DNA from: Gambelia wislizenii
Taxonomy: Eukaryota > Chordata > Lepidosauria > Squamata > Crotaphytidae
DNA: 64,000 bases
Assembly: GCA_030847615.1 (NCBI GenBank)
Contig: JAUMIR010000003.1
Span: 26,286,501 to 26,350,500 of the forward strand
Direction: 5' to 3'
Below are positions 1 through 64,000 of this stretch, in pieces; within the stretch, counting starts at the first letter, position 1; every line of letters begins with the position of its first letter. The translations under genes and the position numbers were made by a program. The notes below the pieces were generated by a model that was not told where the DNA came from, did not search any database, and saw only the letters and a list, made by a program, of their open reading frames with translations.

Positions 1-1604
1 AAGCGGACTTTATTGTTCATGTCAAAGGAGAAAAAGAAAGGAGTTCAAAAATTTCATCATATGCTTTTTAAAATAAAACTTTAAGATATTCACTGATTTT
101 TTCTTCCAAGCTGCATAAATTATCTTTAATTATGTCATTTAATGCAAAATATATCTGTGATCCATAATAATATCTTTTCCTAAATGAAACAGAAAACATA
201 TTTTGGAGAGTTTGAATGTTTTTTTCCACTGGGAAAAAGAATGATATATCCACTTTTCATTTGTTCATTAATATATTTGATTATTATTTTAAAAGATATA
301 ATTTCTTCAGTTGATTTGAGAAAGAGGAAAAATGAGCAGATATAGCTAATAGCATCCTGTGACAAAAACATGGGCAAAATTATAAACATGTGTCACAAAA
401 TTGTGGGCAGGAAAGATAATCTGGATGTGTTTGATGAAAGCCCTGGATTGCTCCGTGACACGGACATCAGCCTGACACCTTGAAAGAAACAAAATGTGTA
501 GATAGATGGAAGGAGAAGATGAATGATCCAGATCAATCATTTAGCACTATTCAGCTTGTTATGCCATTGTTCCACAAGAAGATAATTAAATCAGTGATGT
601 CTTTCTCATTTGTTGAAAGGGTGGCAAAAACTTGTAAAGAATATCAAAAGCAACTCAAACATATTATTCTGGTTGTTTTTTTTTTTTTTTTAAATAGCAT
701 ACTGACTTTGCTTTTCAGACTTGGGCTTTGTCAGCCTTTAATTAAATGTCTTTTCTTTGCATTTCTGTAACCGCTGAAAAGAAAGCCAGCAGTCTATTAA
801 CAGGCAATAAAGTTCAGGAAGCCTACAACTAGTTTCTTGGGTCAGAGGTGAAAACTGCATGCAAAATGAAACAAAGGTGTGTTTTGATGGCTCAACAAGC
901 AGTGAAGAGACAGAGCGTAAGTGAGCACTGGGAGAGTGTGACATTCTCAGGGAGGAACTGCCTTGTTCATTCAGTTTATAGTGAAACTAACTAAATGTGG
1001 CACTGGTCATTAACTATCCATGCAGAGCTTGGTTTAGGTGTTTTGGTACTTTGACAGAATGCCCCCCCCCAAAAAGCTTATTTCTTCTTCCCCTCATGGC
1101 CCATCCTAAGTTCTAGCTTCCCAGTCTATATTTGTGGCTTCTCTGTCACCAGCAGGGCCTCTTCCACCTTGGCACCATTTGTTGCTGCACATGCACCAGA
1201 TAACTGCTCCCTGACTGCATTCTTAGCTCAAACTCTCCTCTTAATCTTCTTTCCTGTCACACTTTGGAAGGAGGATAAACAACTCTCTTTTTCAGCAAAT
1301 AGTTGTAGAATTTCAGTATAAAATCATTCTGTGTGTGTGATGGATGTGCCCATGGCTCAAAAGATGACTAGAAACACTTTAAAGGCTCAGAAACATAAAA
1401 TGTTGCATTCATTTCCCACAAATTAATATTTCATTATAAAATTCTGAAGGGCCTCTCATGTCTGATGGTTTTGCCAAGTTTTGTTTTTGCTGGTCCTATG
1501 TGCTTCGGCGATGGCACGTTAGTGTTTAAATGAGGTACAATGATATCTGGGTTGGCAAAACCAATGACATTTTTCTTTTGTGTTTGACTGTTTCAGCTGT
1601 ACCA
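1..1604. other. Unique AT-rich DNA, no feature recognised
   Basis: I see no coding frame with a recognisable domain and no repeat family here. A T run (about 677-692) and a C run (1063-1072) are the only simple-sequence tracts. Open frames up to about 96 codons occur, as expected by chance in AT-rich DNA. Confidence 0.6.
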
Positions 1605-1605
1605 G

Positions 1606-1858
1606 CTGTTGTTTAATTGCCATCAAGTTGGCTTTGATTTATGGTGACCCTATGAATGAAAGACCTTCAGCATACCTTGTCATAAATAGTTCTGATCAGG
1701 TCCTACAAAATCAGGGCTGCAGTTTTCTAGATTGATTCTATCCACTTGTAATGTGTTCTTTCTCTTTTCCTACTGCCTTCAACATTACCAAGCATTATCA
1801 GCTTTTCTAATGAGTACTCTAGCCTTATGATATGGCCAAAGTACAATAGTCTCAGGTC
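1606..1858 (-). mobile_element. BovB/RTE LINE 3' end, left part
   Basis: The start (TTGCCATCAAGTTGGCTT, then a block close to TTATGGTGACCCTATGAAT) matches the left end of the longer BovB copy at 40988. Similarity continues through the block ending in a motif close to GATATGGCCAAA. The reverse-transcriptase remnant of the longer copy is on the minus strand, so the left end is the element's 3' end. The copy breaks at about 1858 and resumes near 2467, so a later insertion separates the two parts. It is an old, 5'-truncated, non-coding remnant. Confidence 0.75.
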
Positions 1859-2466
1859 CCATCTATATGAGGGGTAAAAAGTCCAGGGATTTAAAAATCC
1901 AAAAAGGCAGGTGTTCGCAAGCGTATGATCTGCCTACATGATTTTTTAGACCCTCCACCTAAACTCCGCATGACCCCCTGGCCCAGCTGGCCACAGCAAG
2001 CGATCTACCCTGAGGTTTTAAATCTCCTGCCACCTATTTTTTTTTTTATTTAAAAAGTTCTCTGTGATGTGGGGAGTTGTTATTACATTTTTACAAGACA
2101 AAATAAAAATGAATAAAAGTATACATCTCCATTTACTGGACTTACCGGATGCTCACGTAGCCAGGAATCCAACATGGCGGTCACTGCCAATTCCCCTCTT
2201 TGCTAGCCCCACCCCCGCTGCTTGGCCAGCCAATCATAGTACACCATCTGTTTGTATCTGTGTGAATGGGGGTGTACAAATGGTCATTCGTTCAATAATC
2301 TTATGGATTTTCCCCAGAGATCCAGATGAAGCTCCAGATCTGCTGCTTATGGACTTTAGGGTTAGTTTTGCCCCCCCCCCATCACTCATCTGTGTTTGAA
2401 TGGCAGTCTGTACAGATCATTGATCTTTCAAATGTCATTTGCAATTTTTTTGCCATCTAGACAGGG
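1859..2466. mobile_element. hAT-like DNA element inserted in the BovB tail
   Basis: About 600 bp interrupts the BovB 3' region, whose similarity to the 41-kb copy stops at about 1858 and restarts at about 2467. The left end (CCATCTATATG) and the reverse complement of the right end (CTGTCTAGATG) match at 8 of 11 positions, like degenerate terminal inverted repeats. The flanks AGTCTCAG and GGCTTCAG match at 6 of 8 positions, consistent with a decayed 8-bp hAT duplication. No transposase frame is visible. The interior holds a promoter-like block on the minus strand, listed separately. That it is an insertion is fairly secure; the superfamily is inferred. Confidence 0.5.
2140..2240 (-). promoter_or_regulatory. 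Promoter plus short first-exon-like module
   Basis: Read on the minus strand, in order: an inverted CCAAT box (GATTGGCTGG, 2227-2236), a GC-box-like tract (complement of CCCCACCCCCGC near 2206-2218), a YY1-like GCCATNTTGG motif that contains an ATG (2173-2175) in good context, ten open codons reading MLDSWLREHP (2146-2175), then a consensus splice donor GTAAGT (2140-2145). This is the arrangement of a TATA-less promoter with a first coding exon. It lies inside the hAT-like insertion, so it may be the 5' end of a transposon gene rather than a host gene. I do not recognise the peptide, and no downstream exon was found. Confidence 0.35.
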
Positions 2467-2515
2467 CTTCAGTCTGGTCATTTTGGCTTTTGGGGAGAAT
2501 TATGGCTTGCCAGTA
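2467..2515 (-). mobile_element. BovB/RTE LINE tail, right part
   Basis: This stretch (GTCTGGTCATTTTGGCTT and following) continues the BovB alignment broken at 1858. It corresponds to the block near 41230 in the second copy. Similarity fades after about 2515. Confidence 0.55.
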
Positions 2516-2649
2516 GTTATTACCAATTGTAACAAGAAATTGTAAAGCCTGTTGCATTATTTTGAAGTGGGTGGAAAGTAAGCAAGAGGGAATAACTCAT
2601 CTATACAATAACTTAAATGAATATTGCTCTACTCCTCCTTCAGTCTTAG

Positions 2650-2968
2650 GAGATTTTCAGACAGGGAAGTTATTCCCCGGGGAGATTGGGACAGAATTGT
2701 TTTGGTCCCGGAAGCAGCACCGCGTTTCACATGCCCACTTCCCTCTCCCGATCTCCCGTCATCCTGACGCTGTCCTTGTTCTAGTTTTTTTTATTAACAA
2801 CAAACTCTCGTTAATAAAATATACAGGGAACTAGAACAAGGACAGCTTCAGGGCGATAGGAGATCAGGAGAGGGAAGTGGGCGTGTGAAACGCGGTGCTG
2901 CTTCCGGGACCAAAACAATTCTGTCCCGATCTTCCCGGGGAATAATTTCCCCGTCATCTGAAAAACTC
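2650..2968. mobile_element. Foldback element (hairpin) with CTTAG target duplication
   Basis: Two arms of about 137 bp (2650-2785 and 2829-2968) are inverted copies at roughly 90 percent identity, around a 43-base loop. The loop itself can pair TTTATTAAC with GTTAATAAA. Ends are GAGATTTTCAGA and TCTGAAAAACTC. A perfect 5-bp direct repeat, CTTAG, flanks the element (2645-2649 and 2969-2973). The arms are more GC- and CpG-rich than the flanks. There is no coding capacity; the 90-codon frame across it is incidental. It belongs to the same end-type family as 10927, 16440, 33195, 37020, 41534 and others. Confidence 0.85.
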
Positions 2969-2973
2969 CTTAG

Positions 2974-3765
2974 TGGTTCTTTCCTTTGCCAGATAATAAG
3001 AAGTACAGTGATATTTGTTAAATCTTAATGGTGCATTTTTGCCTATGGAGAATGTTTTGACAGAATCACATATATTACAGTAAAAATCTTGGAACAATTG
3101 CATCGTTTACAAAGCAAGATAAAATAAAAATAAAGCGGCAGCAAAATTGTGGTTTAACCAGCTGATGCAAAACTGTCTGGTGAAGCAAACAGAAAAACCT
3201 GTTTTATTCCACAGTCCTTTTGTTTCTTAGATATAAGACCTATTGTATTACTGCCAAGTATTACTCCTCTTGCTTACTCCCAGCTAAGGATGCCTGAGAC
3301 TGCACTGTTAATCAATCTTTTAAAAGGCAAGGGGACCTGACCTTAAGAAAAGTGATCCTACTAGAAATATCCCATTCCTCAGAAGATTTTGAGGGGAGAA
3401 GCATTCTGAAGATCTTAGCATTTGGAACTATGTATATTAGGACAGGCATCTATTTATCTGATCTCTGATAATAGGTAGACCTCTGCTCTGTAAAGAGAGA
3501 ATAGTAAATGTCCTGCCATGAAAATGGGCTTCTTCCATCCTGGTTTTTATGAAAATGTTACTGGCTTTTATTGAGTTCTATGGGATAAAGTGTCCCGTTT
3601 CCATACAACAATGAAAACTAGTAGCGACATTGCTTTTATTTTAAGAGACTGTTCATTTGAATGGTCTAGATTCCACATTTTGTCATAGGCCTTGTGTAAA
3701 AGTAGATTTCTAAATCAGTATACAATACAACCAACCAACTAACCAAACCTCAAAAATCAAATCAC
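2974..3765. other. Unique DNA, nothing recognised
   Basis: No repeat family or coding frame recognised. Confidence 0.5.
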
Positions 3766-3801
3766 AACACACACACACACACACACACATACACACACAC
3801 A
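3766..3801. repeat. (CA)n microsatellite
   Basis: An interrupted CA dinucleotide run with one CATA interruption. Confidence 0.95.
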
Positions 3802-4394
3802 GAGTAATCTCTGACATTTTGATCACCAAGGTTTAGGGGGGAACATCCCATCCTCATTTATCTTCATCTCAAATTGTAGCCCTCTCATCTTCTCTCAGAA
3901 AATTAAAGAGTTCCACGGGCATCTAAGGGAGGAGAGATTTGCAAATGGCTACAGAGCTGAAGTAGAGGCAACAGTTAACTCTTTATCTTAGACTCTCTTG
4001 ATCCCACTGGTAGTGTGTGGGATGAAGGCAACTTTTGGCTGACTTTAAAGACTTTACTGACTTTGGGTAATGGCCTCACCTTTGAACATGGCAAACGTCC
4101 ATGGCCTCTAATCTGAGACAGTAATTCTTTCTCAAAGAATATTAGCTCTCATTCTCTTGTTATGTTTTATACTGAGATATGTGCAAGATAGCAAATCATT
4201 TCAATAGAGAAGTACCTGCACTTCCTGTGAGCTCTGAATTCCGTGTTAGATGTCTGTCCTTTGTCAGACTGTGGCCCAGTGTTTACGCTCTAAAGTAGGA
4301 AAATCAAAATAATCCCTTCTTGAATAAAAAACTGAGTTCCAACTTTGGGAAAAAGCAAGATATTGATGATAATGATGATGATGATGGAGGAGGA
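3802..4394. other. Unique DNA, nothing recognised
   Basis: No repeat family or coding frame recognised; a short ATG/GAT-rich tract lies at about 4366-4390. Confidence 0.5.
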
Positions 4395-4620
4395 GTTGTT
4401 GTTGTTTACTGTTATTGTTAACACCATCTCATGACAACCCTATCATAGAGTGCTTGGCAAAAAAAAAAAAAAAAATTCTGAGGAGGTTTGCCATTATGTT
4501 CCCCTTAGACAGAACATGTTCTCAAGGTTATCCAGTGGGTTTCCATGGCAGAACCATTTGTTCCCTAGTCACCTTGATTCCCTAGCCCTTCATTAAATTT
4601 GCTACACCACACTAGCTCTT
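4395..4620 (-). mobile_element. tRNA-derived SINE, degraded copy
   Basis: The segment runs from a GTTGTTGTT tail through GAGGAGGTTTGCCATT and CCAGTGGGTTTCCATGG to CTACACCACACTAGCT. This is the order, in reverse orientation, of a common squamate tRNA SINE: A box at the right end, tail with BovB-like end at the left. An A run (4461-4476) sits inside. Copies or fragments also occur at 10192, 30957-33805 and 46955-47775. Confidence 0.7.
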
Positions 4621-5080
4621 AGTCATAATGTGCACTTATTGAAAATATATCCCACATTTCCTAGCCTTCTCAGCTTATCCTGAGTGTTCCATTCTCAGTT
4701 TAGCTTGAAATGAATATTTGCCATGTTTCAAGGGTGTATGATAGCTGGTGTAAATGAGAAATTGCCATGATTTCTGGAGTCTGTTTTAGAGCTCCTTCTT
4801 CTACAGGTGTCAGTGGATCCCTTTAATTGCATGGAAGTTTATAGAGCACTAACTGGAAATACAGTTGAGATGGAAGCTTACGTTGATTCCATGCTCCAAT
4901 ATTTATCGTACAGGTATCTAGAATAGATTTTGACTCAATTTCAATGATGTCTGAGATTCTAAACCCTTTCTTTCTACTATAGCAGTTCATTAAGACCAGA
5001 TTATTTCTGTAGGAAAAGAAAAGCAAATACGTTTGTGAGTGTGTTTGTGTGTGTATAACATACAGTAGCTACAAACTTGA

Positions 5081-5278
5081 GTCTGGTAGCACAGTATTGC
5101 AAACCACAAAGTTATGAGTTTGACCCCAAGGGCTCCAAGTTTGACTCAGCCTTCCATCCTTACATAGGTCAGTAAAATGAGTACTCAGCTTGTTGGGGGC
5201 AATTAGCTAAAAATAATTGTAAACTGCTTGAGGAGTACTTTGGCACTGATAAACGATATAAAAATATCAGTTGCTATT
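5081..5278 (+). mobile_element. Sauria-type tRNA SINE
   Basis: It has a tRNA-like head (GGTAGCACAGTATTGCAAA, then GAGTTTGACCCC as B box), followed by CAGCCTTCCATCCTTAC, AGGTCAGTAAAATGAGTAC and the TTGGGGGCAATTAGC body. The 3' part ends in AACGATATAAAAATATCAG. This matches the Sauria SINE architecture of squamates, whose 3' end is thought to be recognised by BovB. Better copies lie at 33362 and 44322. Confidence 0.8.
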
Positions 5279-5499
5279 ACAGTATTACAATCTGAGATGT
5301 CACTAAGGTGAGGACCAAGATCAAGATACAAATATTCTCTCCTTGGCCGCATTTTAGATTGTGGTCACTTTACATTGGATTTTTGGGATAAATTAAAGGA
5401 TCTTTTCTCAGGAGCTTTGCTAAGGTGGTGGCAAACCTTATCGTGAAACTCAAGCCATTGCTTATGCAAGGAAAAGGCCAGGTACAAGGGTTTCTTCAG

Positions 5500-5554
5500 T
5501 GGCAATCTTTGGTCCTGGAATCAAACCCCAGCAGATACCAAGGGCCCCCTGTAC
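5500..5554 (-). mobile_element. pogo/Tigger-type MITE end fragment
   Basis: GGTCCTGGAATCAAACCCCAG and GATACCAAGGGCCCCCTGTA are the reverse complement of one end of the MITE seen in full at 22788 and 36448. Only one end is present. Confidence 0.65.
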
Positions 5555-6619
5555 TTTTCTTTCTAAATGTATCTTCCCTCCCCTTTTGAACTGTAAATTG
5601 GGAGGTAGTTTATGTGTTTTTTAACTTTTATGTTTTTAAAACTTTTGTATACCAGATAGCAAAACAAGTTCAGTGTTTTGTAAATCATAAATAATAATTT
5701 CCAAAAATTTCTATCACATTCTAGTCTACTCTGTCATTACTGAGATCCAACATTTTGTTTCAGGTGCCCAGTAGAATCTTAGAGCACTTTCAAAATGTCT
5801 TTTCTTTTAAAAAAGGTATTGGAGCAGATGCAAGTACAAGGCTATTTTAAAAGCAATACAGCGAATTTTAGGCTTCAGTCTTATGCAGTTATCTCAGAAT
5901 ATGCTATACTGAATATGATAAACATGTAGATGATTTCACTGCACATCACTATTTACTTTGCTCAGTACCACCTCACATTTCAGTTTATGAGCAAAGCTTG
6001 GGGAAATTACTGTTTGACGAACTGTTTCCACAATTCCCCCAGCAAGCAATGCTGTGAATGGGTGCAAGGCCAAATCCTGATAGTTCTGTATTGTCTTCAA
6101 CTTACCTCATCTCAAAACTCCATGCTCTTACCCATCATACTTTTTTCTACTATCATCTTCTGATGAATTGCCACACCTTAAGTCCAAATGTTATACATGC
6201 CCTGCCTCAATTTCCTCCTGCAACTGCCACAGGTGCTAACATTGCTCCCCCCACCGCCATGGATATCCCTTTACAAAATGCCAGACTCCTAATTTGTCCA
6301 TTACATTTGGAAAAGTTTGAAAAAGTGACTCAGATGTTCTATGGTGGCAACTGCTTAGAAAGAAACTCCCAAAGTTTGGGTGTCTTTACAGATGGAACAG
6401 AGCTCACATGCCTGGTGGAATATGCATTTTCTGTTTCCTATATTTAGACTTCTAGAACACTATTTCTCATGTGATGAATCTGTTCCTTGCTCTTTGCCAA
6501 GGAAAAGAACACCTCTGATGATCATGGCAATACTTAAAGATTTCATGACAAGAGATAATTATATACAGTGCCATCAGTCATGAAACAATGAGTGGAGGAA
6601 AAACTGAATTTCTACATCA
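5555..6619. other. Unique DNA, nothing recognised
   Basis: Open frames of 67-129 codons overlap at 5930-6583 in different frames. None contains a domain or motif I recognise, and no splice-site and frame arrangement convinced me of an exon. Confidence 0.5.
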
Positions 6620-6805
6620 GAGGGATGTGTTTGATATCCCCTAAAAATCCTGTAGTAGCATATCTTCCCTTGCAGTGTTGCTAATGGCCTGTTTGGGCAG
6701 GGGGAGGTATTCTTCATTGGAGGGGTACGTCTGATATGTCCTAAAATCGTTTAACAGACTTTCTTCCTCTGTAATGTTGCTGCCGCCTATTCTTCTCCAG
6801 TGGGA
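6620..6805. repeat. Diverged tandem duplication, ~100-bp period
   Basis: Unit 1 starts GAGGGATGTGTTTGATAT at 6620 and unit 2 starts GAGGGGTACGTCTGATAT at 6720. Both continue through a CCTAAAA motif, a TTCTTCC-like block, a TGTTGCT motif and a GCCT end in the same order. Divergence is substantial, so the duplication is old. Confidence 0.75.
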
Positions 6806-9800
6806 AAAGGGGCATATTTGCCTATGTGTTGGGAATTATAAATAATTTGATGCAACAGGTTTACGTTACCATTTCTGTGGTGAAAAGAGAAGCTTAGCAT
6901 GATCCAGATTTTCCTTGGTTTCCTCCCATTCTTGAGCAGTGCAGAGGTATTCACATTTCTTTGTCAAAAAGTTTTATAATGTCTTAAGAGATTAACAGTG
7001 AGCATGAATGAGGGCTTGCGGATTAGACCAAAAAAAAAAAGGGGGGGGGAGGAGAGGCTTCCATCCAGTACCTTGCTTTCAGATTTTAAGTTTTTCAGCA
7101 TTGCCAAATGAGTATAGAATCTAAGAGAAGATAATAAGGACCAGAGTCCCAAAAGTGTTTAGTGATTCAAAAAATTCAGATGACATGTCAGAACCGACAG
7201 AATGATGGAACATTATGTGGCAGGGCTTGCTCTTTATTTTTTATTTTTCTTTCTCTCCTCCCGCCCCCTTTTTTTTTTTGGTCTTATGCTAAGCTTTCAC
7301 CCTGAGTGAATGCAGATGTTATCACAGGATCCCAGACCGACAGTCAGTGAAATGTGACAAGCTGTCAGCAAAGTTACACTACGTTGAGTTTGTTAAAATA
7401 TCCCAAAGCTTTATATACATGCTTTTTATGAAGAAAAAAAAAAGGTGCTTGGCTCAGGCTCTTGGAGGTGGGAGGGGTGAGAAGGGAAGGAAAACACCCT
7501 TTCTGAGTAATTTCTGTTTTGTCATCCATTGTATGATTTTGAACACTTAACCCTGCATTTTCCCCCATCCTCTGAGGGGTTATGCAGCTATCAATAATGT
7601 CTCTAGAATGAAAAATCTAATTTGGGGATTCATGATATGACTGTTAACCAAATGCCATGTCAGCCGTCTTGTCAGTAACTGAAGTCTTTACTAGAATCGT
7701 AAGATCAACGGTTCCAAGACAAGGGACATGTTGGAGCCATTGTGTCTGAAGGGAGGGGTGCTGATTATTTTCTGTAGGACTTTGATATTCTAGAATCAGA
7801 TAATCACCCCTTAAAATTAGGGGAGTCCTCGGCAGTCAGCTACACAGAGGCAGATAGGGGATTCCTTTGCCACAGTAATGTGAATGGGAGCAATCAGAAC
7901 AAAATAAAAGCTTAGCAAATTCAACTTCTTGGTGAACAATGTTTGTCCACCTTTATGAAGGTGTGATATTCTATAAATGATACTTTATTTTTGTGCATCC
8001 TAATTGCCCTTTCTGTATTGGGCAGGAATTTCTCTTGCTCTCGTTCCCTGTGTTAGCGCATAGTTTATTTAAAGTAGTGTACAAATATAAAGCTACAACC
8101 ATGGCTACTGCTAATATTCTATTAATTTTCATGATCCCTTTTCTTTTGTAAATCACTGTAACCAAAACATGGTAGCTTTTAGATGTTTACATGTATTTTT
8201 ATGTAAAGATAGTTGTTTATACAGTCAGCCAATTAGGTATTATGCAAAAGTAAGGAGAGAAAAAAAAAACCCAAAATGGGGGGGGGGGAGACTGAGAAAA
8301 AAAATAATGCTAAAAAGTAAAACAGCCATCAAAATAATTATAGTCCACTACACATAAACAATTATGGATGTATGAAATTAGAGGGGGGAGAACAGAAGAC
8401 TGTGACAAAACCAGGTTTTCAAAGTGTAGATTGCTGTTATATGAATATGAAAGCTGAAAAAGTTATTTTCCATGTTAGCTTCAGTTAGGAAACAGAATTA
8501 TGGCAATACTGATAACGGTATCCTATTTATATCACAATCTTACTCACATCTGCTCAAAACTATGCTCATTGGGTTCAATAAGGTTTAGTTCCAGGTCAGT
8601 GTGTATATGATTGCAACCTTAATGGATTGGTTTTTAAGGCTATATAGGGGGGGAAAAGATGAATAGCTCCTGGTTTGAAACTCATGAACCAAATTGCACA
8701 CCTGTTTTGAAAATAATTATACAGATCAGTCACAGGAACCCCTGGCAGTCTGTATTTCCTTTCCTATTATTGTTAACGTAAACTGAAATTTAATGAGATA
8801 GCTGTTTGTAATGACACAGACTCATACATTTTCCTGATACACTGAGTTGCAGTAAGTTTATTTGCTGTTAAATAATGTCAAATAATGCTTGTGATTTAGA
8901 ATCAGTTTAAGTCTTCTTGGGAATGAGAAGAGTTTGTATTATTACTACCCATATATTAAACTGTGTTAATTCACTTCTCTGAACCAAGAAGCAAACATTC
9001 ATTTAAGTCCAATTTAGGTTTGCTGCCAAACCTATTACTGAACAATGTGCTGTGATTTGTTTTTTTTAAAAAAAATGAAATGTAAGGAGTTTGAGTAGAT
9101 AAAAATATTGTATTAATATTGATTTTATTTCCAAAGGCTGGAGCGAAAACAATCACTGAAATTATGCATATGGACAAACTGATTTAGAATATATTTAGCT
9201 GCTAATAGCACCCATGCTGAAGTTTTGAATTTCGTATGTCTGCTCAGATCTATTGTGATCCATTAAGTGGCTTCCTCCCGTACCCCTCCCCCTGCCCCCG
9301 GCAGCAAACTGAATACTGCAACTGCAAGGAGATCTTTTGTCCTTTTAATTCAGTCAGCATGGAAATGATTTTCTCATTTCAGGCCCTTTTCTGTCCTCTC
9401 TTCATTGTGTCAATAAAATAGAGTTGTGCCAAGCTGCTCTAATCAGCTTAGAGTGCTAATTCATTGCACTGGGATGCTATCGTAGTCTGGCTACAGGTGG
9501 ACGCTATAAGGGGTGAGACTCCAGTGGAGTGTAATTGTATGTCTCTTGAGCCTTGTTTGCAGAATAACTGAAATCTCAAGCTTGAGCTAAAGGAGAACAG
9601 AGGGTGGGATACAAATGCAAGAAAGTATATATGCAGCTTATTAGCACAGCGTCCTCTAACACTGCTAGAATAACTAGCTGGCATCCTTTTTATGAATTTT
9701 GATGGCATAAGTCCAACTCACACCATCACGATTCACTTTTACAGTTCTGGCCCAGCTTGGCAGTCTCTTCCGACCATCCAACAACCAAAGGTCCCCTCAA

Positions 9801-10191
9801 GTCTTCGTTTTAAGCAGTGCAGGAAAAGAGCTGGATGCTCCTGTTTCATCCCTCTCCCCACTCTCAAGCAACATGGAAATGGCCATGTTGGGATGGAGGC
9901 TGCACTGTTTAAAGTGTAGGATTGGGGGGTAGCTTCGGGAGATGTGGTTATATCTACATAGCCATGTCACTATAGCTATCTCCCCTAATCCAGGATCTCA
10001 AGCAGTGTTTTCTGTTAAACTTTCTCTTCTTGTCCTAGCAGAATGGAATTGTGTTTGACCAGGGGCAAAAAGCTCCAAAGAGCTATGAAAGATTATTTTA
10101 CCATTAGAAACTGGGGGGGGGGACGTGACTGTCTTTGACAGAAGGTTTCAGAGAATTATAATTAGCAATAAGTATTTTTAGGTGTTTTGGA
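6806..10191. other. Unique AT-rich DNA, no recognised repeat
   Basis: Homopurine and homopolymer tracts occur (7030-7050, 7268-7280, 8279-8290). I see no LINE or SINE signature and no coding exon. Open frames are short (86 codons or fewer). Confidence 0.5.
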
Positions 10192-10242
10192 ACCAGCATG
10201 GTATAGTGGTCTAACTGCTTGGCTAGGACATTGGGAGACCTG
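10192..10242 (+). mobile_element. tRNA-SINE 5' head fragment
   Basis: AACCAGCATGGTATAGTGGT followed by a GGCTAGGACATTGGGAGACC-type block is the A-box head of the same SINE family as 46955. It stops where the foldback-family element at about 10243 begins. Confidence 0.7.
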
Positions 10243-10689
10243 GACTGTTTAAGCCGTCAATAGATTCCCTCTGCCACTTTTGTGCCAGCATTGTCAGCAT
10301 GCGAAACCTCAGGCCATTTAACTCTCGTACTTACCCCGACAATGGCCATTCTGGAGTGAACACTTCCAAGTGAGATCGGGACATCCAGGTAAGTTTCACT
10401 CTTTTTTATGACCCTCCCTGGGTTACTTGGGTCTTTTAAAGTGTGTGTGTGTGTGTGTGTGTTTCAACTTTAAATGCTTTATTTTTGTTTTTAATTTTGA
10501 ATTTCCCGTGCGACAAAGTCTTGTGGAATTTTGAGCGAGGAAGTGAATGGGGCTCTGCTCACTTCCTCTCTATTGCCAGAGCTGCCAGGAAAGGAGGTAA
10601 GTGTGGGGGGAGTATTCTTTTGCCAGCATAAAAATGGGGGGAGGGTATGCTGGCAAAAGAATGTTTTAAGGACAGCATCTGATAAAGTC
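10243..10689 (+). mobile_element. Foldback-family element (long type)
   Basis: The right end, TCTGATAAAGTC, is the family end, followed by CTAAG, which fits the 5-bp target pattern. The left end is eroded (GACTGTTTAAGCC), so the left boundary is approximate. The interior contains an AAGCCGTCAATAGAT block, GAGATCGGGACATCCAGGTAAGT, and a second GGAGGTAAGTGTGG near 10594. It aligns with 37020-37540 in the same orientation and with 21425-21905 in reverse. Near the right end, ATTCTTTTGCCAGCATA and TATGCTGGCAAAAGAAT form a local hairpin (about 10614-10662). A GT microsatellite has expanded inside (10440-10462). Confidence 0.75.
10440..10462. repeat. (GT)n microsatellite
   Basis: A pure GT run within the foldback-family element. 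Confidence 0.95.
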
Positions 10690-10926
10690 CTAAGTCTCAA
10701 AGGTTATATATTTATATTTCTTTATACTGTAAAAGATTAACACAGCTGTATCTTGGAATGCTTTTGTTTATGACAGAAGTAGCATTCACATATTTTCACA
10801 TGTTTATATGGAGTTTTCTATAAAAGTTCTTCCTGCTTCTTCTTTAGCTTCCTTTGAGGCTTTGATTTTTCTTTGAAACAGTGTGGAAGGGCTTTAAAAG
10901 ACAATACCAGTTCTCCTGGGACTTAG

Positions 10927-11253
10927 GAGATTTTCAGAAACAATTTTCAGCAGGATATATAGCAAAACAGCTCCATTGCTGCTGTGCGGCAGGGGAGCTG
11001 TTTCGGACGACGCCGTCCCTCTGCCGAAACCCTCCCTGTCACTTCCGTGACAGAATGGAGGAAACCGCGTCGTATTTCATTTACGATTGTTGCCCGTGAG
11101 TGAAATACGATGTGGTTTCCTCCATTCTGTCATGGAAGTGACACAGAGGGTTTTGGCAGAGGGACGTCGTCGTCCGAAACAGTTCCCCTGCCGTGCGGCA
11201 GCAACGGAGCTGTTTTGCTATATATCCTGCCGAAAATCGCGTCTGAAAATCTC
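10927..11253. mobile_element. Near-symmetric foldback element with CTTAG duplication
   Basis: Arms 10927-11079 and 11101-11253 are 153 bp each, inverted and about 90 percent identical, around a 21-base loop. Many differences between arms are transitions at CpG sites. Ends are GAGATTTTCAGA and TCTGAAAATCTC. A perfect CTTAG repeat flanks it (10922-10926 and 11254-11258). It is GC-rich against an AT-rich background and has no coding capacity. Confidence 0.9.
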
Positions 11254-11389
11254 CTTAGATAAGCTGAATTCACTTAAATCTCATCTGCCCATTATAGAAC
11301 ATAAAATTATCAGCCCATTGATTAGAGAACTTATATTGCGGGAGGGGGAGCTGCTTTTTGTCCTCTCAGTTGGGGCAATATACAGTTTG

Positions 11390-11745
11390 AGAATGTGGAA
11401 GAGGGCCTGCTGAGGTACCCTGGTTGTTGAATGCCCTCTCCTTGGGGACCCAACTGGTGTTTATGCCAGCTTCATTTTGGTACTAATTTAAAATGTGGCT
11501 TTTAATTCAAGCCTTTGGGGGTCTAAAAATTGCCTGATTCTATACATGGTTTTAAATGTAATTTGTTTTAATTGTTAAAATTGTTTTGCCTGGTTTTGGA
11601 TAACTAAAGTGTTGCTATGGTTTTGTTTTTTTAAATCTAACTATTCCAAACCAAATGGTTTTAAATTGATTTTCTTTGTATGCTGCACTGAGATCTTCTG
11701 ATATATAATGGGGCATGCATATTTTAATAAAAAGATATATAATAT
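11390..11745 (+). mobile_element. L2-like LINE 3' end, degraded
   Basis: GAATGCCCTCTCCTTGGGGACC, followed by a T-rich region with TTTTAATTGTTAAAATTG and a tail motif near TGTATGCTGCACTGAGATC, resembles the 3' untranslated region of L2-type LINEs in squamates. It is non-coding and the boundaries are approximate. Confidence 0.5.
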
Positions 11746-11939
11746 TTATGTTATAGGGACAACAGAAGATAACACTAGATGTTGTGCAGTCTAACATTCT
11801 TCTCACTGTGACTAACTGTTTGCTTAAAGAAAGCCCACCAGCAGGGCATTAATACAACTGCACTCTCCATTTTACGTTCTCCAGGAACTAATATATAGAG
11901 GCATATTGTCTCTAATGCATAAGGTGATATATAGCTATC

Positions 11940-12115
11940 CTGACTAGTAGCAGTTGGTGGCTCTCACCTTCATGAAATTATCTATTACCCTTCTAAAGCT
12001 ATCCAATTTGGCCACCATAACTGCATCATGTGACTGTGTATTCCACAGTTTAAGTATGCATGGTGTGAAGAATTTCCTTTTGTAATCTTCCTCTAAGCTC
12101 CCACCATTTAGCTAA
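11940..12115 (-). mobile_element. CR1-like LINE fragment, degraded
   Basis: GCATCATGTGACTGTGTATTC, TTTAAGTATGCATGGTGTGAAG and TTTCCTTTTGTAATCTTCC follow the order of a CR1-type 3' coding region in reverse orientation. Non-coding. Confidence 0.5.
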
Positions 12116-12448
12116 TATAGTACACTTTAGTAATTGGGGAAAGGAACAAATAGCAAATTATTAGCATTTGTAACTAGTGATTTTCAATCAGAAGAGGAGT
12201 TGACATTGTTTCCATACTGGCTGTCTCAGTATGTTGCAAAGGCATCTGAAACCCAAGCAAAATTGGTGCAAAATCATTGGGTCCATACACTAATACCTAG
12301 TCCCAATCTTCCCCACTATGGTAAGATGTCTTGTATTTCTGTTTAATTACCATTATTTCTAATAAATCAGTGTACACAGACAGTTCTTTTGTTTGTGTGT
12401 GTGTGGTGCTGCACTTCCTTTGTTGTTGTTGTCAAGCATAAGAGGTCA
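12116..12448. other. Unique DNA, nothing recognised
   Basis: No repeat family or exon recognised. Confidence 0.4.
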
Positions 12449-12475
12449 CCGTGTGTGTGTGTGTGTGTGTGTGTT
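12449..12475. repeat. (GT)n microsatellite
   Basis: A GT run; a shorter imperfect GT tract lies just upstream at about 12390-12404. Confidence 0.95.
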
Positions 12476-12935
12476 GAAGAATGTCTAGCCTCTTTGTGTG
12501 CGAGGTAAATTTCCCACTATGATAAATAATGACAGCAGCTAAGACAAAACATTCACCAGGAAGTCTTAGCAATTTTATAGCACTCTGGAATGATGGGGAT
12601 TGTTTCTGTTATCAAAAACCTTCCATTGTAGGAGAGGAAATTAACTTCTTAATTAGATAAAGTCCAGTGGATGAGGTAGGTACAGAAGTGAGGAATAAAA
12701 ATCAAAGGTAGATGGTTCACATTTTAGGCTAATGATAGAGAAGAAATGGCAGAAGGGTCACTGACCTTATTAGACAAGGAGAATTGTAGTAGTTTTTCAA
12801 AAGCATTTACCTAGGGTATGTAAATTTGTGAAGGCCAATGTATGAAGTTCCCAAGTGGTTAGACATTTTTTTTAAAAAACCCTAAAATAAATAAATAAAT
12901 ACAAAAATAACATACAGAAACCCCTTAAAAACATT

Positions 12936-12938
<3 letters not shown>
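12476..12938. other. Unique DNA, nothing recognised
   Basis: No repeat family or exon recognised; a short (AAAT)n tract at about 12885-12902. Confidence 0.4.

Positions 12939-12987
<49 letters not shown>
12939..12987. repeat. (GA)n microsatellite
   Basis: A pure GA run of about 24 units, the longest dinucleotide array in the window. Confidence 0.95.
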
Positions 12988-12989
<2 letters not shown>

Positions 12990-13107
12990 ATTGTGGTGAA
13001 TTTTATAGCTGTCCCTATGGTAATTAATGAACATTTTTAAAAGATTTGTGAATAGAAACAGGAAGTCTGCAGTACATTTGCAGTTTACAATACATCTTCC
13101 TAGTTTT

Positions 13108-13262
13108 TTTAATTAATTTTAATTTTTTTAATAAATATTTTTATCCAGTTACATTTGTACAATATCACATTTCATTTTACACAAAAGTCTTTAACACATT
13201 TTTTATACTCTCTTTTCATGTCATTCATTTTTATATTGGTCTTTGTATTTGTATTTGTAGTA
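13108..13262 (-). mobile_element. L1 3' end, severely 5'-truncated
   Basis: It begins with a T-rich tract (poly-A on the minus strand), followed by TTTTAATAAATATTTTTATCCAG, similar to the L1 3' end at 19542. A 10-bp direct repeat, TCCTAGTTTT, flanks it (13098-13107 and 13263-13272). Truncation and target duplication show target-primed insertion. Only the 3' untranslated region is present. Confidence 0.8.
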
Positions 13263-13358
13263 TCCTAGTTTTAAATTGGAATAACTGACTGAGCACAAAG
13301 TGTTGTGAAGAGATTAAACTGAATGTCTATTTGGGAGCACAAATAACATGCATTCCAA

Positions 13359-13400
13359 TATCTATCTATCTATCTATCTATCTATCAATCTATCTATCAA
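13359..13400. repeat. (TATC)n microsatellite
   Basis: TATC repeats with a single CAATC-type interruption, at the edge of a LINE-like tail. Confidence 0.95.
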
Positions 13401-13404
13401 AATA

Positions 13405-13607
13405 CTTCCACCCTATATCATGGGATCTCAGGGCAGCCTACAAGTAAAAGGATAAAAATAGTTTAAAACAGTTCCAGGTTCAGAGCAAAAATAAGATAGG
13501 ATGAACAGGCTAAAAACATATTTTACAACTGAACACATTAAAACAGCTGTTAAAGTTAAAATGTTAAAGCCATGTACATTTAAAAAGTAAACAGGCCTCA
13601 AATGCTG
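13405..13607 (-). mobile_element. LINE 3'-region remnant, left part
   Basis: The tail-like block CACCCTATATCATGGGATCTC and GGGCAGCCTACAAG, followed by ATAAAA-rich sequence, resembles the 3' end of an L2/R4-like LINE in reverse orientation. It resumes at about 13901, beyond a MITE. The family assignment is uncertain. Confidence 0.45.
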
Positions 13608-13609
13608 TA

Positions 13610-13898
13610 TGGTCAGCCCTTCATATCCATGAATTCCATGTCCATGGATTCAACCATCCATGGCTTGAAAAATATTCCTCCTGACTCAATAAATAAATAA
13701 ATAAATAAATAAATAAAATAAAATAAAATAAAATAAAATAAAAAAAAATCCAAAAAGCAAACCTTATTTTTTTGCCATTTTATATAAGGGACACTGTTTT
13801 ACTATGCTTTTGTATATATTGGGACTTGAGCACCCACAGATTTTGGAATTGATGAGGTATCCTGGAACCAAACCCCAGCAGATACCAAGGGTCCATTG
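13610..13898 (-). mobile_element. pogo/Tigger-type MITE
   Basis: It is the reverse complement of the MITE at 22788: AAAATCCAAAAAGCAAACC, TTTGCCATTTTATATAAGGG and a GGAACCAAACCCCAGCAG block near the right end. TA dinucleotides flank it (13608-13609 and 13899-13900), as in Tc1/mariner-type insertions. An (AAAT)n/(AAAAT)n array has expanded inside. No transposase. Confidence 0.8.
13686..13745. repeat. (AAAT)n/(AAAAT)n microsatellite
   Basis: A tetranucleotide run that changes to pentanucleotide units toward its right end, within the MITE. Confidence 0.9.
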
Positions 13899-13900
13899 TA

Positions 13901-14110
13901 ATAGAAAGGCATATTCAGACTTGGAACTATAAAGAAACAGTGTTAGCACCAACTGGACCCCTAAGAGAATGTAATTCAACAAATGGGATTCCGTGGCAGA
14001 GAAGGCCCTCTCTTGTGTCCTCCTGCAAAGTATTTCTCCTGTTGGTGGAAAACCAACAAAGATCCCTTGGGCAGATCTCAGTCAGGCATATCTAGGGATA
14101 GGTACTCTTT
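13901..14110 (-). mobile_element. LINE 3'-region remnant, right part
   Basis: A CACCAACTGGACCCCTAAGA block and GGCAGAGAAGGCCCTCTC resemble the LINE region that also lies right of the MITE at 43723-44060. Non-coding. Confidence 0.45.
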
Positions 14111-14185
14111 TAAATGTCGATAATTAGTTAATTATTTAAGCCTCTTCAGTCTGCAAGGGTTTAGGAGTAGTTTGTAATCTAAATG

Positions 14186-14186
<1 letters not shown>

Positions 14187-14216
<30 letters not shown>
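14187..14216. repeat. (CA)n microsatellite
   Basis: A pure CA run. Confidence 0.95.
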
Positions 14217-14218
<2 letters not shown>

Positions 14219-14693
14219 TCCAAAGAAAATTCAAAAAGAGTAAAACACAATTGCCAAAATCCTATATCACATTTTACTTAATGTTGCGTTACATATACTT
14301 AGCTAAGTAGCAGAGGTGCTAAGAAACCATGTTAGTGAATTATGAAAATGCATGCAGGGATTCTGGTGAAAATGTCCAATGTTCATTGGTCCCATTGTGC
14401 AATGATCACTTTGCTGGCTGTGCTACATAGTAACATGACAACAGCCCTCTACTGGATACAGATGTGAAACTGCCCAGTTCTAATTCCCATGTACTTAAAT
14501 TCACTTACGGTCATGTACTGGCTTCTTCAGACTCAGTAACCAGCAGTTTCAGAGAAAAGCAGTAAACTCTATTGGTACAGTAATCTAAAGAGCTATCCCT
14601 ACAATTTTAGAATAAAACTATATGAGATTTTTTTCAAGATGCAATATTTTATTTGCAATAAGCTATTTTATTTGCAACGGCAAATAAAATAGC

Positions 14694-15481
14694 CAAAATC
14701 TATAAAAATTAAAATAGTAAGTGTTGGAAATGTTTAAAGAAGACAGCCTCACAATTCCATATGTGGTGGTCTTGCAAAAAAAGCTACATAATATTGGAAT
14801 AAAATACACAAAACAATTTTGAAGATATTAAAATGCCAGATGTGGGGGGGAACCTAAAATGTACTTATTAACTATGGTTGAGGAAGAACTGGGGGTGGGG
14901 GACGATGGTAAAATGATGTTCTACATGACCACTGTTGCTAGAATAACATATGCAAAAAGATGGAAGGAGTTAAAATACCAGAGGTGACAGACAGGGTTTT
15001 AATAATGAATGAATATTTAGAAGTAGACAGACCTCACTTGCTTAAATAGGAACATATCTATAGAAAAATAAAAGGAGGATTGGAAAGAGTTAATAGAATA
15101 TTTAAAAGGTGCTTGGGGAGAGCTAGTAACTTCCAGAGTGGAGAACTAAAGATTTAAAATAGGTAATATGTAGAGCTGTAAAGTAGGGGATGAATGGATG
15201 ACTAATGGCAAACGATTGATACAATAGGAATATGTTCGCAGAGCAAAAAAGAATAAAGGGGGATGGAATGAAATAGGTCAGCCAATAGGATAACCAATAT
15301 CAGATAGAGATAGGAAGTCATTTTAGTATGTTTGTGTAGTTATAGAGGTATTAAGTTGTATGTTTTTTGTAAGGTGTGTGATTGATTTATGTTTGATATA
15401 TTTGCACTTCTGTTTATGATGTTATTTACAATTATTTGTTTATTCTATGATAACTTATTAATAAAATATATTTTTAAAAAA
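14694..15481 (+). mobile_element. L1 LINE 3' half, 5'-truncated
   Basis: Early in the element, broken frames give a CWKC-like motif and a VVWSC-like motif, the C-terminal cysteine region of L1 ORF2. The rest matches the shape of an L1 3' end: an ORF2 tail with stops, an untranslated region ending AATAAAATATATTT, then A6. The left boundary is approximate, just after the small hairpin at 14662-14693. I could not define target duplications. Confidence 0.7.
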
Positions 15482-16434
15482 GTATTTACAATCTACAAAA
15501 TCTGGTGGGCTATACAGTCATTGGCTATCCATCATCCCCACTCCTCATTCCCACTGAGAGTGGGCTCATCCCCTCTTTCCCATGGCAAAGGCCAGGTGCA
15601 AACGTTGATCAAACAGTTACAGACATAAAATATCTCATCCATTTTTCCAGTTAGACTACAGGCTCATTGGCAAGTACAAAGGAATGCAAACACAGTCAGC
15701 CACAAAGTGATAGAACAGAACTGAAGTTAGCAGGAGAGGGTTGCATCCAGGACCCTTTTGAAGATTCTGGCCATGTTTGGTAACTCTCATACCTGGAGAG
15801 ACTGTGGCCAGTCCTAAAATTGGGGTGATATGGGTAATCTGAAGTACATCTCAAATAGAAACAATGTAACTGTCAAACTCATTGTCAAATAAGGTGATCA
15901 GTACACAACAACTTTTAAAAATGGATTCAGTTGTGGTCATATTGTTAAAACATCCATCTTTTTATTGAAGGTGTCTATGAAGTTTCGACTGTTAGCATGT
16001 CTTTGCCAAGGATTTAATATGATCAGGAGCTAGGCACTCGATGATATTAGAGATTGGTGTGGGTTAGCCAAATTAATGAACAAGCACGACTTGTCTATTT
16101 TAGAATGATTCAGCAAGTATGGTTTCCCCCTTCAGACTGGAGGGCTGGTTTAGAACTCCATATGATTTCAAGACAGAGACTAATTTAGGGTTCACATTCA
16201 AGATCAATTGCTACAGATTAATTATTCTTTAATTGCTTTGTCACACTTGCAATTAGAGTGATTAAAGAGTGGCAAAAGGGTAGGTTTATCCATCCTTTAA
16301 AGACATCATTATCACTAAGGGAGGGACCTGGATTTATACTAAACACTGTGAGTATAGCACTGTTTGCTGTTCTGGTTTAATCGATGCACAGTGTACTGCT
16401 GTGTTCTTGTGCATGGAAAGACATGATTCTCAAC
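15482..16434. other. Unique DNA, nothing recognised
   Basis: No repeat family or exon recognised. Confidence 0.4.
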
Positions 16435-16439
16435 CCCTG

Positions 16440-17217
16440 GAAATTCTAAAAAAAAAAATCAGACATGGGAAAAATCATGGGATTACAATGTCAGGGTAGT
16501 GTGAATGGGCCCTGCTATCACATGATGTTGTCATCTTCACATTCTAATCCATGCTACAACCATGAAAAAGGCATTATTTGCAACTGATGGGACAAGCCAT
16601 CAATAGATCATTAATAGTGCTTTTTTGTAGTATTGACTGCATGCAGGACCAGTTTAAGGAATTTTGGGGTCCCCTGCAATACTTTATTTTGGGGGGCCCG
16701 TATGTTTATCTCAGGTTGATGTAACCTAACTCAACCTAAGCTATTCACAGTACAGGATATTCAGATTATTACTAATAAAGTTTTTGCAGGAGGAGGGTTA
16801 CAACGGGGCCCCCACAATGTTGGGCCCCTCCGCAGATGCTGACACCACTGGTGCCTTAAACTGGCCCTGACTGCATGTGAAACCACATCCCATTGTAATT
16901 GTGAGATTACTGTTTGAATGGGTGGTCCTTTCAATGCTTGTGTGTTCATTTACTTTGTTAATCATGGTGTTTTTGGAGTTTTAAGTGAGCTTGCGTCTTC
17001 TCCTAAGAACTGCTGAAATCTTGCCCATGCGAAACCAGAGAAGTAAACTCCCATTCTTAAAGTGCTTAAAGTGCTAGTGGTCATTGTGAGATAATTCTGT
17101 GGCGTTTCTTTCATGTGATTACAGCTATGTGCAATAATAAGCATTACAATGCCACAATGTTCCTCCCATCTTCATTTGCGGAATTACAGTGTTTTTAGAC
17201 ACTAGTCTGATAATGTC
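16440..17217. mobile_element. Foldback-family element split by a hAT MITE
   Basis: The right end, GTCTGATAATGTC (17205-17217), is the family end. The left end appears as GA...ATCAGACATGG, with an A run expanded inside the terminus. A perfect 5-bp repeat, CCCTG, flanks it (16435-16439 and 17218-17222). The interior has ACTGATGGGACAAGCCATCA, matching the central palindrome of 37020-37540. A complete hAT MITE sits at 16644-16869. The left terminus is the weakest part of the call. Confidence 0.65.
16644..16869. mobile_element. hAT MITE with perfect 8-bp target duplication
   Basis: The left end is CAGGACCAGTTTAAGG; the right end, reverse complemented, is CAGGGCCAGTTTAAGG, a hAT-type terminus. ACTGCATG is repeated perfectly at both sides (16636-16643 and 16870-16877), the 8-bp duplication typical of hAT transposases. 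It is 226 bp long, has no coding capacity and must have been mobilised in trans. GGGGCCC-rich blocks lie near both ends. Confidence 0.92.
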
Positions 17218-17222
17218 CCCTG

Positions 17223-18296
17223 TCTCCAAAATAATGAGAAGAAGTGGAAGAAGTTAAGAACAACAGAGTGTGATTATACTCTCCAGCAAACTTCTATCTG
17301 GATAATTTTTAATTTGTTCAGATTGAATAGGAAGAACAGAGGACAACCTATTGTTCAGAACTAAATATTCCTAAAGCTAAAAACTCATATGCCTCAAGCC
17401 ATAGGAGGGCTCCGCAGAAAGACATTTAACTGTACTAAAATTCCCAGAGAAATAGACAGGCTGCCACTGGTGATTAGATGTGGCTTGTAATAGTATCGTC
17501 CTGTTTTCACTCACTAAGGTAGGCCATTTCAACTAGGCTAACAAGGCATAGGGTAATGAGAAACATGCCAAGTAGAGAGAGTGTGAGTGAGAGAGGAGCC
17601 TAACCTATGCACAGGAAACAAATGTGATCAATTACCCCAAGTGTGGAGCTCACAGATACCTTATCTTCAGGCTCCTTTAAATAAGAACTTGATTGTTACC
17701 AAATGCATCTCAGAAGCTGGGGGAGGATAGACAGGAGGAAAGGCTACATTACTGGTTGTAGAGAAAAGATGAAGTTACATTCAGAAAACTGTTGTTCTAT
17801 TTAGGCTTCAAACACATAAAAGGATTCATGGAGGTGGTTAGAAAGCAGTCATGGCATTAACTTCAAAATAAGTGCAAGCCCCTATTAACATTATGCTTCT
17901 CTAAGCATTTTTATAAGAACAGTCATTGCATGCATTGGGAGGATGAGCCATAGGTGAGTCTGTTGGTGAGACGACAAAGGACAGGACAAGGATTAAACGG
18001 TGCTTGTTTTTAGAGGTGAATACAGTTTGTTATGGTCTTAGGGCTTCTGCATTAGCCCCTTAAAATGAACAAGTTCTACACAATCCCACATTGGTAGGCT
18101 TGTGAATCTCCCATTCATTTCATCAAGACTTGTACAGGAAGCATTTCTGGTGGATTTCATCATTTTAAAAGAGGAGGGTTTTAAAACCTTATTTCTTATT
18201 ATCAAAATTACCCAGCCTCATATGGGTTGAAATAGCCCTGATAAATGAGTGCCTTCAAGGAAAGTTATGTATGCAAATGATCAGATGACCCAGTTT
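17223..18296. other. Unique DNA, nothing recognised
   Basis: No repeat family or exon recognised. Confidence 0.45.
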
Positions 18297-19541
18297 ATAG
18301 AATCATAGAGTTGGAAGAGACCTCAAGGGCCATCCAGTCCAACCCCCTACCATGCAAGAATACACAATCAAAGCATACCCAACAGATGGCCATCCAGCCT
18401 CTGTTTAAACACCTCCAAAGAAGGAGATGCTACCACACTACAAGGCAGTGTATTCCACTTCCGAAAAGCTCTTACTGTCAGGAAGTTCTTCCTAATGTTT
18501 AGGTGGAATCACTTTTCCTGTAGTTTGAACCCGTTGCTCTGTGTCCTAGTCTCTGGAGCAGCAGAAAACAAGCTTCCTCCATCCTCAGTATGACATCCCT
18601 TCAAATATTTAAATATGGCTATCATGTCACTTTTTAACCTTCTCTTCTCCAGACTAAACATACCCAGCTCCCTAAGCCACTCCTCATAGGGCATGGCTTC
18701 CAGACCTCACATCATCCTGGTCGCCCTCCTCTGGACACGTTCCAGCTTCTCAATATCCTTCCTGAATTGTGGTGCTCAGAACTGGACACAGTATTCCAGG
18801 TGAGGTGTGACCAAAGCAGAACAGAGTGGCACTGTTACTTCCCTTGATCTAGACACTATAGTCCTATTGATGCAGCCTAGAAAAGTATTGGCTTTTTTAA
18901 CTGCTGCATCACATTGCTGACTCATGTTCAGCTTGTGGGCCACTAAGACTCTGAGGTCCCTTTCTCATGTACTGCTATCAAGCCAGGTGTCACCCATCCT
19001 ATATCTGTGCATTTTATTTTTACTGCCCAAGTGTAGTATCCAACATTTATCCCTATTGAAATTCATTTTGTTAGTTTTGGCCCAGCTTTCTAATCTATTA
19101 AGGTCATTTTGGATTCTGATGCTGTCCTCTGGGGTATTAGCTACCCCTCCTAATCTGGTATCATCTGCAAACTTGATAAGCACACCATCTGTTCCCTCAT
19201 CCAAGACATTAATAAAGATGTTGAATAGCACTGGGCCTAGGACAGAACCCTGTAGCACCCCATTGGTCACTTTTCTCCAGGATGAAGAGGATCCATTGGT
19301 GACTACCCTTGAGGTTTGGTCAGTCAACCAATTACAATCCACCTAACAGTTGCATTGTCTGGCCCACAGGTTACTAACTTTTTTGCAAGAATATCATGGG
19401 GATTTTGTCAAAAGCCTTACTGAAATCAAGATAAACTACATCCACAGCATTCCGTTCATCTATCAAGTTTGTAACTCTGTCAAAAAAGGAGATAAGATTA
19501 GTCTGGCATGACTTGTTTTTGAGAAATCCATGTTGACTTTT

Positions 19542-19851
19542 TTTTCCAATATATTTTTATTAATATATCATTCCAAACCGTTTCACACCAAAATCATATA
19601 AACATCCCATTGGACAAAACTATAAATAACATACAATTAACTTATAATACAAATAAAAACATGCATCCTTAAATTAACAAATAACATAAAATATACTTAT
19701 AACTAAACAAAATTCTCTCTCATCCCTCTCTCATCCCTTTCATATCTCCACACATCAACTTCCTACCTTTCATACTCTCCAAATACTATTTTCTTCATGT
19801 CCATCGGCCCTCACTCTGATTATTACTTGCTCTGATTAACCTATATTTATT

Positions 19852-19888
<37 letters not shown>

Positions 19889-20438
19889 ACCTATATTTTC
19901 TTTATTTAGGTTTATCCATCATAAATTAATCTCACTATTATTATTTATCTACAAATCCTCTTGACTTTCTTTCAAATTAATTATATCTGTCCAACCTTCT
20001 AGGTCTTTCCAAGTCCTCTTATCATCTAATATTATAGATAATTTTTCCATTTCATAAAAGTCTTTCATTTTCCTTATCCAATCGTTTAGTGATTGAACAC
20101 CTTTTTCTTTCCAATTTTGAGCAAAAATTAACCTGGCCGCTGTTACTGCATATAACAAAATTCTCCCATATTTTTTTTTATTGATATATGCACCAAATGT
20201 AGCATATTTAATAAATATAGTTCCAGTCTTAATAAAATATCAATTTTTAATGTTTTATTCAAGAGGTTGTGTATTTTCTCCAAAACTTTGCGGTTTCCCT
20301 ACAATTCCACCATACGTGTATGAAGGTACCCTTAGCTTCTCCACATTTCCAACATTTATTTGACACATTCTTATATATCTTTGCTAACCTTTTGGGAGTG
20401 AGGTACCATATATTTATCATTTTATAAGATGATAAATA
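19542..20438 (-). mobile_element. L1 LINE 3' half inserted in CR1
   Basis: A 13-bp direct repeat, CATGTTGACTTTT, flanks it (19529-19541 and 20439-20451) and matches the uninterrupted CR1 at 32234. Poly-T at the left is the poly-A tail on the minus strand. Minus-strand frames read MLYAVTAARLIFAQNWKEKG (19949-20158) and IWYLTPKRLAKIY with NVSNKCWKCGE (20259-20465), both typical of the C-terminal part of L1 ORF2. The (CA)n and (TA)n run at 19853-19887 lies inside. It is 5'-truncated, younger than the CR1, and dead. Confidence 0.92.
19853..19887. repeat. (CA)n(TA)n microsatellite
   Basis: A CA run passing into a TA run, within the L1 3' region. Confidence 0.9.
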
Positions 20439-21424
20439 CATGTTGACTTTTAATGGCCATGACATTCCTTTCTAAGTGCTTACAGACTGTCTATTTAATG
20501 ATCCGCTCTAGAATCTTTCCTAGTATTGATGTCAGGCTGCCTGGGCAGTAATTATTTAGGTCATCTTATTTCACCTTTTAAAAGATGGGGACAACATTTG
20601 CCCTCTTCCAGTCTGCTGGGACCACTCCTGTTCTCCAGGAGTTCTCAAAGGTTATTGACAGTGGTTCTGAGATTACTTCTGCCAGTTCTTTTAATAGCCT
20701 TGGATGAAGTTCATGTGGCCCTGGAGACTTGAACTCATTTATACTGGCCAGGTATTCTTGAACTACCTCTTTACCAGTTATGTGCTATATTTACCCTGTT
20801 GCAGCATCTGCTCCATTTTCCCCAGGTTGAGCACTGTTCCCCCTTTGGGAGAAGACTGAAGCAAAGAGGATGTTAAGTAGTTCCGCCTTTTCTTTGTCCC
20901 CTGTTAACTTTTTGCCATCTTCTTCACACAGTGGCCCTACCATTTCCTTGTTCTTCCTTTTGCTACGGACGTAACCAAAAATGCCCCTTTTACTGTTTTT
21001 ATCCTCTCTAGCAAGCCTGAGCTCCATCTGTGCTTTAGCTTTTCTGACTTTCCCCCTGCATGAGCTGGCTATTTGTTTGAATTCTTCTTTCATAATTTCC
21101 AACTTTTTCCATTTCTTGTACATGTCCTTTTTAAGTTTTAGCTCAATTGAGAGTTCTTTTGACGTCCACCCTGGTTTCTTTATACCCCCCCCTTTCCTCT
21201 TCATTGGAACTGTTTGAAGTTGTGCCTTCAATATCTCACTTTTAAGAAACTTCCATCCTTCATGAACTCCTTTATCTTTTAGTATTCCTGACCATGGATC
21301 ACCCTCAGTAATTCCCTAAATTTTCTGAAATCAGCTTTCTTAAAGTCGAGAATGCATGTCTGATTATGCTTGGCTTCCCCTTTCTTCTGTATAACAAACT
21401 CCAGGAGAACATGGTCACTCCCCC

Positions 21425-21905
21425 TAAGGATCTACGCCTCTTCCACACCAGTGTAAAAATTTTTGCCAGCATAAAAAAAAACCTATGCGGCAAAAGAACG
21501 CACATACCTTCCTATCCCAGCAAAGACTCAATAAAGAGGAAGTGAACGGAGCCCAGTTCATTTTCTCTCTCGAAATCCCGCGAGACTTTGTCACTTGGGA
21601 AATTTAAAATAAAAACAAAATAAACACATTTAAAGCTGCACAGAGCTTTAAAGGTCCCAAGTAACTTGGGGGGGGGGTAATAAAAAGAGTGAAACTTACC
21701 TGGATGTTCCAATCTGACCTGGATGTGTTCACCCCAGATCGGCCATTCTCTCTGCAATTATGAGATTTAAATGGCCCAAGGTTTTGAACACCATCAATGC
21801 TGGCACAAAAGCAGCATGGGGGATCTATGGATGGTTTCAGCCATCAATAAAAAGGTATGTTAGCATAACGCCAGCAGAACGTGAAAGGATGTCATAGTCT
21901 GATAT
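21425..21905 (-). mobile_element. Foldback-family element (long type), eroded ends
   Basis: The interior is the reverse complement of 10243-10689: GAAACTTACCTGGATGTTCC, CCCAAGTAACTTGGG, the block near AGGAAGTGAACGGAGCCC, and a TTTTTGCCAGCATAAAA motif near the left end. The right end, GTCTGATATTGGAATCC, is a decayed family terminus. The left boundary follows CTAAG at the CR1 junction, which fits the family's target pattern, but no matching right-hand repeat remains. Confidence 0.65.
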
Positions 21906-22750
21906 TGGAATCCTTTTGGGTTCCGCTGGTGTCGTGATCACGCCACATTTGATGCATCTGATAAGCTCCTATGTTATGATTTGTACACATTGTGTTCACC
22001 CCTATCTGAGTAGAGGCCACTGTTGGGACCACTAGGCATGATAACTGCCTACGTTTACCGCTGTAGGTCCTCAGTGGAGGTTCATGCACATTATATGATG
22101 AGCTATGGCTCTGACAGACAGACAGACAATCAGTTAGAATCTTGTATGGCAAAGCATAGCATGGTAGTTTCATATACATTGCAATGGCAAAGCATAGCAC
22201 GGTAGTTTCACATACATTGCATGTGGAATTATGCTACAGCTGTTCAATGTCCCCAGACTTACTATTGATCCACTGCAGCCCTTCTAAGGCCATTCCATGG
22301 CTGATGGAGAGTGGGGAGGGGGAAATCAGAGAAGCACCTGGCTATGTCTGCGTAGCCAAATGCAAAATGATTACATCATCAGCTGAGGTCTGCAGGGGTC
22401 CTCCAGATGTCTCAGTGGACATAGCCAGATGTTTCTCTGTTCCTCCGTCCTGCTGTCCACCAGCCACAGAATGCCAATGCTGCAGAATGATCTGCCATAG
22501 CACAAATGTAAGTTCAGGGGAAGGCCGTTGGTCATTGCAGAGGAAGGATACCAATTTATTCAGTAACCAAAAAAGACACATCTGCATATGCCACTATGCC
22601 AGCTATCAGCTGTTACTTTTATAGAAAAGGAGGAAAACATTAAGAAAGTGCAAACTGACACAAATTAAGCAAGCATTTTAACCCCTTTCAACAGGAGAAT
22701 GAGAGATATTTAAATTACTACGAGTTGGAGGTGTTTATCTTTGGCTGGAC
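21906..22750. other. Unique DNA with a short tandem duplication
   Basis: Apart from the 38-bp duplication at 22146-22221 I recognise nothing. Overlapping open frames on both strands (up to 146 codons at 22184-22624) show no domain. Confidence 0.45.
22146..22221. repeat. 38-bp tandem duplication
   Basis: Two adjacent 38-bp units (22146-22183, 22184-22221) begin ATGGCAAAGCATAGCA and end ATACATTGCA. They differ at only two positions, so the duplication is recent. Confidence 0.92.
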
Positions 22751-22787
22751 TGTCCTCTTAAAATTTATGTGTTTATGCAATATAATA

Positions 22788-23017
22788 CAGTTGTCCCTTC
22801 ATATTTGCTGGGGTTTGGTTCCAGGACCCCTGTGGATACCAAAATCCATGAATACTCAAGTCCCATTATATGCAATGGCATAGCAAAATGGTGTCCCTTA
22901 TATAAAATGGCAAAATCAAGGTTTGCTTTTTGGATTATTATTTTTTTAAGAATAATTTTAAGCTGTGAATACTTAAAATCTGTGGATACCAAATCCATGG
23001 ATACAGAGGGACAACTG
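22788..23017 (+). mobile_element. pogo/Tigger-type MITE
   Basis: Ends CAGTTGTCCCTTCATA and AGAGGGACAACTG are inverted, flanked by TA (22786-22787 and 23018-23019). The interior has GGTTCCAGGACCCCTGTGG, CAAAATCCATGAATAC and AAAATGGCAAAATCAAGG. The layout follows vertebrate Tigger-derived MITEs. It is 230 bp with no transposase. It sits in what looks like a LINE tail (23020-23135). Confidence 0.88.
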
Positions 23018-23019
23018 TA

Positions 23020-23135
23020 GTTTCATTCTGTTTTAATATTCACTTTTGTATGTTTTAGCTATATAGTACATATTTTAGATTGTAAGTCTCCTTGAGTTGT
23101 ATTTTGAGGGGAAAAATGGGGTATAACAAAGTTAA
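23020..23135 (+). mobile_element. LINE 3' tail remnant
   Basis: GATTGTAAGTCTCCTTGAGTT and GAAAAATGGGGTATAACAAA resemble the common LINE or SINE tail (GTGAGCCGCCTTGAGT, then GGCGGGGTATAAA) of squamates. The MITE at 22788 is inserted upstream. Family not assigned. Confidence 0.4.
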
Positions 23136-26100
23136 CAACCACAGCCAGAAATCCATTGGGGGAGGGAATCAAGAGTTTCAACATTATAAAATTTTCAGTC
23201 ATCAAAGGAAAATTTGAACAGAGATCAGCAACATATCTTAGCTCTATGGAGAAGGCAATATAGGGGAAGCTATAAGGTCTCAGAGGCCTTTCAATGATGT
23301 GTTTTGTAAACTTAATACAATTATAAAATACATTTGCAGTGATTTAATTCTTTACTACAGTAGCAATGGAGATTTTCCCTCTTTAAAGTGGTTTAAAGAT
23401 GATTTTACAAGAAGACTTCTCTTCGGGACAAGACTGATAATATTATAGCTCTGGAAAGCAGCAGCTGAACTCAGGTTGACATACAAAATGGAGATCATTA
23501 GCTAAAGTGGCTGACAGGCTGTGTGGCTGCTGAAGATGCATTAGGAGCAAACGAGAAATATGAAAAGGCAAACTCATGCTAGGGAATCAGCTTGACATAC
23601 AATTATATGGCTCTCTGCTAGTTTTTAGCATTTGTCTTATTTTCCTTTTTGTGAAAATTACTACCATCCATAGAAATGTCAGTCCCAGATGAATTGGAAG
23701 ACCAAGAGAAGCCACTATAGGAAATAGAATGCCTTCAGTCAGTGTATGCAACTCTTGTCGACATCAAGACAAGTTATGCATGGGGCTGCGAGGAAGTATA
23801 TGGCCCATAACCTCTAAAATTCTTGAGTGTTACGCAGTGGAATGGTACCTCTTATAGCTTTGCCAGTATAAATAGGGTTTGATTCTGATTAATTGACGAG
23901 TGGTGAGGCTTTTCATCTGGCTTTACTGCGAAGGAAGAGATGTCCTTCAATGGAATGGTATAAACAAGTGAGACATAGATATTCAATTGGGAGATGAGTT
24001 ATTACTATTTAGGGACGGAGAGTGACCAGAAAGCTGTCCCATGCACATGTAGTAGAAATCCTTGCCCCCTGAACCTGGTCACAAAATAACTACTACAGGC
24101 CTAATAGTGGATGCAGTGGCCAAGTGCAAAGGTATTCTCATCAATTAGAAAAGAGCGTTGTTTCCCTTGTCACTTTGGCATATGCGTAGGCAATAGGATC
24201 ATAATGATGTGGTTCTTATGGGTTCACCTGTGTACAGGATCAAAATGAGAGGTCTATTATGGCATTGCTATACAATTCCTTTATGCACAGAAAGTGAGAG
24301 AATGGTAATAGTCTACAACCTTACAGTAAATCTAAACACTGGAAAGAAATATATAGGTCAAATATAGTCTGAATTTTGCAATCCATTGACTTTCTAATGA
24401 CACATTTTCAAGTGGAGTCATATGGAATCTTCCACCACTTCCAAAGCCTTGATGGTCCACAATGCACTGGTGGAAGTGGCTTTGCTGAGGTTTGGGGGTT
24501 GTTTGTTTTTTTGACCAAGCAGTTCTTTATTTTTTTAACACCTTCCTCTTGACACCAGCAGAGGAGGACATCAGCTGTATTACGTCTGGGCTGGAATAAC
24601 TAATGCATCCAATTCAAACCCATGATGGGGTGAACAGAGTAGCTTTGGGACTATTTGGTCCAAAGCCAGCTTCAACCTGCCACCACTCTTTTCCTAGAAT
24701 GGCCAAGGTCAGGGTCTAAATTACTGGTAGATTTATGCCTGGGGACATTTCCTTGGTTGATATGGAAGCTGTGGTGCTGGTGTACTGCCATACTGGAAGA
24801 ATCTTTCAGTAGGGTAGGCGGGGAGCAAAATTTATCTGCCCCTCCCTAGTTTATTGAAACTGCAGTTTAGACCAGTGCTGATTGAAAGTGAAGACAATAG
24901 AAAGACAGGCTTTTCTACCTCTTTTTTTCCTAGCAACTTTGGATAAAATTTGAACAAATTTCTAGAATTTGATATGTTTCTGTATGTACTTTTTATCCAC
25001 CATTGCTAGAACTAAATAGTATCAGAGCAACTTTATCTCTGTAAAAAGTTTCAAATGAGATGCAATTTTTTCTGCCTTGATCATTACCACTTTCTGAAAG
25101 ATTTTTTTTTTTTACCACTTTCTGAGAATTCATAGCCAGGAGCCATTATCGTAATGAAACCTTTTAATAATTATTTAAACATCAGGTTTTCATTTTTAAT
25201 GAAGTTCAGTCTGCTTTGTGATCTACTTGCAACACACTAACTTGGCTTAATTAATATGCCCATATATTTTCTTAAGCGTTGTTGCTAGTTATAGAGTTTT
25301 CTGGTTTTAAAATTTTGTATTGTCTGTTAACTTGAAGGCTCCTCTCTAACTAACCTGGAGTGCATTTATCGAGTTCTTCAGTTTAGCCTAAAGACATTTG
25401 CCAACATGCTGGCTGCTTTAACATCCATGCATAAATGTGGAATTTAACAGATTAACTTGCATTTGACCTACTTCAGCTCTCCTGGTAATGAGGGATGCAG
25501 GAGCACAGAATTAATCTCTCTCAATTTGTGGCTCTCAGGGGTGCTGCTAAATTTTAGAGGGTTTGCATTTTAAAAGCCTCCTGTTGTGCTGAAGAGTTTG
25601 TGGAACTCAATGGAGCTCAGTTCACCCTAGCAACTGAAGGAAAGATAGTTGTATCTGTTTGATTAATAGCATGTTGAAGTTGTGGTGTAGTATTTAGAAA
25701 TAAAATAAATCCAACATTTTCTGTTCCTGTTGAACACACTCTTTTCTACTATACAATGCATATGGAAAAGGGGAAATACATGAATTTAGCAGGGGCAGAG
25801 TTTATCAAAGGGGTTGCATCAGGAATGAGAAATTTGAAAGCTTGTGGTTATATTTTAGAATGGAATAGGAGTTTTCTCTTGCAGTTGGCTATACGTTATA
25901 ATATTAACTCACCTAACAATCTAATATTAACGTGCACTTTCAGAAAGGAGAAATGTAAATGGCTATTATTTAGATTGCTTTGTTTTTAAAGTTGGGGAAT
26001 AGCTAGGTGACAGAGTGTAGTTTTCACATTATTATTCAAATATCATTTTTTCCACAGTAATTTTGGCAAAACTACAATCTTTAATGTTTTGTTTTTGACA

Positions 26101-29100
26101 AGTTTAAGAGAGTGATTTCATATTAATACATTTAATTCATTTCAGTTCCACATTTTTAATAAATGGACATCAATTAAAACATGTTTGTGTAAAACCCATT
26201 ATTTATATGTCAGTTGTTGTCTAAAGCTAATTAGAAAATGGCAATTAATCATGGAAACAGACATAGTAGGCAATATTGATTGCATGTAGTATCCTCCGTT
26301 AGATAGACATATGGATAGACTAATAGATTGTGGCCAGATAAACTGTTTATAAAGCATGATCAATAGGGCTTTCACAGTTCTCACATTATAAATTCAGATA
26401 ACACTCTTTGTGAATATTTAGCACAGGGCATTATACAGAGATACACTTGCTGCAACTCTTAAGGAAATACTGTGTTCAGTCTGAAACAAAGTATAGCAAT
26501 AGTCACAGTCTTCCAATGCAAATGTCTAACTCAAAAACAAACAATTCTAATCTTGTGTGAAATTGTATAACAAATCGTTCTTTGCATTTTCTATAGGCTC
26601 AAATAAATTCTATAGGTTTATCCTGCATACTTTGTTTCAGAGACAGACTTCATATAAAACTCCTCTTATGTTTTTTGGTTTTTAATTTTTTTCCTGAATG
26701 CCATGCTTGTGCAATAATGCATGCATAGACAGATCTGTTTTAACAAAGTTGATCAGTTAAAAGTCTGAGGCAAGGATAGATCCCCCCTCCTTATTCTATT
26801 CTTGTAAGAATGAAGACTTTCAAAAGTTTTCTTCCTGTTGGTGAGATTGCAAATGTTTTGGTTCATTTTTCATATACTCATTGAGGTATATATCTCAGTG
26901 AGGTCACTTTGATTACTCTGAGTAGACACATGTAGGATTGCACTGTACTGCACTGTTCAGACAAGAATGATTTAAGGCTTGCAGTTATGAAGCAAACCTA
27001 ATTGGTTTCAGTGAAAGAAATGGTTTAACCACCATGGTTTTGAATTTTCTCACCCCTTTGTGTTTTTAAGTAAAGAAATAAAATTATCTTTCAGCAAAAA
27101 CATCAGCCTGAATTAATTAATATTAATTAAATATTAGCTGGGTAGTGCAAATGTTGTGACAGAGACACACATATGGTATGACAGAGTGTGGTGTAAAATA
27201 ATTAATTTAAAAATCTCTGTTTTTTGCAATATTTTGCTTTACCAGATCATGCATTGCATATTATAATTAAAATAGAACCTCAATTTTGTTATGTTTTGGT
27301 GTAAAACTTAAAAAAAAATACAACCAAGATGGAATATTATTAGTGTCATAATTCCACATGGAAGTGAAGGATGTGGAGAAGATGTCATGCGGGCTTTGGG
27401 TAGGGGAGTAGAAGAATCTATGACCTAATACAAAAATGTATAGTTTAAAACAGTTATTTAGTGTGATTTTCTCTTTTGCAAATATTTGGGTGAAATAATA
27501 AGATGATATGGCATAAACTAAAGGCACAAGAGAACAGGACATACTGTAAAGTTGATATGTTACAATTTTCGCCTGCTTTACAAGGATTCTAAGCTAGTTT
27601 CTTACCGCACTGTTCCTAGCAGCTGCCAATGTTGTCAGCCCTGATCTGTCAGAAAGGATTTTTTTCCCTTGCCAAAAACTTTGAAGCTCCCTTCTGACAT
27701 CCCCAACAAACTAATTGTTGTCTTCTGCCTCCAAGAGCCCTCTGAAGTCCCAATGAGTTAGTGTCTTCTCAAGAGATGAGAAAGGGGACTCACAAAATCA
27801 ATTTATCAGGCTATTACGCATTGTCATCAGCCAAAACAAAAACCCACTAAAGACAGGAGAAAAAGTAGAAGAAACGGGTCTCTGAGAAAAGGTTACAGAA
27901 CATCCATCTTCTCGTCTCTTCTGATTGTTTCCTTTCTTTAGCCATTTTCATAGCTGTTCTCCTCTACTAAAAGACACTTTATGACAAGCATTGTAATCTC
28001 TTTAGAGGGGGGGGGGACCTCTTCTTTAGGTTAGAATCATTGCAAGGCCTGAGTGACAGTGGGAAGGGGGCCAATTGCCACTGTGAACATTAAGCAATAA
28101 ATCATCCACCCCTGGCATCGCTAGCTGGACTTCTCCCCATTTCCTGTGTGGCTACCAGCACCTACTCGCGACAAAACTGCCATTGTCTTTCAGCTCTGAT
28201 CCCTGAATTCTCAGCACCATGTTTTTTAACTTGAGATGTTAAATTGAACTTGGTGTGTGGGGTGGGGTGGAAGAAGGAAAATAAATCATAAGATGTTGAA
28301 AGTAAGCCTGAATTACCAACTCAACTAAACTGGTTCAAAAGATGTGGGTTAAGTACTATTGTTTTAATGCTTACGCAACATGATTACTTTTTAAAAATAC
28401 CATACAGATTTTTTGAGACCCATTTCTTGTTTGCTCTTTGTTTGTTTTTCTGTTGAGCTGAACAGTTATTAGTATTTTTAAACACCAACCACAGAGAAAT
28501 GCAAGTTACCGTCCATATAAGAGAGCAATATGAAAGTGAGGACATATATCAATAAAAAATGTTTAATACTTTCCCAGCAGTGAGTTGGACAAGGATATAA
28601 AAAAATGCTAATCCATAAAGCCCAGGGTGCTATCACAAGGCTATATTTTGTCTTTAATGAGGGTACTTTTAAAAACTGAGATAGTCATTAAACCTGCTTG
28701 TAATGTGGGGAACAGCTATTTTAAATCAGTGCCTAGAAACATGGTGGGTACACATGTCTTCTTCCTGAAAGTGTAGCTTGTATACACACCTTTTTGGACA
28801 TTACAGAAAAGCAGAGAGAAAGATAGAATGAATAATTTGTACTTCCTTAGTACCCTTGTGGCTGTTGCCCAAGGTGAATAAAATGCATATATCCCCCAAG
28901 GGGAAAAGTAATATCCTGAGGTGAAGACAGAATTCATATACATTCCCCCAAAGGATTATATATGTCTCCCCTTTCAGGAAGGTCAAGAAGCATAAAGATA
29001 GGAAGTACCAGTCTTCCGGCTCTGCTTTTCAGGATATACGTTACTCACTGCTGACTGTCTTCTTTATGATAAAGAAGCATAGCGTTCAGGTTTTTCTTAT

Positions 29101-30335
29101 TGTGATATTCCCCTCCATGTGAATATGAGATTTCTAAGAACTGTTTAAAAAAGTGTGACATATTTGTGTTGATACTTTGCAAATATCAACACAAGCCATT
29201 GCAAATATTGCTGTGAGGATAACACTCTACCCACTTTGTCAATGATTTTGATTGGTCTCATTGGATCAATCAAGGTGAAGGTCAGCCATCTGTGGTCTGT
29301 TAGGGCTCTCTGTTGGGATGACACTAAAAGTTTGTACAGTCCAGTGTACAAAATGTACAATGTACAAAAGTTTTACAGTCCAATGGTGTAGGAGTAATGA
29401 GTCTAAAAAATAAAATTGTATTAAAAAATTCCAGGATCTAGTCCTTTTAAAAAGCAACAAGATTTATCTTCATTAAAAAGAGAGTTAAAAAATCATTTAC
29501 TTTTAACTTCATGCAGAGTGCAACTTAGGAATGCTAAGACATGCTCAATTAACATTTAAAAGGTGCATTCAGAGGTCTGAGATCACTCAGTTAAATTAGA
29601 CTAATTACAAAACAAAGGAGTCAGTTTAAAATGCAAATCAAAGTTTACTGAAGGTATATCAATCTCAATCTACATACTAAAACAAACTTTAAAAAGAGGT
29701 TCCTAACTAACTAATGGTATTTAGGGTAGGAAAACTGACCCAGCCTACAGCAGTAAGAGGCTGCATGGTGAACATCATGGCATGGTTGCAGGAAAGATGG
29801 CTAAACAAAGATAATATGGCTTAAGAAGGCTTAAGATGGCTTCAGCCTCATGGAGACTCTAATTAAAATAGAGCTTACACAGAGCAATAAAATTTAAATT
29901 AGGTCATGTGTTGAATGACCCAGCACTCCAGTTGGCTGGAAGTGCCCAGTGAAATAAGAGAAAGGAAATTTGGGAGAACAGAAGCATGCAGAGAAAAGAA
30001 CCTAGACTTATCTTAGGATGTGAATGACGTACACAAGATTGCTTTTACATTACAATGATTATTTCCCCACATACTACAAATGGGCATGAGATTGCCATAA
30101 AGATTAATCAAATGACAGAATTGTTTGAACATGAATTTTTGCTTTTGATAGTATTCTTCCATAAGAATTATACATACTAATAGATGGAATCCCACTTTGA
30201 GTAGACCCTTTCAATTAGTTTTTGAATGATGAGTCAACACAGAGGTAAATCCATTTGGCCAATGAGTCTACTCTAGACAGAACTAACAACCAAACATAGG
30301 CCAATAATTGACTTATATTTAACCAAAACCAAAGA
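23136..30335. other. 7.2-kb stretch without recognisable repeats
   Basis: This is the longest part of the window where I recognise no transposon. It is AT-rich, with TAATTA and TTAATTAA motifs (for example 25249-25255 and 27113-27130). Open frames are all 91 codons or fewer and look random. A short inverted repeat involving CCCCCAAGGGGAAAAG (about 28893-28910) and ATGTCTCCCCTTTCAGG (about 28964-28980) is present. Conserved non-coding elements are possible but cannot be shown without alignment. Confidence 0.5.
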
Positions 30336-30545
30336 GCCTTATCACACTACACAGATGTAGTGCTATTATTCCACTTTAACTGCTATGGCTGCCTACTGTA
30401 CAATCCTTGAAGTTTATGGAAGGGCTTTAGCATTCTCAGCCAGAAAATTCTTAGTCCTCACTAAACTACAATCCCCAGAATTCCACAGGAGGCTGCCACA
30501 GCAGTTAAAGTGAATAATAGTGCTATAACTGTGTGGTGCGATAAG
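30336..30545. mobile_element. hAT-type MITE (copy 1)
   Basis: The ends, CCTTATCACACTACACAG and the complement of CTGTGTGGTGCGATAAG, are inverted. Inner blocks mirror each other: GTAGTGCTATTATTCCACTT with AGTGAATAATAGTGCTATAA, and CTTTAACTGC with GCAGTTAAAG. The same arrangement recurs at 40471 and 61512. It abuts the foldback-family element starting at 30546. The family is a common squamate hAT-like MITE; no transposase. Confidence 0.75.
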
Positions 30546-30851
30546 AAGATTATCAGACATCGCTAATGTGGTGCTGTAATGATGCCAATGAAATGCAAAA
30601 GGATGCCAATATCAGACAACAATGTCCCTTTGCATTCAGCTGGCGTTGTTATGATGTTCTAATTAATTGATGGGCCGAGCTGTCAATAGATCGCTGTTGG
30701 GTGTATGAGTATAAAATTAAAAATTTATTAAAGATTCTAGGGAGCTAGAACAGAAAATAAGTCTGATGGGGAGGGTTTATTGTGCTGAGACAGGGATGGG
30801 ATTGGAGATTGTGGGACAGGAATGCTTTTTCTGTTACTGTCTGATAATCTC
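30546..30851 (+). mobile_element. Foldback-family element (short long-type derivative)
   Basis: Ends are AAGATTATCAGACAT and CTGTCTGATAATCTC. The interior shares a TTGATGGGCCGAGCTGTCAA block and GATTGTGGGACAGGAATGC with 37020-37540, and ATATCAGACAACAATGTCCC with the block at 37085. It looks like an internal deletion derivative, 306 bp long. Flanks ATAAG and CTAGG do not match, so the target duplication is not shown. Confidence 0.75.
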
Positions 30852-30878
30852 CTAGGGCTCAAAGAATCAGCCCTTTGG

Positions 30879-30950
30879 TACTGAAAGACTAACAAATTTA
30901 TAATAGCATGAGCTTTCATGGACTGCAAACTTCTTCATCAGATGCAGTGG
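30879..30950 (+). repeat. Unclassified interspersed repeat end
   Basis: CTGAAAGACTAACAAATTTA, GCATGAGCTTTCATGGACTG and TTCTTCATCAGATGCAG recur as an inverted, diverged copy at 33806-33862, on the far side of the nested SINE. They may be the two ends of one element, or a Penelope-type end. I could not decide. Confidence 0.45.
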
Positions 30951-30956
30951 TCTTGC

Positions 30957-30982
30957 TGCTGTTGTTGTGTGCCTTCAAGTCA
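30957..30982 (-). mobile_element. tRNA-SINE tail, part 1 of 3
   Basis: TTGTTGTGTGCCTTCAAGTC is the 3' end of the tRNA SINE in reverse. The element continues at 33029-33194, beyond an inserted CR1. Confidence 0.8.
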
Positions 30983-33028
30983 TAGAATCATAGAATCATA
31001 GAATTGCAGAGTTGGAAGAGACCACGAGGGCCATCCAGTCCAACCCTCTGCCATGCAGGAAATCACGATCAAAGCATCCCCGACAGATGGCAATCCAGCC
31101 TCTGTTTAAAGACCTCCAAGGAAGGAGACCCCACCACGCTCCGACGGAGTGCGTTCCACTGCCGAACAGCTCTTACTGTCAAAAAGTTCCTCCTCATGTT
31201 GAGGTGGAATCTCTGTTCCTGGAGCTTGCATCCATTGCTCTGTGTTCCAGTCTCTGGAGCAGCAGAAAACAAGTTTGCTCCATCCTCAACGTGACACCCC
31301 TTCAAATACTTAAACAGGGCTATCATATCACCTCTTAACTGTCTTTTTTCCAGGCTAAACATACCCAGCTCCCTAAGTCTGTCCTCATAAGGCATGGTTT
31401 CCAGACCTTTCACCATTTTAGTCGCCCTTCTCTGGACATGCTCCAATTTGTCAATATCCTTTTTGAATTGTGGTGCCCACAACTGGACACAGTATTCTAG
31501 GTGAGGCCTGACCAAGGCAGAATAGAGCGGCACTATTACTTCCCTTGATCTAGACCCTATCCTTCTATTGATGCAGCCCAAAATCGCATTGGCCTTTTTA
31601 GCTGCCGCATCACACTGTTGACTCATGTTCAACTTGTGGTCTACTAGGACTCCTAGATCCCTTTCGCACGTAGTCTCGTTCAGCCATGTCTCCCCCATCC
31701 TATATCTATGCATTTCATTTTTCTGCCCTAATTGCAGGACCTTACATTTCTCTGTATTGAATTTCATTTTGTTAGCTTTGGCCTAGCTCTCCAGTCTATC
31801 CAGGTCATTTTGAATTGTGATCCTGTCCTCTAGGGTATTAGCTATTCCTCCTAATTTGGTGTCATCTGCAAATTTGATAAGTATGCCCCTAATTCTGTCA
31901 TCCAAGTCATTGATAAAGATGTTGAATAGCACTGGGCCCAGGACAGAACACTGTAGCACCCCACTGGTCACATCTTTCCAAGATGAAGAGGAGCCACTGC
32001 TGAGCACCCTTTGGGTTTGGCCGGTCAACAAATTACAAATCCATTTAACACTTAACTTGTCTCGCCCACATTTTACAAGCTTGTTTGCAAGAATGTCATG
32101 GTGAACCTTGTCAAAGGCCTTACTGAAATCAAGGTATGTGATATTCACAGCGTTCCCTTCATCTACCAAGCTGGTAATTTTATCAAAAAAAGAGGTCCGA
32201 TTAGTCTGGCATGACTTGTTTCTCTGAAACCCATGTTGACTTTTTGTGATTATGGCATTACGTTCTAAATGTTCACAGACTCTCTGTTTAATGATCTGCT
32301 CTAGAATCTTCCCTGGTATTGATGTTAGACTAACTGGACGATAATTGTTGGGATCCTCTTTTTTTCCCTTTTTGAAGATGGGGACAATGTTTGCCCTCCT
32401 CCAGTCTGCTGGGACTTCTCCTGTTCTTCAAAGATTGGATGTAGTTCATCTGGTCCTGGAGATTTAAATTCATTTAGATTAAGAAGGTATTCCTGTACTA
32501 CCTCTTTGCTTATTCTATGCTGGATTTCCCCCATTGTGTCCTCTGATCCATTATCCTCAGGTTGGTCACCCTTTTCCTTTTCTGAAAACACTGAGGCAAA
32601 GAAGGTGTTGAGTAATTCTGCCTTTTCTCTGTCCCCTGTTAGCATTTTGCCATCTTCTCCACGTAGTGGCCCTACCATTTCCTTCTTCTTCCATTTGCTG
32701 CGGACATACCCCCAAACCCCCTTTTTATTGTTCTTAACCTCTCTAGCAAGCCTGAGCTCATTCTGCGCTTTAGCTTTTCTGACTTTACTCCTACATGTGT
32801 TCGCTATCTGTTTGAATTCTTCTTTGGTGATTTCTCCCTTTTTCCTTTTCCTATACATGTTCCGTTTAAAACTTAGCTCCATTGAAAGTTTTTTAGTCAT
32901 CCATCCTGGTTTCCTGTGATGCTTCCCATTTTTCTTCCTCATTGGTACTGTTTGAAATTGTGCCTTCAGTATCTCCCTTTTGAGAAAGTCCCATCCGTTT
33001 TCAGGTCACTTCTCTTTTAGTATTCCTG
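30983..33028 (-). mobile_element. CR1 LINE, 2-kb copy inserted in a SINE
   Basis: Three octamer units (ATAGAATC-type) mark the 3' end at the left. Minus-strand fragments: linker with KAKAQNELRLAREVKN (32325-32942), RT with YLDFSKAFDKVHH, VLGPVLFNIFIN and the FADD catalytic box (31783-32169), and a 232-codon C-terminal region (31069-31767) with LGVLVDHKLNMSQQCD and MPYEDRLRELGMFSLEK. Frameshifts near 31775 and 32170-32325 make it inactive. It is 5'-truncated. It splits the SINE after TTCAAGTC, and the SINE resumes with CATTTCCAACTTATGC. Confidence 0.92.
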
Positions 33029-33194
33029 CCCATTTCCAACTTATGCTGACCTTAAGGTTTTCTTGGGAAGATGTGTTCAGGAAGGGGTTGCCTTTGCTTT
33101 CCTCTGAGGCTGAGAGTGTGTGACCTGCCCAAGGTCATCCTAGTGGGTTTCCACGGCTGAGCAGGAATTCAAACCTTGGCCCCCAGAGTCCTTG
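33029..33194 (-). mobile_element. tRNA-SINE body, part 2 of 3
   Basis: CATTTCCAACTTATGCTGACC, AAGGTCATCCTAGTGGGTTT and GGCCCCCAGAGTCCTTG are the body of the SINE up to the B-box side. The break at 33194 is the left edge of a foldback-family element; the SINE resumes at 33764. Confidence 0.85.
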
Positions 33195-33763
33195 GAGATT
33201 ATCAGATGTGGGGAAACACAGCAAAAAACTACGTCCCCAGCCATGTCAGAAGATCATGATTAGAACAGAAAGGCGACATTATTAGACACCCACACCCTCA
33301 GCTGTTCCTGGGACATAGCACTGCTGTTGATGACTCTTCAGTTTTTCATTGACAAGGACAAGTCATGGTGGTGCAGTGGTTAAATGCCCGTACTGCAGCC
33401 ACAACATTCTGAGTTTGACCCCAAGGGCTCCAAGGTTGACTCAGCCTTCCATCCTTTCATAGGTCAGTAAAATGAGTACCCGCCTTGTGGGGACAATTAG
33501 CTAACACACACTGGAAACCACTTGGAGAGTGCCTAGCGCACTATAAAGTGGTGTATATGTGTATGTAAGCTGCTCTGAGAGCCATTGTGGCTGAAGAGTG
33601 GTGTATAAATACTGTAATAAATAAAATATAATAAAAAGGGATGCCTTACTCATGCCTGCGCTACGCCTCTGGGACGCTGAAGGACAACGTTGTCTGATAA
33701 TATCCCCCATTTCTGTTCTTGTCATGATCTTATGACATGGTTTTTACCATGTCTGATAATCTG
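33195..33763 (+). mobile_element. Foldback-family element (nested type) in the SINE
   Basis: Ends are GAGATTATCAGATG and CATGTCTGATAATCTG. The target duplication is CCTTG (33190-33194) and CTTTG (33764-33768), one mismatch. Inside, a second inverted pair starts ATTATTAGACACCC and ends TTGTCTGATAATAT, forming a hairpin within the element. A Sauria SINE at 33362-33636 interrupts the loop. It aligns with 46079-46308, which lacks the SINE. Confidence 0.82.
33362..33636 (+). mobile_element. Sauria-type tRNA SINE in foldback element
   Basis: The A-box region TGGTGGTGCAGTGGTTAAAT and a B-box-like GAGTTTGACCCC are followed by CAGCCTTCCATCCTTTCATA, AGGTCAGTAAAATGAGTACC, GGACAATTAGCTAACAC and an A-rich tail with AATAAATAAAAT. 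The flanking sequence on either side joins to give the loop of the element at 46079. Confidence 0.88.
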
Positions 33764-33805
33764 CTTTGTCAAATGCTCAAACCACTACTCCATGTTGGCT
33801 TGCAA
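33764..33805 (-). mobile_element. tRNA-SINE head, part 3 of 3
   Basis: GTCAAATGCTCAAACCACTA and CTCCATGTTGGCT are the A-box end of the SINE in reverse, completing the element split at 30982 and 33194. Confidence 0.82.
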
Positions 33806-33862
33806 TGGAACATAGTGCATGAAAGCACAAGCTATAATAAGCATTAGTCTTTAAGATGTCTC
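33806..33862 (-). repeat. Inverted partner of the repeat at 30879
   Basis: The reverse complement reads AAAGACTAATGCTTATTATA and GCTTGTGCTTTCATGCACT, close to 30879-30930. See that entry. Confidence 0.4.
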
Positions 33863-34462
33863 CCTTTTAGAAATCAACAAGAAATGATTAAAGCAAGATG
33901 AGGGTAAAACAAAGGACTATGACAGAATATGTCTTTAAAACTGAACTGTTTGAGAAGGTCAGTGAAGGCTGAAAATATGAGTGTGTTCATCACATTGTCA
34001 TTTCATTTGCATTGATTTCCCCCACTCTCCTGGCCATTAAGGATGTTTCTTTTAGACAAATTAGCCATAGAATACTAACCATATATTAATTATTGTTGAT
34101 GCTGGCAAGATGACCTGCTCCCTTTAGACTATCCCCCAACTGAGTGCACTTCCTAAGTAGAAGATAAGAGAAGAACATTGAATGACTGTGGAAATATAAA
34201 TAATGAATTTGTTAAAGCGGCTCTGACTCTACTCTTTAATTTCCCAAGATACTCCAAAATCAGTGGCGACATCTGTTTCCAGATCCGTTTGTAATACAGA
34301 GAAGAAATGGCTATTGCTCTTTCTTAAATAACTAACTGTGGTGGTGATGGGTGGGCGGGTGGAATGAAGATTTTAAAATTGTCCTAAGTTTCTGTTATCA
34401 TCTCATGACACCCTGTAAGAATGGAATATGTTGCGCATGATTCTAACAAATTTTCTTTGGAG

Positions 34463-34496
<34 letters not shown>

Positions 34497-35361
34497 ATCA
34501 GTTTGAAAAGGTGCGTTTTCATTATCATAATGCAAAAAATAAATAAAAATGAGGGCGTTTGGTTCCAGGGCTTTAAAATGTTCATGACGACTTTAGCAAG
34601 GAGTGGTGGGTATATGGCTTAGAGTTTAACAGCGAGGCGGAAGGACATGCTTCCTATTCAATTTAAGTGCGTGCGTTGCAAACAGATTATAGTGGACCTA
34701 TCATGCCTGATTGATAACAACTGGTTACAGTCTTAGGCTAGATGTCTTCTTTTTCTTTTTTAAATAATAATGTGCTGTGTGATTTAATGAAAAAAAAAGC
34801 CTTCAAGGTTTTTTGGATTTCACAGTCAAATCGTTAGAGAGTATATGAGACACGAGTTTTCCAGGCTTCATGACAGTTTTATCCCAGTTCATCATCTTAA
34901 CTAAAAAATAATCCTATCTAACTTGAAATCCACAGCAGCCATAAGTAGAAAATAAATCCAGGCCACAGCTCAGACTTGTAACCTAACAGCTATCATAAAT
35001 AATCAGAACCTATTTGAAGGTGGAAGATGGGACATTAGAAGCTATTTACACTACCAGAGTGATCCCATCGATCAGTAACAGCAACCCGTAGATAAGACTC
35101 ATATGATGTCATGATTATTTATGGTGGGCATTGACAGTAAAACCACTATAGAACTTTTGCCTCGACAGCTTCATTCATTTCTGTTTGTGATGCATTTTGT
35201 AGTTAAAGAAGCAATCAATAGCAAATTCATGGTGATAAAAGTTATTACTGGTTAAATATGTGAAAAATTGTACCTGCTCTTATACAGTGCGAATTTAGAC
35301 CCCAGAAACTATTGAGTAACCCCATATTTGCAGGGGGGGGGAGTGCAAGCTCAGAAGTGGA
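33863..35361. other. Unique DNA with one microsatellite
   Basis: Apart from (TC)n(TA)n at 34463-34496 nothing is recognised. Confidence 0.45.
34463..34496. repeat. (TC)n(TA)n microsatellite
   Basis: A TC run passing into a TA run. Confidence 0.9.
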
Positions 35362-35475
35362 ACACAGAAACATAAAAAGCCACCACATACTGAATCAGTC
35401 CACCTAGCTTCACATTGTCTGTAGTAAGGGGCACTGGCTTTAAAGTACTTCAAGCAGGAGATAGCAGAGACTACA
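35362..35475 (-). mobile_element. SINE-like remnant
   Basis: AACATAAAAAGCCACCACAT, ACTGAATCAGTCCACCTAGC and TTCACATTGTCTGTAGTAAG resemble a widespread reptile SINE (AAGCTGCCTTATACTGAGTC, then CTAGCTCAGTATTG) in reverse. No promoter boxes can be confirmed. Confidence 0.4.
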
Positions 35476-35994
35476 TTTGGGGGCATCTTCTGTTCTGGGA
35501 TTGGGTGTAGTTTCAGGCTTTCCCAAAAGTTCTTGGTGCTGAACACTGACACATGCTATTGCTATAGCATAATCTTTATGGCTCATAAATGATGCAGCAG
35601 ATGGCACACACCAGAGAAGCATCCTAGTCCATTCTCTGATGGGGTCCAGCAGCTCCTCACAGCCAGTGGTATAATTGAACCCACAAACTAATTCTACCTA
35701 GACTATCCCTGGCTGACAATCAAATTTCTCATCACTGGCTATATGCAGTATCTAGGATCAAGGCAATATAAGAGGGGGTTCAGCTGGTACATTGGTCCAG
35801 GGGTTCAAGAGCCAAGGAGGGGCTAGTGAATTTATAATGATCCCTCCCTCAAAAAATGCTTTGATAATCATACCAAAAGCTGTCTACATATTTTATCATA
35901 AGCATATTTTTCTACAAAGAAGGAAAAACTACAACTTTAAAATTTCTTGTTATACCATAATCTTTACTAATAATACTTAATTGGGGATTAAAAG
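35476..35994. other. Unique DNA, nothing recognised
   Basis: No repeat family or exon recognised. Confidence 0.4.
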
Positions 35995-36447
35995 TCCAAC
36001 CAAAATCTTCTCTCCTATAACTTAAAACTATTAGACCTGGTCCTACCTTCTGGGGCAGGAGAGAACAAGTCTTCCTCCTCCTCTCTGTGACAGCCCTTGA
36101 GGTATTCAAAGAGTGCTATCATGTCACCCCTCAGTCTTTTCATAACCAAGGCAAACATGCTCCTTTGACCTTTCCTCATAGGTTTTGATCTCCATATGTC
36201 TTATCATCCTTGTTGCACTTCTCTGAACATGCTCCAACTTGTCTATATCCTTCTTAAAATGAAGTCCCCAGCACTGAATGCAGTACCCCAGATGAGGCAT
36301 GACCATCACAGAATATTTCCTTGTCTTGGATTCTACACTTCTATTAATGCAGGCTAAAATATCATTTACCATCTTTGCTGCAGCATTACACTGCTGACTC
36401 ATGTTCAACTTATGATCAACAATGATCTTGAGGTCCTTTTGCATGTA

Positions 36448-36676
36448 CAGTTGTCCCTTCATGTTTGCTGGGGTTTGGTTCCAGGACCCCCTGTGGATAC
36501 CAAAATCCGTGAATACGCAAGTCCCATTATATGCAGTGGCATAGCAATATGATGTCTCTTATATAAGATGGCAAAATCAAGGTTTGCTTTTTGGATTATT
36601 ATTTTTAAAGAATATTTTCAATCTGAGAGTACTTAAATCTGTGGATACCAAATCCGTGGATATGGAGGGAAAACCG
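36448..36676 (+). mobile_element. pogo/Tigger-type MITE at a precise TA in CR1
   Basis: Starts CAGTTGTCCCTTCATG and ends with a GGAGGGAAAACCG-type inverse. TA flanks both sides (36446-36447, 36677-36678). Removing the element and one TA restores GCATGTAGTACTGCC as continuous CR1 sequence. Same family as 22788. Confidence 0.92.
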
Positions 36677-37019
36677 TAGTACTGCCAAGCCAAATATCTT
36701 CCATCCTGTAACTGTGCATTTGGTTTTTGTGACCTAAATGTAGAATTTAGCATTTTTCTCTGTTGAATTTCATTTTATTAACTTCTGCCCAATTTTCTAG
36801 TTTATCAAGGTCCTTTTGCATTCTGTTTCGATCTCCCAGTGTGTTAGTTACCCGTCCCAGTTTTGTGTCATCTGCAAACTTGATGAGGATTCCCTCCACT
36901 CCATCATCTAAGTCATTGATAAAAATATTGAAGAGTAATTACTCTAGGAGAGAACACTGAGGCACTCCACTTGAGATCTCCTTCCAATTTGAAGTGCAGC
37001 CATTGATGACAACTCTTTG

Positions 37020-37540
37020 GAGATTATCAGACACATCAAAAGTGGCATTACAGCAATGCCAGAAGATCTCAAAAGGGCTCCCTTATCAGACAACATTGTT
37101 CCCCCATTGTTATGCACTTGTTCTGCTGCCGTTCCATGGGAGCTGTTTTTTATTGATGGGAGAAGCCATCAATAGAGCCCCCATTCCATTTCTGTGATGG
37201 ATTTTCCTGTGTGTGACAAAGTGCCCTATTTTGTTGGTGAGATCCCAGCATCAATGGGAGGACCCTGCCAGAACACTTCTGGGTGAGATTGGGACATCCA
37301 GATAAATGACACACTTTTTCTGACCCTCCCCAGGTTACTTGTACATTTTAAAGTGTGTTTTTGTACCTGCTGTCACTTTTTTCTGTTCTTTTTATTTGCG
37401 AGAATCTGCGGGATTTCACCCCTGGGCTGTCAAAATAATGGGAGAGGAGGTAAGTGTGGTGGGGAGGGTAATTGTGGTGGAACAGGGACAGGACAGGGGC
37501 AGGAGTGGAGATTTTGGGACAGGAACACTTTGATAATCTC
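37020..37540 (+). mobile_element. Foldback-family element (long type) with CTTTG duplication
   Basis: Ends are GAGATTATCAGACAC and TTGATAATCTC. A perfect CTTTG repeat (37015-37019, 37541-37545) flanks it, and CR1 sequence continues on both sides. The interior contains CTTATCAGACAACATTG, a central palindrome ATTGATGGGAGAAGCCATCAA, GAGATTGGGACATCCAGATAA, GCGGGATTTCA and GAGAGGAGGTAAGTGTGG. It is 521 bp. Open frames over it (about 37339-37580) are incidental. Best-preserved copy of the long type. Confidence 0.9.
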
Positions 37541-37735
37541 CTTTGAGCATGGTTTTCCACACAATTATGGATCCATCTGACAGTGTTCCCATCTATTCCA
37601 CATTTAATCAGTTTGCTGATCAAAATATTATGGGGGATCTTATCAGAAGCTTTGCTGAAATCCAGATAAATGACATCCACAGCTTTCCCACCAAAAATTC
37701 CCTGCCACCAACAGTTCTGGGAGGAGTGTCCAAGC

Positions 37736-40470
37736 CTAGCCTTCTACCCAACATTGTGTTAGCTTTCTATATGCAGTGATATGTGTTCTGTTTTTAATGT
37801 AGAGAAGCTCTAAAGTAGCATTTTGCTAAGGTGCCTGTTTTGAACATTTCTCTCCACAAGTGTGTACATGGACTTTGGGACTTTATAGGGTACTGGTGGA
37901 AGGGTAGTTTTACAGCTGGGGTCATGGGGAATGGTTCTCTACGATCCCTCATCCACCCAGTCACGCTTGTTCTGTAGAAGTCATCAGCCAGATGTTTCAT
38001 TCAGCTGATCATAGATATCATGGTAAGACAGAGAAGAAGTTGATTTTCTAGACTCTGTAAGGCTCAAGCTACTTTGGGCTTTATAGTTACAAAGCTAAAG
38101 CATTGAACTGTGCTTGGGAGTGTTAAAGGGAAGCCTATGCAGGCACCAGGCCTCCCTGAGAGCTGTCCCTGTGGACTGGCAGGCCACCCAGCCTGTGCAC
38201 CTGTTGTAGATTCCAAGTAGTCAGTAAGGTCAGCTTCATATATTATTGAAGTCTAGCCTTAGGCTATAAAGACATGTTCTGAATCTGATTTCATGATTTC
38301 GTGCTTTGCGCATTCATTAACCCTTCAGCAAAATCGTGCTTTTCTTGTTGAAGAGAAAGGCAGCAACAGTCTTACTAAACCTGAAGTTTGGGCAGGTACA
38401 TTAAAGACAATGTGTACTTGACAACTTTAATTTTAGGTAGATTAACTGTGGAAAGGATTTTCTAAAACTAAGAGGAGAAAGGCTATATTCCTAGTTCAGG
38501 ATTGAAAACTAGAAGCTGAATTGGCTGCTTGAATATTCTGATATTTGCCTGGAGCCTCAAATGGAAAAGCTGATATACAAATCCAAATGGATAGATAAAT
38601 ATCAAGTATTTAGTTCAGTATGTCTCACACTTTCTAAATATGCTCTAATGTCTTAGCCTGCACAAGGAACTATAAAGAAGCCATCTCTTTAGCAGATAAT
38701 ATCTTTGTGCACACCTGCATGCACAGAGCCTGCATGTCAGAGATGTGAAAATCTGTCTCAATTTTGTTGAGTTTCTCCAAACCCAACCTGCCTTTTTCTT
38801 CCCACTGTTGCTTTGTACTAACTTGTGAGGCTTAATGTTTTCTTCCTGCACTGAAACTTGTGCATTTTCCCAATTTGCACATTTATTTGCACCTTTTTTC
38901 TGATGTATACAGATCTCCATTGACTATAGCATGTTTTTTGGATTTGTTTTTCAAGTGTGCACATTTAGCTGTTCACATTTTCAAATATGTGCATTTTTTG
39001 TACAAACCATTTTTCTTGGCCTGTAAGCCCTGTAAGCTTTGTAAATGTGCAAACTCTCAAGGCAAGGTTTTCATTTTCTTGTAAGAAATTTCAGGAGGTG
39101 TGAAAAGCCTATGTTCATCAAGTCCAACAAAATTTCTTTCCATTCATGTGCTATGTATTTAAGGATCTGCAGGTTAGGGATATCCAACACAGGAATTAGA
39201 AACAAGAGCAGTCTCTTGTGGTAACATGCAGTAGGGGAGGGAGCATAGATTTTTGGTGTGTGTGTTTCTTCTAGTCTCACCTGAGACTAGAAGAAAAAGT
39301 CATGCTTTCTAGACTCTTTAACTTTCTTCATACCAGGAAACAGGAAATCCCCTAGAAGCATCTTGTGTCCTGGCAGGAGAACCAACATTTTTATATTTTC
39401 ATGATTCTTTTATCATTGCTGGCATGAATGTGATTAAGAAAGGTGTTACCCTATATGCTTGGGAGTCTTAGGGGCCCTCAAGATGTCGATATTAATTTGA
39501 GGAATTAATATATTCAGCTTGGCCATGCAAGAGAGGGCAACAGATATCAGAATTTTTTGACCTCTGTTTACTGGTACTAAGGAGGAGATGTTAAGCTAGA
39601 TAGTACAATAATTGATCTCTTTTTTCTTTTCTTTTTTTGAGAAAAACAATAATAACAACATTCATGCACACATTCAGGCTTCAAGCATTCACACAAGACT
39701 AGCGAATCAAGTAGGAAATTTTGGGATAGAGGAATAGAGAAGGGAGGTTTTTTGTGGGACATATGACACCTGTCCTGTAGAGATGAGCTTGTGGAAGGAA
39801 CCAGCAGAGTGGGGGTCCCAAAGCCAGAATGGTGACACAGTCTGACATGGAGTAGGTAGGAGGCTGAACTGTGTGCATTTGACTGGAGTTTTGGAAGGGG
39901 GTTTATAGTCAATATTTGCCTTCCGGGAATGGGGTTGAGAGTGAAAGTCAACGTTTCTTGGAGTTGCTCAAGGTGAGGCAATAGACACTCTGGATATGTT
40001 AATGGAATCTTAATGTGCCAATACTTTGCGACTGAATAGAGGAAGCAACTTCCTTTGTTTGGGAGAAGGACAAAGGTATAAGAATTGTTTATAGGTTTGA
40101 GTATCCCAGCTTTAGCTGATAGGCTTAGCCAGGTGTCCAGAACTTCAGTTGCCTTGCAAATTAACATTTCTTTGGAATTTGGGTTGGCCCCTCTTTAATT
40201 GCATACCTGATTGGGTCTGAATGGTAGTCTTTGGGATTTCTTGGAATTGTCCAGCTTTAATGGCCACACTACATGGAAAGCCACATTTGACCTGATTATT
40301 AAATATTGCCAATGTATTATTATAGATATGGGGCAGGGGGTGTCAGGGTAGGTAACAAAGGGAGAGAGTTACACTCCATTCTTATGGTATAGCCATAGCC
40401 AACAGGGACTGTTGAAGGCTGCCTTGATGGGCACAACAAGTGGAAGTACAATTGAGGAAGAAACAACAGA
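37736..40470. other. Unique DNA with one long unexplained frame
   Basis: No transposon is recognised. A minus-strand frame of 196 codons (39577-40167) is the longest open frame outside LINEs. It has no recognisable domain, a low-complexity QKKKRKKR stretch near its end and no splice or promoter evidence. I do not call it a gene. Confidence 0.45.
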
Positions 40471-40646
40471 GGCATGTTCACATTACACAATTATAGCACT
40501 ATATTCCACGTTAACTGCCATGGTAAGGTCCTAGAGCCCTCTGGAAGAAAAATCTAGATACCCCTCCATAAACTGCAAATCCTTGGATGTTGCCGTGTCT
40601 GTTAAAGTTAAATCTTGACACTATCATTGTGTAGTGTGAGTGGTCC
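40471..40646. mobile_element. hAT-type MITE (copy 2)
   Basis: The left end, GGCATGTTCACATTACACAA, mirrors the right end, TTGTGTAGTGTGAGTGGTCC. Inside, TTATAGCACTATATTCCACG, a TTAACTGCCATGG motif and an inverse near GTTAAAGTTAAATC follow the family layout seen at 30336 and 61512. Target duplication not resolved. Confidence 0.72.
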
Positions 40647-40987
40647 TCAGGTGTCACAAATAGGATCCCATGAACCTTTTGCTCAGAGCTCCATAAAACC
40701 TTGCATGTAGCTCTGAATTTACTAATCTTCCTCAAATGTTGTGTGCATGCAGGGTGGCAAGCTGGGCATTCATCCTCAACACCAGGCTGAAGGGGTTATC
40801 AAGTTTTATGGTTTACTATTTGTTGTGCTGTCTGCAGTAAGCTGAGGCTAAAAAACCCCCAGCAAGAACCCTTTATTCACATAGAAAGGCTGTATAACAG
40901 ATTATATTCACCACTGAACTAAAGAGGAAAATAATTACGGTAGTAACTAATTGTATGAAACTGTGTGGCTCAAGATAAACCAGCCTT

Positions 40988-42690
40988 TGTTGTTAACTGC
41001 CATCAAGTCAACTTCAACTTATGGCGGCCCTATGAATGGGAGATCTCCAAGTCACCCTATTCTCAGGTCTTGTAGATTCAGGGCCATGGGTTCCTTGATT
41101 GGGTCTTTCCATCTGTAATGTGTTCTTCCTCTTTTCCTACTGCCTTCTACCTTATCAAGCATTATTGTCTTTTTTTAGTCAGTGATATCTTCTCATGATA
41201 TGGCCAAACTATGACAGTTTCAGTTTAGTCATCTTGGCTTCTAGGGAGAGTTGAGGCCTGATTTGCTCTAGGACCCATTTATCTGTTTTAGCATTCCATG
41301 GTATCTGTAGAACTCTTCTCTAGCACCACATTTCAAAGAAGCTGATTTTCTTCCTATGACCTTTCTTCACTGTCCAGCTTTCACTGCCATACATAGATAT
41401 GGAAAATATGATACCATGGATAATCCTAACTTTAGTATTCAATGATACATCTTAACACTTCAGAATCATGTCTAGTTTCTTCATGACTGCCCTTCCAAGT
41501 CCTAATCTTCTGATTTCTTGACTGCAGTCTCTGGACTTTATCAGATGGGGCCAAAATGCCCTGTTACTGCCCTGCCACCCTCTCTCCCATTCTTGCTATG
41601 GAATGGAGGTAAATGTTCACACACTTACCTCCATGAATGGGCTCCCTTCCTCCTTTGCTGGCTGGCTGTAAATGCAGCCATTGTAAGGCTGCCTTTACGA
41701 CCGGGCAGCTGAAATCCCGCTCATACTTGCGAAAGAACGAGTGGCAGGGAAAATAAAAAATAACCCCCCCAGCTGTCAAAGAAATAAATAAAAGGCAAAA
41801 ATAAATTAAAAATAAAACAAGCAACCCTGGGAGGGGGGGGAAGGGTGTCACTTACCTTGATGTCCCAATTGTGGCAGGAAGTGATTTGCATGGAGCTCCT
41901 TCCCTGTGCCTGTTATCTTGGAACAGGGAAGGGGCTCCTTTTCCCATGTCCTTGATTCTGTGACAGGCACGGAAGAAAACGGAAAAGGTGTTCTATTCAC
42001 GATGTTTCATTGTGAATAGAATACCCCAGGAGCAGGATGGGGGCAGGATGGGAGCAGCATGGAGAGGCTCGACATCATCCAAAAGGGAGCCCCTTTCTCA
42101 CCACTGTTCCATTCCTGCCCCAGAATAATTGACCCATCTGATAATCTCCTATGTTATTAATGACTGAGTCAAGGTATGAAAAATCTTGAACTATTTCAAT
42201 GTCTTCATCATCTACTTTAAAGTTATGTAAATCATCTGCGGTCATTATTTTTGTTTTTTAATGTTCAACTGTAAACCCACCTTTGTGGTTTCTTCCTTGA
42301 CTTTTTTCAGTAATCATTCTAAGTCTTTACTATTTTCTGCTAGTAGTATGGTGACATCTGCATCTCTTAAACTGTTGATGTTCCTTCCTCCTTTCATGCC
42401 TCCTTCTTCCAACTCTAATCCCACTTTATGTATGATATGTTCAGCAATACAAATTAAATAGGGTGATAAAATGCAGCGTTGCCTGACCCCCTTTGCCAAT
42501 TGGAAACCATCCCATTTCTCCATATTCTGTCCTAACAGTAGCCTCTTGTCCTGAGTACAGGGCAATCAAATGGTGTTGCACATCCCTTTTTTAATATGAA
42601 ATCCATTGTTTTTCATGATCTATATAATTAAAGGCTTTTCTATAAGCTATAAGGCACAGGCTGATTTTCTTTTGAAATGCAAAAGAAACC
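40988..42690 (-). mobile_element. BovB/RTE LINE 3' part, split by a foldback element
   Basis: The 3' end is at the left (AACTGCCATCAAGTCAACTT and TATGGCGGCCCTATGAATGG). Further into the element, the minus-strand frame at 42314-42565 reads FQLAKGVRQRCILSPYLICI, then GRNINSLRDADVTILLAENS, the RTE-type reverse-transcriptase motifs. The catalytic YADD is changed to RDADV, so it is dead. Sequence to about 42690 continues upstream reverse-transcriptase positions. A foldback-family element (41534-42148) splits the copy. BovB in squamates is known to have spread horizontally. Confidence 0.85.
41534..42148 (-). mobile_element. Foldback-family element (long type) in BovB
   Basis: Ends are GACTTTATCAGATGG and CCATCTGATAATCTC. 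The target duplication is CTCTG (41529-41533) and CTATG (42149-42153), one mismatch, and BovB continues on both sides. On the minus strand it carries GACATCAAGGTAAGTGACAC, GAGCGGGATTTCAGC and GGAGGTAAGTGTGTGAAC, aligning with 37020 and 59087. A central palindrome TCTATTCACGATG with CATTGTGAATAGA lies near 41992. 615 bp, no transposase. Confidence 0.88.
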
Positions 42691-43385
42691 AGCCTGCTTG
42701 CCTTTAAATACTATTCAGGATTTTTGTTTTGTTTGTTTTATTTCTGTATTTTTATGCTCTCATGTTAGAGTTGATCCTTGAATATTTGATGTAAAAAGAT
42801 TGTACTATAAAATGTGAAATCTTAAACATGAAAGAGTCACTAATCACTCCACCCCAAGTTTAATTTTATTAGTACTACTCTTGTTCTCTGTACATCATGT
42901 AATGCTAAATATTATGAATAAAAGGACTAGTTACATATAATAAATAGATCCATTGTATGTAGTGAGTTACATGACACAATTTCATCTGTTTAGCAGGTCA
43001 TACTGAGAACCACTTCCAGGTCTGTGCCAATAAGTATTAACCCTCATTTAAACAGGTCGAAGTTCATTCTCATACACTGGCCATGTCTAGAGCAAGATAA
43101 CCTGCTCAGTTGTTCAGCACAGTTTATCACTTTAAATAGGACATGGGCAGTAATATGTCAACCTTTCAGGGAAGAGGTGCAGTATTTTAATGGAGCATCT
43201 TTTAAATACTGCCAGAGCCAGATGTAATGTGATTTATAATATATACACAATGCCTCACATGGCTTAAGTACCTCTTCAACTGATCCTGGTCATTTTCCTT
43301 GTCCTAGAGTTACACAAGTTTTTACTGATCAATAAGAACACTAAACAAACGTGTCATATCTGCTGTAACCAGTGATTGTCACTAG
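42691..43385. other. Unique DNA, nothing recognised
   Basis: No repeat family or exon recognised. Confidence 0.4.
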
Positions 43386-44060
43386 TATTTCTATTTATTT
43401 ATTTGTTAAAATATTTACATGCTGCCCTGTATCTGAGAAGATTTCAGGGTGGTATAGAATAATATCAATTTGGGTAAAAGAAATACAGTAGGACCCCCAT
43501 ATCTCCTGGGGATTGGTTCTGGGGGGCCTATGGATACCAAAAACCATGGATAATAGCGAACACCATTGAAAATAATGGGACTTCTGGTTTAAAATACTAT
43601 AGAGTTGCTTTGAAGACCTCAAAAATGGCTAGAGAGGACACATTTTCTAGGAAGACTCGATGGAAGGTGAGCTGTTTTGAATCAATGGATAATGAATCAA
43701 TGGATATGGGGGTCCTACTGTAGCAATATCAATAATTTTAAAAGCCTAAACATCCATTCAATCATTAATAGCATAAAATCAAATGATTAAAAACCAGCCA
43801 ACCCCATTTAAAATAATGCTGGCCATCACACACATGTAAATTGGGTAAAATAATTAGGCCTTGAATGATTTGATTTGACTTTGTGTCAGAATGATGTCAG
43901 AGTTGCCACCAGTTGGGCCTCCAAGAGGGTAATGTTCCACAGCTGTGGAGCCACAGCAGAGAAAGCCCTCCCCAATGTCTTCCCACAATGTATTGCTCCA
44001 ACCTATGGGACACAGAGGAGGGCAATATATTAGTATATAGTATTAGTATAAAGTTTTGGG
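43386..44060 (-). mobile_element. LINE 3'-region remnant split by a pogo MITE
   Basis: A tail-like block (TATTTATTTATTTG, TACATGCTGCCCTGTATCTG, TTTCAGGGTGGTATAGAATA) at the left, and CCACCAGTTGGGCCTCCAAG with GCAGAGAAAGCCCTCCCC right of the MITE, match the layout at 13405-14110. An L2/R4-like LINE in reverse is likely. Non-coding. Confidence 0.5.
43486..43720 (+). mobile_element. pogo/Tigger-type MITE, second subfamily
   Basis: Ends CAGTAGGACCCCCATATC and GATATGGGGGTCCTACTG are perfect 18-bp inverted repeats, flanked by TA (43484-43485, 43721-43722). The interior (GGGATTGGTTCTGG, TATGGATACCAAAAACC) resembles the 22788 family, but the ends differ. The long identical ends suggest it is younger. 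Confidence 0.88.
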
Positions 44061-44129
44061 ACTGTGGGTATGTGGATACATGTGTGCAGGAGCTGGAGTG
44101 ATGCTTAACAGGAAGTAGCAAAGACACAG

Positions 44130-44276
44130 GAGATTATCACACGAGGCTGTTTTGCCACAACAATAGCATTATAAAAGAAAACAAATAACATACCACTTTG
44201 AAAACGCTGAGTAGCACACCTCTCTTCTTTTGCACAACTGCTCTGCTTTGCAAACTCTCCTAGTGTGATAAATCTC
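44130..44276. mobile_element. Small foldback-family element (ATTATCACAC type)
   Basis: The left end, GAGATTATCACACGAGG, mirrors the right end, CCTAGTGTGATAAATCTC. It is 147 bp, with no coding capacity. Flanks CACAG and TTTCT do not match, so insertion is not proven by a duplication. Confidence 0.6.
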
Positions 44277-44321
44277 TTTCTTCAATGCTGGCATTACAGT
44301 AGTCACATGGCAGGACAGAGC

Positions 44322-44600
44322 CCTGGTGGTGCAGTGGTTAAATGCCAGTACTGCAAGTCACCACGTTGCAAGTTCAATTCCAGCAGACTTCAAGGTTCAC
44401 TCAGCCTTCCATCCTTTCGTAGGTCAGTAAAATGAGTACCCAGATTGTGGGGGCAATTAGCTAAGACACACTGGAAGTTGCTTATTGCAGTGTAGATGTG
44501 TAAACTGCTATTGCTTAAAACAATTTGTAAGCCACTCTGATAGCCTTGTGGCTGAAAAGCAGGGTATAAATAACTAAATAAATAAAAATAAAAATAAAAT
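44322..44600 (+). mobile_element. Sauria-type tRNA SINE
   Basis: CCCTGGTGGTGCAGTGGTTA (A-box head), CAAGTTCAATTCCAGCAG (B box), CAGCCTTCCATCCTTTCGTA, GTAGGTCAGTAAAATGAGTA and GGGCAATTAGCTAAGAC are followed by an AATAAATAAAAATAAAA tail. Probably the best-preserved Sauria SINE of the window. Confidence 0.9.
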
Positions 44601-44640
44601 ATTGTCCTCCCTCTGCCTACTCCTTTCAATTCCAAAGCAG

Positions 44641-44806
44641 GCTAATTTCATGCCTGGTTTTTTTTTTTTAAAAAAATCTTTGTTGTGTTTGCATAAACAC
44701 AGCAAAAATTATTTTAAAATTATATTTATTTTATCATTTTGCTGTAATTATGTAAACACAGCAAAATATTTTTTTTAAAAAAAATTGACAGGCATGGAGT
44801 TAGCTT
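44641..44806. repeat. Inverted repeat with ~80-bp AT-rich arms
   Basis: The left arm starts GCTAATTTCATGCCTGG and the right arm ends CAGGCATGGAGTTAGC. Between them TTGTTGTGTTTGCATAAACA mirrors TAATTATGTAAACACAGCAA, and T/A runs pair. A foldback element is likely, but I could not define target duplications. Confidence 0.75.
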
Positions 44807-44882
44807 GCTCTGGAATAGTAAGGGAGAGGGGGGAGGAAAATGAGGCCCCATGATTGTTCTAATGCCAGTATTCAAGTGAAGG

Positions 44883-45080
44883 GACTTATCGCACACAAAC
44901 AAATCCTGGAACAGCATCACTATTGGGAATTTATTGACAGGTTTTCTTGTTAAGGAAAAGGAGCACCACACTAATGTGGTGATTACAGACCAGAAACAGG
45001 ACAGCGTAATTTTATACGGTTTGGCCATGGAGCTACTTATCCTGCTTTTATTCCACTTTTTTGCTTCATGTGATAATCTC
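44883..45080. mobile_element. Small foldback-family element (ATTATCACAC type), second copy
   Basis: Ends are GACTTATCGCACAC and CATGTGATAATCTC. 198 bp. An internal CCACACTAATGTGGTGATTA palindrome lies near 44967. Flanks GAAGG and CAAAG match at 3 of 5 positions only. Confidence 0.55.
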
Positions 45081-45524
45081 CAAAGATTTACACTTAATAC
45101 CCTAGATTCAGAAATACTTGATTTGGGGTTAGTATGAGGTTCAACATCATGCAGGTTATTCTGAACTGAGTAGCATTTTCATAAGGATGATTCAAGCATG
45201 AAGAAGAATCAGAATACCTTAAAGTCTAAGAGTTTTCCATCCTGTTGAAGAAATAGAAAAAATTCTGGAGGCATTGCTCATTTAGTAGAGAAAGAGAAAG
45301 TGGTGGGAGGATAGTCTGACTTTGCAGACAGTAACATTTGCTTCTCTCCCATTTTTTATGGTTCAAAAAGCAAGTGAAGCACCCCCTGTTCAAAAGAAGG
45401 AAAGACAACTGTATATGACATTAACAATAACATAATTCTATTGGAGGGCAATACATAAAACATATCTTTTATTTCTTTTTTCCAGATAAAACAAAAAGCT
45501 TTTTATATTATAGATTTGACATCA
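45081..45524. other. Unique DNA, nothing recognised
   Basis: No repeat family or exon recognised. Confidence 0.4.
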
Positions 45525-45775
45525 TAGAATCATAGAGTTGCCAGGGACCTCATAGATCATTGAGTCCAACTGCCCACATGAAATCCAGCTAGAGCATCTC
45601 TAGCAGCTTGCTGTCCAACCTCTTTGAAGGTGTCCAGAGAAAGAGACCCCGCCTAGAGTAATTGGTACCATTTTCTAGGCAATTGGTTCCATTGTTGAAC
45701 AGCTCCTACTGTCAAGAAGTTCCTTCTAATGTTCAATAGATATTGGCCCTCTGTAACTTATAACTGTTAGACCAG
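45525..45775 (-). mobile_element. CR1 LINE 3' end
   Basis: CATAGAATCATAGAGTTGCC (octamer tail in reverse), AGTCCAACTGCCCACATGAA and CTGTCAAGAAGTTCCTTCTA follow CR1 3' order. 5'-truncated; a subfamily different from the 18297 copy. Non-coding. Confidence 0.85.
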
Positions 45776-46078
45776 AAACAAAAGAAAAACAATAAACATG
45801 GCCAATGGATTAAAAAAAGAAAAGAAGAAGTCATAGTAATGATGGAATTGATGCAAATAGCTGCAAATAGTTCATTTAAAAATTTTTTATTAGTGGCAAT
45901 TATCAAGTTCCTCCCCTCAAGAATAAAAGAGTTTCTAGTTATAAAAATGGAAAGGGCCTGTAAACACTATTATGGCTGATAGTGCCATTTTAATTTTGCT
46001 TTTGCAATTCTGCTTTCTCAGATGAGGTACAGACCAGTAGAAAACTCTGTCATTTTCGACATGACAATAACACAAAAG

Positions 46079-46308
46079 ACAAAATTATCAGACACCCTCA
46101 TCATTCAGCCATTCCAGGGGCGTAGCACTGGTACAAATGAGGTGTCACTTTTTTATTGACAGACAAAGCCATCTATAAAAAATGACACCTCATTCATGCC
46201 CACGCTATGCCCCCGGAATGCCTGAACAACCATGCTGTCTGATAATTTCGCTCTTTTGTGTTATCATTGTGTCCTTATGATGCCTTTTTTGCCACATCTG
46301 ATAAAGTC
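46079..46308 (+). mobile_element. Foldback-family element (nested type), short
   Basis: The right end is CATCTGATAAAGTC and the left end is decayed (GACAAAATTATCAGACACCC). Inside, the arm from TTATCAGACACCCTCA to about 46157 pairs with the arm ending GCTGTCTGATAAT at about 46246, forming a hairpin with GAGGTGTCA / TGACACCTC near the tip. It is the SINE-free version of 33195-33763. No target duplication found. Confidence 0.72.
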
Positions 46309-46954
46309 CTTCCTTTTATTTTTGTGCAGTAGGGAAACCACAAAAATTAGGATGGTGTTTGCCGGATCAGTCAGAAAAAAAAAAAAAGAATCATAAAATT
46401 CACTATAGATAACCCATCATTGTATGTGTTTAATATTTTATCCAGGAAGAGTAGCTCTATGTTTTCAAATTGTTAACTAGTGTTCAATTAGGCAAATAAT
46501 ATAATGGAACCCATTGCAGGTTTCTCCTTTCTTTGATGATAAAGAATTATGGCTCTTATTAATATTTCACACATTTTGTAGGTAATAGCACTGGTTCTAT
46601 GACTTCATACTTTTCCCCCCAAATGGTCTCTAGATTGTACTTAGGAAATGTTATTACAAGAATTTCTGTCATATTTTTTGAAAAGATGGTTTCCTCTGCA
46701 TGGCATGAAACAGTGGGTTATTTCACTGGAATTTTAACTTCCCCAAAGAAAAGTTCAAGGAGTCAGACATCACCGAGGTTTCTAAAGTAACAAAATGTAC
46801 TAAAGGCACTCATATGATATCAGAATAAATAAAGAAACAGTGTTCATTTCTGAATTGTGTTCCTCCACACCATTGGTGGACTTATTGTACTGTTCACTAA
46901 GTTGTGGTGCAAACACTAATGGAATTTGGCACCTCCAATTCTGTTGAGAACCAG
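46309..46954. other. Unique DNA, nothing recognised
   Basis: No repeat family or exon recognised; an A run at 46375-46387. Confidence 0.4.
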
Positions 46955-46993
46955 CCTGCTATAGTGGTCTGAGTGTTGGACTAGGACTTTGGG
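46955..46993 (+). mobile_element. tRNA-SINE head, part 1 of 2
   Basis: AACCAGCCTGCTATAGTGGT and GAGTGTTGGACTAGGACTTT are the A-box head. It ends in GACTTTGGG, which recurs at 47596 where the SINE resumes. Confidence 0.85.
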
Positions 46994-47070
46994 CAGTAAA
47001 AATGAAAGGTACAGATATAGGATGGGTGACACCTGGGTTGACGGCAGTACATGTGAAAGGGATCTAGGAG

Positions 47071-47350
47071 ACTGCAGGCAGCAGTTTCCTCCTTGGCCAA
47101 TCAGAGGCTCAGCAGGCCCTGAGCCTCTGATTGGCTAAGATAGCTTCTGGCCGGAAAATTGGGGGAAGAGCAGCCTCTTCCCTATTGGTCAGTTTACGAT
47201 CCTCTCTCCAGCCAGCATTAGCTGGCCAGAGAGCGGGTGACCACCAAGATGGCGGTGCCCACAGCCCCGTCCTCGGGGGCTCCCCCAGCTGAACTCTACG
47301 GCCACTGGCGGTAAGTCCAGCAGCCGATTTTTCTGATCCTCTAGAAAAAG
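47071..47350 (+). promoter_or_regulatory. Promoter plus first-exon-like segment inside CR1
   Basis: In order: a CCAAT box in a hairpin (47097-47134), an inverted CCAAT (TATTGG, 47183-47188), a YY1-like AAGATGGCGG whose ATG (47249-47251) has A at -3 and G at +4, 20 open codons plus 2 bases (MAVPTAPSS... to ...ELYGHW, 47249-47310), then the splice donor GTAAGT (47311-47316). Proline- and alanine-rich N-termini of this kind are common in housekeeping genes. I do not recognise the protein, and no second exon was found. It may be a captured first exon, or a repeat-borne module like that at 2140-2240, which also ends GGTAAGTCCAG. Confidence 0.4.
47092..47139. repeat. CCAAT-bearing hairpin
   Basis: A perfect 16-bp inverted repeat (47097-47112 with 47119-47134, CCAATCAGAGGCTCAG and its complement) around a 6-base loop, CAGGCC. 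It extends outward to 47092/47139 with one G-T mismatch. It places two CCAAT boxes head to head. Confidence 0.92.
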
Positions 47351-47595
47351 GGACATGGAACAATGGACTCAAACTACTGGAAAACAGATTCCCCTAAACA
47401 TTAGGAAGAACTTCCTGACAGTACGAGCTGTTTGGCAGTGGAATGCACTGCCTCGGAGTGTAGTGAAGTCTCCTTTGGAGGTTTTAAAACAGAGGCTGGG
47501 TGGCCATCTGTTGGGAATGCTTTGATTGGGTACTCCTGCATGGCAGGGGTTGGACTGGATGGCCCTTGTGGTCTCTTCCAACTCTATGATTTTTT

Positions 47596-47775
47596 GACTT
47601 TGGGACAGCAAAGATTCAGTTCCCTGCTTGACCGTGGAAATTCCCTGGGTGACCTTGGCAAGTCCCACTCAGCCTCAGAGGAAGGTAATGGAAACCCCCA
47701 CCCCGAACAAATCTTGGCAAGAAAACCCTATGATGAGTTTACCTTGGGGTAACCTTTAAATGAATTGAAGGCGAC
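47596..47775 (+). mobile_element. tRNA-SINE body, part 2 of 2
   Basis: GTTCCCTGCTTGACCGTGG, TGGGTGACCTTGGCAAGTCC, CAGCCTCAGAGGAAGG, ATCTTGGCAAGAAAACCCTA and AATTGAAGGCGACAGAACAAG are the SINE body and tail following the head at 46955. Confidence 0.85.
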
Positions 47776-48914
47776 AGAACAAGAATAATTCTGGTGATAC
47801 TTTCTATCCAATGTTATGGTAGTGCTAAAAATGCAGGCACTACTGGAATCAGAATAGTTAATGTAAGCATCATGTAATGTAATGAAGTCACAATGGGTTG
47901 TGAAATGGGTTGTAGAACAGGTTGTGGAATTATTTGTACAACCACTGTCATGATGGAGTTTCCATCATTCTGCCTCAAGGTTGATTGCAACTCCCATCAT
48001 TCTTCCAGAGAACTACATTTCCCATTATCTGCAAACAGCTATTGTCTTGCCAGCATAATATCAGGTAATGGTTAAAGGAACTAAGGGGGAGGTGAAAGAG
48101 ATCTCCAGATTCAGCATCATCAGTGATGTCACAGAATCCGAGGCAGGACTAACCAATGAAACTGCCAAAGTGGTAATTTCAAAAAGAGACTATAAATTCT
48201 TTGTTCTGGGCACATGTGAGTCAGACCATGCAATTTTGAGACAAAAGGAACATCTGGGGACTGCACCTCATGTCCCATGGAAAGAGGACTAGAAGATGCT
48301 GTTGAGCCAGTCAGGAACATTAACTGGCTCCGGCCTTCCATTTGAATCCAACAGAAGATGGCATTATTGTAAATAGCTTTAGGGCCCATTTAGAATGGCA
48401 TTAGGGACCCTTATGTTATTTTCTCAAATTTTGGCTGGATATAGCTGAACTTAGTTAAATGAATGTAGCTTAAAATAACTGAATACTTTGACTTTAATAC
48501 CTTTGCTATTTCTGTAACTTTAAAGTGAGCCTGGGGGCATGGAGGATGCCTGCTCTCACGAGAAATGTGCATAACTTGAACTTGCTTGAATAAAATAAGC
48601 CATTTCTAATCTTCCTATATGCTGATGCTGTACGTGCCTACACTTCTTGGTCTTGCTACATTTCTCTATCTCTGTGGGAATAGGAGGGGTGAGTTGGGTG
48701 GTTCACAGTGTCAGGTAGTCCCACTGGTTATCCAGTCTTCCACTGGGCTAGTTATAAAGACTTCAGTGGGTGGTGGCAGCATTTTGGCCTGTAGGGGGCA
48801 CCCTTGAGTGAGGCTGCTTGGGGTACCTCTACAGGGAAGCTAAATTTGGGAGTGCCAGGCAGAGAGCCCTCAGTTTGGCCCTGACAACCACTTACATGAA
48901 AGCTTGTGGAACCA
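47776..48914. other. Unique DNA, nothing recognised
   Basis: No repeat family or exon recognised. Confidence 0.4.
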
Positions 48915-48955
48915 ATCGTGGTCTCTTCCAACTCTGCAATTCTATGATTCTAACT
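48915..48955 (+). mobile_element. CR1 3' tail, very short
   Basis: GTGGTCTCTTCCAACTCTGC followed by ATTCTATGATTCTAAC is the last ~40 bp of CR1, a severely 5'-truncated insertion. Confidence 0.8.
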
Positions 48956-49296
48956 ATTTTCAGAATGGCTTCACAATGGCCTGCATAAGCATAGTCAAAG
49001 CTGAGTTTGACACTTGTACAAGGAAGAAAACAACATTTCCACAAGTAATAGAAGCTTTGTGCTAATGGTATGACACCACTAAATGCAATCCTTTATCTCC
49101 TAAAACCTCAGCATCTGCCCATGAAAATGAGAACATCATAGCACCAATTCTTTTGCGGTTTTGTGGCAAAGACCACGGACCACTAAGTCTTGTATATCTT
49201 GTTAGTTAGTTGAATATTTAACATGATCCAGATCCAGATTATATATCCCTGTGAGCATTCTGTTCACTTATTATTCAGAGTCATTTCCTATGTCAT
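48956..49296. other. Unique DNA, nothing recognised
   Basis: No repeat family or exon recognised. Confidence 0.4.

Positions 49297-49327
<31 letters not shown>
49297..49327. repeat. (GT)n microsatellite
   Basis: A pure GT run. Confidence 0.95.
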
Positions 49328-49329
<2 letters not shown>

Positions 49330-49790
49330 GCACGCACAATTGACTTCTGACTCATGTTCCTGTGTTTTTCCATCTTGTCCAGAATTACCCCATTGAATAT
49401 GCAGCTTTTGCCCCTAAGGGAGACATGCAAGATCAATTTTAGAGGTAGGAGGGGGCAGGAAGTACAACTTAATTGCACTTTTTCACACACTCTACATCGC
49501 AACCAAAGTGGTTGTTCCTATTTCAAAAACAAAAGAACTAACCTCCCCATAGATTTACTCTGTGTGTCTACAATGAATAAACCATGGTTTGTTGTTGTTG
49601 CCGAATTAAGTTTTGAAGTGTTATTCTACATATGTAGCGTGAATTGCAGTTAGATTCGGGATTGCAGCCTGTATTCATTAGATCAGTTATAAAACAAACT
49701 GAAATTGTGAGGAAAAAGTAATCTGTATCAGTCACGGAAATTTAGGCATATTTAAGTCCTAAATCAGGAGTTGGAATTGTGTGGTTCTCA
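49328..49790. other. Unique DNA, nothing recognised
   Basis: A plus-strand frame of 99 codons (49354-49653) has no recognisable domain. Confidence 0.4.
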
Positions 49791-49900
49791 CAGAATCATA
49801 GAGCTGAAAGGGGCTCCATGGGTCATCAAGTCCAACCCGTTGCTCAGTGAAGGATCTCCAACTAAAGTATCCCCAGCAGGTACCTGTTCAGCCTCATTCT
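49791..49900 (-). mobile_element. CR1 LINE 3' end
   Basis: CAGAATCATAGAGCTGAAAGG, CATCAAGTCCAACCCG and GTATCCCCAGCAGGTACC are the CR1 3' end in reverse, about 110 bp. It ends at a (GATA)n tract (49903-49928). Confidence 0.8.
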
Positions 49901-49929
49901 CATAGATAGAGAGATAGAGAGATAGATAG

Positions 49930-50745
49930 GACCATTTGAAAAACAAATACACAATAAATCAATACTATCAAACTGACAAAAATGCATTAAACAAATTATG
50001 AAATATAAAATAAAACACATCCACACTAAATCTCACTCAGCTTTATGTTGTTACTATAAGAAGTATTGTTAATTGTTGATAATCTGTATCTTCCTACTTA
50101 CAATCAAGCCACAGTCTATACTTCCCGTTACGCTAAGACACAAAGATATACTTATTAGATTTCAACTGTCCTGACTTAGACTAATGAATTAGTTATAACA
50201 GCAACAAAAGTTTTATATTCTAAACTGGAGCACACACATCAACAGAATTTTGTATTATTAATCAGTTCAAAAATCCCGAGTTAGCCCAATAGAGTCTATA
50301 GTCTCCAAATCACTTATTTCAGGAATTATCTGGAGTAGTTTCATTGACCTCAATGAGAGTTTGATGTGATGACTACATGTGGAGACATATGATAGTTGGC
50401 AGCTGTGATGGCATGAAGCAAACAGAGTTTGGAAGATGCATAACAGTCAGTTGAAAGATGAACTAGACATGACAAGAAACCTTATTTTAGAAGTTGAAAA
50501 GAAATATGGGTTATGAAAGAAGATGAATAGATAAGAATGTCAAGGATAGGTGAGAATCAGGCAGACTATAAACCAGATGAATGAGGGGATAAGGATTCTT
50601 GAATATTGTATAATGAACACTGCTTGCACAATGGAAAATGTAGATTTGGCTTCTAAGATAACTGAAAGAAATTAATGGAAAGAAAGTTTCCCGTCCCTTC
50701 TGCTCCTCTGCGCCCACTTGTGCCTTCCATCCTTACTGAACAAGT
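49930..50745. other. Unique DNA, nothing recognised
   Basis: No repeat family or exon recognised. Confidence 0.4.
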
Positions 50746-50749
50746 GCGG

Positions 50750-51155
50750 TGGGAGGTTTGGAAACCATGCTCATGAGGAGCAAGTTAGGGAGTTGGGTAT
50801 ATTTAGCCTGGAGACGGGAAGATGAAGTGGTGAATGATAGCCATGTTTAAATATTTGAAGGGCTGTCATACTGAGGATGGAGCAAGCTTGTTTTCTGCTG
50901 TTCCAGAGACAAGGACAAACTGCAGGAAAAGAAATTCCACCTAAACATTAGGAAGAACTTCCAGATAGTAAGAGCTGTTTGGCAGTGGAATGCACTGCCT
51001 TGGAGTGTGGTGGAGTCTCCTTCTTTGGAGATTTTTAAACAGAGACTCGATGGCCATCTGTCGGGTGTGCTTTGATTGTGTATTCCTGCATGGCAGGGGT
51101 TTGGACTAGATGACCCTTGTGGTCTCTTCCAACTCGATGATTCTATGAGTCTAAG
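50750..51155 (+). mobile_element. CR1 LINE 3' end
   Basis: GAGTTGGGTATATTTAGCCT, TTGAAGGGCTGTCATACTGA, GGAAGAACTTCCAGATAGTA and GTGGTCTCTTCCAACTCGAT followed by GATTCTATGAG follow the order of the CR1 C-terminal coding region and tail. Frame broken; non-functional. Confidence 0.88.
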
Positions 51156-51189
51156 TTCTGTAACTTAACTCATGTCCCCAATTTACATT

Positions 51190-51275
51190 CCCCTTCAGTC
51201 TTTTCTTTTTTCAAGCTAAACATTCCTAGTTCCTTCAAGTTTTTTCCCATTAGGGCTTGGTTTCCTGAACCTTCT
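51190..51275 (-). mobile_element. CR1 LINE fragment, opposite orientation
   Basis: CAGTCTTTTCTTTTTTCAAG, GCTAAACATTCCTAGTTCC and TTAGGGCTTGGTTTCCTGAA are the reverse of the GMFSLEK-coding region of CR1. It lies tail to tail with the copy at 50750 and just before the L2. Confidence 0.75.
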
Positions 51276-51285
51276 TCCCTGAACC

Positions 51286-51461
51286 AGAGTCAAGACCTGG
51301 CTGGGAAGGGTGAGCTTTTGCTTGGGAGCCATGCCCCTTCTTCCACCATGAAGCTACAAGAACTGCTTACCAGCTGAGAGTCAAGACCTGGCTGGAAAGG
51401 GTGAGCTTTTGCTTGGGAGCCACACCCTTTCTTCCACCCTGAAGCTACAAGAACTGCTTAC
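51286..51461 (+). repeat. Tandem 5' repeats of the L2
   Basis: Two 85-bp units (51286-51370, 51377-51461), separated by 6 bases (91-bp period). Both start AGAGTCAAGACCTGGCTGG and end AAGAACTGCTTAC, with only a few differences. Tandem 5' units in LINEs can be promoter monomers; that role is inferred here. Confidence 0.92.
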
Positions 51462-54400
51462 AATGATTATTTATCATTACCACCATATAATGGAACCAGG
51501 AATGATCTGGGTGCAGGAATTGAGGTCATGTCGGGGAAGGGAAGGTATGGCGGCAACAGAGTGAAGAAATATTACAAAAGAAGAAGGGATCGATGCTTAA
51601 TATCTATCCCTTCTTCAGTTCACTCTGTTTCCCAGAATAATTTGCAGAGCATACCATCCTTTCCACAGCCCCTTACTCTGCTCCTTTGCAATGCCAGGTC
51701 GGTTAAAAATAAGACTTATATTATACATGACCTCTTAGTGGATGAGGCTGCCGATCTGGCATGCTTTACCTAGACCTGGCTGGGAGATGCCACTGCTGCG
51801 ACATGGGTGTGGGCTCTCCCGGTTGGGTATACAGTCAGCGAGCAGATAAGGGAAAGTGGGTGGAGGGGGGCAATGTGGCCTTGGTTCATAGAAACAACTT
51901 AACCTTGACCAGGAAGCCTATCCGGAAAACAGCTTGCATCAAGTGCATGTACCTTTGCCTGAAAACCAGGGATAGTTTGGGGATTCTGTTGGTATACCAG
52001 CCACCCCGTCGCTTAACAGACTCCCTGACTGAGCTGACCCAGCTGATCTCTGAGTTGTTGTTGGAGTTGCCTAGACTTTTGGTTTTGGGCAACTTCAACA
52101 TTCCACTCGAGACCAGCGTGTCAAATCTAACTGGTGAGGCTCGGGAGTTCATGGAAAACATGACAAACATGGGCCTATCCCAATTGGTTGACGGGCCCAC
52201 ACATTGTGCAGGTCATACCCTCGATGCGATCTTCAGTATGGAACAGGAATATCCGTGGGCGGAGGTTACAAAAGCCTTCGCATTGTCATGGACTGATCAC
52301 TTCCTGGTCAAGATGGAACTAAGAGCCATTGTCTGCCCCTCCAGGGGTGGTGGACCCATTAGAATGGTCTGCCCTCAAAGGCTGATGGAACCAATTGGTT
52401 TCCAGAAAGCCCTAGAGGGTTTAATGGTTGGTAATGCCGGTGATTCTGTCGAGGCTTTGGTCAGCATCTGGAACACTGATCTTACCAAGGCTATCGACAC
52501 AATTGCTCCCAAGCGTCCTTTCGAGCCCGCCTCCAATCGTAAACCCTGGTACACAGAGGAGCTTAGGAGGATGAAGCGAACTGGACAACAGCTAGAGTGC
52601 AAGTGGCAGAAGACTCGACTCTTATCCGACAGAACTCGCCATAGGAAGCATCTTGATTCCTATCGGGAGGCAATATATGCAGCACAGAGATCCTTCTGTT
52701 CTGCACATATTGCTTCTGCAGAGTCCCATCCAGCAGAGTTGTTTAAGGTGGTGGGGGAGCTGACACAGGCTTCTCCTGTGCCAGACCCCCTAGTTAACCC
52801 GACAACAGCCTGCTGTGATGCATTTAACATCCACTTTGCAGATAAAATCTCTCAGATAAGAGCTGACTTGGATGCCAATGTTCTGACAGAATCCATAGAT
52901 GAGGCATCCAACAACTCCGTTGATGGCATTACTGGATCAGTTTCAATCAGTGAGTACCGATGATGTGGACAAGCTCCTTGGAAGAGTGAGGAAGACAACT
53001 TGCTCTCTTGATCCCTGTCCATCTTGGCTGGTTGTCTGGGGGGGGACGCATTGAGAGTATTCCTACGGGCCACAATCAATGTGTCCTTCAGGGAAGGTAT
53101 CGTACCATCTTGTTTAAACAAGGCGGCGGTTAAGCCACTCCTGAAAAAACCTCCCCTGGACCCCCTGGACAGGAACAATTACAGACCAGTGTCCTTGCTA
53201 CCTTTTTTAAGCAAGGTGATGGAGATGGCAGTTGCTTCCCAACTCCAAGCCATCTTGGATGAAACCAATTATCTTGATCCATTTCAAACCGGCTTCAGGA
53301 CAGGATATGAAGTTGAGACTGCCATGGTTGCTATAACCGACGACCTCCACATGAGCATCGACAGGGGTAGTGTGACCCTGCTGGTGCTCTTGGACCTCTC
53401 AGCGGCCTTTGACACTGTAGATAATTCTATCCTCTTGGATCACCTGAGAGAGTTAGGAATTGGAGGCACTGCTCTGCTGTGGTTCCGTTCCTTTCTCTTA
53501 GGCATATCCCAGAGGGTGAGTTGATCTTCCAGAATTGAGCTTAATTGTGGTGTCCCTCAGGGTGCCATCCTGTCCCTGATGCTATTTAACGTTTATATGA
53601 AGCCGCATGACCAGATCGTCGGCTCAGACTTCAGATGGCATCTCTCCTCTCAATGACTGTCTTAGAGTGGTAATGGTTTGGATGAGGAAAAGCAGATTGA
53701 GACTAAATCCAGACAAAACGGAGGTACTGACAGTCATAGGCCCGAAAACAGGTCTGGGAATACAACTTCCAGGCCTGGATGGCGTCACACTCTCCTCTAA
53801 GGACTGTGTTCACAGTCTGGGGGTACTCCTAGATTCGTCACTTCACATGACTAGTCAGGTGAGTGCGACGGTCAGGAGTGCCTGTTATCAGCTTCAGCTG
53901 ATACGCCAGCTGTGCCCTTACCTGGATGCAAGGGATCTGGAAACTGGTACATGCTTTGGTAACCTCACGTCTGGATTACTGTAACACACTCTACATGGGG
54001 CTACCCCGGAAACTTCAACTGGTACAAAATATGGCAGCCAGGTTAATTACGGGTACATCTAGGAGAGAGCATATAACACCTGTGCTTAAATCTCTCCACT
54101 GGCTGCCGATCAGTTTCCAGGCACAGTACAAGGTGTTGGTTTTAACCTTTAAAGCCCTACATGGCTTGCGTCCATCTTATCTCCGGGACTGCCTCATCCC
54201 ATATGATCCCCCCGCACACTTCGGTTCTCTGGGAGGAACCTGTTGCAGCCTATGAAAACTAGGCTGTCGCAGATCTCCCAAAGGGCCTTCTCTTCTATGG
54301 CTCCCAGACTTTGGAATGGCCTGCCAGACGAGATCCATCTTATCACTACTCTTGATAGCTTCAAGAAAGTGCTAAAGATGGATCTCTTCTGGCAGGCCTT

Positions 54401-54654
54401 CCTGGAATAACTTCCTGGCTCACGGGGAACTGATTGCTTACCCACCCCCCTGCCGCTATTGCCATTATTTATTTGTTTGTTTATTTGTTTGTGTATTGTA
54501 TTGTATTTTATCTTTGTTTTAATTCTCTATTAGTTTAATTTAGTTTTAAGGGGTGGGAGGGTTAGGATTGGGAAGTATTGTTCTAACTTGCTGTGTTTTA
54601 ATCTTGTTGTATGCCATCCCAGTTGCCAAGCAGAGGGGTGGGTTAAAAATAAAT

Positions 54655-54690
54655 TATTATTATTATTATTATTATTATTAAAGTACAGTG
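54655..54690. repeat. (TTA)n tail of L2
   Basis: The trinucleotide run that ends L2-type elements. Confidence 0.95.
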
Positions 54691-54804
54691 CCTAGGAAAG
54701 TTCACTGTACCCCAGGTAAAGTAAGGTAGAAAATAAAATCAAAGTGTTGCTTCCTTTTACTTGGAAGCTAGTTCTATCAATGTAAACTAAAACTACATTC
54801 ATCT

Positions 54805-55085
54805 TTTTTGTGGCTGCATCACACTGCTGACCCATGTTGAGCTTATGATCAATTACAACCTCCAGATCCTTTTCATATGCACTGCTGTCAAGTCAGATGT
54901 TCCCTATGTCATATCTGTGCATCTGCAGTTGTGCCTTTTGTCTTCATTCTTTGTTAGTTCCAACAAGTTCCCATTCTATCAAGGTCATGTTGAATATGTT
55001 CCTGTTTACTGAGATGGCAATTATACCTCAGGAGTCTGTATCACCCACACTTTTGATACATATTCCTATCACATTTTCTCTGAAA
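54805..55085 (-). mobile_element. CR1 LINE fragment
   Basis: GTGGCTGCATCACACTGCTG, GACCCATGTTGAGCTTATGA, AGATCCTTTTCATATGCACT and CCATTCTATCAAGGTCATG are the region coding for VDHKLNMSQQCDAA in reverse. Degraded. Confidence 0.8.
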
Positions 55086-56527
55086 TGAGACTGAAATGTA
55101 AAAAGCCAGATTCAGAGAAATGTTTGATAGGAATATAAGTTTTACCATATATTGATTTCTTAAAATAATCATCTTTTAGTCTATTACTACATTGATTAAT
55201 CAATCAATCATATTTAAATAAAGTTGTACATTATCAGTATTTCACTGTAGGTTCATTTTGAGATATTAAAACAAGGGTAATAACTCTGCGTTTAAATAAA
55301 TAAAATGTGCTGCTTAACCAAAAGAAAAGATACTGATAATTTTGATTATGGATTTCCTAAACCAATGCTCCTCTGGCTAACTGATGGTGGAGGTTGGGGG
55401 GGATTGGATCCCCTCCAATGTGCCAGGGACTGTCACCATATTTGTCTACATGTGTTTCTTTTCTTTCCTGGAAACTCTCCAGAGACTAGCAGCCAATGGC
55501 TTGAGGACCGGCACCAAGCTAGGGACCACCACTTTGAGTAGCACTGGCCCATACTACAAATAGTTTGATACAAACTATGTATTGTTATGACTGTTCAAAA
55601 AAAAATCTGTGGCAAACTTGGAATGGTGCAATGAGATCACAAACAATTGCTCCTTACACCCCGTCCAGAGTTTAGATTATTCAACCTGTCTTTCAGATTA
55701 TGAAAACAGGTCTGAGAGCAGTGCATGTATTACAGTTTACGGTGATGCAGAACTGTTGCAACATAGCTGGAATGTAATACTGCTTGATGTGAAATTCTGC
55801 CATAAAGCATTACCGCCATTGAAAAGCATATTAAGATATGGAAGCCCTAAATATAAGCAATATAATATTTAAAAATAATTTAATTTATTCTTATTTTATT
55901 TATTTGATTCATAGGCCACAGTTTTTTCTACAAATGGGACTTGGGTTATTAAACTAATCTACACTCTTTGGTATTTTTAAGTTTTCAGTTACATATGGCA
56001 CTCTTGCCAGGTGTCTTGATTTGGCAAGAGGTACATTTTTATTGTCTCTCCTCTAACAAATACTCCAAGTAAATAGATGATACCATATCTGGTGAAGGAG
56101 ACTGATTTAGAACTGCTGGGAACATTGCCCAGAAAAACACTATTCATTGTGTTAGTGGCATTCTTCTACAGATTCTAATCTCCTTATGCCCCAAAATGCT
56201 CTTCCCTATTGAAACAGGTTGGGCAATGTCCTCTTCAGAAAGAAAATGTGACAAACTGCCAAGGCAGCATGGTTATATAATCACAACTGCTAGATGAATG
56301 CATGTTCATCTGAGACATACCCATCCTTTATCAATCCAAACATATGATTCGAGAAAAGGCAGGCTCAACTGATTTTTTTGTTTGTTTGTTTCATTTTAGC
56401 ATGGGATTGGGTAAATATGACTGTTTATCCCAGTCAAATGGTTAGGAAAGCTATGTAGATCAGACTTGTCAAAACTGGAACAGTTTGAAGAAATAACATA
56501 AATTTTAATTTATTGATAATAAATTAA
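55086..56527. other. Unique DNA, nothing recognised
   Basis: No repeat family or exon recognised; an 87-codon frame (55609-55872) has no domain. Confidence 0.4.
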
Positions 56528-56540
56528 ATTGATAAAGTCA

Positions 56541-57482
56541 TTGACTTTATCAATGACTTGGATGAGGGAATTAGGGGCATACTTATCAAATTTGCAGATG
56601 ACACCAAATTAGGAGGAGTAGCTAATACCCTAGAGGACAGGATCAAAATTCAGAATGACCTGGATAGACTGGAGAGCTGGGCCAAAGCTAACAAAATGAA
56701 ATTCAATACGGAGAAATGTAAAGTACTGCACTTAGGGAGGAAAAATGAAATGCATAGATATAGGATGGGAGAGACCTGGCTAAACGAGACTACGTGCGAA
56801 AGGGATCTAGGAGTCCTAGTAGACCACAAGTTGAACATGAGTCAACAGTGTGATATGGCAGCTAAAAAGGCCAATGCGATTTTGAGCTGTATCAATAGAA
56901 GTATAGTGTCTAGATCAAAGGAAGTAATAGTGCCGCTCTATTCTGCCTTGGTCAGACCTCACCTAGAATACTGTGTCCAGTTCTGGGCACCACAATTCCA
57001 AAAGGATATTGACAAATTGGAGCATGTCCAAAGAAGGGCGACTAAAATGGTGAAAGGTCTGGAAACCATGCCTTATGAGGAGAGACTTAGGGAGCTGGGT
57101 ATGTTTAGCCTGGAAAAAAGACAGTTAAGAGGCGATATGATAGCCCTGTTTAAGTATTTGAAGGGATGTCACTCTGAGGATGGAGCAGGCTTGTTTTCTG
57201 CTGCTCCAGAGACTGGAACACGGAGCAATGGATGCAAGCTCCAGGAACAGAGATTCCACCTCAACATGAGGAGGAACTTTCTGACAGTAAGAGCTGTTCG
57301 GCAGTGGAACACACTTCCTCGAAGCGGGGTGGGGTCTCCTTCCTTGGAGGTCTTTAAACAGAGGCTGGATTACCATCTGTCAGGGATGCTTTGATCAAGA
57401 TTTCCTGCGTGGCAGGGGGTTGGACTGGATGGCCCTCGTGGTCTCTTCCAACTCTACAATTCTATGTTTCTATGATTCTATA
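56541..57482 (+). mobile_element. CR1 LINE 3' end with 278-codon open frame
   Basis: The frame 56558-57394 (278 codons) is open to the natural stop. It has the reverse-transcriptase catalytic FADD box (residues 12-15), then LGVLVDHKLNMSQQCD, LYSALVRPHLEYCVQFWAPQ, LEHVQRRATKMVKGL and MPYEERLRELGMFSLEK. The tail has GGTCTCTTCCAACTCTAC and octamer repeats (ATTCTATG) to 57482. It lacks the endonuclease and the N-terminal part of the RT, so it cannot act alone. Intact frame and clean tail make it one of the younger CR1s here. Its left junction is a 27-bp palindrome. Confidence 0.93.
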
Positions 57483-58274
57483 AGTGAAATGAAAAAGAAT
57501 GAAAAACAGAATGGAATGATCTTGTAAATAGAAAGTGCCTCATAGATCCAGCTCGAAGGTTGCTGACTTTTGCTTTATTTTTTGGTCTTCATGAAAACAG
57601 CTTTACTTTTCAAAGACTGTGGGTTAGCTGCCTGAGAACAAGAATTAACAGTCAATAAAGCTAGTAATTAGCATAAATGCTTGGTTCAATACAATAGGTC
57701 TCTTTCAGCTAATTACCTTCTCCATAAGTAATTACAGCAGGTGAAGTGCATGCAACACTGAACAGATTACCTCAGCTGGGTTTATGTATCAGTCAAACAA
57801 AACTATCATTTTTAAAAAAAGAGTAACACGATTCACATGTTACTCAAATATTAGGCAATTCTCACATACATACATGCATACATACATACATTTGAATTGC
57901 CTGGTATTTGAGTAACGTGAATCATGTTACCCAAGGGTATATGTCATCTTCTCAGGACATTCCTTCTTTTTGGAAAAGGTATTAAGATTTCATTTAAAAT
58001 GCTCTATGTGCTGATATATGAGCATATTCTGACTGTATTTCTTAGGGTAGACTTAAATAAATACATAAGGTGATGAAGGAGGTGGCAGTGCTAACATGTA
58101 GTGATGCATTTTGCTGGGGGAGGAGGCTGGGCAACAGCACAAAAAATGATGGGACTGCAGTTTTCCTCCTCTTCCTCCTCTTGAAATATGGGTAAACCAA
58201 GAGATAGCCAGGCTAATCTCTGAAATACTGTCAGTGCCACCATATCTCTCATATGTCAAAGCATAATGTGGAGG
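57483..58274. other. Mostly unique DNA with one inverted repeat
   Basis: 57600-57780 has several CTAATTAC/GTAATTAC motifs, suggestive of homeodomain-type sites but not proof. The inverted repeat at 57823-57930 is listed separately. Confidence 0.4.
57823..57930. repeat. Inverted repeat around a (CATA)n core
   Basis: Arms 57823-57861 and 57894-57930 pair: GTAACACGATTCACATGTTA with the complement of GTAACGTGAATCATGTTAC, and CAAATATTAGGCAATTC with the complement of GAATTGCCTGGTATTTG. The loop is a CATACATA-type microsatellite. It may be a small foldback element. Confidence 0.88.
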
Positions 58275-58590
58275 AATGTGGAATCATAGAATCATATAGC
58301 TGGAAGGGGTCCCACAGGGCATCGAGTCTGGGCAGGAAATCCAGCTACAGCATCCCTAGCAGGTAGCTGTCTAGCCTCCTTTTGAAGATGCCCAGAGGAG
58401 ACCTTACTACCTAATTAATTGGTTCCATTGCCGAACCACTCTTACTGTCAAGAAGTTCCTTCTAATGTTATTTAAAACCATTATACCTGGTCCTACTCTC
58501 TAGGGCAGCAGAAAACAACCATACACCCTCTTCTCTGTGACAACTCTATAGATATTTAAAAAGTGCAGACTTGTCACCCCTCAGTCATGA
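58275..58590 (-). mobile_element. CR1 LINE 3' end
   Basis: GGAATCATAGAATCATATAG, CAGGAAATCCAGCTACAGCA, CTGTCAAGAAGTTCCTTCTA and CTTGTCACCCCTCAGTCATG are CR1 in reverse, same subfamily as 45525. Confidence 0.85.
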
Positions 58591-58792
58591 TATAACATAA
58601 ATACCATCATGAATTTAATTTCCTTCATGACCAGTTTTGGTTGGAAGTTATGGGAATTACAGTAAAAACAAACAGAGAGAGTACCAGGTTGCCCAAGTAA
58701 TGTTCTCTTCTATTGACAAATGTAAAAATAGTGTAGTCTGAGAAGTCTGATGATTATTGCTGTCTCTCGCTACTCTACCTGCAAGCAAGCTT

Positions 58793-59086
58793 AGAATCAT
58801 GGAGTTGGAAGTGATTGCAAGGGCCATCTAGTCTAGCTCCCTGCTACGGAGGAATCCTCTGCTAGAGCACCCCACAGAGGTGGCTATCTAGGTGTTTACC
58901 AAGGAAGGAGAAGCCACCACTTTTCAGGTAGGCTGTTCCATTGTTGAATAGCTCATACCATCAGGAATTTCTTCCTAATTTTTAGGATAAATTTCTTTCC
59001 TTGTTATTTAAATCCATTGCTTACAGAAAACAAACTTGCTCGATTGTCTAAATGGAAGCCCTTCAGATATTTAAATATAGTTATGT
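58793..59086 (-). mobile_element. CR1 LINE, left part of a split copy
   Basis: AGAATCATGGAGTTGGAAGT, CCATCTAGTCTAGCTCCCTG, a CAGGAATTTCTTCCTAATTT block and CCCTTCAGATATTTAAATAT run in CR1 order (reverse). It stops at 59086 and resumes at 59703. Confidence 0.82.
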
Positions 59087-59702
59087 GAGATTATCGGACG
59101 GGGACAAAAAAAGGACCCCCGTCTTGCTATGTTCTCTCCCGCACCCCTCCCATCCCCGTCCTGGCATGATAACCCTACATTTCAGACCCACCTAATTCCA
59201 CATCCGTCCCCTCTCCTCGGCAGCCCAGGAGTGAATGTAGCTCGAACAGAGCCCATTCACTTCCTGGTTTGAGTTCCTGGCCGTTCTCGCGAGAGAACAA
59301 GCATGAGGGAAATTAAAAAATAAAAAGCAAAGGAAACTTCAAAAAGTGATACCAAGCACAAAAACACAGTTAAAAAAAGCCAAGTAACCCAAGGAGGATA
59401 CAAAAAAGTGTGTCACTTACCTCCTTGTCTCAATCGCACCTGGAAGTGTTTGGCACAGACCTCCCACTATGGCTGGCATCGCACCAAGCATAATGGGACA
59501 CCTTTTTGCTCACCTGTCATTCTGTGACAGGAATGGAATGGGTGATCTATTCATGGCTTAAACCATGAATAAGAAGAAATGAGGGCAGCACAGAACCAGC
59601 ATGGGGGCATAATGGGACAAGGACGACAATGTCTGAAAGGGAAGCCCTTTGGTGATCTCCTAGCATTCGTGTAATGCCATATTAAGGGCATCTGATAATC
59701 TC
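59087..59702 (-). mobile_element. Foldback-family element (long type) in CR1
   Basis: Ends are GAGATTATCGGAC and CATCTGATAATCTC. On the minus strand it carries GAGACAAGGAGGTAAGTGAC and a GAATGGGCTCTGTTCGAGC block, aligning with 41534 and 10243. A central palindrome lies at about 59551-59571 (TATTCATGGCTTAAACCATG...). CR1 continues on both sides. The flanks TATGT and CATGG do not match well, so the duplication is unclear. 616 bp. Confidence 0.82.
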
Positions 59703-59845
59703 CATGGTGTCACTTCTCAGTCTTGACTTATCCAGGCTAAACATTACCAACTCCCCAGTTCTTCATCTGACTTGGCTACCAGACATTTTAGGACTGGACA
59801 AAGTATTTCATATGGGGTTGTCTGACCTAAGCAAATTATTATCAT
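59703..59845 (-). mobile_element. CR1 LINE, right part of a split copy
   Basis: GTGTCACTTCTCAGTCTTGA, TCCAGGCTAAACATTACCAA and GGACTGGACAAAGTATTTCA continue the CR1 order from 59086. Confidence 0.8.
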
Positions 59846-60974
59846 AAAGTACATTTCATATAAGCTTATATGACTGCTTCTCTCTCCCACTCAGTGCAGG
59901 CAAGGGAAGTAATTTAAGATATATTGCTAGAGAAACAGGCTTCAAATATAATTCTAGGATTATTGTATATATTTAGAATTATATATAAAGAATGAGCCTT
60001 TAAGAATATGGTTCTCTAGTGAAGGAAACCTTTTAAATAAAGCTAGAAGGCCAAAGGAGTTAGTCTCGTCAACAGCTAGGAAGACAGTAACCCCTGTATC
60101 ATTCATTATGGGAATTGCAAATCCTTTCATCCAGCAACAAGAAATTAACATGAAAAAAAATCCACATCCTTAGTGAATAGGAAAAGCAAGCTAGTAATGA
60201 CTTTGAAGCTGCCCCTGGTGTCATGTGGTAAAATAGCTGATAGACTACCTTTATATTTTGTGGAATTCCCCTGTTCACTTTGGATTCATACATTCATACC
60301 CACTTGAGAGTAAGAGGCTGTGGAAAACACCTCCAAAATCCACTTTATAACACAGCCGAAAGCTTTCTTATAACCATATGTTTTCTCTGTAAATGTATGT
60401 GGTGACCTTGGAGCCATCCAAATCCCAGGACACATCTCAGTTGCTCACTCACACTTTTTTTTTTTGGTGAATCAGAAGTAAAAATCAAAAGGCTCTTTGA
60501 GGATTACTGAAAAGGAATTCCACATGTGCGAGTGTGTCTATGTGCACATAGTCCATTCCTTTCAGAGGAACAATCTTGCCCAAATCAAATGGAATAGTAT
60601 CGGAACATGCTTTTAAAAGATTAAAACACCAGAGATGAAACTGGAAAGGCTTTTGAATTTTTATTGGGTACAAGACAATTTATGTGGTCCATCTTAGTGC
60701 ATTTTTTTTTTAGATCCTGAGTATTTGACACATTTTAACCTCACAGAATAGAAGTCCTTTTGGTATAAGCTGTGGACCTTTAAGAGATACACATACACAT
60801 GCCCACAGCTCCATAAGTGTTGTCCTCTAGTGAAGGAAAGTGACTGATTTCCTGTAAAATATGTGATAGTTTTTGTGCACTCTAGAAAAGTGCATCTCAC
60901 AGTGAATAACCCCCTTTTCATGACTGTCTTGTAGCATCTCTTACATCCTAACATATCAGACTTTCTGAAAGCCC
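59846..60974. other. Unique DNA, nothing recognised
   Basis: No repeat family or exon recognised. Confidence 0.4.
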
Positions 60975-61421
60975 ATATCTTCCAAATATGAGCCTGCCCA
61001 AGTTTTAAGAGCCTTGGCAGGAGGATCTATCACCATTACAGGCATGTTTGATGAGGACATGGGAGGGAACCTTTTTGGTGGTTGCTCTCAGACTGTGGAA
61101 TCCCCCCCCCCCACTGGAAGCTAGGTTGGCTTTTTCTCTGCTCTCTTTTCACCAGCAGGCAATGCCCTGACTATTTCTCAAGGCCTTTAAGTGTTTGCTG
61201 TCTGTTACAGAAGGTCATTGAATTGGGGTGGGTTGTCTTTGTATTTTGATCCTCTTCCTCCTCTTTTAATTGCCTTTTAAAAACTGTTTTAAATTAACAT
61301 TTCAATGTGTGTGGGTTTTTTAAAAAAAACTTTTGCACTATCCATAGTTTTAAATATATTCTGCCTTAACTCAAATTTGTGAGGCAAATTATAAATTAAG
61401 AAAGAAAGAAAGAAAGAAAGT
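60975..61421 (+). mobile_element. L2-like LINE 3' end
   Basis: GAGGACATGGGAGGGAACCT, GTGGTTGCTCTCAGACTGTG and GGAATCCCCC resemble the C-terminal L2 region (trace of GRAFSVAAPRLWNSLP). A T-rich 3' region and a (GAAA)n tail (61400-61421) follow. Non-coding. Confidence 0.6.
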
Positions 61422-61511
61422 AGCATGAGTTTCTTTTACACCTTCTTCATCATTAGTTCAGAGCACTCCACTTCACAACTGCTTGTATGGAAAGGGAGGA
61501 CAATTCACCTG

Positions 61512-61720
61512 GGGCCCATTCATACTACACAATTACTGCACTGTTATTTTACTTTAACTGCCATGGTTCCATCCTATGGAATCCTAGGGTTTATAGTTTG
61601 GTGAGGCACTGGAGCACTCTAACTGTATCTCCCTAAACTTCCAATCCAAGGATTTTCTATAGGATGGAACCAGGCAGTCAAAGTGGAATAATAGCACTTT
61701 CATTTGGTGAGAATGCCCCC
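61512..61720. mobile_element. hAT-type MITE (copy 3)
   Basis: GGGCCCATTCATACTACACA at the left mirrors TTGGTGAGAATGCCCCC at the right. Inside, ACTTTAACTGCCATGGTTCC mirrors GGAACCAGGCAGTCAAAGT, and CATCCTATGGAATCCTAGG mirrors AAGGATTTTCTATAGGATG. Same family as 30336 and 40471. Confidence 0.85.
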
Positions 61721-62463
61721 CATCATAGAGAGAGAACATCAAGAGAGGTTTTGACAGAAACTCCCTGTTAATATGCACACCAGCCACTCTGTCCAAGGTA
61801 CAAGCAAAATACCCTTTATTAAAAAGGAAGAAAACATCTTAAGTATGTCCGGCAACAGCGGCTGTGTCACAAGGCTTCCCTGGTGCATTTTCCAGATTCA
61901 ATTCCAGATTCAATTCAGATTCAATTGTAGTTAAAATGCAGTTAAAGTCAAAAGTCAAAATGCAGTTAAAGGGAAATGAGACAATACATAAAGGAAGAGT
62001 TATCAAACATCTGTTGCTGTGTGTGGTAAAGAGTGGCTGACTAATCCCTTTTAGGAGTCAATAGATGCAGATGTCAGTAGGTGTAGAATGTAGCGTGGGA
62101 TATACAAATTTTAATAAATTTAAAAAAATAAATAAAAATGAACATGATATTACAATACCGTCAGTTCTCATAATCTAAATTTATGTTTATTGTTCTTTTT
62201 TTTACAAAAAGTAAAACAATTGCTTGCACAAAATCAAACAATTCTACATCTTAACAATTTCATTAATTTCCTATAGATTTTTCATCCTACTATGACCAAT
62301 GAATATAACCTTGTCTTAAATCATAATATTTCCTTTCCTTTCCTTCTTTCTCGTGCTGTTTATCCAAAGTAAGGATTATGAGATCTTTGGTTGTACATCT
62401 TACATAGTTAAGGAGAATATTAACCAGTATTCTTCCACTGTGGGACTGCCATTAACAGCCATT
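61721..62463. other. Mostly unique DNA, possible L1-like tail
   Basis: Local repeats of CAGATTCAATT and AAAATGCAGTTAAAG lie at 61892-61972. A TTTAATAAATTTAAAAAAAT start at 62109 and a T-rich region could be an L1 3' end on the minus strand, but I see no coding motif. Confidence 0.35.
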
Positions 62464-62551
62464 CTTGTCAACAATTTTCAGAGTGGTATAAAAAAATCTT
62501 AGAGAAAAGAAGAACCTCACATAAGTCCAGATTCAATTGCTAGTCTCTATT
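62464..62551 (+). repeat. Left arm of an ~88-bp inverted repeat
   Basis: CAGAGTGGTATAAAAAAATC, TTAGAGAAAAGAAGAACCTC and TTGCTAGTCTCTATT recur inverted at 63905-63993, at roughly 90 percent identity. Confidence 0.9.
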
Positions 62552-63904
62552 CTATCTTTGCTGTAAGTATCATGTTAGCTGCTATTTTTCTGTCCTTATT
62601 GTCAATAAATACCTTGATTCTAGTTAACAGTTTTGTAGAGAGGATCACACAGGATTTCAGCACTTCAGTGGATCAAAACCTGCCTTATCTCCCTTTCCTC
62701 AATCCCTGGACTCTTCCTGAATTTTCTAAATGGGATCTGTGCATGAAACATTCCTTAACAGGTAACAAGGAAGTACATACCTCAAGCTTGGAGAAGGAGG
62801 CCAGTGTCCAATGCTGTCATTGCACCTGCAAAAGGAGCTTCCATGAAAATTCCCCACAATCCTCTATAACTCCTCCTCCTTGCCCCAGTGTTCTAGAAAC
62901 CTGCTCAGAATAACTGGGAAGCTCTCTGGAGCAAGTATTTGGCATTGCAGGATGCTGCAGGGGTCATACCCTCCAATATTTTACAGGTGAAAACCCAGAC
63001 ACCTGCAGCCGACCAACATCAGATTGGGGTCAAGATAGCAAAAATTATTAATGAGGAAGATCTCACAAGCTAAGAGAGGCTGCAGGAGTTTGCTTTTGCC
63101 TAGGTCAACTGGGGAAGATAGGATCTCACCTCCTCCTTGCTTCTCTCCCTGCTCAACTGCTTGCAGACTAATTTGAACTTAGTTTGCAACAAGTAAAGTA
63201 AGCTGACAACAAAGGGGAAAAGAGGAATGAGGAGAGAGAAACTGGGACAAAAACGGGATGGCATTAATTGAGACTGCTCCTGCCAAACCAGGAAAACTGG
63301 GAGCTATGGAGTTGAGAGGCTAAAAAATCCAAACATTTCACTAATCCCACCTTGGATTTTGTCCAGTTACCAAGTTCATCTTATTAAGTAACATGTATAG
63401 AACAAATATGATAATCACCAAAAGTAAAAGATAAAATTAAGAATAAATCAGCATCATGAAAAGAAATCAGATTTAATTAATCAATAACAGCTACTTTTCT
63501 GATTACCCCAATGAAAAATGTATCCTGAACCTTACTGCTTCTGTAAAGGAAGACAGCATTTCAGTATACATATCTTATTTTGTTGTCACTCCTGTTTCTT
63601 ACCATATTTCTAAGTATTGTCATATTAGCCATACAGATTATTATTGCATACAATTTATCATGAGACATAGTTCCACTAAACACATATAATCAGGTAAAGC
63701 ATATCTCACTTCCAGACTTCTACAATGTTGCTATAATACCTTTTCTGAATCTAGGTGTGATCCCGCCTTTTATCTATTTTGTTCTGTGTATGGCCTGAAT
63801 AAAATCACTAGTCCCTACAAAAATAGAGCCATAGAGCCATTTAATCAACTATTAAATGGTAGGTCAACACTTGTCTAAGTGCCATTGGGTCAGTTGGTTT
63901 ACTT
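62552..63904. other. Unique DNA between inverted-repeat arms
   Basis: A 113-codon frame (62572-62913) starts with a hydrophobic stretch (MLAAIFLSLLSINTLILV) but shows no domain. I do not call it a gene. Confidence 0.35.
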
Positions 63905-63993
63905 TAATAGAGACTAGCAGTTGAATTTGGACTTATGTTAGGTTTTTCTTTTCTCTAAGATTTTTTTATACCACTCTGAAAATCATTGAGAAG
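63905..63993 (-). repeat. Right arm of the ~88-bp inverted repeat
   Basis: The reverse complement of 62464-62551 with a few mismatches. The window ends 7 bases beyond, so whether the repeat extends is unknown. Confidence 0.9.
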
Positions 63994-64000
63994 CATGACT

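Follow-up and report, generated by a model that had tools for sequence, protein, structure and literature searches.

Old, apparently non-coding DNA-transposon insertions with a C...G target rule, probably of PIF/Harbinger type, in a 64,000-base window

The window, by which we mean the whole analysed stretch of 64,000 bases, holds ten two-ended insertions with shared inverted ends, one of them tentative, and two copies with a single recognised outer end. The observations support a single set of DNA-transposon insertions that are related to one another and follow a C...G target rule. Their ends can be read in two frames. With the boundaries of the first-pass annotation, GAGATT...AATCTC lies between two CNNNG repeats; in the alternative frame, GGAGATT...AATCTCC lies between two NNN repeats, with an outer C on the left and an outer G on the right. 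The copies are listed below (no strand is assigned) and are referred to in the text by the left position first given to them.

2649..2969: foldback copy, ends GGAGATTTTCAGA and GGAGTTTTTCAGA, C|TTA|G on both sides (5-bp frame CTTAG/CTTAG, 2650-2968)
10926..11254: foldback copy, GGAGATTTTCAGA at both ends, C|TTA|G on both sides (5-bp frame CTTAG/CTTAG, 10927-11253)
16439..17218: copy with a weak left end (9/13 in the 3-bp frame), right end GGACATTATCAGA, flanked on either side by C|CCT|G (CCCTG/CCCTG)
21428..21969: copy with a tentative left end at about 21429 and a clear right end GGAGCTTATCAGA (21968), TAA/TAT (5-bp flanks CTAAG/CTATG), second box 60 bp inside the right end
30545..30852: copy that interrupts an inverted-repeat element in its right arm, TAA/TAG at an A|TAA|G target (5-bp flanks ATAAG/CTAGG, 30546-30851), second box 60 bp inside the left end
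33194..33764: copy, CTT/TTT (5-bp flanks CCTTG/CTTTG, 33195-33763), second box 60 bp inside the right end
37019..37541: copy lying within the reverse-transcriptase region of a LINE, with C|TTT|G on either side (CTTTG/CTTTG, 37020-37540), second box 60 bp inside the left end
41533..42149: copy, ends GGACTTTATCAGA and GGAGATTATCAGA, TCT/TAT (5-bp flanks CTCTG/CTATG, 41534-42148)
44129..45081: copy, ends GGAGATTATCACA, ACA/AAA (5-bp flanks CACAG/CAAAG, 44130-45080), with a stretch in common with the 33195 copy
59086..59703: copy within a repeat that spans the junction at six further places in the window, ATG/ATG, left outer base T, right end at 59702, 5-bp flanks TATGT/CATGG that differ at two positions, box (8/11) 60 bp inside the right end
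10247..10690: copy with only its right end recognised, GGACTTTATCAGA (10689), flank TAA|G
46080..46309: copy with two inner boxes (46080 and 46250) and an outer right end GGACTTTATCAGA (46308), flank TTC|C

Allowing up to three mismatches to GAGATTATCAGA, we found 50 left-type and 58 right-type ends in the 64,000-base window. Inverted pairs lying 60-1500 bp apart with at most five end mismatches summed numbered 40, and six of these (starting at 2650, 10927, 33195, 37020, 41534, and 44130) carried a 5-bp flank repeat with at most one mismatch, the flanks reading CNNNG on both sides in all six. In 200 first-order Markov sequences, flank-matched pairs occurred with a mean of 0.11 and a maximum of 1, and pairs without the duplication requirement with a mean of 6.74 against the 40 observed; this end count is partly circular because the end motif was derived from the same window, which is not the case for the flank match. 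When the same pairs were read at outward offsets of 1-11, they gave 3, 2, 0, 0, 0, 1, 3, 0, 3, 2, and 1 flank matches, so the flank signal peaks at the boundary itself with some background present. Four more insertions (16440-17217, 30546-30851, 59087-59702, and the tentative 21425-21968) were added by reading the sequence, beyond the filtered pair search, bringing the total to ten. Together they cover 5,562 of the 64,000 bases, a span that includes other repeats inserted in them, such as the stretch common to the 33195 and 44130 copies.

Most of what the first-pass annotation had said of the flanks was confirmed, namely, perfect 5-bp repeats at 2650, 10927, 37020, and 16440 (the last with a poor left end), one-mismatch repeats at 33195 and 41534, and a rule of C first and G last. 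It had counted at least ten shared-end insertions; ten are counted here, one of them tentative. In our reading, 10243 and 46079, which it had listed, and 44883, which it had given as possibly related, are not outer ends of the element and were dropped: 46079 is an inner box, and 44130, which is a real end of the group, has its partner at 45080 and not at 44883. Left ends for the copies at 10247..10690 and 46080..46309 were looked for and not found, 10243 itself being no end. The names of the host repeats (CR1, BovB, and SINE) are labels from the same annotation.

The base just outside the ends in the first frame is G/C in 19 of 20 cases and equals the G that comes first in the 13-bp end, so the ends can be read equally well as GGAGATTATCAGA...TCTGATAATCTCC with a 3-bp duplication in C|NNN|G. 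In the 3-bp frame, 18 of the 20 flanks of the ten insertions have C/G as outer target base, and the repeat has one mismatch in five of the ten copies; at the 46308 end, the outer base is C instead of G. With a C...G target, the 3-bp and 5-bp readings are indistinguishable, and it is targets lacking the C or the G that separate them.

Empty sites, paralogous or self, are present within the window for 37020, 33195, 59087, and 30546. For 30546, the empty sequence from the other arm is GTGTGATAAGGCTC and the joined flanks are GTGCGATAAGGCTC; A is the left outer base in both the flank and that arm, yet the right end closes with C. Once joined, the flanks of 59087 align gaplessly with other copies of the host repeat; five of the six carry the target T|ATC|A, and the insertion site itself has T|ATG|G. 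T is the left outer base at 59087, as it is in five of the six other junction-spanning places, the right end is again closed by C, and the ATG/ATG repeat is perfect in the 3-bp frame. Since a 5-bp duplication predicts A at 30546 and T at 59087 after the right end of the first frame, where C is found, these sites favor 3 bp, and the closing C is most likely part of the element. Paralogs of 37020 read CTTTG once (31764) or CTTGA rather than CTTTG (19063), and the joined flanks of 33195 match two repeat copies reading CCTAG, in short matches with E values of 0.0004 and 0.05 (the latter weak); neither insertion discriminates, leaving two of the four empty sites in favor of 3 over 5 bp. The 5-bp duplication originally proposed is therefore not the best reading, and it was set aside as first choice on the 30546 and 59087 empty sites. 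A 3-bp duplication in C|NNN|G with GG...CC termini accounts for the ten insertions no less well and is favored, though not proven.

Two insertions carry the case for 3 bp, which could be overturned if each had mutated to C by chance. At 59087, the 3-bp frame needs a change of G to T in the first left base, and the right outer base, G, differs from the A of the paralogs.

Six of 22 ends, namely, the left ends of 30546 and 37020 and the right ends at 21968, 33763, 46308, and 59702, have a second box resembling ATTATCAGACA (8-11 matching bases out of 11) whose start lies exactly 60 bp beyond that of the first. Box-like matches of 8-10/11 at 39, 80, 80, and 84 in four other ends show that the box is not confined to +60, and the best match in the remaining 12 ends is 6 or 7 of 11. 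Mean pairwise identity among the six boxed ends is 0.88 for the terminal 13 bases, 0.52 for the spacer, 0.82 for the box, and 0.38 beyond it, and the box value becomes 0.71 on adding 42148, which has a degraded box. The second box may be a second binding site.

Among the best 25 of 95 inverted pairs are arms of 127 nt at 2650 and 164 nt at 10927, together with a shorter inverted repeat with 72-nt arms at 46082-46248. The 2650 and 10927 copies are true foldbacks and both bear TTTTCAGA ends; their left arms align with a score of 22, compared to a maximum of 15 in 200 shuffles, while BLAST at 1e-5 gave no match between the two copies. The family as a whole had been called foldback elements, a label that is true of these two, but inverted arms long enough to fill most of the element occur in 2 of 10 copies and not in the other eight, and foldback structure was set aside as a family trait.

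Inverted end alignments extend over 16 bases at 30546, 11 at 37020, 17 at 41534, 19 at 44130, and 16 at 59087, and for 33195, 16440, and 21425 the best end alignment lay elsewhere than at the called ends. Five copies (10243, 21425, 37020, 41534, and 59087) match one another partially in pairwise comparisons with 61-73% identity, indicating that the copies are old. An inverted-repeat element at 30334-30545 with CTTATCACAC ends was rejected as a relative: its matches at 61520 and 40461 read CATTCATACTACAC and TGTTCACATTACAC there, and it is therefore treated as a separate host repeat.

The copies are apparently non-coding. A Pfam scan of 20 of the window's 106 open reading frames of at least 75 aa returned no transposase match, and within that scope the earlier statement that the mobilizing transposase is absent from the window holds. 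Reverse-transcriptase matches in the 20 frames lie above the Pfam cut-off at 31786-32427 and 53012-53521, with two more below it; the remaining matches listed are all weak and fall short of that threshold. Rfam at the gathering threshold gave no match in the window. Candidates for an autonomous copy, taken as end pairs 1.5-9 kb apart with at most four end mismatches and an exact 3-bp repeat, amounted to three pairs, all rejected; one joins the two foldbacks and two have a left end with three mismatches.

We propose that the insertions, two foldbacks and otherwise MITE-like copies, are probably DNA transposons of the cut-and-paste kind, old and non-autonomous, that a PIF/Harbinger (PHIS) transposase mobilized into C|NNN|G targets. 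The ends, the C...G rule, the second box, and, at several sites, targets in single copy are directly visible in the window; the 3-bp stagger, the superfamily, and a transposase acting in trans are inferred. In this model, a PIF/Harbinger (PHIS) DDE transposase with its gene elsewhere would recognize the 13-bp GGAGATTATCAGA end, perhaps aided by the second ATTATCAGACA box 60 bp inside one end, and would excise the copy and insert it at C|NNN|G, where a staggered cut would duplicate the central 3 bp. More tentatively, and as a conjecture that we consider rather unlikely, the copies could represent a reptilian PHIS branch whose C|NNN|G target is relaxed and whose end is bipartite (two TTATCAGA boxes spaced by exactly 60 bp), amplified in the past to ∼9% of the window and unrecognized among unclassified squamate repeats.

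A true 5-bp CNNNG duplication, with ends starting GAGATTATC and a transposase from a superfamily that makes 5-bp duplications, would explain why the CNNNG flanks of each of the six filtered pairs agree to within one mismatch, and perfect repeats counted from the first-frame ends are most frequent at length 5 (three, compared to two at length 3 and none at lengths 4, 6, 7, and 8). That count, however, used the first-frame ends and so leaves the shifted 3-bp frame outside it, and a C closes the right end at 30546 and 59087 though the targets had A and T; we consider this explanation unlikely. We give still less credence to a 3-bp duplication produced by a non-PHIS superfamily with duplications of that length or by an undescribed one. 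We know of no transposase for these ends. The triplet here is looser than the TNA published for NuwaII, but the GG terminus, the C|3 bp|G target, and the short terminal inverted repeat (TIR) are the very combination in the accessible part of the NuwaII description (PMC4482050). That the similarity reflects chance and unrelated repeats is highly improbable: the ends are short, three proposed ends (10243, 46079, and 44883) proved not to be outer ends, and other offsets yield up to 3 repeats, yet six pairs were found against 0.11 expected and the interiors of five copies match pairwise at the 61-73% identity given above. The empty sites, with the Markov control, speak against chance for the main set.

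If the proposed PIF/Harbinger reading is true, a seemingly new family with a 5-bp duplication becomes part of a known superfamily, and the outer C/G target rule combined with GG...CC ends is shown to imitate a 5-bp duplication. Harbingers were reported in aquatic vertebrates and not in solely terrestrial ones, and two terrestrial snakes were given 0.44 and 0.41 Mbp of Harbingers, according to the accessible part of that study (PMC8437027). Old PHIS-type copies over 5,562 of 64,000 bases would bear on this picture if the host is a terrestrial squamate.

Literature searches on NuwaII, reptile or squamate Harbingers, and lizard MITEs gave no matchable family among the matches listed, whose titles and abstract starts carry no end sequences, and four short end strings gave none on transposons among the matches listed, judged by title and abstract start. 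Transib, with which a comparison had been drawn, has ends that begin CACWATG. The remark that the ends here do not begin in this way was right, as they are GGAGATTATCAGA-type; the likeness in the 5-bp duplication exists only with the first-frame boundaries, the 3-bp reading removes it, and with GG termini and C|3 bp|G targets the comparison becomes unnecessary.

The NuwaII group of PHIS, in the accessible part of its description, has TIRs of 13-46 bp that mostly start with GG, a C|TNA|G target, hosts that include one turtle, and autonomous copies encoding a DDE transposase and a Myb/SANT protein; its authors found 3 and 5 bp undecidable from empty sites, and the PHIS survey, which searched by transposase homology, might have missed MITEs (PMC4482050). 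The insertions described here share with that account the GG start (the first two bases in 17 of 20 ends in the 3-bp frame), the C|3 bp|G target, and the 3-or-5-bp ambiguity, and perhaps a TIR from 13 bp, the aligned ends measuring 11-19 bases. They differ in the triplet, which is often not TNA (TTT, CCT, ATG, TCT/TAT, and ACA/AAA): TNA is found on both sides in 2 of 10 copies (2650 and 10927) and on one side in two more (21425 and 30546), and it is broken on both sides with perfect repeats at 16440 (CCT), 37020 (TTT), and 59087 (ATG). They also differ in the second box at +60 bp, which does not appear in the accessible part of the NuwaII account (PMC4482050), and no transposase or Myb/SANT gene was seen in 20 of the 106 open reading frames. 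As TNA fails in most copies, we do not file them as NuwaII members, and its minority share, together with the absence of a transposase in 20 of 106 open reading frames, leaves membership not proven. Harbinger-Snek of sea kraits, compared by description, similarly has short non-coding derivatives that keep ends and duplications, but its accessible account places its arrival within the past 15-25 million years, whereas the copies here are strongly diverged (PMC8437027). Set beside the published description, the GG termini and C|3 bp|G target point to PIF/Harbinger (PHIS) elements of the NuwaII type, and the copies most likely operate in the manner of NuwaII elements, being moved passively by a PHIS-type transposase.

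The 30546 copy, one of the old, probably nonautonomous DNA-transposon insertions with shared inverted ends, splits the right arm of its host repeat, an inverted-repeat element with a GAGCCTTATCACACTACACAG-type end that occupies 30334-30545 and 30856-30860 in the window. Diverged stretches resembling this element at 30334-30545 are observed at 61520-61709 and 40461-40639. The reverse-transcriptase domain RVT_1 exceeded the Pfam cut-off at 31786-32427 and 53012-53521, the former region being a match for the flanks of the 37020 copy.

Inside the 33195 and 44130 copies, the interiors have one repeat in common (33355-33637 and 44312-44597, respectively), and a third stretch that resembles it is found at 5092-5253.

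We could also observe a short inverted pair of 35 nt at 7022-7056 and 7253-7287, with 94% complementarity and containing A and G runs, and an inverted pair of 95 nt at 62457-62551 and 63906-64000, with 91% complementarity, the latter arm of which reaches the edge of the window.
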